From Xiphophorus maculatus (lineage: Eukaryota > Chordata > Actinopteri > Cyprinodontiformes > Poeciliidae): a stretch of DNA of 64,000 nt. The number at the start of each line of letters is the position of its first letter. The stretch's first letter is position 1. The stretch spans positions 2,996,802-3,060,801 of the forward strand of contig NC_036445.1 of NCBI RefSeq assembly GCF_002775205.1, given 5' to 3'. The notes below the pieces were generated by a model that did not search any database, was not told where the DNA came from, and was given only the letters and a program-made list of their open reading frames with translations. This document shows, one piece after another, positions 1 to 64,000 of the stretch. The position numbers and the translations under genes are program-made.

Positions 1-245
1 CATTTATGCAAATGACAAATATGTATTTTTTTCAATAAAGGTTTTGTGTTTGAAAACTGATAGAATTAACAAATTTAAATGCATATAAAAATTAAGATGA
101 CATAAACTAGAAAGACAAAAGACTCAATATAACCTCCTGAAATAATATAATATTAATAAGGAAATAATTCATAAGGACATTTTTGTTTCAGTTTCAAAAA
201 TCTTATTGCCATAGCTAAAGATATGTTTTATGTCTACTGTTTTGT

Positions 246-441
246 TTAAATGTAAAAACTTAAAGGCACTCGCTTTCTTTTGTAAATAAAATAGTAACTA
301 ACTATTCCACAAGTAACTCCACAAATAACTATCAAACATGTCATTATTATTCCAGCAATAGTGCCACCTGATGGTCCTCCAGGTTCTCCAATGTCTACTG
401 TAAAACAGAAGAAAAAAAAACAAAAAACATTTCCTTAAAAA

Positions 442-499
<58 letters not shown>

Positions 500-1495
500 A
501 TTTAGTTTTTACAATGCATAATCATGCATACTGAAATTGCTTTCAACATTGCTTTAAATCTGTACTGTTTAGACCTGAATTATTGAAATTCTGAATTATT
601 GACTGTCAGGCTTTCAGACTGACTGGTCTGGCTTTCACCAGGTCCGCCACTTTTCTTGAAATGCTTAAAATTGAATGAATAAATGAATTAGGAATTTTTG
701 TTTCAGTACTTTATTTCTGCAGTGATCTAATTATGCGGCAAACAATTCAAAATTGTTTTTACTACTGTATATCACAAGCTGAAATGGTATTTCTGTTGGA
801 TTAAGGTTTGTTCTGAACATCACCGTTCTTCCAACCGATGCGCTCAGAGAACCATCTGGTAATAAACCAGCTCCTTCACTCAAACCTGCCAGAGACAGTT
901 TTTAATTAGTAATGCAATTCAATAAAAACATTCCACAATTACTGTTTGCTTAAGGTTCATGTAATAATCTACTCATTTCCACATTTTCTTTTTCATGCAG
1001 TAGAAGTGCTTCAAATGTGTAAAGCTGTAGATGTTAACATTCTTGTTATTCTTTTGGTGTCTCATTAAAACTCTTCTAATCCATTTAATTGATGTTCTGT
1101 CTGAGATGGTGACAGAAAATATGAATCACACAAAGTTTATTTAAATTGTTATTTTGTCAGACATAAACTAACCAGGTCATGAAGGTAGGTTGTCTAAAAC
1201 ATTTCAGAAACACTTTTTTGTACTAATGGTGAAATTCTTTATTTTAAAAAACATTAAACAGAAAAAAACTTTAACTTTTGTTGAGTTGTTGGATTAATTT
1301 AATCCATGCCACCAAAATGGTCACTATAAGTTCTAGTTTATGATAAATAACAATTAAAAAATCTGTGCTGGATGTCAACATATTTAATGAGCTGTAAAGC
1401 TTCTGGAAATAATAAAAAGTTCTTCATAGAATAAATAGTAAAATCCCACCTGAGACGGCTCAGAGGATTGCAAAGTATATAAATGCTGTTTCCAT
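246..1495 (-). pseudogene. CEACAM-like Ig receptor pseudogene (leader, truncated V, membrane exon)
   Basis: Three exon remnants lie in the right order on the minus strand. The leader exon is 1495-1450 and starts METAFIYFAIL; its next codon is TGA, where gene B's related leader has a glycine codon. The V exon opens at 885 after a good acceptor and reads [18 protein letters not shown]..., close to genes A-C. It loses homology after [11 protein letters not shown] and stops at 733-731, before the conserved Trp and Asp-x-Gly-x-Tyr. No A or B domain exons remain. The membrane exon (397-246) encodes a hydrophobic segment, then KRKR and a short tail ending at TAA. At the position of gene A's membrane-exon donor (GT) this copy has GC, so splicing to a tail exon is doubtful. 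Three independent lesions make a pseudogene the best call. Confidence 0.85.
439..495. repeat. poly-A tract followed by (AT)n microsatellite
   Basis: A run of about 20 A is followed directly by about 18 AT units. It lies in the intron between the pseudogene's truncated V exon and its membrane exon. Confidence 0.95.
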
Positions 1496-4440
1496 CTTGT
1501 TTTTCATCAGGCACAGACGGAAAAACAGATCCTGCTTTCCTTGCTTGTATGCTGTTTAGTTATGGGAGGTAAACAGAAGTAAAGGAAGTAACATTGAAAA
1601 CCCTAAAAGTCCTTGATGTGGTAAACATTAACAAGTGTATCAGTATTTAATTCTCTTCAAATATGTTAAGAAACTCTTGACATTGTGTTAAACTGCTTTG
1701 GTAAGTATGAATTTATCAAAACTGAAGTCATAATATAGAGCAGATTAAACTTTAGTTTCAACAAACCTGCTTTGATATTGGTGTTCATAATTCTCTGTAA
1801 ACATCATAAAAGTTATCTTTATGGTTTCTGTAAATGTTTGAAGTGTTTGAAAGAGACAAAAATAACAAAACAGTTTTTTTTGTTTGTTTTTATTTAGTGC
1901 CTAAGTCTGTCTCAGGAAGATAAATAGAAGTTAAAAAGATAAAATGGTCATATCAGTGATTAAAAAACATAGTCATAAAGTTTTTATTGACATGTACACC
2001 TGCACAGTTTCAGGACTTTTCTTGATTACTTTCAACATCGATGCCACATTGAAATAAATATAAACAGTCCAGGTAAATTAATATGTAGAAATTAGCACAT
2101 TTTCACTTTCTTTACACACTTTGAAAATGGTATATGTGCTGCTAATGTAGGTAAAATTTGCCAAACACAGTTATAAAACTAGCATTCTCATTTTTGCAAA
2201 ACTTTAAAGTCAGAAATTGGTTTATGCACGTACTATTTAATGATAAACACCAGGTGAATAAAACCATGTTTACTCCAAAGCTGAAACTATGACAGTAAGG
2301 TTCAAAGAGCAGCATGAAGAATGTTCTACATTTATTGTAATCTAGGTCAGAAAAGATTGCATGTCACAAACAGCTGCTCTCATCATGAGCTGAACTCTGG
2401 CAGACAACACCTTGTTGTTTATTCATCAGGTCTATCATATCAAATGAAATCCAGTCATAAACACTTTTATATAAAATAAAATGAAATTACTAAAAATTAA
2501 ACTGTTCATTAAACATGCTTAGCCTATATTAAAATTACAAGTGTTTATCAGAGTTTAAATCTTTACAAAGCACATTAGAAGATGCAGGATTATTATTATT
2601 ATAAATCCATTCTCCTGTATCTTTGCTGGGCCTTTTCCCCTTCTCAAAGAAACTTTCCAAAGACATCTGATCTGTTTCTTACTCATTTTGCTGCTTCTGG
2701 GCTCAATATTGGTGTGCAAGTCGTAACCGAGAGAATCCGGTTAAAGGATTTTCAAAATAAAAGATCCTCCAGACTCAAATAATACATAAAATGGAAATAT
2801 TTAATTATTTCTTGTGCTGCCTGGTACCACTTGATCCACGGACCGGTACTGGTCCGCGGCGCGGGGGTTGGGGACCACAGCTCTACACTACAAAAACACA
2901 GAATCTAGTAATTTTGGTCTGGTTTCTAGAGTAAATATCTTAGTACACTTGAAACAAGACTACACTAACTCACAAGTAACCTTTCAGAAATAGGAGCATG
3001 TTTTAAATCAATAATTCTTAAATATCGATGAAAAATACAAGTTCTATTGGCAGATTATTTCAGTAATTACAAGACATTTTTCCCATGTTATAAGTGAAAT
3101 AATCTGACAGTGGAACAAATACTTTTCCATCAAGAAAGCTCCTTTTACTGACTGAGCAGTTATTTGTAAGTTAGTTTTGTCTTATTTTAAGTGTACTAAG
3201 ATATTTACATTAGAAACTAGACACAAAAAGTTAGTAAGATTTTGTGTTTTTTTGCAGTGTACATGATTTCCATTTAAATTGTAATTTAGTACATGATGAA
3301 TAATGGAAACTAAAAACAGGCTAATATTTCTGAAATATCTACCTCATAATTATGAGATTTACCTCATAATGATGAGGCAAAACCAGTTTCTTCTTTAATA
3401 TTTATTTTTAACTTCATTCCAAAAACACAATAAAAGCAGAAATATTTCAATGAAAGTCTATAAGGCCATCATGACAACAACAAAGAACCACTAAACATAT
3501 TGTTTTAAAGCTTCTTGATCCTGAGGCTTTGAATTAAAATTAGTGATGACACATGAGGTCTGAACTGTTTAACTGTCTAAAATAACAAGATGATAAATCA
3601 TAACTTTTTTTTTTGCATTTCCTGCTGAACACTAGAGGGAGGTGGATGTCAGCTTTTTTAGAGAACAGAGCTGTAACTAGTTGCAGACAACAGAGGTTTG
3701 TACCAATCAGTTAAACTGACTCAGTTAGACTAAAGGCTGAGGAGAGGAAAGAGTTTTTTATGGCACTAGTAGTTTTTGTTTAACAGTAGCTTGACAGGAA
3801 GAAAGGCAGAGAGACAAGGGGAAGACATGCATCAAATTGTTCTGAACCTGGAACTGAAATGAGGTAATCTGCATTGAGAACTGTAGGCTCCATATTTGGT
3901 GCTCCTGCTCTACCACTGAACCACGTTCCCTGAATATGTTGTTCTCATTTACTTTTGTCTCTACCACTTCCTCTTTTTAGCAAAACAACATCTTTACGTT
4001 TTGTGAGATGCAACACAGCATCTCACAAATTGTGGTGAGACAATATATAGCACTCCTTTTCAAATAACTTAACCGGACCCAAATAACCAATAAGAGAAGT
4101 TTACAGTCATGTCAATGGTAGAGGTTCAAAAGGTTGAAAAGTTGATGCTTAGAATCATTACAGTCAACAATAAATGAATAGCAAAGCTGAAAGCAAATCT
4201 TATCAAAGACTTGCATTGATAAAGCTTTTTAAAAACATATTTTCTTACTCTAGATTAATATGGAGGTAGTAAACATTTTAACAATGTTTGAAGAATGTAT
4301 AAAACTTTACATATTTGATTTATTATTGTAAGACTTTAAAACTTTCAGCAAGGAGATAAATAGGAATAAACCCAAAAGGCAAAAATACTGCAGAACATTA
4401 TCAGTTTCTTCCTGTTGTATCATGATTTTTTCTCTGATCA
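1496..4440. other. intergenic, between pseudogene and gene A 3' UTR
   Basis: I see no coding exon here. The few open frames (for example 2582-2782 plus and 3758-3967 minus) are short, have no splice context and show no recognisable protein. A GC-rich island at 2830-2880 (GCGGCGCGGGGGTTGGGG) stands out and looks like a remnant of a widespread hAT-type repeat. A reverse-complement AATAAA at 4319-4324 is a possible gene A polyadenylation signal. Confidence 0.6.
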
Positions 4441-4605
4441 TCTGTGACAAGAAAAAATATTAGTGCAATGATTAACTTCATACCACCACAAGGCTTTATA
4501 AAAATACTTAACTGTTGAGTATTTTTAAAATATAAAGTAATTACAATGTATCCAAGTACTTTAAACTGTTTCCTTTTTTAGCAGATTCCTACTTCAGAAC
4601 TCACC
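4441..4605 (-). other. gene A 3' UTR intron (conserved in gene B)
   Basis: Twenty-six bases after gene A's stop is a donor, AAAG|GTGAGTTCTGA. A matching acceptor, TTGTCACAG|ATGATCAG, puts the next exon start at 4441. Gene B has the same pair: donor with exon end 18385 and acceptor with exon start 18208. Retention of both sites in the duplicates suggests the 3' UTR is spliced. The donor lies less than 50 nt past the stop, so nonsense-mediated decay would not be expected. The intron is 4604-4442. Confidence 0.5.
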
Positions 4606-4630
4606 TTTAAAGGACCCAAAGCTGTTAATT

Positions 4631-7600
4631 TTATTTCTTCTCTATCGGTGCCATTTCCTCATACACATGTTCTGGTTCTTTACTTCTTTGTGTAGCTGCA
4701 AAATTCTCATAAACATGACCTTCTTCCTTATTTTTCTTTATTCTTGGCATATTTTCATAATCATGTTGTTGCTCTGGGAAGAAAAATATTTTAAACATGT
4801 GTAACCAGGATCATTTTCTATATTAGATTTAGTTTATTTTATTTTCCATTTTGTTAGATTTATTTTTTAAAGGGTTACTTAAACATTTTTTCCTCTTCCC
4901 CTTAATTTATTTAACACCAACCAGGCGAGAACAATAGTGTTCTCGCGTGGCTCTGACGTCATGTGACAGCTGCACATCAGCGTCCTAAATTGGCAGCACA
5001 GTTTATATGGCTGCAAATCGCAGCTTAGGCAGGAAACGCTGCGGGACTCTGATGTGCAGGTAGGCTTCTGGTCTGTTCCCGACGAGGTTTTCAGATCTCT
5101 ATTGTCTGTTTTTCAATCGTGTGTGTCTGTTAACTTGCAGCCGGGTGATTACTCAACCAAACGTTGCAAGAATCACGGTTAGTCAAGAGGGAACTGGTGA
5201 GTGTTTGGTAGGGAGCTAGTATGCTAGCACTAGTCTTCCAGCCTGTTGTGATTGTATATTGATTTGTTGCGTAACAATATTGGTTGCATAAGTTATATTT
5301 ACTTATGAAACGTCTGCACATGTAACTGATTAATTAGGTCTGTTTATACAGGCCAGGTGCGTTGCAGATCCCTCGCGCAAGGAGTGGCTGGAGGGATCTT
5401 GACAATAGCAAGGATTGTCTGGTTTCACCGACCAGACTGGCGAGCTAAAATAAGCAGGATACCGAAACACAAGACTTATCATCTGGGAACATTCTTCCGA
5501 CCCAATTGGAGGATCAGCTCAAGTCCCCATTGAAGGAAGTGGATTATTTTGGTTTTTTTTCATCATCAACAAAGACTGGTGGACGTCCTTGGTATAAGGA
5601 ACTTTAACTTGTTTTTCCTTTACACTATGGACTAATGTGTATATATATTGTAAATACTAAATACAACTCACCAATTTGCACCATCTTACTGTCTCTGTGC
5701 TTTACAAATTGCCATCTCCTCCAGTAGCCGAACCTAGCTAGACTTTAAGAACTGTTTGGATAAATTTTAATTCGGATTATTTAAAATCTTGTTAATCCTT
5801 GAACGCAATGTGGGTTACACATGACATTTAAAATATTTTCTTAATTCAGGTATAAATGATAAGGCAGTTTAAGGTATTTCCTTGAGCTTTGTTGTAAATG
5901 ATGCAAGTTCCCTAAAATATTTTCATTTACAATGGAATCAGTTACTAGGAAAGTGAAGTAATTGAGATTTACTGTTTTTTTGAATGGAGTGTAAACAAAC
6001 TAACCTGTTGTGCCTGAATGTGATGGAGGTTTCACATTTTCTCTAAAAAGCCCATATTCAGAGAAAAGATATTGTTAAAATGTGTTAATCAACAGACTCA
6101 TCATCATTAATTTCTGGAAGGTAAAACTAGACTCAAGAAATGTTATAATGCAGGTAGGATAACTTATATATGACATACAAGAGAACATAATTGAGACAAC
6201 TTGTGATAAATATGGATAACTGAGACAAGACTTCTGTGATGTTATCACAGTTCAGCATGAACTGCGCTCTACTGTAGTTTAAAAAGCTTAACATACAAAA
6301 TGTATTATTAGTTACATAAATAAACTCACCTTCTTTTGTAGATGAAATAGCCTCCAGCAGCTCCTGCAGCAACAACTAACAAACATGTAATTACTATTCC
6401 AGCAATGGCGCCAACAACGAGGCCTGCAGGTTTACTAGCATCTAAAATATAGTAGAAAAACAAAATTAGGCCTATATATATATATTTTTTTTTTATCATA
6501 ATGAAATTATGAACAGACATAGTAGTTACATTGTATTTGTTACACATTGACAAGGGTACGTAACATTTATGGTAACTCTTAAAGGTGGTGTATTCACAGT
6601 GTAGGTGTTGGCAGTTTTTAGCAATATGAGAAAACAAAATCAAAATAACTGCGTAGGAATGGCTTGACTTAAAGATTTTTCTGCTTTTATGAAATCAAGA
6701 CTATCTTTGATCAGCTCAAAATCTAAACTATATCTGAAGTTGTTAAAACAAACAGAATTACTATAAATGTAGGCTATTTTAATAGTTTAGAATTTGTAAA
6801 ATCATTATTTATTAAAAAAATAATTAAATGGGGAATCTGTAAAGGACAGAAAAAAAAATACCAGGACAAATCCTATACAAAGAAACACTTGATAATGAAT
6901 GGAGTACAGGACCAACTGGAGCTACTGGTGTAAAATCACACAAACTACATTTTAAAAGTTAAATAAAAAAACTAACTAAAATTCCTTTTCTCATTTATCT
7001 GGCATTTAGCTATTGGAGATAACTTGTAAAGGATAAACATTTAAACCACTTTTGTACAGTTTTGATGTTTCACATTTTCTTTTACTTTATTATACTTACC
7101 CACTATAGAGATAGGTGAAAGTTGAGATGTTTGATATCTTGAGGTTATGTTATTAAAGGCCCGACAGCTGTAGTTTCCACTCTGATTCTTCTGAACATTG
7201 AGGAGTTCAAGCTCAGATCCAGAACCAGACAGAACGTTTCCATTAAAGAACCATTCAAAAGTGGCATTAGGTCTGGAGTCAGCTGAACAAGACAGACTGA
7301 TGTTCGACCCTTCTGGATATTTTTGAGATTGTGATTTTAAGTTGACTTTCTCTGGACCATCTGCAATTGTAGAAAACAATTAATTTGAATTCTTTCTATA
7401 TGTTAATATATAGCAGCTTTTTTAGTGTAATGTTAGTTTAACTTCATTAAAAAAATATTACAAACAATTGAAAAAGAAGTGCATATTAAAAGTTCATTGG
7501 ATCCCCTATGTCATTACTGACATGATTATTTTGGTATATTTAACAATATTTTATAAAAATGATGACATCTTACTTCATCTAATTTGAAACTATGTGTTTC

Positions 7601-10600
7601 TGATATTTTCCCAAATAAAGTAGGAATAGTAACAAATAAGAGTTGTTCTGATTAAGTTTCCATTATTTTAACTTCAAAAGAAGCTTATAGTGATGAAAAA
7701 CTCACAGCTGACAGAGACGTTTACAGGATAACTCTTGGCACTGCTGACAGGATTGGACACATTACAGCTGTAAGATCCATCATCATATCTGTTCACATTG
7801 ACTATAGTCAGCTTGGATCCTCCATCAGTGATCTGAACTCTGTCACTGGTTGTGATCTGAGAGCTGCTGTTCATCCAGAGGAAGGAGAGAGAAGAACCAG
7901 AGGAGGAGCAGGAGAAGCTGACAGACCCACTGAACTCAATCAAGTCGGTAACGTCTTGAGTAACCTTTACATTAGAGACTCGTTCTCAGTGGAAAAAACA
8001 AAAAGAAAGAAATTGTACGTGATAATCAAGTACAGCTGAAGAGAAATTTAATCAGAAGAGAAAAAAATCATGACAGAAGACGTGGACTAGGTATCTCTAC
8101 AAAAAGGTTTTTAGGAAAATTAACTCATATTGTATAGTAACATTACTAATGTAAAACAGAGGTAGAGCTTTTGAAAACATTGTCATACCTACCATGTACA
8201 GAGACAGGTGAAGGTTCAGATGTTTGAGATATCAGAGTTTTGCTATTAAAGGCCTGACAGATGTAGTTTCCACTCTGATTCATCTGGATATTCATCAGTC
8301 TGAGCAATGGACCGCTACTGGTCAGCTTGTCTCCATTCAGAAACCACTGATATTCAGCAGAAGGTGATGAGTCAGCAGAACAGGTCAGATTAATGTCTGA
8401 TCCTTTTTCATGATGTTCCTTAGATGGATACACTTCTATTTGTACATTATCTGGACCATCTGAATGTAGAAACAGCAATATGTAAAGAAAATGTTATTTC
8501 ACTGAAAAATTTATTCAAATCTTAAAATAATTATGATAGACAGTCAAATGAAGTACTAAGAAAGTTTAAAAAATACATTAAATAAGCAAAACCTTTAAAA
8601 TTATATTTATATAATGGCTGCAGCAGAGTTAAACAGATGTTGAGCATTTAGATGAACAACTTACAACTAACAGAGATTTTTACTGGATCACTGATGAAAG
8701 AACTGACAAGATTAGACACATGGCAGGTGTATGATCCCTGGTCATTTCGGGTCACATTTACTATTGTCAGATTGGAGTTTTCTTCATTTGTGTTGATTTG
8801 AACTCTGTCACTGGCTGTAACCTCAGAGCCGTCTTTCATCCAGAGGAAGGAGAGAGAAGATCCAGAGGAGGAGCAGAACAGCCTGACAGAGCTGCTGAAC
8901 TCAATCAAGTCTGCACTTAGCAGGAAGACATTTACATTGGAGACTGGTTCTGTTGGAGGAAACCAAAAATTTCCAATTTAAAATTACATTTTATAAAAGG
9001 AAAAACAACCATGAGGATCATTGTAAAGACATAAGACTGCTTTTCACAAATTAAGCAATGTGAAAAGCCCATTCTCAGCTTAATGCTTCAGAATATAGGT
9101 TTAGAAAAAAAGAGTTTCCTTAATAATAAAACATTTTATTTAAAGGTGCCTCAAGCACACCATACAAAATACATCAAATAAATTAAAAGATACATTAGTA
9201 AAATCATAAAATCAGCTGCTTAGAAAGAGCAGAAGGCAGTTTTAAACAAATGTGCTTTCAGTTGTAATTTGACTTTATATATAATAATAGAATCAAAGAA
9301 ATACTTCAATAGGACTGCTGGCAACAATTGATATATAGAAGCTAACAATTAATAATGTAACTAAATTATATCTATAATTCTATACTGCTATTAATTATTC
9401 ACAAGACCTACAGTATGTGCTGTTATAATTTGAGGTCATATAAACACATACAGTGTTGAAACAAGATGTCAAAAGATAACATAGAAAATAAAAGTTTAAT
9501 TAGTCAAAACAAAAATGTCTAATTAAACATAATGGGCTTTCAACATCTACTCACCATAAACATTCAGTGTGGTGCGTCCTGTCTTTTGATTTATTCCATC
9601 TTGAATGCTTACTATGTACTCTCCACTATCACTGAGTTTCAGATTCCTGAGTTCCAGAGATCCAGTTGATCTGAAGAGAGTGATCCTGCCTTCATATTCT
9701 GGTGCAGTTGTGTCTCCAGTAGACTGTGAGAAAATTATGAGTTCAAGTCCTGAACCAGGATCAAACTGCCAGTTGACCAACGTAAATGGTGTTTCTGTTG
9801 GATTCAAGTTTGTTGTGAACATTAATGTCCCTCCAACAGAGGCATTCAGAGGACCATCTGGTAACACACCAACTCCATTAGATAAACCTGGAGGAAACAT
9901 TTTAAGAAAGTAATTCAGTGATAATTTAACAAAACACAAAAATACACAAAGAAACCCCAGAAAAAATATGGAGAATTCATTTTCAGAATGACTGACCCCA
10001 TCTTCCCATCCTACTATATTAACTTACATTATTGTCCAATTTTGCAAATTTATAATTTTTGTTTTCTCTCCCTGTTTTTCTCTCATAAATAGTTTGACTG
10101 GTCAAGTGTTTGTTTTTTGTGTCTGTTTCTCCTCCCTTTTTTATCAACATTAAGCAGCAGAACCCTCCAACGTTTCTTAGGTCTACCAACCTTTCACAAC
10201 ACTGAATCTCTTACCAAAGTTTTTCTTAACCTAATCCACTTTTTCTTCTTACTGGTAGGGGAACTCACTATTCAGAAACATGAGATTTTGTTAATTTACC
10301 ACAACATGCTTTCTGCAGGCATACACAATGGGAGAAAAGTAAGCTACAGATTCATTGTAATACTCCTGAAGTATTCACACATATAATTTGGAGAAGAACA
10401 AAATTTCTCTGGCACCTTCACTAGAACAATAAATTCCTGGATGCATTTACTATTGTTAAGTTACTATTATGTTTTATGACTGAACTCCTACTAAAGAAGT
10501 CAAAGAAGATAAAAAACAGTATGTGGTTCCATTTTTGCTCCAAGAAGTATTATTACATTTAAGTTATTTTAATTCACTGAATCACGTATTTAACATAAAC

Positions 10601-11441
10601 TTCTCATGATCTGAAAAACATAATTTGTTGAGTTCATATAATTTCAGTAAGTTTTTTGAAAAATGTCCAGAAAACAGGAAGAAAACATCATCCAATGCTA
10701 AAGTTCTTCCATTGACTCCCTGTAGTTCAGAGCATAGACTTTAAAATTTCTGTTAGTTTATAAATCACTGAGGACCAAAATATATGAAATTGTGCTAACG
10801 GCTAAAATACACTGCTTTGCCTTGATGTGTCTTCAGTCAATATATAAAATATTAATATTTTAAATAAGTTTAAAAAAATGTGTATTTATTTTTCAGAGAA
10901 AATAGATTAATTTGTTTGACAAGCAAAGCTAAACTTTTATTAAAATTTCACACGTGTAGGTCAGTTTTGGGACATCTTGATTTATTTTATTGTTGCACAT
11001 TTGACTTTATGCTGCGGTCCAACAGTATTTTTGCTAACTGTTTATGTGACATTTAGTGAGTTCTTAATGCAATGGGCTGAAGCTTTCTTTAGCTGTTGAG
11101 ATTCTGCAGTGTTTTCATGGGTTTATGAAAGAAATTTGAAAAACAGTTATTAAATCATACATTTTTTATGGGCAGCGTATTTTTTATTGTATTATAGTTA
11201 AAAATAATTTGCAAGATACAGATAATTTTCATATTAATTGTTTGTAAGTTCAACTTTATTCATATCACACCTTTAAAATATAAGAATTACACTAACTTCT
11301 GTAATTAACAGTACCACCAGATTTGCAGGTCAGTAAAGATTTAACCAACATTATGAAAATCTTTTCATCTAATATTTTCAGTGACAAAAACTTACCTATT
11401 ATAATTCCAGGGAGGATGAAGAATAAAATTGATGTTTTCAT
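4631..11441 (-). CDS. gene A: CEACAM-like receptor, N-A1-B1-A2-B2-TM, triple YENM/YENF/YEEM tail
   Basis: Nine exons (minus strand): 11441-11396 leader, 9887-9555 V/N domain, 8949-8665 A1, 8459-8193 B1, 7984-7706 A2, 7360-7100 B2, 6441-6330 membrane, 6042-6005, and 4773-4631 tail. Together they make 1764 nt, 587 codons plus stop. The leader is [12 protein letters not shown]. The N domain (about 16-126) has the V-set Trp and DSGEY but no cysteine. The four C2 domains (about 127-490) each keep the Cys-Trp-Cys pattern. The membrane segment (about 498-524) is followed by YKRR. The tail (541-587) is three 16-residue units with tyrosines at 546 (YENM), 562 (YENF) and 578 (YEEM). Ectodomain exons are phase 1-1. 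The likely role is a surface adhesion or immune receptor; Grb2/PI3K coupling is inferred from YxN and YxxM. The A2 acceptor is a weak GAG at 7985. Exon limits were read by eye against paralogs. Confidence 0.82.
4798..5821. mobile_element. candidate solo LTR in gene A intron
   Basis: A block of about 1024 bp, richer in GC than its flanks, begins TGTGTAACC and ends GGTTACACA. These are perfect inverted ends in the TG...CA form typical of LTRs. A TATA-like TTTATATGG lies at about 5002. No protein is encoded. The flanking pentamers (AAACA and TGACA) match at only three of five positions, so a target duplication is not proven. It sits between gene A's last two coding exons. A TIR-bounded DNA element is the alternative. 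Confidence 0.45.
10690..10800 (+). mobile_element. degenerate LINE reverse-transcriptase fragment
   Basis: In one plus-strand frame, interrupted by two stops, the sequence reads like the C-terminal LINE reverse-transcriptase motif (...[10 protein letters not shown]...), as left by Rex/L2-type elements in fish genomes. It lies in gene A's first intron. It is short and decayed, and the assignment rests on motif memory only. Confidence 0.45.
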
Positions 11442-14400
11442 GTTAATTCACTGAGTGTAAGAATGAAGGCGATGCTTCTTCCCTCACTGAGTACTGTTTG
11501 CTTTCTGATCTGGCAACAGCAGCAACAGGAAGTGAAACTATCAAACCTTCTTTTATTAATTATTAACAAATCTTCCTCTTTGGATTCTTTGGCAATAATT
11601 TTAGAAGTTAAAACTGAATAACAACAAAAACACTAATTTCTAGAGAAAAAATATTATCTATTAAAAATAATTAAAGGTCTAAATTGTAAAAAACTGGCAA
11701 TCTGGGTTTGAATAGTTGACATTGTTTAAGAGTCAATATGAAGAAGTTTAAGAAAAGCCCGTATTTTGTCCTATTATTTTCTTAAAATGGGTTTTAAACA
11801 TAAATATGTCCATGAATCAAGTTTAGGATCAACATATTCTGAAGGTTCTGCACAACTAATTTGGGAGACAAAGGTCATCGTTATTTACCTCATTTAATCA
11901 CAAAAGCAAGCTTGGTGAGATTAAACTGATTTTAAATTCAAATTTTCTATGATTTTGAATATACTACTATATAATAGAGTAAAAATGTATGAATCATTGA
12001 CAAATGCTTGTGTTTCTATACTGTCACTGTTCTCTCATTAACGCTTAGCTCTCAAGGTTTAATTGTAAATTTATTTCTGGTACATTTATCTGTACCGGAA
12101 GGGCCCAGATTTTGAGCAAAATTAATTTTAGATATTTATAGAACTTGAGTTTTAGACCTTTTAAAGATACCATACATTCTGCCATTTCAGCTCTGACATA
12201 AAATTTTAGACCTTTTAAATCAAAATCAAAATTATTTTACATACGTGTCACCATGGAAGGTTTAGTCATGAGATATTTATTGAGCATAATTAAAGCACCA
12301 GTCATTTACTTCCTGTACACTTTGGACTCGGCTGCTGGTTCCTCCTGAACTAAAATACCATCAAGTCACAAAAGCCTTAAAACAAAGTGGTAAAGCTTTA
12401 TGTGGATCCTATAATAAACCTATCCAAAGCATCCTGATGAAAACATTTCCTTTAAATAATACCAGCACATAAGAAATACATTAACAATTCTTTTGACAAC
12501 ATATCTCTACTAAACTTTTCACTTTTAGTGACTCAAATGTCAAATCTTCAGCTTCCTTTTTTTATCAAGACTGTGTCAGTAAAATGTCTTTCAAATCTTC
12601 CTGCAATAACATCATTTCACCACAGGGAGGTGATGTTTGACAGTTAATGACCACAGACCTCTTGTTTGTGCCTTTGATTTACTTTTATTTCCAAGTTTAA
12701 GCAAACAAAAAAAACTTTAATTTAAAAAAATGTAATAAAAGAAAACTTTCATTTATCTGGACTTTTACTTGTACCAATTTTATTAGTAATTCTCTGGTCA
12801 AATGTTGGCCTTTCGCTAAAGATCTACATGAGTTTTTACAATAACGCTTGCAAGAGTGTGATAAAATAGGAAAAAAAAATAGAATATAATTCAGTGAGAT
12901 CTTTGATAATGAAACAGAGAAAAGCATAGAAGATCTGAGGAAGAGGTGTGGCATATAAGACTTCTCCAGCTGAAATGTTGAAGGTACTTTAGAGAAAACC
13001 ATATGATAAATAAATATAGATGGATACTGTCATAATTAGCAGATGTAGGTGGATCCAGGTTATGATGAGAAATTATGAATTTAACGAGGATATCAGAATA
13101 CAAAAAGTCCAGGCAGCACAGATGAGCAAAAGGCTAAGAGCTCAATAACTGGTAGCAACTGGTACAAAGAAATTGACAAAGATTCATGACTGTGAAGACA
13201 ACTACATGAGACGAATTAGACAAAGTACAGATGAGAGGAGGACCCAACAAAGAACAAGGGATACAGGTGGGATTAAATACACAAGGAGGTAATCAGGGTA
13301 AACAAGACACAGCTGGGAGCAATCAAGGGGTAGACAGGACAACACAGAGACTCAATTGAATACAGAAACCTAAATGAATACACAGAAAAACCAAAACATC
13401 ACAGATACCTATTTTAACGTTGAATATGTATATGTTTTCTAAGGATGCATTGCCAGTTTCACTGTAAATAAAAATTATATATCCATTTTTGCAATAGAAC
13501 TGCAAACGAATACTAACAGTCCAAGTCATTTGGAAGCTTTAGCGAATATGACATGGGATAACATGAAATGTATTAAGTACAGTTGCTTTCATTTGTTTTT
13601 TCTACATTATTTTGATGTAATAACAGAAAATATTGGAAAATAAAAATCTGTAATAGAAAAGTATATTAATAAATCTATATAAACTAATATAAATCTAAAT
13701 GTTAAGATTTATATTACTAAATCTAAATATTTAGTATTGTACTAAATGTTTAGTACGGTATATTATTAAACACTTTCTTTTTAGATTTGGTTATAAAAGC
13801 ATAAATTCACTTCAACAAGATACTGAAAAACATGATTGTTCCTAAAACTGGGTAAATTATATGAAACTGTTATATCAGAAGTCTCAGAGGGTTTGTGAAC
13901 TTTGGATTCAGTCGTCATTTTCTCCAACACGGAAATGCTCTTAAGTCATAAAGAGCTAAACAATAAAATAATAAAATGATAAATACAGAACCAGAAATGT
14001 GTTTATTGGTACAATAAGGAAGCTGTTTTGCATCGAATGTAGGTCAAAACATCTCCAGTAGATACAGCAGATGAGATAGATTTGCATTATATTTTCTCAG
14101 GTACAATTAGACATGTACACAACACTGGACTGCTTCCATCTCACAAAAGTTTCACTGCAGAATGTCTGCCTCCATTTCTCCCTATCTCTAGTCATACTGA
14201 ATATTAGAATATCCCTTTTTACTACTGTTGTCTACTGGCAAAAAATGCACAACTAACTAGATCAAATATCTCAACAACACAAGGTTGTCAATTATGTAAC
14301 ATTGACAAACTTAACTTTACATACAGCATCTGTGCTGGTTATTTAAGTTTCTCTTGATAAAAAATAAGGTCCTTAATCAAATAGACATCTAGTCTGAACA

Positions 14401-15784
14401 ACTACTAACTCAGATTGTCACCAAGTAAAAAGTCTGAGTCTTGTTTTTGTTCTTTGGTAGGCATTTTTTTAATGCCTAGCAAAGGCATTAAAAAATATTA
14501 TTTTTTTGTATTTCAGTGATTCTTGAGAAGATGGATACAACAGGTCCTATGGATAAAGCACAAAATTTGAATAAAATATAAGCAAAATGATTTTTTTTTT
14601 TCAAATATCTGACTAAACTAACCTGGGCCATGTGAGCACAACAATGTATGTTTTCCTGGTGTTTGCTGAATATTTTTTATTTTAAACATTGTAGTAGGTG
14701 GATGGTGTCTGTAAAATCCCTTGTCCTGGAGCAGAACTCAATACATTATAATAGTTTAAAATAAATAAAGGAATACTAAGATAATATATTATGACAATTA
14801 AGTATAACTATTCAAATAAATAATTAGAAAAGTATTAATAAATCGAATTAAAAATAATTTTTATATGTTTTCAAACTCAATTGAAATTTGTCCCAAGTTT
14901 TTGTCAACAACATCAGACATTAAAATAATGTAAAAAAAATCAGGCATTATTGGGGGCATCAGAACTCTGAGGACCCCATGACCTCTTCCTTTCTCTTCTT
15001 TTGCTAAGAGGGCTAAGCACCTCTGGTTAGATTATGTTAATCTATAGTTTTTTCTTCCATTTTATTCCTAAGTTGTTCGTCACAACCATGATGTGTCAAC
15101 ACCATAACTGGCAATTTTCAAAATTTTGATGAAATTTTGTGAAATAAATAATTAATTTTAGGATACTGTAAAGATTTCATGGACCTGATGAGCTACAATA
15201 TGGCCTCCTTCAGAATAACGTCATATAAACTGAGGTAGTTGGCATTTCATCAACTCCATCAAAGTTTTTAACTGACAGTCTGACTCTTTCACTGATAGTG
15301 TTGACAAATCTCACTTAAGTGTGCAGTTAATTCATTTTAATGTATTTTACATAAATGACATTACTTCACATGTATCAAGTATTTCTTTTTACTCACTAGT
15401 TTGTCATCACCTTCAGTTCTGCGTCAACTCCGTCAGATGGACTTTGTTGTTTTTTGTTTTAAATTATATTTCTTTTGTTTCTTGAGAAGCATTTGTCTGT
15501 AAAACTGAGTAAAATATCACCAATAAGGTCATTAAAAAAATTATTTTATATTTATTTTTGTCAGATGGTGTTGACAAAGTTCTAGATCAGGTCCATTAAA
15601 AATTTAATTTTCAAAATAATGTTGCAACTGGGAGCCTGCGCCTTGGCATCTTTACATTTCCAAACCATTATTTGTCATATTTGTATACATAAGCTTGAGG
15701 AACATTTTTTTAAAAATTTGGGAAAATTTAAACCCATTTTGTCACACTTCTCAAGAATCACAGATATTTTTTTTTACATCTCTG
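11442..15784. other. intergenic, upstream of gene A
   Basis: AT-rich and without a convincing exon. Open frames such as 12697-13002 and 13323-13529 (minus) have low-complexity composition and no splice context. It contains one copy of the three-copy interspersed repeat (13105-13400) and a short hairpin, AATGCCTAGCAAAGGCATT, near 14470. Gene A's promoter must lie just above 11441, but I could not identify a clear TATA box. Confidence 0.6.
13105..13400 (+). repeat. interspersed repeat family, copy 1
   Basis: Shares an ordered string of purine-rich motifs with 28845-29095 and 60295-60475: GTCCAGGCAGCACAG at its start, then AAATACACA, GGAGCAATCAAGGGG, AGACAGGACAACA, GAGACTCA and ACACACAGAAAAA-like blocks. 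No coding potential. Type unknown; it is probably part of a non-autonomous element. Confidence 0.65.
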
Positions 15785-17272
15785 TTAAAGTTATGACAAT
15801 TCTAAGGGCCCCTGACCAACAAGGGGCCCTCCACAATTTTCTTTTGTTCATAGAAATTAAAAAAATGAGGCCCTGTCAATTACAAAATGAATTATATTGT
15901 GTTTTCTAAACTTGTTTTTAGCAGTAAAAATATAATTTTACCCCTCCCAGACCAAAAAGGCACATATTTGCCCTGAACCCCCGATGGATCTGGATGAAAT
16001 GGTTCGTTCCTGCTTGGAGGTCTTAACGATGTTCAGCAGCAGTCAGTGGAAAACAAGAACGACTCTGGCAGTTACTGTGCTGCTAAGAAAAATAATAAAG
16101 TAGGTTTTCAAAAAATAGAGAGACAGAGAGAGAAAAAGGTAAAAGTGTCAATTTGTAAACCAGTTTTTCTCCGAGAGGTGGGTAGACTGTGTGAGATTAT
16201 CAACCATTCAGCAAAGTTAGCTTAGCTACAGACTGTTTGCCTCCATTTCACTAAGATAGAAATTACCAACATATTCATATATTGAACTTGTACCTATACT
16301 TTTTACCACTTAACAGCAGATGAGTCAGTCAGCAGCAGCTCTAACCCACGTCCCTCCTGACCTGCCCTCTGCTAAGTGAAATTAAAGCTGCAGTATGTAA
16401 CTTTTATATTTATTTATTTTTTACATATTTGTTAAAACTGTCATTATGTTGTCACAGTATGGCATGAGAGATAATTTGTGAAAAATCTATTTCCTCTGCC
16501 TTTTCCCAGTACTATCTAGAAACACCCAATCAGAGACAGGAGAGTTTTAGTGCTGCCAATCACAATCTCATGTTGCTGCTCATCCCTATGCTGCAGCTAG
16601 CACAGCCTGTTGTAAATGCTCAGTCTAGTTAGCATAGCTACCAATGACAGCAGATAAGCATTTTCCCTGTAATGATAAGTTGTTTTTCCACTATTAGTAC
16701 ATTTAGAAGTGAGTGAATGAGATTGATTGACAGCACTAAGACCCTCCTCCTGGTTCTGATTGGTTGTTTTTGTCCAGAACGTTGCATTACTTTAGCCAGT
16801 AATAGCAGCTCAGGGAGCAGGAGAAGGATATTGATTGTTTTCACAGATTATCTGACATGGTGACAGCTTTAACAAATATGAAGAAAACATATTTTTTATT
16901 AAAGTTATATACTGCAGCTTGAATAAAATGCAACTACATAGCATTTTTTGAGAAGTCTGGATTGCTTTATGTATATTTTGCATGTTGCCTATGACTGTTG
17001 CTCGTGAGGAGAGACCTTTCAGTAATCTAAAACTAATAGAAAAAATTTAAGCAACCTACTTGAACGCTGTATTCAGACTGTTGCATGTAAAATTCATGAG
17101 CAGTAAATATTATGTTAGTATTAGTATTGGACCAAAGAAAGCAAGGCAGTTGCAAGCCTTTAAAATTGTGATGCATTTGGTGGGTCAGATGAACTAAAAA
17201 AACTGTAACAGCAGCTGCGCAGGGGGGGGCAATTAAATTTTTTGTCATGGGGCCCAAGACTCCTGGCGGCGC
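15785..17272 (+). mobile_element. hAT-type element, copy in inverted orientation to 23211-24675
   Basis: About 1.5 kb matches, as the reverse complement, the element inside gene B at 23211-24675. Shared landmarks include ACAATTCTAAGGGCCCCTGA, the pair of CAATCAGA blocks, and CATGGGGCCCAAGACTCCTGG. One end (GGCGGCGCCCATG, near 17272) resembles the terminal inverted repeat of the other copy. The other end diverges near 15795, so this copy looks truncated or rearranged. It encodes a remnant of a hAT transposase C terminus at 16988-17050. Confidence 0.75.
16988..17050 (+). pseudogene. hAT transposase C-terminal dimerisation remnant
   Basis: The frame reads [20 protein letters not shown] and then a stop. 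This matches the V-x-R-x-ERSFS-x-LK-LIK-type signature at the C-terminal end of hAT transposases. No other transposase domain is seen in the surrounding 1.5 kb, so only the end of the gene remains. The inverted copy in gene B (about 23440-23503, minus) has a disrupted version. Confidence 0.6.
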
Positions 17273-18423
17273 CCATGATTACAAGTACTCGGAGTTACAC
17301 ACAAATTTTCTTTTTACAGTTTACAAATCATGTTTCACAGATACTGTTATCCAAAGTTACACACAAAGATGCTTACAAGGATTACAAATCCACACAGGTA
17401 TTTTGAGACTATTTTCACTCCATATTAACCTAACTAGTCTAAAGATCTAAAATCATTTACAATTGTATCAGAAGATACATATATATGACCAAACTGCACT
17501 AAGCTAAAATTCTTAAAAAAAAAAAAAAATCAGACATTGAATTGATTAGGGGCAACAGAATGATTTTTTGGTTCATAAATTCATAAAGATAAAAGAATAT
17601 ATAATACATTTTTAATAGAATTACTTAATGTGAATGGGAATAACTTATTTTTAATATCAAGTTTCAGTTACCAAAATAAGTTGAACTTGTAGAAATACAG
17701 CACTTCATTATAACATTTTTTTCTAGTTTTTGGCAGCAAATAAAGCTCAAGTGCAAAAGACTCAAAAGTAGACCTACAACCAGTTTAATCAACAGCAAAA
17801 TACAAAAAGAACAAAAAGTATGTTTTGCATATGCACAAATTCCCTAATAATATCAAATTGAACAGTCATTTTAAACCTTTTCTAACTGGCAAAAAAGGTA
17901 AATTAACCTTTCCACATTTTGTCAAAGTAACACAAATTAACATGCTTTCTAATTAAATTACTCTTAAAACAGATGCTGACCAAAGCAATACAGATTATAA
18001 ATATAATTTCTGAGCTAAATTTTTTTTTGCCAATGTGACTATGTAACTTACAAGAATGGAAATTAGTATAAACATCTAAAATAAAAATACATTAAAACAC
18101 TATTGTTTATACAAAATATTATTATACATATCAAATAAATCTAGATTACTAATATTATTTTCATCCTTCTCCATAGTTATATACCTTGGTATCTTAATTT
18201 CTGATGATCTGCAAGACAAAAAGATGAAACTAACTCATTAGAGGGATGATGAAGAATCTTCTGTAAGTATGAATACTGGCAATATTTTGTGAATGTAAAT
18301 ATTTTAATAAGAGAAAGAATAATCAAACACTGAAACTTCTAAATTTTCTTTTCTCATAAACAGCGTTAATAGCTCAGAACTCACCTTTTAATGAAGGAAA
18401 ACTGGAGATTTTATGTTCTTCTA
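17273..18423. other. gene B 3' flank
   Basis: AT-rich, with no coding exon recognised. It contains the probable 3' UTR exon of gene B starting at 18208 on the minus strand, preceded by the acceptor TCTTGCAG, and the conserved donor with exon end at 18385. Confidence 0.5.
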
Positions 18424-21400
18424 TCATACGTTTGTCATGTTCTCATACTCATGTTCTTGTTCTGGAAAACATGATAGACAAGTTTTCATATGCCATTCAA
18501 AAAGAAATACAGATGGATTTTTTGCTTTTGATACTTAAGGTCAGAGGTAACTTTTTAAACGGTAAGCCTGGGCTCCAGTCATTCACTGGTCTGTCTCTAT
18601 GCATCTATTCAGCTTCTACCTATTATGTTAAGCTCTGACAAAATTAATTAATGTCCAAGTTGTCAGGAAAATTTGAAAATAAAGATTGGGAAAAATAAAG
18701 AACACTAGCATTTTGTTGCAGTGCTGAGTTAATTTCTGCAGCTGTAAAGAAAACTATGTCATCAGATGAAACTGAGCTCCACACTGAAAAGACAAGTTCC
18801 AGAAAATAAATAGCTGCCACCTACACATCTTTTCTAATGTTAACAAGTTGTTAGCGTTTACCTTGCCAACATTTAGTGGACGCAAGTCAAAACATTTACT
18901 TTAAGTCTATGCCCAAATAAAGTATTATATAGAGAATCATTCGTCTAATGTGAGGGTGGGGGAAGTAGAGCTATAAAAATACGTACCTGTTTTACCTGAC
19001 TCTGATTGAGCTTGGGCATTTTTTCTAAATATTGGAAACAAATTAAAGTCAACATCCAGTCAATCAATGTTGTGGCAAATAAAAAAAACAAACAAACAAA
19101 AAGAAAACAGAAACACATTGCCTTTAGTCATGTGAAAAATAGGAACACCCTATGAAAACTTGGTTATTTTTTTGTTATTTTAAAATAATATTATAAAAAC
19201 AAACATTCTATTGAAAAATAAATACGGACACCTGCTAAAGTTATTCTAACTTAAAAGAGTAAAAATGAAAAGAAGGCATATTACATCAGGAGTACATAAT
19301 TATAATAAAAATTCTCAGCATTTGAAGTTTTGTCCTGTTTAAATACATTTTCACTGGTGTTTCTGACTTGATGTGAGGTGAGAGTGAAAACTATACTTGA
19401 TTATAAAGAGCTGTCTGAGGTTTTTAGAAACAAGACTGTAGCAGAGATTGACTTGAATATCAGTCCATAGCATGAAACATGTTGAAGAATTGAAGAAAAA
19501 AAAAACCCAATCAGAACAAGTAAAATTCATCTCTTGCTCAACCAATTTGCTACTTATAAAAATACTCTCAAGGTTATAAAGAAATAAAAGTTAAAAAGCT
19601 CAATATCTTGTCTTTGGACCCAGAGGGTTAATAGAAATAATAATAATAAAGCAAAACATATTTGTCCTTCCTTTTCACATTCAATGTGTTTGTTAGTGAA
19701 TAGTGTACAAAAAAGTTGTTACAAATTGCGCCCCTATGCTGTACTTGATGGGGAGGATTGCACCTGTATGTATTTAGAGCAAACTGCTTTGTGAATTGAG
19801 CATGAAAATAAAGCTAAATAAGAAGAGCAAAACATTTGCAAAAAATGAATGACATTGTATCGATTCCTGAAACATTTAACAGAACATCGTAATCTTTTCA
19901 CATGACTATGTCTGCTAAATGAATGTGTGGTGGATGCTCCTCCCACCACCACATCATGTTCTTTATATTATATTACAGTTTATACGTTTAAGTTAGTTAT
20001 TTCATTTAGACATATATTTTCTAATGGGTGCACACTGATTTAATGTCTGTCTGAATGGTTTATTTACACTTGTTCTTTGTTTGAGGTGCTCAGTTAAATT
20101 GGGCCCAAAATTGTTATTTATTCTTTGACTTATTTTTGCATTAAATCTTTATGTTTTGTTTGCTATTTTGGAATAATTAAATTGAATTTTTGCTACTTTT
20201 AACATTTTTTGTCCTCATTTGAGTCTGGTCCCTCACAGAATGTAATTTGAGACTTACATTTTCTTATGAATAAAGAAGCCTCCGGCAGCTCCTAGAGCAG
20301 TAGCTATCAAGCACACAATTACTACTGCAGCAATGGCACCGCCTGAGAGACCTACAGATTCTACACAGGACAAAATGACACAGAAAACAAAAATACACAA
20401 TATGTTGAAAAAATATTACTTGTTTTGTTGGAAATATGATTATTAGGACAAGACTGTAATTTAATAAACCCTGTCAAGAAAAAGTTTAAGTTACGGACAA
20501 GAACATTTCAAGTCCACTCACTCACTTAGCATTACTAGTCTGTTTTGGGTTTTGCAATTTAGAAAAAATGCAAACTAGCCAAAGTGCACATAAATGCAAA
20601 GTGCTGGAACACATAGAATGAGCACCAGAGAGCACAGGAGGTGGGATCAAGATCTGAGCAATGTGTTATAGATAGCCAGTAAAACCACTGAGTCCAGTTC
20701 AACAGACAGAACGGATAGATGTGTTACACTCCATTATTGGCCCTTGATAGATTTTCTTAGGAGCTACACATTGTGGTAATGCTTGAACCTCTGTGATTAT
20801 GACACACAAAATTAAACTGATGAGACAAGGATATATTGTAATGAATATAATGTACTGTAAAACATAAAATTATATTTTATAAGTGTTTTCCTTAAATATA
20901 GCTGTACTCTTGTAAGAATAGATAAAATTTGCAAACAAAACTAAATTTCCGCTTCCTGTCTATTTCTCTTGATTTCCAACCAGATATTTACATAAACTGT
21001 GTAAAATTAAACGGACACAACTCTGGAAATGTATTTTAACACTTCAAACTTATTGCTTTTTTTGTATAACACTGTGGGAAAAAAATAAATCAGCTTAGAT
21101 ATCAGGAAGATATTCTCAAAACTAAATAAGTGTGCTTTATCATTTGAGATCATTTACAGATATATGAGGTGACCAAGTTTATCTGTTTTTATCAATTGTA
21201 GCTGCATCTGTGTCTCAACGATAAAGAGATAAACATGTTTTGTACAAAACTGACCTTGCTTGGCTCACATCAGGATGTTACTTAGGACAGGGTTATTCTG
21301 CACTGAGCATTCACATGGCAGGGAAAATTCTGAAGTTTGCCTCCAGAACAAAGTTCGATAGAAAGATTTTTCTGTTTTTGCAAAATCTAAACTACCTTTG

Positions 21401-24400
21401 TTCAGCTCAAAATTTAAACTGTATATGGAATTGTTAAAAAAATATATAATTATTATAAATGTAAGCTCTTTAAATGGTTTAGAATTTGTAAAACCATTAC
21501 TAATAAAAATAAATTAAATGTGGAATCTGGAAATGCCATGATGTGGTTGATGTAGAACCTAAATGCAAAAGTATGGATGAACATGAGGGCTTAATGAATA
21601 AATAATAATAAAAAAACAACAACTTACAATGATCAGATGTAGCCAGACCAGAAAAATAAATTAAAAATTCAAGTAACAGGAACGATGAGGGGGAAATATT
21701 GAATAGACCAGGGAAACAACGGGAATTAACAGAAGGAAAAAGCGAGAAGTGAGAGAATGAGAGGCACTTAAGTACTGCAAGGTTGAACATTTAAACAAAG
21801 GATCTGGCTAATGACTAACAGGTTGCAGGTATGAGAGGAGAGAGAGCAGACAGAGGAAAGAGAGAGACAGAGACCAGGGAGAGAACACTGGGGATTAGGA
21901 AATGAATGTAACAAAGAATAACTGGACCTAAGAGACATAACCAAACTGGAGCACAAGGAATGACTAGAGACAACAAATAAAAGTAATAAACTAGAATAAA
22001 GAAAGAACAGAATTAAAGTAAACAAAAACGTAAACAGGAAAGCACAATAAAATACAAACCTATTTGTGATAATGAGTGCTGTACAGTGAGGAAGAAACAG
22101 CTACTCTTGGAAACTCACATAAACTATATTTTAGAAAAAAATTATAAGTTTTAAAAAAATCCTCTCTCATTTATCTGGCATTTAGCTATTAGAAAAAAGT
22201 TAAAAATGTAAACAATTTTTGAACAATAGCGATTTTTGCTTTCACATTTTCTTTTACTTCATTATACTTACCCACTACGGATATGACTGAAAGTTGAGAT
22301 GTTTGATATCTTGAGGTTCTGCTGTTAAAGGCCCGGCAGCTGTAGTTTCCACTCTGATCCTTCTGAACATTGGTGAGTTTGAGCTCAGATCCAGAACCAG
22401 ACAGGTTTCCATTAAAGAACCAATCAAAAGTGGCATTAGGTCTGGAGTCAGCTGAACAAGACAGATGGATGTTTGACCCTTCTGTATATTTTTGAGAAGG
22501 TGGTTCTAAGTTGACTTTCTCTGGACCATCTGTAATTATAGAGAACAATTAATATTAATTCTTCACATTAACATCGTGATCAAATTTTCAATGTCAATAC
22601 TGAAATGATAACTGATCATGTTTTATTAATATGATGGTGTTTTACTTGATCTGATAAAAAAAGTGTTTCTTATATTTTCCCTATTTTTGTAGAAATGGCA
22701 ACAAACAACAGCTATTAAGCGCCAATAAATTTCCTATTGTTTACATTTCAAAAGAAGGTTATCATAGTGATGAAAAACTCACAGCTGACAGAGATGTTTA
22801 CAGGATCACTGCTGTCATTGCTGATAGGATTGGACACATTACAGCTGTAAGATCCATCATCATATCTGTTCACATTGATTATAGTCAACTTGGATCCTCC
22901 ATCAGTGATCTGAACTCTGTCACTGGTTGTGATCTGAGAGCTGCTGTTCATCCAGAGGAAGGAGAGAGAAGAACCAGAGGAGGAGCAGGAGAAGCTGACA
23001 GACCCAATGAACTCAATCAAGTGGGTAACGTCTTGAGTAACTTTTACATTAGAGACTCTCTCTGTATGGAAAAAACAAAAAGAAATGAGTCCTACATGAT
23101 AATAAAGTTGATTTGGACAGAAGTTAATCCAAGAAAAGAATCATGACAGAAGACCTGAACTGCGAACCTCTACATAAAACAGTCAGTTATAAAAGTGATT
23201 GTCTCAAACTCAGGGTCGCCACCAGGAGTCTTGGGCCCCATGACAAAAAATTTAATTGGGCCCCCCTTGCACAGCTGCTGTTACAATTTTTTGAGTCCAT
23301 CTGACCCATCAAAAGCGTCACAATTTAAAGGCTTCCAACTGCCTTGCTTTCTTTGGTTCAATACTGATACTAGCATAATATTTACTGTTCATGAATTTTA
23401 CATGCAACAGTCGACATAAAGTGTGCAAGTAGGTTGCTTAAATTTTTTCTATTAGTTTTAGATTACTGAAAGGTCTCTCCCCACTAGCAAGTCATAGGCA
23501 ACATGCAGAATGTATATGAAGCAATCCAGACTTCTCAAAACATGCTATGTAGTTGCATTTTATTCAAGCTGCAGTATATAACTTTAATAAAATATATGTT
23601 TTCTCCATATTTGTTAAAGCTGTCACCATGTCATGACAGTTTGTTATGAGACAGATAATCTGTGAAAACAATCAATATCCTTTTTTTGCTCCCTGAGCTG
23701 CTATTACTGGCTAAAGTAATGCAACGTTCTGGCCAAAAACAACCAATCAGAACCAGGAGGAGGGTCTTAGTGCTGTCAATCAATCTCATTCACTCACTTC
23801 TTAATGTGCTAATAGTGGAAAAACAATTTATCATTACAGAAAACATGCTTATCTGCTGTCATTGGTAGCTATGCTAATTAGACTGAGAATTCAGAACAGG
23901 CTGCGCTAGCTGCAGCATAGGGATGAGCAGCCACATGAGATTGTGATTGGCAGCACTATAACTCTCCTGTCTCTGATTGGGTGTTTCTAGATAGTACTGG
24001 GAGAAGGTGGAGGAAATAGATTTTTCACAGATTATCTCTCATGCCATACTGTGACAACATAATGACAGTTTTAACAAGTAATAAATAAATAAATATAAAA
24101 GTTACATACTGCAGCTTTAATTTCACTTAGCAGAGGGCAGGTCAGGAGGGACGTGGGTTAGAGCTGCTGCTGACTGACTCATCTGCTGTTAAGTGGTAAA
24201 AAGTATAGGTACAAGTTCAATATATGAATATGTTGGTAATTTCTTTCCTTAATTCATTAAATGTTAGTGAAAAGGAGGCAAACAGTCTGTAGCTAAGCTA
24301 ACTTTGCTGAATGGTTGATTATCTCACACAGTTTACCCACCTCTCTGAGAAAAACTCGTTTACAAATTGACACTTTTACCTTTTTCTCTCTCTGTCTCTC

Positions 24401-27400
24401 TATTTTTAGAAAACCTAACTTTATTATTTATTTTAGCAGCATAGTAACTGCCAGAGTCGTTCTTGTTTTCTACTGACTGCTGCACCGTTTACTGAAACCT
24501 TTTTACTGCTAAAAACAATTTTAGACAACGCAATATAATTAAGTTTGTAATTGACAGAGCCCCTTTTTTTTTTTCTATGAACAACAAAAAAATAAATAAA
24601 TAAATTGTGGAGGGCCCCCTGTAGGTCAGGAGCCCTTAGAATTGTCATAACTTTCCCCCCTATATGGCGCCCCGCCTCAAACTGCCTGCTGTTTTTCTCC
24701 TTCAAAGCAAAACACTAGCAATGTTCAATAAAAGAAAATATATTCTACTCATTAATAGCAGAACTCATATTGCTTAGTGACATTACTAATGTAAAACAGA
24801 GGTAGAGCTTTTGAAAAAATTGTCATACCTACCATGTACAGAGACAGGTGAAGGTTCAGATGTTTGATATCTCAGAGTTTTGCTATTAAAGGCCTGACAG
24901 CTGTAGTTTCCACTCTGGCTCATCTGGATATTGATCAGTCTGAGCAATGGACCGCTACTGGACAGCTTGTCTCTATTCAGAAACCACTGATATTCAGCAG
25001 AAGGTGATGAGTCAGCAGAGCAGATCAGATTAATGTCTGATCCTTTTTCATGATGTTCCTTAGATGGATAAACTTCTATTTGTACATTATCTGGACCATC
25101 TGAGTATAGAAACAGCAATATGTAAGGAAAATGTTATTTCACTGAAAAATTAATTCAAATCTTAAAATAATTATGATAGACGGTTAAATGAAGTACCAAG
25201 AAAGTTTTTAAAAAAATTACGTTAAAGAAGCAAAACCTTTAAAATTATATTTATATAATGGCTGCAGCAGAGTTAAACAGATGTTGAGCATTTAGATGAA
25301 CAACTTACAACTAACAGAGATTTTTACTGGATCACTGATGACAGAACTGACAAGATTAGACACATGGCAGGTGTATGATCCCTGGTCATTTCGGATCACA
25401 TTTACTATTGTCAGATTGGAGTTTTCTTCATTTGTGTTGATCTGAACTCTGTCACTGGCTGTAACCTCAGAGCTGTCTTTCATCCAGAGGAAGGAGAGAG
25501 AAGATCCAGAGGAGGAGCAGAACAGACTGACAGAGCTGTTGAACTCAATCAGGTCTGCACTTAGTGGGGAGACATTTACATTGGAGACTGGTTCTGTTGG
25601 AGGAAACCAAAAATTTCCAATTTAAAATGACATTTTATAAAAGCGAAAACAACCATCAGGATCAAGTTAAAGACAGAACTGGTTTTCGCAAATTAAGCAA
25701 TGTGAAAAGCCCATTCTCAGCTTAATGCTTCAGTATATAGGTTTAGAAAATAGAGTTTCCTTAATAATAAAACATTTTATTTAAAGGTGCCTCAAGCACA
25801 TCATACAAAATACATAAAGTAAATTAAAAGATACATTAGTAAAATCATAAAATCAGCTGCTTAGAAAGAGCAGAAGGCAGTTTTAAACAAATGTGCTTTC
25901 AGTTATTAATAAGAAACGTTAAAAAGTTTCACACCCAGAGTCAAAAGAAGCTAAAAGAATATGTGGATCTGAGTTGAGCAAGTCGTGATTTTCCACTATA
26001 TTCTCCTGAAAACGGATTCATTTCACACATGCAAGTTCTCTTTCGACCTCACTGACATATAAAATCCATAATCATAGCAGCTTTCAATCTAACAAAGGTA
26101 CTTTTTGAGAGTGTGGAGCCACTAAATAACTCTGAGGTGATCAAGTTGTGCTGGTGGATAAGTTGATTGTCTCTAAAAACCATGAAAACTGTGTGACACT
26201 TTATTTATAATAGAATCACCTAAATATTTCAATAGGACTGTTGGCAATAATTGATATATAACAGCTAATAATTAATTATATAACTAACTTATAGCTATAA
26301 TTCTATGCTACTATTAATTATTCACAAGACCTACAGTATGTGCTATTACAATTTGAGGTCATACGTACAGTGTTGAAACAAGATGTCAAAAGATAACATA
26401 GCAAATAAAAGTTTAATTAGACAAAGCAAAAATGTCTAATTAAACATAATGGGCTTTTAACATCTACTCACCATAAACATTCAGTGTGGTGCGTCCTGTC
26501 TTTTGATTTATTCCATCTTGAATGCTTACTATGTACTCTCCACTATCACTGAGTTTCAGATTCCTGAGTTCCAGAGATCCAGTTGATCTGAAGAGAGTGA
26601 TCCTGCCTTCATATTCTGGTGCAGTTGTGTCTCCAGTTGTCTGTGAGATAATTATGAGTTCAAGTCCTGAACCAGTATCAACCTGCCAGTTGACCAACGT
26701 AAATGGTGTTTCTGTTGGATTCAAGTTTGTTGTGAATGTTGCTGTCCCTCCAACAGAGGCAATCAGAGGACCATCTGGTAACACACCAACTCCATTAGAT
26801 AAACCTGGAGGAAACATTTTAATAAACTAAGTTTAAATTTGTGACAATTTCACCACACCCCAAAAAAAATACACAACAATAGACTCCATAATCAAAACAT
26901 CTACTCTTGTTAATATGCTACAATCTGGTTTCTGTGAGCATACACAAGCAGAGAAAAGGTTCATTTTGACATCTCAAATGTATTCTCACCAATGATTTGA
27001 GTTTAAAAGAACGTTGTAAACGTTCTTTTAAACGTTTACGAATGTAAAAGTAAAGTAATATTTCTTTGCCACTGTCGCTAAACACACCAAAAATGTAAAG
27101 ACATTTGTTTGCTATTGTAGAAAGGGTAACAAAGCCCTCGACACGTTTTCCTCCTGAACTCCTATTCAAGAATGTCAAAGAACAAGACAAGCAGTGTGTG
27201 GTTCCAGTTTTGCCCCCAGAAGTATTATTGCATGTAGATTGTTTTAATTCACTGAATTGTTAATTTAATAAAAACTCTTCACAATTAAATTCTACACAAT
27301 TTGTGCATAATGTATATATTTTTGAGAATGCTGCTTTTTTATGTGAAAAACATTAGGATATATTGATAAATGATCTGAAGGTCTCTTAGTAAAGATGACA

Positions 27401-29630
27401 CTGGCTGGGATGTAAGATGCTGAGTCTGTTTGGCCTGTCTCATGGAGCCATGGAGGAATGGAGGACAATGAAACTTCAGGCTAATGGGAGACATTTTATT
27501 TTATCTTATGTAGCAAATAACATTTGCAACTGATGATTTAAATCTGCGTTTATGGCTCCTGTCTAATTCATTGCAGACGTCATTTCTTTCTTTGTTGTCC
27601 TGCTTAGTCCTGACTAGACTAGCTTCTCAGTAGTAATGTTACGTGATGTGCCGAGGCTTCGAGGCGTGTGTCGAGTAATGGAGGGGGCGTTTCCGTAAAG
27701 CGCGTATCGAGGCTTGCTTCATTTAGGGGAGGAGCCGAAAACGATGACGTCCGAAGCCTCGCTGCCTGGCTGTACCACGTGACTGCTTCGGGAAGTGGCT
27801 CAGAGTTTGGCGCGGGGTTTGACAGCTTTAGAAACCCCACAGGCTCCATTCAAAATGTGGGTTGTTGTAGGCGAGTTGCGGTCAGTTGAGAGAGTGGATA
27901 GAGTTTTGATAGTTTGGATAGCAGAGTTTGGATAATGGTTATTTAGTTTGAGACAGTTAGTTTGGTGTTGAGAGAGAGAGAGAGAGAGATATTTAGGAGC
28001 GCGAGGACAGGATAGGAGAAGGATGGAGCCGGCGAGAAAGAGGAGGATTTCCCCTCATCTTTCGAATTGATAAGCCCTAACAAGGTAGGGTGAACTGAAC
28101 ATTTGCAGATGCATTAGGTTTGCTTATGAGGAACTGTATTTTTCACTGTTTCTTATTTTCTGTAAAGGTGAGGTGTTTATTGTGCTCCAAGGAGTTGGGG
28201 TACAATAATAACACCTCATCCATGTAGTGTCAAAAAAGAGAAATCGTTTGAAACCAAAAACTGTGGAGAAATTGTTGTTTCTTAATAAAAATGCATGAAA
28301 TCATCCACGTTACACAAGCATTAGCCTATTCACTACCCCCTCCCTAGTTCCACAAGCACTTTCACTGTCCTCTGCCTGATTAAGCCCAGGCCATTTTTCT
28401 AGAGTTATAGAAAAACATTATTACACAACATGCCATATCACATGACACTACTATTTTGGGAATAATTACACACAGAGAATGCATTCAAACAATATTTTAT
28501 TATACACATATGTGTATACATAATTTATGTAGACAAATGATTTCGTCCTACACCTTTTGTGAAGTCCTTCCCAAGAGCCATAATAGACAAAAATTCAATG
28601 CATCACACGTATTAAGATACAGCTGGCTGTGATTATACACCTGGCCAGTAGGTGGTTTCGTGTGCACATGAAGCCTCAAGAAATGAACCCTTTCTCGAAC
28701 CAATTGGCTCAAGTGGTTCAATGCCTCATGAGGCTTCATCTCACCATCACTACTTCTCAGACTGTCATGAAGTGCGGTGCAGGTGGTGGTGAGGCAAACG
28801 CTGTAGACCCGATAAATGAATGATTTTAATGAATAATGTCCAGAAACCTGGCAGCACAGTCGAGCGGAAGGCTAAGGCTCAGCACTGGTAGCAACAGGCT
28901 ACACGCATGGACAAGACGCATTGACAAGGACCCGACAACACACAGAGACACAGGTGAGACTAAATACACAGGAGGCAATCAGGGAACGAGAAACACCTGG
29001 GAGCAATCAAGGGGAAGACAGGACAACATGGAGACTCGGAGACACAGGAAACTCAATAAACACACAGAAAAACACGGAACATGACACAGACAAAGTCACG
29101 ATTGTAGGTTGTCTGATTTTGTGAAACTTACTTATGTATGGATTAAAAGTTATCCTTGTTTGTCTCTGATTTAGACCTTGAGCAAAACTAAAAGTTATTT
29201 ACTTTTAATAAAGAAACATCAATCTGTTCCAGACTATAGCTAATTCTGTTTTGTTGTCTGCTTCAAATGTTTCTAATTTGTGAGCTGTAGTTTAGTTACT
29301 GGCATATAGATTTTGTTGGATTTGTCCATAAATCCAGCAAGTTTTTTTTATTATCTGCTATATAAGGAATGTGGTAAAAATATGTTTCTGAATTTGAAAA
29401 TAAATAAATAAATAAATAAATAATCAAAATATTAGGCATGTCAGCAAAATGTATTTTGTAAAAGTCATTGTCATCCAAAGTTATTCAATAACTTCTTTCA
29501 GTTAAATTCTGTCAACAGAGTTTTTAAGAGTTGTATATTTTCCAAAAATAGAGTAAAATCATGTATCATGCTGTAAAAACTCACCTGCCATGGCTCCAAG
29601 GATGGTTAAACATATTTTTGCTGTTTCCAT
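18424..29630 (-). CDS. gene B: CEACAM-like receptor, N-A1-B1-A2-B2-TM, single YENM tail
   Basis: Nine exons (minus): 29630-29585 leader, 26804-26472 V/N, 25593-25309 A1, 25099-24833 B1, 23061-22783 A2, 22529-22272 B2, 20360-20258 membrane, 19024-18987, 18461-18424 tail. They total 1647 nt, 548 codons plus stop. Ectodomain exons match gene A almost base for base, apart from a one-codon deletion in B2, and introns around A1 and B1 are also near identical, so this is a recent tandem duplicate. The leader ([16 protein letters not shown]) instead resembles the pseudogene at 1495. The N domain has no cysteine. The membrane segment ([20 protein letters not shown]) ends in HKK. The tail stops soon after one YENM (Y542). 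The gene is enlarged by two hAT insertions and other inserts. Role: surface immunoglobulin receptor, function inferred only. Confidence 0.82.
21535..22095. repeat. insertion in gene B intron, absent from gene A
   Basis: Between the B2 and membrane exons, gene B has about 560 extra purine-rich bases relative to the aligned gene A intron (6830-6940), including AGAGAGAGACAGAGACC. The flanks on both sides still resemble gene A. No open protein or transposon signature was recognised. Boundaries are approximate. Confidence 0.5.
23211..24675 (-). mobile_element. hAT-type transposon in gene B intron, 8-bp target duplication
   Basis: This 1465-bp insertion lies between the A2 and B1 exons. It is flanked by perfect direct repeats CTCAAACT (23203-23210 and 24676-24683), the 8-bp duplication expected of hAT. 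Its ends, CAGGGTCGCCA and, on the other strand, GCGGGGCGCCA, are imperfect terminal inverted repeats. Gene A lacks it at the matching intron position, so it inserted after the A/B duplication or was lost from A. The hAT C-terminal remnant lies on the minus strand near 23440-23503 and is broken. Confidence 0.8.
27631..28752. mobile_element. non-autonomous hAT-type element in gene B first intron
   Basis: A 1122-bp element flanked by the perfect 8-bp direct repeats CTTCTCAG (27623-27630 and 28753-28760). The ends TAGTAATGTTA and, on the other strand, TAGTGATGGTG are imperfect inverted repeats of the TAGTGATG form common in hAT elements. Inside are a GC-rich part (27650-27890) with GAGGCTTCGAGGC and an AG-repeat at 27971-27990. 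No transposase was seen. The paired open frames at 27619-27889 on opposite strands reflect GC composition. Confidence 0.8.
28845..29095 (+). repeat. interspersed repeat family, copy 2
   Basis: Shares GGAGCAATCAAGGGG, AGACAGGACAACA and AACACACAGAAAAAC-type blocks, in the same order, with 13105-13400 and 60295-60475. It begins at CCAGAAACCTGGCAGCACAG, just after the hAT element. Two overlapping open frames here are low-complexity products of this repeat. Confidence 0.65.
29402..29424. repeat. (AAAT)n microsatellite
   Basis: About six AAAT/AATA units in the first intron of gene B. Confidence 0.9.
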
Positions 29631-29831
29631 CTTATTCCAAGTACAAAAAGAAAAGTTTTTCTTTTTGTCTAGTTGACCACTATTGAGTTGCACGAGCTAC
29701 TTGAGAACAAACATATAAGGAAGTGAAACAGCTAAATAGGTGAGAGGATCATTGACCTACATTTATCAATCATTTACAAGTACTTGTTTTGGTCCCTTGC
29801 TCCTTTCTCTGCATTTTATACAATAAAAACA

Positions 29832-30056
29832 AATATCCATCCATCCATCCATTTTCTTCTGCTTATTCGAGGTCGGGTATCGGGGTAGCAGCTTAAGTAG
29901 GGAGGCCCAGACTTCCCTCTCCCCAGCCACTTGTTCCAGCTCCTCCGGGGGAATCCCAAGGCGTTCCCAGGCCAGCCAAGAAACATAGTCCCTCCAGCGT
30001 CCTGGGTCTTCCCCGGGGTCTCCTCCCAGTGGGATGTGCCCAGAACACCTCACTGC
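29832..30056 (-). mobile_element. LINE 3' end with ATCC repeat tail
   Basis: The minus strand encodes GRWRDYVSWLAWERLG, then PPEELEQVAGEREVWASLL, and then stops, followed by (GGAT)n, seen as ATCC repeats at 29834-29852 on the plus strand. This C-terminal end plus tail is a very common fish non-LTR retrotransposon 3' terminus. The 5' part is missing, as expected of a 5'-truncated insertion. Confidence 0.75.
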
Positions 30057-30561
30057 TATTTCTCAAAATTGTTTTTTTTCTCAAAAAAAACTATTTTTGA
30101 GAAATAGTAAAATTTCATAAACCTTAAATAAATATGTTTTTGTGTACTTTGAGTGTCTATGAGAGCAAAAAATTTAAATGTATTCTGTCCCGGAACCGCA
30201 TAGATATTTTTATGTTCTTTTTTGGATCATATCTTTCAGCCTGCTCAGTCTTCTTCACTTTGTATTATGTTTTCTTGTCTATGACGTCACTACATTTGCT
30301 GAGTAATTCCTGAACAAAGTCATGACATCAATTTTGTGACTCCGCCATTTTTTCCCTCTTAGCGATTTTGAGGTGCTGAAGTTGCAAGATGTCAAGTCAA
30401 AAGGTTTGGTTGTACACTCTAAAAAGAAATTAGTTGAAGCAACTTAATTGAATTGCTTCAATTGGTAACAAGCAATTTAATTAAGTTTAACAAACTCAAT
30501 TTATTATAATCATCCAACTCAATTTGTAAATTTTTTTAAACAAATTTATTAAGTGTCTTTA

Positions 30562-32088
30562 CACCGTGTTCCAAATTATTATGCATATAGGATTTAAGTG
30601 TCATAAAGATACATTTTTTTGATGTGCTATTAAATTTATAGATGGTATTATGTGTCAGGGCTCTTTGAATCACTATAATTAATTTCAGAGAGCTTGGTTG
30701 ATTAATTTTTCTGGTGAGCTCAATTTAAGGAAATCTACTTAAGAAGGATGTTCCACATTGTTAAGCAATCCACAAGCTTCAAGCAGAGAAAGGATCTCTG
30801 CTGACGAAAATCATCAGATAGTGTAGTGCCGTATGACAAGGTATGAAAACATTAGATATTTAACGAAAACTGAAGCGTTATCGTACTGTGAAGAGATTTG
30901 TGGCTGATTCAGAACAAAGATGGGTTTGTACAGATAAAGGCAGAATGAGGAAGGTTTGTGTTAGACAAATTCATCAGATTAAGAGAGCAGCTGTTAAAAT
31001 GCCCTTGAAAAGCAGCAAACAGTTATTTGAAGCTGCTGGTACTTCTGGAACCTCAAGGTGGAGGATCCTCCAGAGGCTTGTGGTGCATGAACCTACTATT
31101 CAGCCACCCCTAACCAGAGCTCACAAGCATAAATGGTTGCAGTGGGCCCAGCTGTACATGAAGATTAATTTTCAAACAGACTTGTTCACTGATGACTGCT
31201 GTGCAACCCTGGATGGTCCAAATAGACGCAGTAGTGGATTGGTGGTGGATGGCCACCACGTCCCAACACAGCTGTGACGTCAGCAAGGAGGTGGTGGAGT
31301 CATGCTTTGGGCTGAAATCATGGGGAGAGAATCAATGGTCGGCCCCTTCAGAGTCCCTGAAGTTGTGAAAATGACCTCAGCAAAGTATATGGACTTTCTG
31401 ACTGATCACTTTCTTTCGTGGTTCAAAAAGAAGAGCCGTACCTTCAGTAGCAAAATCATCTTCATGCATGGCAATGCACCATCTCATGCTGCAAGGAATA
31501 CCACTGTGTCATTGGCTGCTATGGGCATGAAAGGGGAGAAACTCATGGTGTGGTCACCATCCTCCTCTGACCTCAACCCTATTGAGAACCTTTGGAGTTT
31601 CCTCAAGCAGAAGATCTGAGAGTGGAATGCAGTTCATATCAAAACAGCAACTATGGGAAGATATTCTGACATCCTGCAAAGAAATTCAAGCAGAAACTCC
31701 ACAAACTCACAAGTTCAATGGATGCAAGAACTGTGCAGGTGACATCAAAGAAGGGGTCTTATGTTAACATGTAACTCGGTCTGTTAAGATGTTTTTGACT
31801 GAAATAGCTTTTGATTTTAGTACATGTGACCACTTAATGCTGCACATTCAAAGAATGACCGTTTGCAGTTCTTTATAATCCATAAAATGTTTAGAAAATC
31901 TGCTGTGCATAATAATTTGGAACAGTGCATTTTGAGTTTTTTATTTTTGAAAAAAATACTGTTCTCATGGTGAGCTTTGTTCAGTAAAATTTGATTTATA
32001 CTGTATCATGACTTGAAAATTATACTGACCATCATTTGCATTGACCATTTAAAAAAATATCACTTGCATAATAATTTGGAACATGGTG
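30562..32088 (+). mobile_element. Tc1/mariner-type transposon with IR/DR ends
   Basis: A 1527-bp element flanked by TA on both sides. Its outer inverted repeats are about 25 bp with one mismatch, CACCGTGTTCCAAATTATTA at the left and CACCATGTTCCAAATTATTA at the right. A further related copy sits inside each end (about 30750-30766 and 31906-31925), the IR/DR arrangement of Sleeping Beauty-like Tc1 elements. It carries one broken transposase gene. Confidence 0.88.
30860..31765 (+). pseudogene. Tc1-like transposase, inactivated
   Basis: The frame shows a Tc1-type helix-turn-helix region followed by the DDE core. The first acidic motif is FTDDCCATLDGPN (Asp codon at 31191). The second should contain Asp-Asn-Ala-Pro-Ser-His but reads HGNAPSH, so the catalytic Asp is Gly (31470-31472). 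The third is DLNPIENLW (Glu codon at 31584). A stop at 31275-31277 is in frame, with the same reading frame continuing as QQGGGGVMLWAEI. Another stop follows at 31617-31619, after which homology continues in shifted frames. The gene cannot make active transposase. Confidence 0.85.
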
Positions 32089-33155
32089 TAAGATGACAGA
32101 TCTAAGTCAGTCTTACTCAAATCATTAGTTTACTTCAAATAATGACTTAAATTAATAAAGGATCTCTTTTTGCAAAGGGTTTTTGGCTGAGGCAGCCTTT
32201 ATTTGAGCGTAGTTATTCAGGAAAATGGTTAATGACAGAGAGGAAGACCTGCAGCTAAGGTCATCAAACCTCCGGAGGTTTGATGACTATAAGTTGGAGC
32301 CGTACTATGACTATAGTTGGAACTATAAGTTTGAGTTGACTTTCTGTAGAATGAATTCAAAGAGATTTAAAATATTTATTAGAACAAAATAAATGATTTG
32401 AGTAAGAGTGACTTAAATTTGTCATGTTAAGCCCCCTTATGAATTAAGTTATAAAAACTTAGCAAATTGAGATGGAAGGACTTAATGAATTGAGTTGGAT
32501 GATCATAACAAAAAAGTAAGTTGTCATAGCAAAAGCAAAAGAATTAAGTGAAATTAATGTAAAGAAGTCCATAAGATGAACTGCAGTCCAAATACACTTT
32601 TTAGAGTGTTTGTCATGGACAAAGAGTGATTGAGTAAAATTCAAAACGCAACGCAGTCCAGCAGGAGAGCCTAGACCCTCAAGTAGTGTTGGGTAAGGGG
32701 CTAATTTTTTATAAATGTATGGAGGGATAGTAGTTTAAATTTATTTTGATATATATTATGTAAAAGTTGGCTAATATAGCCTTAAAATCTGGATAAATAA
32801 ATTGCAAAGAAAAAGGTTGGAGTTTGAACTTGTTAAATAATGTATTGTATTGAATAATCTGTAAGCCCAGGCTGATTCTTATTAAATTGACATTTTCTTT
32901 TCCCATTTTGAAGTAGTCATGAAATATAGTGTACCTCTCTGTTTAGATCACACAAAAAATACATATTCACCACGAGAGGGAGCCGTCAAGCAATTTTTTA
33001 CTCCAGTGGGACATGCAGTAGATTCTCAAGGTGGCTCTCATTACTGTAATAATTTACAGCACTAAGTGTGTACCATTCATTGCAAAGCTTTTCTAAGTTT
33101 CAGTTCGAGTCCTGAGCTGTCCTTACACTGACACCTCTGAATTTAAATCAAAGCA

Positions 33156-36100
33156 ATGTTTCAACCGCTTTTTGTCATGGTTTTGGTTTTTATAGGTAAG
33201 AGACTCGTATGAGTGAAATGTTTTCAAGCCTCTGTCTAGTTTTTTTATCATGTAACAACCAGCTAAACTTTATTCTTAAACAGAGCTCAACATGATTAAA
33301 ATATACCTAAAATATTAGGTACATATTTTCAGCATTTTATAGAAGGCTAACCTTTCATTTCTATCCAGATTTGTGTTTTGACCTTTTAAGCCATTTTTAA
33401 TACTGCATTATACTTGTAACTGTTTTTCAGGTTTATCTAATGGAGTTGGTGTGTTACCAGATGGTCCTCTGATTGCCTCTGTTGGAGGGACATTAATGTT
33501 CACAACAAACTTGAATCCAACAGAAACACCATTTTCATTGGTCAACTGGCAGGTTGATAATGGTTCAGGACTAGAACTCATAATTATATCACAGACAACT
33601 GGAGACACAACTGCACCAGAATATGAAGGCAGGATCACTCTCTTCAGATCAACTGGATCTCTGGAACTCAGGAATCTGAAACTCAGTGAGAGTGGAGAGT
33701 ACATAGTAAGCATTCAAGATGGAATAAATCAAAAGACAGGACGCACCACACTGAATGTTTATGGTGAGTAGATGTTGAAAGCCAAGATTCAACTAACACG
33801 TTTCAGTCTCTAAACTTTCACTGCAGTTTATTTTTTCACCCTCCATCCATCTTATAGCCATTTAAACAAGTCAGAGCTGTAGGTTATTATTATGAGCTTT
33901 GAACTATTCTAAATGTATTTTGTGGGAAGAAGAATTAAGGAATTAAATGGAATGGTCTACTACATTGTTTAAAATCAGATTTCCTTCAGGGCATTTAAAA
34001 TTACATTGGTCAAAATAAAAAAAGAAAATAAACTTGAGGTTTTATCAGGAAAGCTCAGAAACGGGAAACATGATCAGTTGTGTTGTTACTTAGACATTGC
34101 TTTCAGCCTGTTACATGCTTTCAGACTTACCAATGAAATTAATGTTTATCAAGCAGTTTTGCCAAAAATGTTTTTTTGTTGACATGCCTAAAAAGTACCT
34201 TGAAATGAGTAAATGGTAGGAAGCAGAGTAAATAATTCCTCTAACATTTATGGTAGAGTTTGCTGATTGAAGATTTTTCCTTGTCAGTGCTGTACTAGTT
34301 TTCTATTGTTTCCAACATGTCATATTATTTGATTAGGGATATAAAATAAAACTGACATGGTTTGATGGAAGTTGACTTAAAATTGTCAATTTTAAATCAA
34401 CTTCCATCCATTATGACTGTTGTCACTTTATGACAACAGTCATAAATATTCATGAAGACTTACTCATGTTCATGATAGGTGTTATGTCATGTTTATGACG
34501 GTGTCATGACTGTCTTATTCACAACGCGTCAAATAAAGTGGTTTTTATAATTTCTCCCATGTTAAGATTTTTACTGTTTTTTCATGAAGAGAAATACAGA
34601 GGAGATTGTTTTCTTGTATTTGATGACAACAACTTTGGTTTCCTCCAACAGAACCAGTCTCCAATGTAAATGTCTCCCCACTAAGTTCAGACCTGATTGA
34701 GTTCAACAGCTCTGTCAGTCTGTTCTGCTCCTCCTCTGGATCTTCTCTCTCCTTCCTCTGGATGAAAGACGGCTCTGAGGTCACAGCCAGTGACAGAGTT
34801 CAAATCAACACAAATGAAGAAAACTCCAATCTGACTATAATTAATGTGACCCGAAATGACCAGGGATCATACACCTGCCATGTATCTAATCTTGTCAGTT
34901 CTGTCATCAGTGATCCAGTAAAAATCTCTGTTAGTTGTAAGTTGTTCATCTAAATGCTCAACATCTATTTAAATCTGCTGCAGCCATTATATAAATATAA
35001 TTTTAAAGGTTTTGCAACTTTAATGTAATTTTTTATTTATTAACTTTCTTAATATTTAATTTATATTTATTCTTAAAATAATGGTAATTATTTTAAGAAT
35101 TGCTTCTACACAAATAACATATGGAATTATTTATCATTACTTTTTCAGTGAAATTAATTTCTTCACCTATTGCTGTTTCTATACTCAGATGGTCCAGATA
35201 ATGTACAAATAGAAGTGTATCCATCTAAGGAACATTATGAGAAAGGATCAGACATTAATCTGACCTGCTCTGCTGACTCATCACCTTCTGCTGAATATCA
35301 GTGGTTTCTGAATGGAGAAAATCTGACCAGTAGTGGTCCATTGCTCAGACTGATGAATATCCAGATGAATCAGAGTGGAAACTACAGCTGTCAGGCCTTT
35401 AATAGCAAAACTCTTCAATATCAAACATCTGAACCTTCGCCTATCTTTGTTCATGGTAGGTATGACAAATGTTCTTGTAAAAAGAAATATATGTTATAAA
35501 ACTGAGCAGCAGCATCACTGTTAGTATTGGAAAAAAGATTACCGTATAACACCTTCAACATTATTATAGTCCAGAACAATTACAGAGCCAAATTATTTTG
35601 ATTATTTTACAAGTATTGGTGGCTACATTAATAATCATATTAATTTAATAACATAAAAGGACAAAAATGTCAACACTGCAACCCATCCTATAGAAAGGTT
35701 TGAAGCATGGAGCTAAAATTCACCCATTAATCGTCTATACTAGCGGCTCTACATTATGTTGCAAATTTAAGGTTATGAGAACATCTCTGTGGGCAATATT
35801 TATATAGCTAACATCTGTTCACTTATTATTTAAGTACAATGCATTGAAGCTCTATGTATTTGGTGACACTTTTTAATGCAGCATAATAAGTTCTGCAAGA
35901 TAAAGAGGTGGTAATGTGTTGAAGTCGTGCAGCCAAATTTTTGATGCTAAAGCAGATGCCACAGGTAACTTTTTAATAGAACCCTTCTCGTTGAGATTAA
36001 AATATTAACTCATGATATTTTATTCTCTTGAGCATGAGAAAGTGAATGATGAGTCCCACTTGTAACTTTCTCCACAACCTGCAGTCAGACATTCACTAAG

Positions 36101-39100
36101 GAAAGTGGAGAGATATGGGAATGTTTTCTGAAGGCAGCGGAGGAAAAAGTCAGACAGGAACATGGATAGCAAACTTCAGACCAAAATCATTGTATATGTT
36201 ACCTTCCTGGGTAACTTCAGACTTTTACTTTTATTTCCTTTCTGCTTCATTTCAGTATTTTTGGTAGCTGACAGTTCCATTCAGCCTTTGAGAAGCTTCA
36301 CTGCTGTGTGATCTTAGGCTCAGTACCTTTTTAAAAATATATATATTTTAAGTAATGCAGTACTTACTTATAATGGGTATAAAGTTAATTTTCTCCTTAA
36401 CTTATAAAGTCACATATATGCTTTTTCAAAGACATACCGTATGTTTTTGTAAAAAGTCAAAAAATTTAAAATCTAAGAGGTCCTTGAAAACTAATTTCTC
36501 TTCAAATTTATATTTTATTGGACTAAATTCAGTGGGATAAAATTCACCTTAAAGAAAAATGACTTCAGTTTGCTAAAATGTGTAATAAAACTAAATTGCA
36601 TTTTAACAAGATTATTATGATACAGAAGTTTTAAACACACATTGGTACTAATAAAATACTCAAAGCTATTTGATATAACCGCAGCCTTTGTTGTAGGCAC
36701 AGGGATACTTCTAATAAATAGTAGAAAACACATTATCTGGCAAAACAAAAATAATCACAAAAAAGTAACACTTCAATATTTTCTTGGATTGCCTTTAACT
36801 TTGATAACTATATATATGCACTGTGGCATTATTTCACTATGCTTCAGCAACATTGCAAGATTTGTTTTCATCCACTGTTGCATTAATTTTTCACCAAGAT
36901 CTTGTTTTGATGATGGGAGAGTAACGTCCAAGCAGCCAAGCTGCAGTCGAGCTGCAGAGCATCGAAGGCATGAAAGTTTACAACAATACGGAAAAAGAGC
37001 CAGTAGATTTATCACTAGTTGTTGAAAAAATTTGCCTGAGGATACTGAAAAATTGATAAATATAGTGACAAAGTGGATAAGTTAACAGTGGTTTTTTCAA
37101 CACAGCGTCACATATCCCCTCCGCTTATCCCTACAAATGGCCTTGCCTCTTTTGTGAGGGTTTATTCTTTCACAGGGTTTGGAGTTCAGTTACACTAACC
37201 AAAGTTATTTACAGACTTTTCAGGCCCCTCTATTGACTTCAATACAACAACTAGTGAAGAATCTAGTAATTATTATTTTTTTCTGTGTTGTTGGAGACTT
37301 TTATGGCAACAACTCTCTGCCACTCAGCTGCAAGCAGCCTGTCTGTGAGGTGCTTTACTCAGCACTGTTAGTCTGACATAGTCATTCGTTCAACACCATA
37401 CCATCTGCAGTAGTAAGAACAGAGGAGACTCATTACACTCTGTGTTCACATTGCAAACAAATCATACATGTGCAAGGCTCCGTAACTCTATCGATCTATG
37501 TTCGCTGCCTCACTCTTGGCTCACTATTCCAACTACTGACAAGCCACTGGGCAGGGCTGCTGTGTGTCCGAGTGAGGTGGTGATATAACTGAATGCAGGG
37601 CTGAGGGACGAAGTTGGACCAAGCTGTACCGCTGCAACCAATAGGAAAATTGAACTGGCTAAGAGTCGTTCAACTGATGGAGATCAGCACTGAGATGGTT
37701 TAGGAAGAAGATTGCAGAAATAAACATTTACACAAAAATGTAAATGTAAATCTAGCTAAATAACATAAGTAACCTAAATAACCTATTTAGACAGTTTTTC
37801 AGCAAGATAAGTTCATTTAATTACATTTTTAAATCAATAGCATTTCTTAATTGCATTACAGCAATTAATCTATTTATAATTAAATAGATTAATTGTAGAT
37901 TAACTTGTATGAGACATAAAAGTTAGCATATTTTGATCATTTAAGTCCTTCAGGGTGAAAGACTTCAAATCATGTCTCTAACTGAGCCACTCCAAATCAT
38001 TTATATTACTTTCACTCAGAACAAAAATTCTTGTGCAACTATAAGATTACTAGAAATCTAAATAATCCAGTGATACAAATTATTTTGGGCTTAACTGTAC
38101 CTCAGTATTTCATATTTTGATCCAAATGAAAAAGTACCTCCAAATGATATGTAATTGATTTAGACATCTTAATATAAGATATGACCCTTCCAACATTTTG
38201 TCAGTATACATTTAGAAAGTTGCACAGTTTCATAATAGATAAACCTGTTCATTAACCCCCTAACTTTCAACATTCAGCAGTATATAAAAATTATTAAGAG
38301 TAAATATGAATATCTTCTACTAAAAGTTGTCTGTGATTGATTTTTATTTTTCTTTCCACCCACAGAGAGAGTCTCTAATGTAAAGGTTACTCCAGACGTT
38401 ACCCACTTGATTGAGTTCAGTGGGTCTGTCAGCTTCTCCTGCTCCTCCTCTGGATCTTCTCTCTCCTTCTCCTGGATGAACAGCAGCTCTGATATTTCAG
38501 CCAGTGACAGAGTTCAGATCACTGATGGAGGATCCAAGCTGACTATAGTCAATGTGACCAGATATGATGATGGATCTTACAGCTGTAATGTGTCCAATCC
38601 TGTCAGCAGTGCCAACAGTGATCCTGTAAACGTCTCTGTCAGCTGTGAGTTTTTCCAAAGCTATAACATCCTTTTGAAATTAATACATTTATTGGAGCTT
38701 AACACCTGTTGTTTGTTGCTATTTCACTATTTGAAAAAATATGAGAAACACGTTTTTAAAAAGTGAGATCAAGTAAACCACCATCATATCTGCAAAACAT
38801 TATCAGTTAATGATGTCAGTAAGAACATTGGCCATCCAATAAACTTTAAATATGTGCTTCTTTTTCTAATATTTGTACTATTTCTCTTAGTGAAGCAGCT
38901 GTTAAACTAACAATACACTGAGAAAGCTGTTTATGAGTTTAATGCGGCAAATTAATTAATATTAATTGTTGCAGATGGTCCAGAGAAAGTCAACTTAGAA
39001 GCACCTTCTCAAAAATATCCAGAAGGGTCAAACATCCATCTGTCTTGTTCAGCTGAGTCCAGACCTAATGCCACTTTTGATTGGTTCTTTAATGGAAACC

Positions 39101-42100
39101 TGTCCGGTTCTGGATCTGAGCTCAAACTCACCAATGTTCAAAAGAATCAGAGTGGAAACTACAGCTGTAGGGCCTTTAATAACATAACCTCAAGATACCA
39201 AACATCTCAACTTTTAAATATCCCTATAGAAGGTACCTCTACAGAAGGTAAGTTACCTCACACTCAACAACTTTAAAAATACTTTAGTTGTATTTCATGT
39301 GATGGACCAACAAACGTAGCACATTTTGGTAAAGAAGACGAGAAACAGCTTTCAAAATCGTTTACAGATGAAAATCTCAAAAATGTTTTTGTATTCATTT
39401 AAACCAAATACTGTAATTATTTCACAATGTACAAAAATGAACTGCTCTCAACTAGTTAAAGGGAACACATTTCTCTTTTATTTTCACTAAAAATATCAAG
39501 GTTAAAATAGCTATTTATTTTACTTTAGAATAATTTAAATTCTTATTTGAAATTGCATGAGCAAAATTTCTGCTTTAATAATGAATTTTAGTGAACATCA
39601 CAATAAACTCCAAAAATATTTAATGTGAACAGGACATTATCCTTAAACTTTGCTAATGCACAAGAGTGAGATCAATGTAACACACTTCCATCTCACTCAT
39701 GGTGCAACACAGGATACAGAAACATGCTGCTAGGCACTCTGGTAAATAGTTCCCACTCCTGTCTTTTTCTTCTTTCTGTTTTTTAAATGGAAACCTAAAA
39801 ACGCTCATTTATGTAACTCTTGAAAGTCTGACAAAATTAATAAATGTTAACTCAACTTACTTTTGTAAGTTTATCTTTCAGAAATAGACACATTTAGGTT
39901 CAAAATTTAAAACCTGCTAAGTTTATTTGACAATAAAAGAAGATAATAGACAACTGAATGCGGCTCAAATGATTTAGATAGTGGGTTGTTTTCCTGACAG
40001 AAGCTGAACCTCCATCCCAGAGTCCAGTCTTTTCATAGTTTCTCCAGTATTTTCCTTAATTTAGTTCTTTCCATCATAACATAAACTCCAACCAGGTTCC
40101 TTGTCTAATTAGAAGAAACTATCCCAACAGCATTAGTCTGTAACAGACATCTTTTACTGCTGGAATGGCATTTTTAGGATAATGTGTTGGGTTAGACAAT
40201 TAAATTTATCTAAACGGGTTAGTGAACTAAATTTATAAAGTACATTTCCAGTCATACTGACCTCTCAAAGTTCTTTACTCAACTCACACTCATAAATGTG
40301 TTGACATTTATACACTGATATGCAGATCAATAGGCAGTTTAAGTTGGAATTTCTTATGTGATGGGCTGGTTCAATGGTAGAGGTGTTAGATAATTTCTAT
40401 GATACTATGTATCTCCACCTCTCCCCCTCTCTCCTGAAAGCATTACCAGTACCGTCCCTTCTAATAGGTTTGATTGTGCCAATTATTTCAGTGGTTCTGT
40501 TCATGGTCTGCAGTTCTTTGATTGTGTTATTTCACAGCAGAAAAGAGTCTGAATCATAATTGTTACAAATATTCACATCCATTACTGCTGCTTGTTTTGT
40601 GTATAGAAATAATATGCTTATGTCAACGTATTGTGTAACTTGACAGTTTTGGACAGTGAACATATTTTTCTTTTTTATTGCTTTTTAGGAAACAGATTAT
40701 CCGCTGGAGCCATTGCAGGAATTGTAATTGCATGCTTAGTTTGCGCTTCTTTAATTGTTCTTGGAGCGTACTTCATACTTAAAAAAAAGTAAGTGGAAAA
40801 TAGCCGTGAAAATAATAAAAAAAACCCTATGTAATTAATAATATTGTCCGGCTAAAATGTTTTTAGATTATGCCTTAAAATGTGATCAAAATGCCACAGT
40901 TTATGTTTCTTGACAATGCACTGCTTTTGTTTTCTAGCTATACTTATAATTTTGGGTTTGACTGTATGTACTGTCATTTGTATCTTATTAATGCTTTCAA
41001 TATAATTGCAAATGTAAAACAATATTAATGCAGTAATTGTAATTACATTATTTTATATATGATTCTAAATAACTATAGAAAACTAGGAGAGGAAAACAGA
41101 GTTTGCTGAATATTTATAAATAACTTACTCCGTTTTTTTATTAATTTTTTTATCTAAACAGAAATCCTTGGGGGAAAACCTCAAATAGAAATATTTCAGC
41201 AGGTAAGTGTGCAGTTGTTGATGTGTGTCTATTGAGTATTATTCAGTATTCGTTGTTTAATTTTAATTTATCTATGAATTACAGGTGGGAACAGACAAGA
41301 TAATGGTGTAAGTAGTAATGAGGTAAAGATAGTGCAATGCTATACTATGTTTCATGTTTCAATGTTTCATACTAAACCTTGTTTTAAAATATGGTTAAAT
41401 AGTCACAGTCTGTAGTAGCAGTGAAAGACAGGGTAACATCAATTTGTTGTTCTATGATTAGAAAGTTTAGAAAATCTACACTTTTAAATAGAAAGGTGCA
41501 AAGTTGCTTAATAACCGTATACATTAGTAACTAATGTGACATTTTTCTAAATTTACTATAAAAAATTTATTGATATCCATTTGATATTTAACTCGGTCCT
41601 TTTATTAATGATTTCCAACCTGATGTTGCATGATTAAGGATGATCTAAAAAGGTGATAGAGATTTCATAAGAATCAATTCATCGAAGCAATCAGAAGTCG
41701 CCAAGACTCTCTGAATCAGGGGGTTTCCTGATCCCCTTTCACACATGAGATTTTTTTTTATGATTTAGCTAAAAAATAATGCTGAGGTAGTTCTTTTCCT
41801 CAGCTTCTTCACTGACAAGTGTGTACAGAAGGAGTTGGACGGGACGATGAAAAACAAAGTACTTCACGGTTTCTTGGGAAATGAGCTCGGTAGCTTCAGC
41901 AGGAATTTTATTGATTGATGGTCCCCACCCACTTCTGAGGTGAAAATACAATACAGCCAGGCCGAAGGGGGCCGGGCCAGGCCTGCAGTGCAAAAAGTCA
42001 CAATGTTGGACTTTAAGCCTGGGAAACTAAATACAGCTCGATACATCTCTAGTGTATTTCATTAAGTGCTTGTTTGAGGAATTGGTCAATCGTATTTTAT

Positions 42101-42306
42101 GCAGCCATGATAATGCAGCCAGTTTATATATTCAACAGTATTGATTTTTAAATAAGATGTTTCTCACAAATCTTTTTTTTTCTACCATACAGGAGCTAAC
42201 CTACGCAGATGTCAGGTTTTCTAAGAACAAGAAACCTGTTCAAGCCCAGTGGGAATCAGACAACCCCTCATCAACCTACGCTGACATCAGGACCAACAGA
42301 AACTAA
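33156..42306 (+). CDS. gene C: CEACAM-like inhibitory receptor, N-A1-B1-A2-B2-TM, two ITIMs
   Basis: Ten exons: 33156-33195 leader, 33431-33763 V/N, 34652-34936 A1, 35189-35455 B1, 38366-38644 A2, 38975-39247 B2, 40689-40788 membrane, 41162-41202, 41285-41307, 42193-42306. They total 1755 nt, 584 codons plus stop. The leader is [14 protein letters not shown]. The N domain (14-124) has no cysteine, and the four C2 domains match genes A and B. The membrane segment includes [20 protein letters not shown] and ends in KKK. The tail has two ITIMs, LTYADV (Y551) and STYADI (Y576), 25 residues apart, so SHP-1/SHP-2 recruitment is expected by family knowledge. The plan resembles CEACAM1 with an extra B domain. 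Alternative in-frame donors exist at 39233 and 41323. A distant AATAAA lies at 43612. Confidence 0.85.
34364..34444. repeat. two adjacent perfect or near-perfect hairpins
   Basis: 34364-34385 pairs with 34387-34408 (GATGGAAGTTGACTT arm), and 34412-34425 pairs with 34431-34444 (TATGACTGTTGTCA). It is followed by a TCATGTTTATGACGGTGTCA block of a type often seen in fish repeats. This is likely a MITE remnant in the intron between gene C's N and A1 exons. Confidence 0.6.
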
Positions 42307-43611
42307 AGCACTCTTCACTCTGCGCTCATGCAGCTGAAACCAATCAGGCTGGCAGACTGGTATTAACTAAATCCTGCTAAAACTTGACATTTCTTTAAGC
42401 AAAAACCAACAATGACAGAGCTGGCTGAAACTTGATTGTTGGTTTGCTTTAGCAAATTTAAGCATTAGCTTACTTCATTCTGTCACCTTATTGTTTAATA
42501 ATTAACTGACTCCAGCTCTTACTGGCAACAGAAAGCAGAAGGCAGAATATTTCCCCCTTTTCATTTTATGACTTTTGTAAATGCAAAGTGAGCAGCAATC
42601 TTCTCTTTATGGTTCAATTATTTCTTTTAGTAACAATTTGGTCTAAATATGAGGTAATGCAAGTGTTATTCCTGAAATGTGTAGTCTGTTCCTAGACAAA
42701 ACTTAAGTTCATACATATGTAGATTCAGAGTGGATAGACACATAATAGAATCATCAAGATACAGATTGTCTTGGTTCCAATCTGAATGTAGTGTATCTTG
42801 TTAATATGTCATTACAGCTTTGGATAATACTAATCTTGTAATAATGCAAATCTAAAATGTGAAGCTTCTGCAGTTGCTATTATAAAGAAGCTGCAGCCAC
42901 ATTCAGTTTACATTAGATGCCAGATTTTGCACTGATACAAAAGAAATCCTCCAATGTTTAGGGGTACAACGACACACAAAAGTCACTGTCTGATTCAATT
43001 TCAGTAGACATTAATCAATACTTTGAGTATTAATATGTGTACCATCACATAACAGGAAAGGTCTAGAATGGGAATGTTAAACATCACTTATCCTGTCAGG
43101 TTATTGTAATAGTTAACCTTTCTGGAAGCAGAAGTGCAAATTTTATTTTGAGAAGCTTAAGCAAGAAAATATTGTTTGTAAATATCAGAGCACTCCACTT
43201 AAGCTAATTTGATTAATACAGCCAAATGTGTGGTCATAGTTTAGCGTGATGTATTCTTTGTTATAGTTATAGTACAGTTTTTATACTGTGCCAACATGAA
43301 ACCACTGAAGTAACAAACTAATTGTAGAAAGAAAAAACTTGGATGGGCTTGACATTCAAACCAATGCATGATCAACAAAAAGAAAACAGTTTCCAATCAT
43401 TTAAGATGTAGGACACAGAAATCATGCTTTTGGAATTTTATCTTATTCCTCCAAATATGTTTCATGGTGTATGTGTGTTTACTACTACTTTCTTCTTATG
43501 TGAAAAGGGCATTTAAGGAAATTATAGAAATATTTTCTCCTGATTAAACATTCTCAAACATATTTGAAGTTATATAAGCCTTTATTCCTTGTATGGAACA
43601 GACCTGCTGTA

Positions 43612-43617
43612 AATAAA
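43612..43617 (+). promoter_or_regulatory. candidate polyadenylation signal, gene C
   Basis: An AATAAA hexamer 1.3 kb after gene C's stop; I noticed no earlier clean hexamer, but the search was by eye. Confidence 0.35.
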
Positions 43618-44368
43618 ATAGGTTGTAGATGATGACTGAATACCAAGACTGAACTTTTGAAACCCTTCCAGAAACCTGAACCTCAACTCTCTTTAAAATT
43701 CATGGAATATCCATACCAGATGAACTTGACCAATATAATTAAAATTAAAAGAAGGAAATGTTTGACACAGGAATGTAAAGTTAAATTGCCTATTTTTAAT
43801 AGGAACATTAATCTTCCAGAATTTGCTGTTGGCTTTTTCTTTGTAAACACAGTTAATAAAAAAGCCACTGGATTGTCTCCAGGTTTTAAGTGGACTCAAA
43901 GTCCAACAAGCTGCTGATCAAATCATTATCAGGATTCTGAGATCATTTGTCACTTTTTGAATTTATTAGAAATGGTTTACAATGCAGAGCTTAATATGAG
44001 TTGTTGCCACCGAGAGTGTTACAACCACTGATTGTGTAGGCACACAATTATTTTTTCACACAAGACCAAATAGAGTTTCAGCTTTTTCTTCTTAAGTAAA
44101 ATTATCATTTGTAAACATGTTTCTGTATTTACTGAAGTTATCTTTGTCTAATAATAATAATATTTGTTCGATGAGCTGAAGCATTTAAGTGTATCAAAAA
44201 AGCAAAAACAAAATAAATATTTTTTCCAAGCAATATATTGTGGTTTTTTAGGTACATTGTAAACTTCCGGGTTTGAACATCTGTCATTCTCTGGACTAGA
44301 TGTCTAAATTGCAGAAGCATCCGATTTTTTGGCTTTGACATTTAAGAGTTACAAAGCAGTAGGAAAGG

Positions 44369-44470
44369 TACGGAAGAGGATTAGGGCCACAGGAAAAATT
44401 AAAGTCAGAATTCTGACTTTAAACTCAGAATTTTTTTTTTTTTTTTTGGTGGCCCTAATCCTCTTCCGTA
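44369..44470. mobile_element. MITE with 22-bp perfect terminal inverted repeats
   Basis: The 102-bp unit has arms 44369-44390 (TACGGAAGAGGATTAGGGCC...) and 44449-44470, exact reverse complements. A second inner palindrome, AAAGTCAGAATTCTGACTTT, and a T tract lie between. It is too short to encode anything. TA at each outer end could be the target duplication. Confidence 0.8.
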
Positions 44471-47400
44471 GAAAGGAAATCTAATGGGGAAAATAATGTT
44501 TCACTGTATGTTTACTCAAATATCTACAAGTGTTTCACATGACTTAATATATTTAATTCATGTAATTTATCTTATTTTCATGGTCATTAGAAATTATTTT
44601 TGAGGTTATGCAACATCAGTGACAAATTATTCAGCTAATACAAAATAAACTTCAAGGCAACACTATCCCTTTGATGTGCATATCTATTTAGTCACTATTT
44701 GCTATATACGTAATGAATGAAGCAGTTCATAAATGTTTGCTTTAATTCTTGTGATATCTTATAATCTACTTATTTTACTTTCTATTTATATCTATCTTTC
44801 ATATCATCGATGTTATAGACAGTACAAGTCAATGGGGATATAACCACTGATGACACAGGGTCCTACAGCGTTTTGATGTGTCCCTGCTCCAAGTATTTAG
44901 TTGTGTTTAACAGTCATTATATTTATCTAACTACCTTATTCAGCTCTATTAAACTATAGATACATGCAATAGTTGAAGGACATCGGCAGTTGAGGACCTC
45001 AATTTGACATAATTGACATTTGTAGTTAAACCAGGAAAAAGATGCATTTTAGTTTCAAAGAACCACCAAAACAATAGATTGGCTTTCGGTGAAAATTGTA
45101 TTTGAAGTATCTAAAAACATGAAATCAGCCCACAAGCTTTCCAAAAAGAAAAGAGACGGACACTCATCTTGGCCCAACTACAGTCAAATCAGAATGAGCA
45201 GCACCTTTGCCCTGCTCTACTCCCTCCTATAATGTTCACATACTAATAAGCGGAAAAGCTCCTCAGTCTTAGTGGTGATCAAATGTTTGGTTATTAGAAT
45301 GAAAATCAAAGGGACAGAATCTGATGAAAGCAGACCAGGCTGAGGCAGATAAAACTTTGTATTTCCCTTGAAGTTTATTTATAGATAAGAATTAAAATTT
45401 TAAGTTTACTCATGTAAACTTGAACTTACACTGGTTTAATGATCAACCAGTTTTAACAGTGGTTGTTATCACTGACGTCAGCAGGCAGAACAGTCCCTTG
45501 TTTTTTTATGAGCAATACGCTGTTATTGTCATAATGTTTGTGAAGGGACCCATTTGCATCAGGTGAGAGACATGAAAGTTCTGTTGTACATTTAATAAAA
45601 AAAAAAAAGCAAAGAATCAAACTTACAAAAATGAGAAAGTCCTGGGAAACAAAAAAATCTAAACAAAGTCAAATAGGAGACACATAAAGATCTCAGGGAA
45701 ACCAGAGAGAAGTGACAAGATGAACTGGCGAGTAATCACTGACAATGAAGTTAGCTTAAAACATGTTTGAGAAGTTAGGTCAAACATGTATAATCCAGTG
45801 TATATTTTAATGTCTGTTGGATAATCTAGTAGAGTTATTGTTGCTAAAAGATAAAAGATTTAGCATGATGAAAATGAGGATGTAGATCTCAGGTAATATC
45901 AAAGTCATTTCCAGTAACAGAGCAGCAATAAATTCAAAGTTCAGAGGGGATAATTATGTTGTTGTAGCAGGCAAATAAAAGATCCGTAAAAGGTCAGTGT
46001 CAATCCATGACTTGCATTGACACTGACTTTCTTTCATATTTCTTAAGCTATAAGTAATTGAGCAAGTAGGAGGATTTTTAGCATTTGTGACTCATTCATT
46101 CTATCTTGTTAGTGTAGCTCTGGTAACTAATTTAAAAGAAAGCAGAAACAGAAATGACAAAAAAATAAATAAATAAAATGACCAATAAAAGAGGAGGAGG
46201 TTATCAATTTGTTTCAAGAACTATACGTCAATAAAATCAAAGTTCAGTATGAACAAATATAAAGTGACAGTGAAGTTACAGGACATCACTGTAATTAATT
46301 TCAATAACAACTGCAAAAAGACATTTGTATTTTAATTTCATTTGAAACTGAAACAGACGCATAAGAGTCTTTGTATTCATGATGTAATAGAAACTGGCTT
46401 TCATTTGGTAAAAGTTATATCTTTTCCTGGGCATGCTTTGATTTATTTGTGAAACTCTAATATTTGGAGCTGAAAATGCACACATGCTCAGACAGGCAAC
46501 ATTTTATGGAGGACTGTGGTAGGAGGGACTGTAGGTAATAAGTAACTACTCTCACAATACGCCATCTGGTGTTGTATCATGTAAAACATTTCAAAACTAT
46601 TATTTTTAGTAATATTAATATTGAAGGTAGTAATAAATATTGCAATAAAAATAATACATTTAAATTTATTTATGAATATTTTTCTTATTAATAAAACTTT
46701 TTTGAAAACCACACATCCATAACCTTCCAAACTCAGTAGTTATAAGTTCACTTAAACATAAAAATACAGACATTTCAACATGTTAGCTCAGCATTGATTT
46801 AGTCATTAACTGTTGATTTAATAAAATATGTGCGTTACTGAAATGTGAAATAATTTTGATGTACTTTTAAGTAGCTTTCAAACATCTTTGTCGGCCTCTG
46901 CTGGTGAAACTCATGAGTGAGAATATGCTTTACTGAATTAAGGAGTTACTTTGTTTTGAAAACATTATATATGTTAAATAAGGTGCTTCATTTATTTACA
47001 ATTAAAAAGTAGATAATGTTTGTGTTTGAGACAGTTGGGTGTTTTAGTGTCAGATAGTACAGGGAAAGATGCACTTGTTTGAATTTGGTTCAGTTTGATT
47101 TAGTTTCCTATTGTACACATTTTTATATTCAAAGTCAATGAAATTTAGTGATAAAAAGAAGCTTTATTTGGAAGGCTTCGAATTCATTGGTCAATGAGAA
47201 TGAGATGTTTTCTCTTAGTGTTTTAGACAGTTATGGGTAATAAGAAAATATGTATTTGATCAGCTGGGAGGCTTCTAGCTGAGATAGATCTGCTTGAAAA
47301 TACAGAAAAATATTGTTTCTTTGTTTTTCCTTTAGATGACATACAGTGTCTGTGAAGAATAGTACACTCTACCATCAATGATAGATCCTAATAGGGTAAT

Positions 47401-48893
47401 TTTAGTCAAGATTAATATATACTGTGACCCTACTAAGCATTTTAACAATCAAACACATCTGATCTATGACATATTCATATAAACAGTAATAATAATAATA
47501 ACAACAACGGAGCAACAAGTTGATTGATTTAGAAAACATGTCCTTATTGGCTTTGAATGAGGTGAATGAGAGTCTCTATCAGTTTCCCAACATCTAGTGA
47601 CAACAGAAAGCATCAGACTTTGAACCAGGAAGTGGACATATAATGGGAGTTTGAGAGTAAATAGTTTTTCAGCAGCTGTTAGGTTTAGAAAATTGAAAAA
47701 AAGATAACTTTTTGAACAAAATGTATTTCTTTAGTCTTTTACATCTGCATCTAAGAACTAAAAAGAAAATAAGAACCAAAAAGAAACTAAAACCTTGATG
47801 GAGTTTAAAATGGTCCTTGAATTTAGATGAATAAAAACTAGATAGCCCTGATAATCACCTTTTAAAGATAACGTTGATGTACTTCCTTGTACGTGTTGGT
47901 TTATTGCCATCACATCTGATCTTTCGTTTACACTGTCTTTGGTGTCATTGAATAATTAACTAGATGCTGATGTAAGGTCAGAAAGCAAAACATTTCCTTA
48001 TTGTTGTGCCATGACCACAAAAGATGTGAAATGAGCCATAATTATCTTCATGTTGAGGTCATGAGGTAATCTGTGAACTGATGTTTTTAAGGCTTTAATG
48101 CTAATTTACGCGTTATTACTTACCAAAGTGTTAAATCATCATAATCTCACAACTATGAACACATTTAGGTGGATAAGTGTTAAAACTAATACTGTTAGAA
48201 TCAGATATTTTAGTAATAGGAATTATATCACACAATAAAAAAACAGTTTTCCTTGAATTGTAAATTAAAAAAGAGACTGATGAATTTCTTTAGTTCAATG
48301 CTGGAAGAAATGAAAGGTTTGTTTTATGATCAATAAGGATGTAAATATATCAACCAAACATGATTAAACTGGGGGATAATTCAAAACTAGATTATGATAA
48401 AGGCGCAACATTCTTCTGATATGATAAAGAGAAACACCTTCCTCAAACAATATCCTTAACAGATATCCATTGGGTAATAAAGGTGAACAAAGTGTTTCAG
48501 AGGAAGTTCATAAAAGTTCAGGATGAGGCCCATTAAACATTAAACTTCCTCCTCAACATGTAACATTAGAGACATTAAACTCTACATCAATGAAATTTGA
48601 ACTCCCTTTCATATTGAGTCAGTACATTTTTCCTGATCTGAAACTTTTTTTTCCACTTACCTCAATTGTTTACTTGTATTCTCTGTCATTTCATGGTGAT
48701 TGTTGAGAAGGAACAAGTAGCAGTGTTTAAACTCATTGTGAATGTGCGACAAAGACTTGACATGTTGCTATAACTGTTGCAGATGAATTTTGTATTTTGT
48801 AATTATGTGGTTTCTAATTGTGATAAAAAATTTTCAGTTGCTGATCCTTGTGCTTTTGGAGGTGTAATATCACTGCTCTGCACACTACAGAAT

Positions 48894-48928
48894 CACACTA
48901 CAATTAATGTGGTTCTAATTGTAGTGTG
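48894..48928. repeat. perfect 13-bp hairpin
   Basis: CACACTACAATTA (48894-48906) and its exact reverse complement (48916-48928) are separated by 9 bases. Confidence 0.7.
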
Positions 48929-49968
48929 CCATTTAATAATATAAAGGCCTTTTATAACATTAACTTTTCTGTTAATTTGATAATGCATTAGAAAGCTGTC
49001 ACTACATGGGAAATTTTAAAAACAAGTTTATCAGAATGAAATTATTTTTGATGTTTATTGTACACCAAGAAATATACATATTCTAATGGTATTACAAAGT
49101 CCAACACAAAGACAAGCCTGAATTTTCCATTTTTTACTGTCTTGCAGTTACAAAAGGTTATTGACAAAGTTTGAAGAAGTAATCAGGCAAATTTATATAG
49201 ATTCTTCTCTGAGAATATTGTAGCAATTTATTCAAATTTTATAGTGAATAACGGTGTAATTAGAGTACAATTTACTCTGATGGCAGGGCTGTGAAAGAAG
49301 TATTTTGTGTTTAAACAAGTCAGTTATCAATTGCATTTGCAATTTTATCTGATTCAGCTCGACTGCATCCAAACACATTCAATGCTTCACAGGTCAGTAA
49401 ATGCAAATAAAAATATAGTCAGAGAATAAATATTATGCTTTACAAGAAAGATTTAGCTGATTTCATTTCATTGGAAGTTCTCCCCATCAATAAATGTCAA
49501 ACACTGAAAAAACAAATTACAGAATGAAGAAAGTTTGACGTTTAGTTTTAAAGGCAGCGATAATTAATATTTTTAAATTCTGTGAGTGATTTTAAGATTT
49601 AAACTGATGTGTTGCTTTCTAATGACATTCATCATGATTTTACAATTTAAAATTTGAACAGGTTTTTCTTCTGAAAATTGGGTTTGTAATAAACTTTTAT
49701 TTGGAGTAAGAGGAGACATTACGACTATGGAGCGGTTTCAGTCACACAGCGCCATCTAGTGGTGCCAGAAATGATCAGACTCAAAAGTGCCACGCTATTA
49801 AGCAGTTTTGACACAACTAGGTGACGAATTTCCACTTTTTGCTTGGGAAACTTCCCCTTTGTGGCTCACAATGATTTCATCACTATGTGAATTCTTTTGT
49901 TGTGAAATGTTTGAACTAATAACTTAAGAATCAAACGTTCAGAGACAAGATTACTACTACAAGCAGAG

Positions 49969-51837
49969 ATGAAGGGCTTCACTGTGACCACAAAGACTCT
50001 TTACTGTGCTCTGCTGCTGGCACTCATGGGTGAGAAACCTATTTTGTTTAATTCCTGACATGTACTTATTTGTAATCTCTCTATATAGACAGCCTTTGTT
50101 ATCAAATTAAAAATAAAGAATGTGTAAATTTGATCTTGCCATTTGTTTAAACCCTTTAATCAGGAATAAAAAGAACAGTTTATTTTTGTTAACAATCATA
50201 TCGACTCTTCCTCATCCTCAGGTTCACCAGGATTTGTTGCATCCATGCAGATCTCCTGGACCGGCAGGGTGACCGCTGGCTCCCGCACCACCTTCACTTG
50301 CTCTTCGTCCTGTTTTCCAAGCTGTGTCTACAGCTGGAACTTTAATGGCAGGACAGTCAATGGGAGCACATTATCCTGGACACCAAATGGACAGGATGTT
50401 TCAGTGGAACTGCAGTGCATCGCCTACAATAACAAAACAGGAATCACCAGCAGCACAACCACCATCGTAGAGATTTGGAGTAAGTATATAGAATCAGATG
50501 GTAACTAAATGGATCTGGTCAAAAATTACATGTAGGAACTGTATGTGAATGTTTTGCAGCGATGTATTTTCAGTCATTTTGCTATAAATAGCTAGATCAT
50601 CTTTTTTTAGAAAGGTGAATAAACAGAAAGGCAATAAACTTTTCTGTGTGTCTGATTGGAGAATAATTTTCTAAACTTTACATGTTTTTATCCTAGATGT
50701 TGTTTAATTATCCAGAATAAATAGAAAATCATAAATAAAAAGTAATAATGTAAAAGCCTAGAATGCAGATGGATGCTTGACACAGTTTTCAAAATTTTAC
50801 CTTGACTTGATTCATATTGAACCAACATCCATGGATAATACTTTACTTCCTACATTTTTGGATACTATTGTGCACTTTGACTTAAAAGGAGAAAAAAATA
50901 TTCCCTTTATTTTGATGAATGTAACACATTGTTAATTTCTTTCAGCATAACCAAATGTAAATGAACTGAAGTCCTTCTTCTTTCCTTTGGATCTTGTGTA
51001 ACAGACCCAGTCTCTGTGCGAATCAGTCCTCCAAACATCGTCCCATCTCTCAACCAGCCTCTCAGTTTGCGTTGCCAGGATTCTGCATCCAGAGGCCACC
51101 AGGGTCCATCAGACATCGTCTGGTATAAAGATGGACAGAAAGTGACTCTGCGTGAAAATATGAGGTTCCTTCAAAACAATCTCACTCTTCACTTTGACTC
51201 CCTGCTCTCCTCTGATGCCGGTTTCTATCAGTGTGACATTTATCTGCCAACATCGGAGACGAAAGTTTACAGCCTGGGATTTCTGCTCAGCTGTAAGTTT
51301 ACATCTGCAGGAAGAGATTAAGTAACTACAAATAATACATTGTTGTGACATGTTCTGAACTCATGACTCTTTTGTAGTTGATCCATGGAACGTCACCATC
51401 AGTGGACCTGATGTTGTGTTTCCTGGCAGGTTGAGTCAGTTCACCTGTCTGACCAGCTGCACCATAAATGTTGAATGCAGTATTAGGTGGCAGTTCAGAG
51501 GAGGTTTCCCTGTAGGAACCTACTTTTCAGTCAACACAAATCACCTCAAGTGGATTCCCTCCAACCCTGGGACGTTTCAGAACTTCACCTGTATCGCAGA
51601 GAACAAAGCTGCAGGACGCTCAGCGGAGGACACAAAGATGGTTCAAGTTAAAGGTAACGGCCGATCCTCAGTATGTAGTCTTCTGTCTAATAATATATGG
51701 ACAAAGTATTAATTTATATATTTTTTCTATATCTTTAAACAGGTGTTCCAATTTCTGGATCAGAGGTGCAGTTCAGTAAACTTTCACTGCTAGTTTTCTG
51801 TTTCTTTTTGATTCAAACAACTGTTACCTGGATTTAA
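49969..51837 (+). CDS. gene D: Ig-superfamily protein, three C2 domains, hydrophobic C terminus (GPI-like)
   Basis: Five exons: 49969-50029 leader, 50222-50479, 51005-51292, 51378-51653 and 51743-51837. They total 978 nt, 325 codons plus stop, all introns phase 1. The leader is MKGFTVTTKTLYCALLLALMG. Domains 1 (21-106) and 3 (203-294) share a rare pattern: a B-strand Cys followed by an extra Cys pair (CSSSCFPSC and CLTSCTINVEC), then Trp, then the F-strand Cys. Domain 2 (107-202) is an ordinary C2 domain (LRCQD, WYKDGQ, FYQCDIY). The last exon reads SKLSLLVFCFFLIQTT and ends six residues later with no charged tail, so a GPI-anchor signal is likelier than a signalling membrane span. AATAAA at 52017-52022. 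The specific family is not recognised; its position suggests a relative of the cluster. Confidence 0.8.
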
Positions 51838-52016
51838 TTTTTAAATTATGTCTTTTAATGCTATTTATTTATAAAATTTCCTCGGTTTGTCTGTTTTATT
51901 GTTACTACACTTGATTACACAAAGCTGCTTAACAACAAAATGTAACAATCCTTAAATAACTTCATTAATTAATTTATTTGTTGATTTTTGGTTAGCCTGA
52001 CGCTGCACTGATCAAT

Positions 52017-52022
52017 AATAAA
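52017..52022 (+). promoter_or_regulatory. polyadenylation signal, gene D
   Basis: AATAAA 180 bases after the stop codon of gene D. Confidence 0.65.
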
Positions 52023-54149
52023 TTATCTGTTTATTATGAAGGACTGGGCGTTTCTCTTTTTCAAAACACCTTATACATAACATTAAGTTCATGACTCATT
52101 TGTCTAAGGAAAGTTCAGGCTTATGAAAGAGGTTGTGAAACAAGTTATTATTGCTAAAATTTAAATGACTCTTCATTAAAGTTCAGTGACCAATCCGTTA
52201 CATCACATCCTGTATTGCTTTCTAAAATTCTCCATGGTGAAACGATTAAGAATAGTTATTTGTTGGATCAGACATGTTTATCCAGTATCATGTGCATTAT
52301 ATCTGCTAACATACGATCCTCAGTAATATTAGCCTTTTTATCGCTCAGTGTTTGACTTTGCATTCCTTGGAGTACGAGTTAACTCAGAATATTATGAACA
52401 GGTTGGGTTTAATTTATCCAAGGCTTATCATTGGGCATATTTTGGTAATGAGTCATGAGTCCTTTTTGTGTCCATCTGAAGCTGAGCAAATACAACAGAT
52501 AAGTATATCACTCTGAACAAACTCAGGAAGACTGAGGGTTTTTTGTTGTGCCTTGTTTTTCAATGGATTTTCAGAAACACAACTGTGTGAATCATATCTT
52601 AGCCCTTATCTCTGTTCTTTATTAACTGTTCTTACTTATTTTAAGTATTTGGGAATAAAAACTGGAGTTTCAGTTTGGTAGATTTGTACACTTGACCCTC
52701 ATTAATGATTAGCTGAAATGTTCTAAAGTGGCATTTTATAGCTTGTTTTTCTTGTAAAGTATAACCCTGGAGTGCTTTTAAAGCACTGACAAAAATCTGC
52801 AGCAGCTTGACTTTACACTATATGAACAGGACCAAACTTTATATTTTTTTTTACCATTTCTTATTGTTCAATAATTTCCCCCTCTAAAGACACAATGTTA
52901 ACTACTGCTTCACCAGAAAAAAAAAAAACAAGAAGAAAAAATGGTATCTTTAACAAACTTCTGTCTTCTATTCTTAAAGAAATATGTGCATTTCTTTAAA
53001 ATGTCTCAGTGAGTTTAAATGAATCACTATGAATCCATCAGATATTTTTTCTCATGCTGCTTTTTACCATAAAATGTTTTGGAACAAATTCTTTAAATGT
53101 ACTATGTAATATGATGTACTATGAAGATAACCGATGAAGAATGTAATCTGCAGATTCCTCTATTTTACAAAGAAAAGAAAAGAAAAACAACATTTTTATG
53201 GGCACTAATTTGATTTTCTTTCAACCTTATGTTCAGTATTATACTTTTTACCATAAGGAGGCGCTCTTCTCATGAATAACTGCTTCCATACTCCATGTAT
53301 TTTGTGTTCAAATTAAACTGGGAAAGATATTGATTATTGGTATTTACATTTCATTCGTCAATTAGTTGTTCATATTGTTTTGAAAGTTGTAGTAAAATTA
53401 CTAAAATATCAATATTTTGTGAAAAGAAACACCGACTTAACAGAGCACTCAGTTGTTCTCCTGGGAAATGTAGTTCTTAGGGTTAAACTATGCAGTTACA
53501 TAATACTATCTGAAGGCTATTCATTTTTTATACTGTTGTCATTAAATGAACAAGGTCTAAATGGCATGCTAATGCAGGGATTTTATAATGTTTCCTGCCT
53601 TTAAAGTTGCAAACATTTGTGTCTTAGAATTATTCAAAATGTGAAATAAGAGAGTTTCATTATGTTTTTATTGGAGATCCACTGTTAAGCTCAATAAATC
53701 TACTGAAATATGTGTTTCACTTGGCCAGTTCTGTTATAATAAGTAGCATTTTATTATATTTATCATCCTTAGGACATGTGAGGCTGAACCCCTGAGTCAA
53801 ATCAAACAGATCAGCTAAAATTTGTGGTTACAATACAATTTCCTTTGAGTATAAACTAAAAATGGTTTAGCATAGTGGGCTGGAATGTGTTTCTCAGAGT
53901 ATGATATTCGGCAAAAACACTTATGTTAGGGTATAAAAGGTGATAATATAATATTAGAGGCTGAAGCTTTTTAAAGCCTGATTCTGGCAAGAGGTCCAGG
54001 TTCTGCTATGGTAAAAGTTGGGCTGCAGAAGTCGAGGCGATGTCTACACAGGTCTGTGTACGCACCTTTACCCTCTAGCATGATGGCAGGAAATGGAGAA
54101 ACAGAAACTGGACTATTAAAGGAGTGGCCAGTGCAGCAGTGGTGTACAG

Positions 54150-54330
54150 TCACCCCACAGCAGCTCTGCCTTCCTGTGTGAACTTTGCATGCTCCCAGTA
54201 CCTGTTTGGGTTTTCTGCAGGTGTTCAGATTTCCAAAGACATGACTTATTGCTAAAATGAACAAATGTGAGAGTGGCGTACTCTGTTCCTGTAACACTTT
54301 GGGTATTTATCCAGGGTGCGCCTGTCTTTG
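54150..54330. repeat. decayed interspersed repeat
   Basis: It contains in order GCATGCTCCCAGTACCTGTT, GGGTTTTCTGCAGG, CCAAAGACATGAC and TATCCAGGGTGCGCCTG, which follow the layout of a very common fish repeat. Class not assigned. Confidence 0.45.
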
Positions 54331-56159
54331 AATCCAGAGTCACTTCAAATGCCTGTAAAGTAAATAACAAATATCAGGTTACAAAAAGTCAATATCTGCA
54401 TTTTTACATTGTAATCACACTGACCTTCATGCTATACAAATTATCTAGACATCAATCAGTCTTTCTAGGGTCATTTGCATGACCTCAATCAAATACTGAG
54501 CCTTGCTCCACCACAGTCACAATAGAGCCCCAGTTGCTTACTGAGAGCTATTGTGAAGCACACAATTGTTCCTTTATTTGAGTCATAAGAAGGGCAGGAA
54601 GGAGCAGATAAGAACCTTGTTGTAAAAGCAGTGAGAATCACACCTTACTATACATTCACAGAATTTGACACTTAGATTATAAAGTGATTTTTATCCTTTG
54701 AGATTAGGATTAAGAGATGTTTGAGAACACAACATTTAGGACGATGCTGAATGAAGTGTATGCCACTGTTTTATTCTGCCTTTTTGAAAACTTACTTAAA
54801 AAACATGAGCTCATTAGAGAACTTATTTTTGACACACAAACCTGCTAAAGCTCTAATAAAGTGTCATTTATAAAGTGTGGAGTCTTTCGGGAGATTGCTA
54901 TGGTCAAACTTGAGCTTTTATGATATGCATTTATGATTAAATTGTGTTTGTTTTCTATATTATACATGGATGCATATTTTTTTGTGTTTACCATTCTTGT
55001 GAGGCAATTTGTGACCACTGTCTGTGAAAATGTGCAATAAAAAGGTACAACCATCAACTATTTCATTCAGATTTTGTGTGAAAAATAATATCCAGGCAGA
55101 GAAGACACTGGATGATTTTTTGTTTTAAAATACTGAAAGTGTGTTATCCACTTTCTCCCCTTTTCTCTAACAGCATCAAACTAAATAAAGCTCAGGTGTT
55201 TTGACTTTTATTGTTGTTTATTTTTGTTTTAGTTTAGTCCTTAGATTTGGTTCTTAGTTTATTATTGTATCTCATTGTGTGTTTGCTTAGATGTTGGTGT
55301 GGTACATTGGTTTTGTACTATATGTTTTTATTTGGATTATTTCCTTGCTGTTAATTCGCTTAAATTTTCCATTTGTTATTTACTCATTAATTATTTATTG
55401 TGTACTTAGCGTCTAGGTTCCTTTGATGTTACTGTTTGTTAGTTTCAGATTTTTCTCCCTTCCTCCCACTCTGATCTGAACAGCTGTTTTCTATCTCCTC
55501 ATCTCTCCTCTGACTGTGATTTCCCTCCAGCTATTCCTCATTTTCTTGTTTACACTTCCCACAGTTATGCCATTCTGTTAGCAAAGAAGGTTTCTTTCTC
55601 ATGTTCCCCTGGTTTTCACATCAGCTGTTTTTTGTAAACATTTTGTGTATCTCTTTAATTAACCTTGCTATTGTGAAACTGAGTTTTAATCCAGGGAATC
55701 CACCTTTATTTAGAAGTCACTTAATAGTAGAGTTTCCCTGTGTGTCATTCAATCTCAATTCTTGTGAAGCTCTCAAACGTTTGCAGATCTGTTGAAATGA
55801 AGATTCCAGCAACACATGAACTAATAAGAAACAACTTATTAGTAAAAAAACACATTCTTGGTGACCAGAAATCCATATTTCAACATCTGTTTTCAGGGCG
55901 AACATTGGTCCTGACCCCTTTACAGCCCATTATCACCCACATGCCTTCTGTCATCATTTATCTTTTAACCGAACTTCACCCATTATTGCAAACAACATTT
56001 TTTCACCTTTGGTAAATTTGTCATAACTTAACACAGAATAGCTAAAACCACCTGCAGATAAGACATGAGGGGCAGGTTTAGGGGTTAGAGGCTGGACACA
56101 GTGGACAGGTATAGCAAACCTGAAATAAGAAACAGTTGGTCAGACAACTGAAAAAAAAC

Positions 56160-59100
56160 ATGGAGCAAAGAATCTGCAGAGCTTCAATAATTGTTCTTTT
56201 GACTTTACTTCAAGGTACATGGAAAATAGTACATATCCTAAAACTGTGAAAGTGAGATTTATGTGTAGGACATTTAGTTAATTTTCTGTTTCTGTAGGTT
56301 TTCTGTCCTGTGATGCTGTGGAGATTCAGCCCTCCATGAACCCAGCAGTTGTGGGGAGCACAGTGACGCTGTCGCTGAGCCCTTCTGTGACTCTGACCAG
56401 TGGAAACTGGGCGGTGGAAGAAACCTTCATCCTCACCTGGCTCGGGGAGCAGCAGGCAGTTTTCCCGGGTTACAGCGGCAGGGCCTTTGTGAACGTGACC
56501 AGCGGAGCCCTCACCCTGAGCGCCCTCACCGTCACCGACTCAGGGCTCTACCAGGTGCAGAGCGGCGACCCGCTGCTGAGGGCCAGTGTTTCTCTCACAG
56601 TTGTAGGTGAGAATATGCTGGAAGTGTTCACATTTTATGACTCCCCGTTTATATATAAACTGTCTATATTTGAACCACCCAACGTGATACAATAAGTATT
56701 TCATAACAATGCATTGAGGAGAAAAAGTACTGGGGAATTTTCGTTGGAACAAGTTTCTATTGTTATGAAAACTCATTGCAGCGAATTCTTCAGAGAGAGA
56801 CGGGGTTTACAGGAATTCATGTTTCTGCTTTGTGATATTTACCTGCTGTCATAAACTGGCTCATGCTCAGGTTTCATGGTGATGAGATTGTGCCCTCCGG
56901 CTAGTTTCAGTGTCAGCACTCACCCTTTCCCTTTGTGTTTCTGTGCTCTTGAACCTATACTTTCATAGATCCTGTCAAAGAATAAGTAACAAGAGAAAAA
57001 CTGTCCAGGCTTGAATTTCTGAGTGAGGGAAAAAGATCTATGCACTTCAAAACTTTACTGTAATTTTTCAGCTCAAAATAATATCATGTTATGGTATTTT
57101 TACTAAGATTTCTTTAGGATGAAAGTGTTTCTTTTTAACCAATGATATATAAGATTACAGAGACAATACTTTCAATAAGGCATTGAACAATGAGTACTTC
57201 ATATATAAATTACTATACTATATAGCTCTAAATATATTGTTAAAAGAAAACTAAGTTCTCAGCAAAAAGCTGCTTGTGATATTTAATTCTTGTTAGAAAT
57301 TAGTAGTTTTTATCTTTTTCTTAAAAAAAAGATAAGTTTGTGAACAAAAAGTCTCGAGCTTCAGCTACCAGCGGTTCTTTCGGCCACAGCTCCTTAGAAT
57401 TTTCCAAAATATGATTAAAACATAAACACATTTTTTAAATTAGATGTTTATTAACAAACACTGACTTTGCAATTTTTTATTTGTTTTCAATAACTGAATG
57501 TCAATATTGCTTTATTATCATAAAATAACTCATATGGACTTTTTCAAAAGTTAGATATTTTTGTTTATTGTTAAACCTACACACAAAGATAAAATTTTGG
57601 TTCTTTAAAAATTAAAACAAATGTTTTGTAGTAAATATTTATAAAATATGATGACCTACATTGTTTTTTGTTATTTCAAAAAGTCATGCAGCATTAGAGG
57701 CTGCAAAAAAACTGGACTGAGGGCAGAAATGGCTCTTTGAAATGTAAACGTTGCAGAATTTTGCTTCTGACCAATGTCAGCAACACCAGCAGACATTTTG
57801 AACTCCTTAAATTAAAGTCTACTTAAGAAATAACATCTTTACTTTCATTATTATCTTTAGGTTGATGCAGTTTCTCCTACAAAGTAAATTTGCGAACAGT
57901 TTCTCTATTTTCCTCCCACAGAACCCATTTCCAATGTGACCCTCAAAGTAAATCAAAGTGATCTGATAGAGCATCGAGCGTCAGGCCTCATCAACTGCTC
58001 CGTCTCCACCGGATCCTCTCTCTCTTTCCGCTGGATGAACGGCAGCTCTGAGGTTACAGCCGCTGACAGAGTTCAGTTCACTGACGGAAACTCCTCTCTC
58101 AATATTGTCAGCGTGAGCCGCTATGATTCGGGACCATTTAGATGTGAAGTATTTAATCCCATCAGTAATGGGACCAGTGACTCAGTAAACTTCACTGTCA
58201 GCTGTGAGTTGGTTTATTGTTGATAGCTTTATTTCTACACAGTCAGTTGATTTACACTGAAAAGTGCTGATTTAGAGTACATTCGTCTTCCTGCTCATTT
58301 CTTTGTCACTTCCTCAGATGGCCCGGATCACATGCGTCTCACAGTGAATGGACTGAACATCACTGCCTTCTCTGCTGGGTCCAATCTGAGCATGCTCTGT
58401 CTGGCAGAGTCCAACCCTCCTGCTCAGCTTCAGTGGGGCTTCAGGGGAAATCTTGTGAATGCTACAGGAACAATGTTGGAGCTTTTCCACGTCAGAGCGG
58501 ACCAAAGTGGTCCATATTCTTGCCTGGCCTTCAACAACCGCACAAACCTATACAGCAATGTAACAACACACATCACAATATCCAGTAAGTTTCTTCTTAT
58601 TTTAGAGGCAAAAATTCCTATTTTCCTCATTTGTAACTTTCTTTTTGGATTAGTCTGAGTGAAGGGGCTTTATGCTGGGAAGAACACCTTTCAGGTAGAG
58701 CACTGTGTTTTTATAATGGACAGAAATGTGGTTTTCTTAAGATTATTAAAGGAGTTCTCAAGGTCCTATATAATACACACTGGCAGTATATAATGCAACT
58801 AAACATGTTTAATTTGTTTTCTATTTAAAACCTCGCCAACAGCATATGGTAGTCAGCTCATATTCTAAAGCCAGGAAACTATTTGAAACCTCTTCTAATC
58901 AGATTCATGAACACACCTGCTAAGAATCTCCAGGACTAAAGTCCATAGTTTATTCTGTCTTGGCAACATTAGGCCCAAAGCATGTGAATTAAAGGCATTA
59001 ATGTACTAAAGGTCTTACTGTGTATCTTGAAGTGGTTGCATTTTGCAGATGATGTTCTTATTGAAAGACTGTTATTCTAAAATATTTGGGTATGTGTTTG

Positions 59101-59549
59101 GTTTCAGAATCCATGTTCAGCATTTTATTAGAATGTGAAGATTAGGTTGTTATGATTGCTTTTTTCCTGCTCAGGGTCTGAACGACTGCAAGCCAATGTT
59201 TTCCTTCTTCCTCTGCTGTTGTTGGCTGGATTCTTTTTGTCACTTTCAGGCAAGTTGTCAATAAATTTTTACTATAAGGCTTTAAAAATATTAACATTGT
59301 CAATTTAAAATGTGATATTGGACACATTTTTCATTTTCAGTAAGATAATTTGTCCACCTTTTAACAAATGGAGCCTAATACAGACAATGAGATGTGCAAA
59401 TGGACGTGTTAGACTTACATGAATTAAATTTGCTAAAGTTTTTTTTTTTTTAAAGAAACATGACCTATGAATGATTTCAATTAGTAATTTAAGAAATAAC
59501 TATAATTTTATTCTGTTTTACAGGTCATTGTGGTTACTTCAGTCTTTAG
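56160..59549 (+). CDS. gene E: CEACAM-like N-A-B protein, short or GPI-type C terminus
   Basis: Six exons: 56160-56214 leader, 56298-56606 V/N, 57922-58203 A, 58318-58584 B, 59175-59249 hydrophobic and 59524-59549 end. They total 1014 nt, 337 codons plus stop. The leader is MEQRICRASIIVLLTLLQG. The N domain (19-121) has TVTLSLSPSV and DSGLYQVQ and lacks the core cysteines. The A domain (LINCSVST, RWMNGSS, FRCEVFN) and B domain (MLCLAES, QWGFRG, YSCLAFNN) resemble those of genes A-C. The C terminus, LQANVFLLPLLLLAGFFLSL, is followed by a short end with no tyrosine motif. The last intron uses a GC donor (CAG|GCAAGT). If unspliced, the frame instead runs on to a TAA at 59308-59310. The exons are notably GC-richer than their introns. 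AATAAA at 59644. It may be a decoy or GPI-linked partner of the cluster's signalling receptors. Confidence 0.78.
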
Positions 59550-62052
59550 ATGACTAAAAGCATCAAGAAAAGCTGCATCATCTCGATTTGTCATGTGGAT
59601 AATTTATTCATAAGGAGTTGAAGGGATGGGACACATGTTTACAAATAAATGGGAAATTTTTAATATAATCATTTAGCAAAATTTAAATAAAACAAGGTAA
59701 CATATCCATCTGGTTTGTACATATTCATGATATAAATAGATTTATTCTGCTAAAATTGTTGCAGGTTTTAATAAATTTGAATGACTTTCTAGTGTCTTAG
59801 GTTTGAGTTTTCTGTGTTTTCTAATTCCTCTGCTATAGATCAGTTTGATAACTTTTTAAACAGCACAAATTACTCAGATATGTCCTATATGCCTTTTAAA
59901 ATTGTTAATTTTATTCTCTTTGCTTCAGAAATTTCTAATGCAGCTTTGATCCTTTCCAGTTTAATCATTCTGTGAATAATAAATGTGAAAAATGTTCAAT
60001 AAACCCAATTTAATATTATGTCAGGCCAAAAACAATTTGTGTGATTAACTTGGATTTCTTTTTTCTAAATACAGCCACAAATTAAAGATGATTCTTTTAA
60101 ATATTTTGTGTAGTGTTTAGGGTTTTTTTTTTTTGTTAAGAAAAACGATAATGCCAAAGTGAGTTAAACAAAAAAAATAAAAAATAAGTTGACAGCTATG
60201 AGAAATCTAACAGAAGTGGTCTCAAACTGCAGTCCTCAAGAGACAAAGTCCTGCAACTTTTCAGTGAATTGAATTAAATAGTAAAACTGTCTCACTAGCT
60301 GACAGCAGACAAGATAACAAGGACCCAACAAGGAACACAGGTGGGTTTAAATACACAGGGAGACAATCAGAGGAAACAAGGAACAGGTGTATTCAATCAA
60401 GGAGTAACCGGGACAACACACACAGAGACTCAACAGAACACAGAAACTTAAATAAACACACAGAAAAAAGAAAATCCTTAGACTAGCATGTAATCAAGCT
60501 TCAGCACACCTGGCCAAAAATGATCTAGTTTAATAACAATTAAAAGAGAATGTATCATTGTACATCTTTTTTACATTTATGCACAACTTTATGCTCATGT
60601 TTCACATCAAATTCCTTTAAAACAAACTAAAGTTTGAGACTCTAATGTGACAAAACATAAAAAATGTCAAAGAGTTTGGACACTTTCTTGATGTACCAAA
60701 CTTCAAATGCTTTTTACTCACCAAAAATCAAATTTTTCTCTCTTTGCTGCTTGAGAGAATGCTGTGTGCAAAATGTTTAAGGATTGCTTTAAAAAAAGCA
60801 AACTTTTGTTGTGAAACTATGTGACAAATATTGTAGAAAGTGTTTATTTGAGTGTGTTAGCAGTAAAGACTAAGACATCTTAATTTTTGGTTCCCACATG
60901 TTCAAGATCAGAGCTGGGTGGTAAAATGGTGGCATTCTTTTGGATCTTGTAGCTTCACATCCTACATTTGATGCTGATGCCCAGCCACTGTACAGAGGAA
61001 ACTCATTTCAGCATCTCCATTCACTAATCCACTTGTAGAATCTGCCACATAAAGAAACAATTAAACAGCCAAAAATACTTAATGAATAAAAACACAAATT
61101 CAAAAAAACAAATCCAGAGCAGCAGGTGCATTACCAGCCACTCCTTTTGTCCCTTATTTACAGACATCAAACAGTCTTTTCAAGTCATTGCCAAGCATTG
61201 TGAGTTTGTTGGCTCTCTGTTTTCTCAAACCCCTTTGAGCTCTGTCAATATACAGAAAGAGATTTCAAGCACAAAAGACACGTCATATGAGATACTTTAA
61301 CCTTGAATCATTATACAATGTGCAGACGACATTCCATTGAAAACATGCTAAGTCATTCAATTTATTCGGCAACCGTTTTATTCTAAGAGCAATGGAAAGG
61401 TCTGCTCATGGACAAATATGATATGACTGTGGGTTTGTGGTTATAGTAAACAAAGAGGAAAAAAAAGTCCACTAAGGTACCTTTAACAAAGCCTGTCAAC
61501 TTTTAATATGTTCAGCTCAGTTCTTAATTTTATGACTAGACAACTCAAATAATTTACTGTTTGAGATTTAAATAATTTAGTGTTACTTACAATTTCTTTA
61601 TTACATTTGTTTCATATTTATTTTAATTTCCTGTTTTAGCACTAATTTCATTATTAAGTTGCTTCTAAGAAAATAAGCTTAGATCTGAAGACGTTTGGCA
61701 TCTTATACCATCATTCTGCATTTTGAGGCACATGACTCAGAGTGATCCCTCAGAGTAACTCCATGTGAGGCTTTGGTTCATTAAAAGTTGAAAAATCACA
61801 AACCTGAGTTTACAGTAAATGGACACTCCTACGTGAGCACCTGTAAAAACTCAGTGCATCAGGGGAAAATAAGGTGTGGCAGGCAGCGACTGTGATGTGC
61901 CACTGCGACAGAACGCTGGGAAAGCATCACGAGAGCACAGAGCAAATATTTGCTTGTTGAAGAGCTGTGATCTAATAATATCTCCAGGTTTGGATTTATT
62001 AAAGCAGCATTCCTTACCGTTCTGGTTGGAAAAGAAGTAGTCAAGGAGTAGA
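59550..62052. other. intergenic between gene E and gene F
   Basis: AATAAA at 59644-59649 is the likely gene E polyadenylation signal. The third copy of the interspersed repeat lies at 60295-60475. No further coding exon was seen; 61082-61300 (plus) and 61859-62044 (minus) are isolated open frames without support. Confidence 0.6.
60295..60475 (+). repeat. interspersed repeat family, copy 3
   Basis: Shares AAGGACCCAACAAGGAACA, TTTAAATACACAGGGAG, CAATCAAGGAGTAAC and ACACACAGAAAAAA, in the same order, with copies at 13105-13400 and 28845-29095. This copy lacks the 5' GGCAGCACAG part. Confidence 0.6.
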
Positions 62053-64000
62053 ATGGCGTGTCCGTTGCTGTTTTACCTAATCCTGACCACAGTAACTTTT
62101 ACAGGTAAACCTGATTCATTCTTTAACGTAAATTAATGTGCAAGGATTAAATACATCTCACTATTATTTTAAAATTTTGTTAATTTTATGAAACTGGACT
62201 ATTCATTTGATTAAGGATCGCTGCACCACAAATCAAGACAAAAAAATTTGTACGATGCTTAGAAATACCGATATTAGGATTTTGAACGTTTTTTTTCCCA
62301 TAACTAATTAAATATTTAATTCAATTTGACTGATTGTTTAAACTCTCTGATGTGTGTTTCTAGATCCTGTGCACAGCCAAATCATATATGCTTCTGAGAA
62401 CCCCGTACCACTGGGTAACAACGTGACCATCATCAGCAACACCAACGTTACCGTGGGAACATGGACATTCAACAACAATCTCCTGGCCTTAATTTACCCT
62501 GGAGGGTTTTATTTAAGTAATGCTAAAAGTGGTAAATTAATTTTTGATTCCAACACGTCGTCTCTGACTATAATATCAGCACAACTGGCCGACTCTGGAG
62601 TGTACAAGTTAGAACAACTGGATAAGTTTTCTGTTCAGCTGTGGCTGTCGGTCCAAGGTAAGAATACTGAATATTAAATAAGACTCTTATTTAATAAGAG
62701 TCTTATTTACTCCCTGGACAATGTCATGTAATTAATGCTACAACTTTGAATGAATAGTATTTCCACAGAAGTGATTTGCAATTCAAATCATTTGTATTGA
62801 CAGGGAAACATTTAGTTCTAGTGTGCAAATAACACTTTGGTAATAAATAAACCAGGCAAACCAAAACACAATAACAACCATTTAAACCCCAAATGCAGTG
62901 TTTTGTCATGAGACAAGACTTCAAATAAGAGATAAATACAGCTTTTGAATAAATTATACCAAAATGATAGCAGTCTTCAGATATTCGAGACTGCTGTCAA
63001 GGTATTTTTCTCAACTTTTGTTTTTTCTTAGGACACACATGTAACACGGAAACTGGACTTCAGTCATTGTTTAAATATATTTTCCTGATTAATCAAATAT
63101 GTTACTGAGCCAGAGCTGTGCGTATGTGACAAAGGAAAAGACTCGTTTTATCTTTGTAATGAGCAATGAGCATACATGTAATATTATTGCTTTCTCTTTT
63201 CCTTTATTCTGTTTGCATAAACTATGTACAACAATTACACGACTAAACATTAAATGAGATCATGTTTCAAAGCTTTCTACTTTAAATAAAAGCTTTATGA
63301 CTGATTGAAAAAACACAGGTTCCCAGCAAAAACAAGGTCAAAAAAGAGAAAATGTTGGTTATTTTCAAACTCCAAAAATATCAGTAACTTCACTACTTCT
63401 TAAAAATTAATCTGTAAAGACCTTTTCTATAACATAAATATTATTTCAAATAAGATATTGCGTAATACGTCAACCTCCATGATAACATTTCATCCTTAAT
63501 CTCTAATGATAACAGGCATTTTTCCATCATGAGGTCATACTGCCAGGACTAAAGGTTTTGGAGGGCACTATAGGCTAAATGGAAAATGAGAACAACCACT
63601 CAAAACTGACTTGCTATACAAAAGATTTTCTTTTTTATTTATTTCATTTCGAACAATTAGAATTTCACAATTTAACTCACTCTGAGCTTCTTATTTAGGA
63701 GATGCAGTAAATAAATTCAGTTTGAAAACAGTCTTTTGCCTTTGATTTTTGTTATATTTGAGTATTTTATCTATTTTATCAACATGCTTCAAATGTCTTA
63801 CAAAATATCAACAAAACAATGTATTGCTTCTGGTTTAGCTGTCAATATTCAGTATCAATATTCCAGTAACAAACAAATAATGCATTTTGACCTGTGACCA
63901 TGTTTTCCTGAAGAGAAATGTAGAAAAATAAATTTCTTCAGAGAGCTGCTTAACACGTCACCATCTGACCCTCCGTTGTGCCTCATAAGACTTAACAAAA
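62053..64000 (+). CDS. gene F: CEACAM-like receptor, 5' part only (leader and N domain)
   Basis: Two exons are visible: 62053-62104, a leader (MACPLLFYLILTTVTFTG), and 62364-62657, a V-like N domain (DPVHSQIIYASENPV...). The N domain has a Trp at GTWTF and a typical LADSGVYKL F-strand, with no cysteine, as in genes A-C and E. It has several N-glycosylation sequons (NVT, NVT, NTS). It is most like gene E in layout. A clean donor (CAAG|GTAAGA) follows at 62658. No further Ig exon appears before 64000, so the rest of the gene lies beyond the window; the end coordinate given is the window edge, not a stop codon. Confidence 0.75.
62675..62709. repeat. perfect 15-bp hairpin just after the gene F N-domain donor
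   Basis: TAAATAAGACTCTTA (62675-62689) and its exact reverse complement (62695-62709) are separated by 5 bases. It starts 18 bases into the intron. Confidence 0.75.

Follow-up and report, generated by a model that had tools for sequence, protein, structure and literature searches.

A probable set of CEACAM-type paired receptors with near-identical N exons in Xiphophorus maculatus

Genes at the locus

We analysed a stretch of 64,000 nucleotides from Xiphophorus maculatus (hereafter the window), which contains no N bases. Positions 4631..42306, from the stop codon of gene A to that of gene C, hold three immunoglobulin (Ig) receptor genes, here called A, B and C. Their exons (TM, transmembrane; Cyt, cytoplasmic) were read, located and spliced as follows.

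4631..11441, minus strand: gene A, whole (open spliced frame, GT/AG introns)
11441-11396, minus strand: gene A signal exon (predicted; single candidate of a motif scan)
N 9887-9555, A1 8949-8665, B1 8459-8193, A2 7984-7706, B2 7360-7100, minus strand: gene A Ig exons
TM 6441-6330, Cyt1 6042-6005, Cyt2 4773-4631, minus strand: gene A 3' exons
18424..29630, minus strand: gene B, whole (open spliced frame)
29630-29585, minus strand: gene B signal exon (predicted; single candidate of a motif scan)
N 26804-26472, A1 25593-25309, B1 25099-24833, A2 23061-22783, B2 22529-22272, minus strand: gene B Ig exons
TM 20360-20258, Cyt1 19024-18987, Cyt2 18461-18424, minus strand: gene B 3' exons
33156..42306, plus strand: gene C, whole (open spliced frame)
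33156-33195, plus strand: gene C signal exon (by eye; recovered by the same motif scan)
N 33431-33763, A1 34652-34936, B1 35189-35455, A2 38366-38644, B2 38975-39247, plus strand: gene C Ig exons
TM 40689-40788, Cyt1 41162-41202, Cyt2 41285-41322, Cyt3 42193-42306, plus strand: gene C 3' exons

The exon set N-A1-B1-A2-B2 is common to the three genes. The N (333 nt), A1 (285 nt), B1 (267 nt) and A2 (279 nt) exons have the same length in A, B and C, and B2 measures 261 nt in A, 258 nt in B and 273 nt in C. GT/AG borders were found at all 25 of the 25 modelled introns (8 in A, 8 in B and 9 in C), and each spliced sequence is an open frame with a single, terminal stop. The shared exon set and its sizes, as proposed in the first-pass annotation, are thus borne out. 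The Ig exons are of phase 1 throughout, which is the CEACAM arrangement, where each domain has its own exon and the phasing is conserved. Because the signal exons are short (40-46 nt), the N exon probably encodes the end of the leader. Gene C lies on the strand opposite to A and B, and genes B and C stand head-to-head, with start codons at 29630 (B, minus strand) and 33156 (C, plus strand).

We compared the ectodomain of C with the PDB and found CEACAM proteins at ranks 1-4 of 217: CEACAM5 (E 2.7e-88), CEACAM1 (4.7e-49 and 5.5e-49) and CEACAM6 (8.6e-39). The matches span several domains in order, in the CEACAM layout of an IgV-like N domain and alternating A- and B-type IgC domains, and the Pfam domains identified were V-set and Ig_3. 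The N domain alone matched weakly (best CEACAM1, E 0.00038, with nectin and pIgR about level), so the family placement leans mainly on the A/B-type domains. In translation, the N domain has no cysteine. On this sequence evidence, A, B and C are CEACAM homologs, more than analogs. The CEACAM family is located between markers of the LIPE/PAFAH1B3 and BCL3/TOMM40 type; a listing of the open reading frames of this comparatively short window identified no such synteny marker. A search of Rfam at gathering thresholds gave no match, and the single match to the bacterial and archaeal models of NCBIfam (E 0.14) was taken as chance.

Further Ig genes were located in the window.

56160-59549, plus strand: gene D, with signal, N, A1 and B1 exons, ending in a short hydrophobic stretch that has no signalling motifs and may be a GPI anchor (by eye)
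49969-51837, plus strand: gene E, with three Ig domains and a hydrophobic end (structure-match search)
62053-62657, plus strand: gene F, with a signal exon followed by a cysteine-free N-type V domain, running past the window end

Among solved structures, gene D matched CEACAM5 first (E 2.2e-66). Gene E showed a weaker CEACAM likeness, with otk first (E 5.2e-12) and CEACAM5 second (3.2e-11). The start of the N-type domain of gene F is 21% identical to the N domain of C.

Transmembrane and cytoplasmic exons

The spliced translations confirmed the motif content first noticed in the tails. Gene A carries YENM, YENF and YEEM, all in Cyt2; gene B carries a single YENM and no ITIM (by eye); and LTYADV and STYADI in Cyt3 of gene C both match the ITIM consensus.

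4631..4773, minus strand: gene A Cyt2, three tandem units of 48 nt (EQQHDYENM.., EEGHVYENF.., EPEHVYEEM..), recognised by pairwise identity and tyrosine spacing
42193..42306, plus strand: gene C Cyt3 exon with the ITIMs LTYADV and STYADI (pattern match)

The tyrosines of the A units are 16 residues apart. Because the units are alike at just 27, 30 and 27 of 45 nt in pairwise comparison, the triplication does not appear to be recent. The B unit matches A units 1, 2 and 3 at 22, 19 and 23 of 27 nt, and the last exons of B and A can be aligned through the stop (90 columns at 77.8%). The A and B tails therefore form one homologous class. When the A tail was used as a tblastn query in the window, A itself was followed by B (E 7e-30 and 0.11) with nothing better elsewhere, and the B tail found A at E 0.014. 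Thus, the three different tails described at first reduce to two classes, the YENM type of A and B and the ITIM type of C, and the difference of C from A and B stands. The tail exons of C had also been called unrelated, which holds for the cytoplasmic exons but not for the TM exon, since the TM exons are homologous across A, B and C (tblastn). No second copy of the ITIM exon of C was found within the 64-kb window; the next tblastn match had E 0.26 and an internal stop.

Gene C resembles CEACAM1 in that the third and final cytoplasmic exon carries the inhibitory motifs, here two ITIMs. Its TM and tail gave nothing significant against solved structures (best E 0.15, the DAP12 TM). An 11-residue stretch of this region may resemble the human CEACAM1 TM. 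The motifs support an inhibitory role for C.

Gene C may have an alternative membrane exon at 40441-40559 (plus strand). This candidate is phase-compatible, has a good acceptor tract and encodes a hydrophobic stretch and a short charged end before a stop; 8 of 13 residues are like those of the TM exon of C (E 0.11-0.15). As it has a stop and no ITIM, its use would give a form of C without a tail.

The tail of A contains no ITIM, ITSM or ITAM pattern. The ITAM consensus (D/E)xxYxx(L/I)x6-8Yxx(L/I) was unmatched in A, even with the spacer widened to x6-12, and B has one tyrosine motif (by eye). These tails could be explained if A and B were endocytic or adhesion receptors rather than activating ones, whose tyrosines are AP-2 sorting signals and are not opposed to C. 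An endocytic role would agree with the lack of an ITAM in A and B, and the YENM, YENF and YEEM of A and the YENM of B all fit the endocytic ITAM-like motif Yxx(L/M/V/I/F) (PMC2832619; papers are cited here and below for the accessible parts of their text). The YEDM and YENM of CD19 have been named potential AP-2 motifs (PMC2228374). However, the N at +2 and the M at +3 of YENM are what Grb2 and PI3K sites would have, and the YENM of LRRC25 has been termed a PI3K motif (PMC6107485). Sorting and signalling roles are also mutually compatible. We consider a purely endocytic or adhesive role of A and B unlikely, though it deserves serious attention.

Sequence identity and divergence along the genes

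We calculated the protein identity of the five domains together and obtained 430 (A and B), 431 (A and C) and 430 (B and C) of 474 residues, or about 91%. The identity of the N exons was 97.0%, 96.4% and 97.0% for the same pairs. The ectodomains had been described as near-identical, which for the five domains as a whole means this protein identity of about 91%. In 40 random pairs of 150 nt from the window, identity averaged 48.6% and reached 63.4% at most, which excludes chance for the likeness of the exons. For the 150-nt flanks of the C N exon, identity to the corresponding A and B flanks is 38.5-55.6%. The TM exons show 69.9% (A and B), 61.0% (A and C) and 60.2% (B and C) identity. Variable sites numbered 16/333 in N, 16/285 in A1, 22/267 in B1, 24/279 in A2, 33/258 in B2 and 47/94 in TM.

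The dS values were 0.018-0.043 for N, 0.135-0.189 for B2 and 0.595-1.795 for TM, the last based on only 26-28 synonymous sites. Fisher tests alongside the N and TM values, on rounded counts, gave P 6e-7, 1e-7 and 3e-11. Against the N exon of gene D, the synonymous sites of A, B and C are saturated, so the synonymous sites of N are free to change.

We found three islands in gene C that are similar to A and B.

33431..33783, plus strand: island 1, the N exon and 20 nt of the next intron, 96-97% to A/B with unrelated flanks
34634..35473, plus strand: island 2, 18 nt, A1, the A1-B1 intron and B1, about 88% to A/B overall
38341..39247, plus strand: island 3, A2, the A2-B2 intron and B2, with the intron 70-75% and the exons 91-95% to A/B

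The introns of C between the signal and N exons, between B1 and A2, between B2 and TM, and in the tail gave no match to A or B. The N-A1 intron matches at its ends only (20 nt after N and 18 nt before A1), and the A1-B1 (88%) and A2-B2 (70-75%) introns do match. Between genes A and B, the likeness (91-95%) extends almost without a gap over about 1.8 kb, starting at N, taking in the introns and ending shortly after B1. Over the Ig exons, the agreement patterns among the three genes are patchy (63 runs vs 76.9 expected, P 0.003). The longest-run test, which is weak, gave P 0.018 for A and B, 0.45 for A and C and 0.41 for B and C.

The low dS of N, the high dS of TM and the mostly unmatched introns around the N exon of C point to old paralogs with homogenised heads. 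Most likely, A, B and C are such paralogs and their heads were homogenised recently and piecewise by ectopic gene conversion. For the likeness of A and B, a crossover or a block copy is equally possible, since the shared block of about 1.8 kb is nearly continuous; the published inverted-copy model fails for this pair because A and B have the same orientation.

The same data could be read as a one-time block copy of the ectodomain onto different tails, made by duplication or crossover and never followed by conversion. This would account for the block shared by A and B and for the jump of dS between B2 and TM. However, exons copied in one block should all be of the same age and have introns that match. 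The dS of the Ig exons is unequal from N to B2, and the C N exon lies between introns that are unrelated apart from 20 and 18 nt, with the A1-B1 intron at about 88%. Such a single copying event is therefore disfavoured, and we think it improbable.

It might also be supposed that one of the genes A and B is decaying, with its tail out of use, as a related copy at the left end of the window is broken and the tail of B is short. Against this, A and B each have 9 modelled exons, every one of them open, their GT/AG introns are intact, one terminal stop is present in each, and the TM dN/dS is 0.23-0.54 across the three pairs. Decay of either gene is thus quite improbable.

Purifying selection on the protein alone, which might be suggested by the last half of the N domain (1 of the 55 residues 57-111 changed among A, B and C), is a very improbable cause of the likeness of the heads, because N synonymous sites are equally conserved, unlike those of TM or those compared with D, and because N dN/dS is not low (1.96, 0.82 and 0.63).

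Each of these ratios comes from 10-12 changes, and we make no claim of positive selection on N. Clustering of the changed N residues is only modest: a stretch of 45 residues takes in 9 of the 10 (P 0.015), and one of 21 residues takes in 6 (P 0.06). The AlphaFold model built for the N domain from five sequences of the window was poor (mean pLDDT 53.5).

Paired-receptor interpretation and neighbouring elements

Our preferred reading is that A, B and C form a CEACAM paired-receptor set, in which C is the inhibitory member, A and B are its partners, and the heads are held alike by conversion; we put its probability at roughly 0.7. Relative to A and B, gene C has a nearly identical putative ligand-binding domain, a diverged tail, an opposite orientation and apparent conversion limited to the head exons. 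The head-to-head position of B and C and the exon-limited homogenisation fit the published criteria for CEACAM paired receptors (PMC5112662, PMC13278318). The initial comparison with CEACAM1 and CEACAM3 is well supported. Since the structure matches mark the ectodomains as homologs of CEACAMs, the likeness is more than an analogy.

In the mechanism that we propose, ligand clustering of C would lead, as in CEACAM1, to phosphorylation of its two ITIMs and then to recruitment of SHP phosphatases. Of the YENM-type sites, A has three and B has one; they would bind PI3K p85 (YxxM) and Grb2, which binds YxN. The likeliest role of A and B would then be uptake, activation or both in response to a ligand that C reads as inhibitory, a decoy arrangement like that proposed for CEACAM1 and CEACAM3. 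Repeated ectopic gene conversion would keep the heads of A, B and C alike while the TM and tail exons diverge. We infer opposite outcomes of C and A/B, a shared ligand, phosphorylation, effector binding and pathogen-driven selection. A and B may be activating receptors, and co-stimulation or endocytosis is a possible role. The opposite outcomes are less certain, because A and B have no ITAM and motifs of the YENM type would suit co-stimulation through PI3K/Grb2 and endocytosis through clathrin equally well. More tentatively, the partner arm in this lineage could have evolved without an ITAM, through a tandem 48-nt YENM-type cassette whose number (three in A, one in B) sets the PI3K/Grb2 or endocytic strength against C, with the heads held nearly identical by conversion.

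Zimmermann and Kammerer have described conversion in Xenopus that is exactly restricted to the N exon and its splice consensus, in pairs whose members are oppositely oriented (PMC5112662). Our set is like the group 1/2 ceacam pairs of the frog, in which an ITIM member and its partner or partners have nearly the same N domain, the ITIM gene is inverted and the rest has diverged. However, the partner genes of the frog have an ITAM or a motif like it where A and B have YENM units, and the A1-B1 and A2-B2 regions are homogenised here as well (PMC5112662).

The same authors reported reptile CEACAM1 and its decoys in a 2026 preprint, again with opposite orientation and with the N exon most conserved within species; in the painted turtle, within-species identity is 95.8% for N, 85.5% for A1 and 73.8% for B1 (PMC13278318). 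Reptile CEACAM1 also has three cytoplasmic exons with inhibitory motifs in exon 3 (ITIM/ITSM), which is in accord with gene C. The reptile decoys differ in that three exons form their tail, which contains an ITAM (PMC13278318); in A and B the cytoplasmic exons number two and no ITAM is present.

In human CEACAM1 and CEACAM3, an inhibitory and an uptake member likewise have N domains matched by conversion, and the phosphotyrosine of CEACAM3 binds PI3K, Vav and Nck (PMC2832619, PMC7026191). CEACAM3 differs from A in having one Ig domain where A has five. Its ITAM-like motif, YxxL-x7-YxxM, is split by phase 0 introns, whereas A has three YxxM/F motifs in one exon, with 12 residues between motifs and M or F at +3 (PMC2832619, PMC7026191).

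Teleost CEACAMs, the same family as A, B and C, form lineage-specific clusters; some zebrafish members have an ITAM, and zebrafish ceacamz1 has eleven Ig domains and a GPI anchor (PMC3628338, PMC4079198, PMC8274849). Fish members with ITIM/ITSM were mentioned as unpublished in 2010, and the binding of Grb2 to YxN was mentioned for marsupial CEACAMs (PMC2832619). None of the open-access literature matches listed, in their accessible text, described a gene-converted paired CEACAM set in fish; such a report may exist. The homogenised-head signature is known in frog and reptile CEACAM pairs, and a fish set whose partner tails are of YENM type and ITAM-less appears to be new.

The CEACAM receptors of frogs, reptiles and mammals with such heads are thought to counter pathogens. 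If our reading is true, the CEACAM decoy arrangement, so far described in mammals, frogs and reptiles (the latter in the 2026 preprint), would extend to ray-finned fish and become testable in genetically tractable fish species. It would also suggest that the inhibitory half is stable and that the partner half is built from differing signalling motifs by lineage. The locus would be a clear natural case of exon-by-exon homogenisation of receptor heads with tails staying apart.

Other elements were observed around the three genes. The broken copy at the left end of the window has a stop in its signal exon (by eye), and its N exon match stops after 44 residues. A broken transposase lies between B and C (30864-31619, plus strand); one of its two fragments matches DDE_3 (E 1e-7) and the other nothing. 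Finally, a repeat of roughly 1 kb is present in two inverted copies, which match each other at 92-98% in four pieces. One copy is at 23324-24417, inside the B1-A2 intron of gene B, and the other at 16101-17164, beyond the stop of B. The repeat looks like a mobile element.
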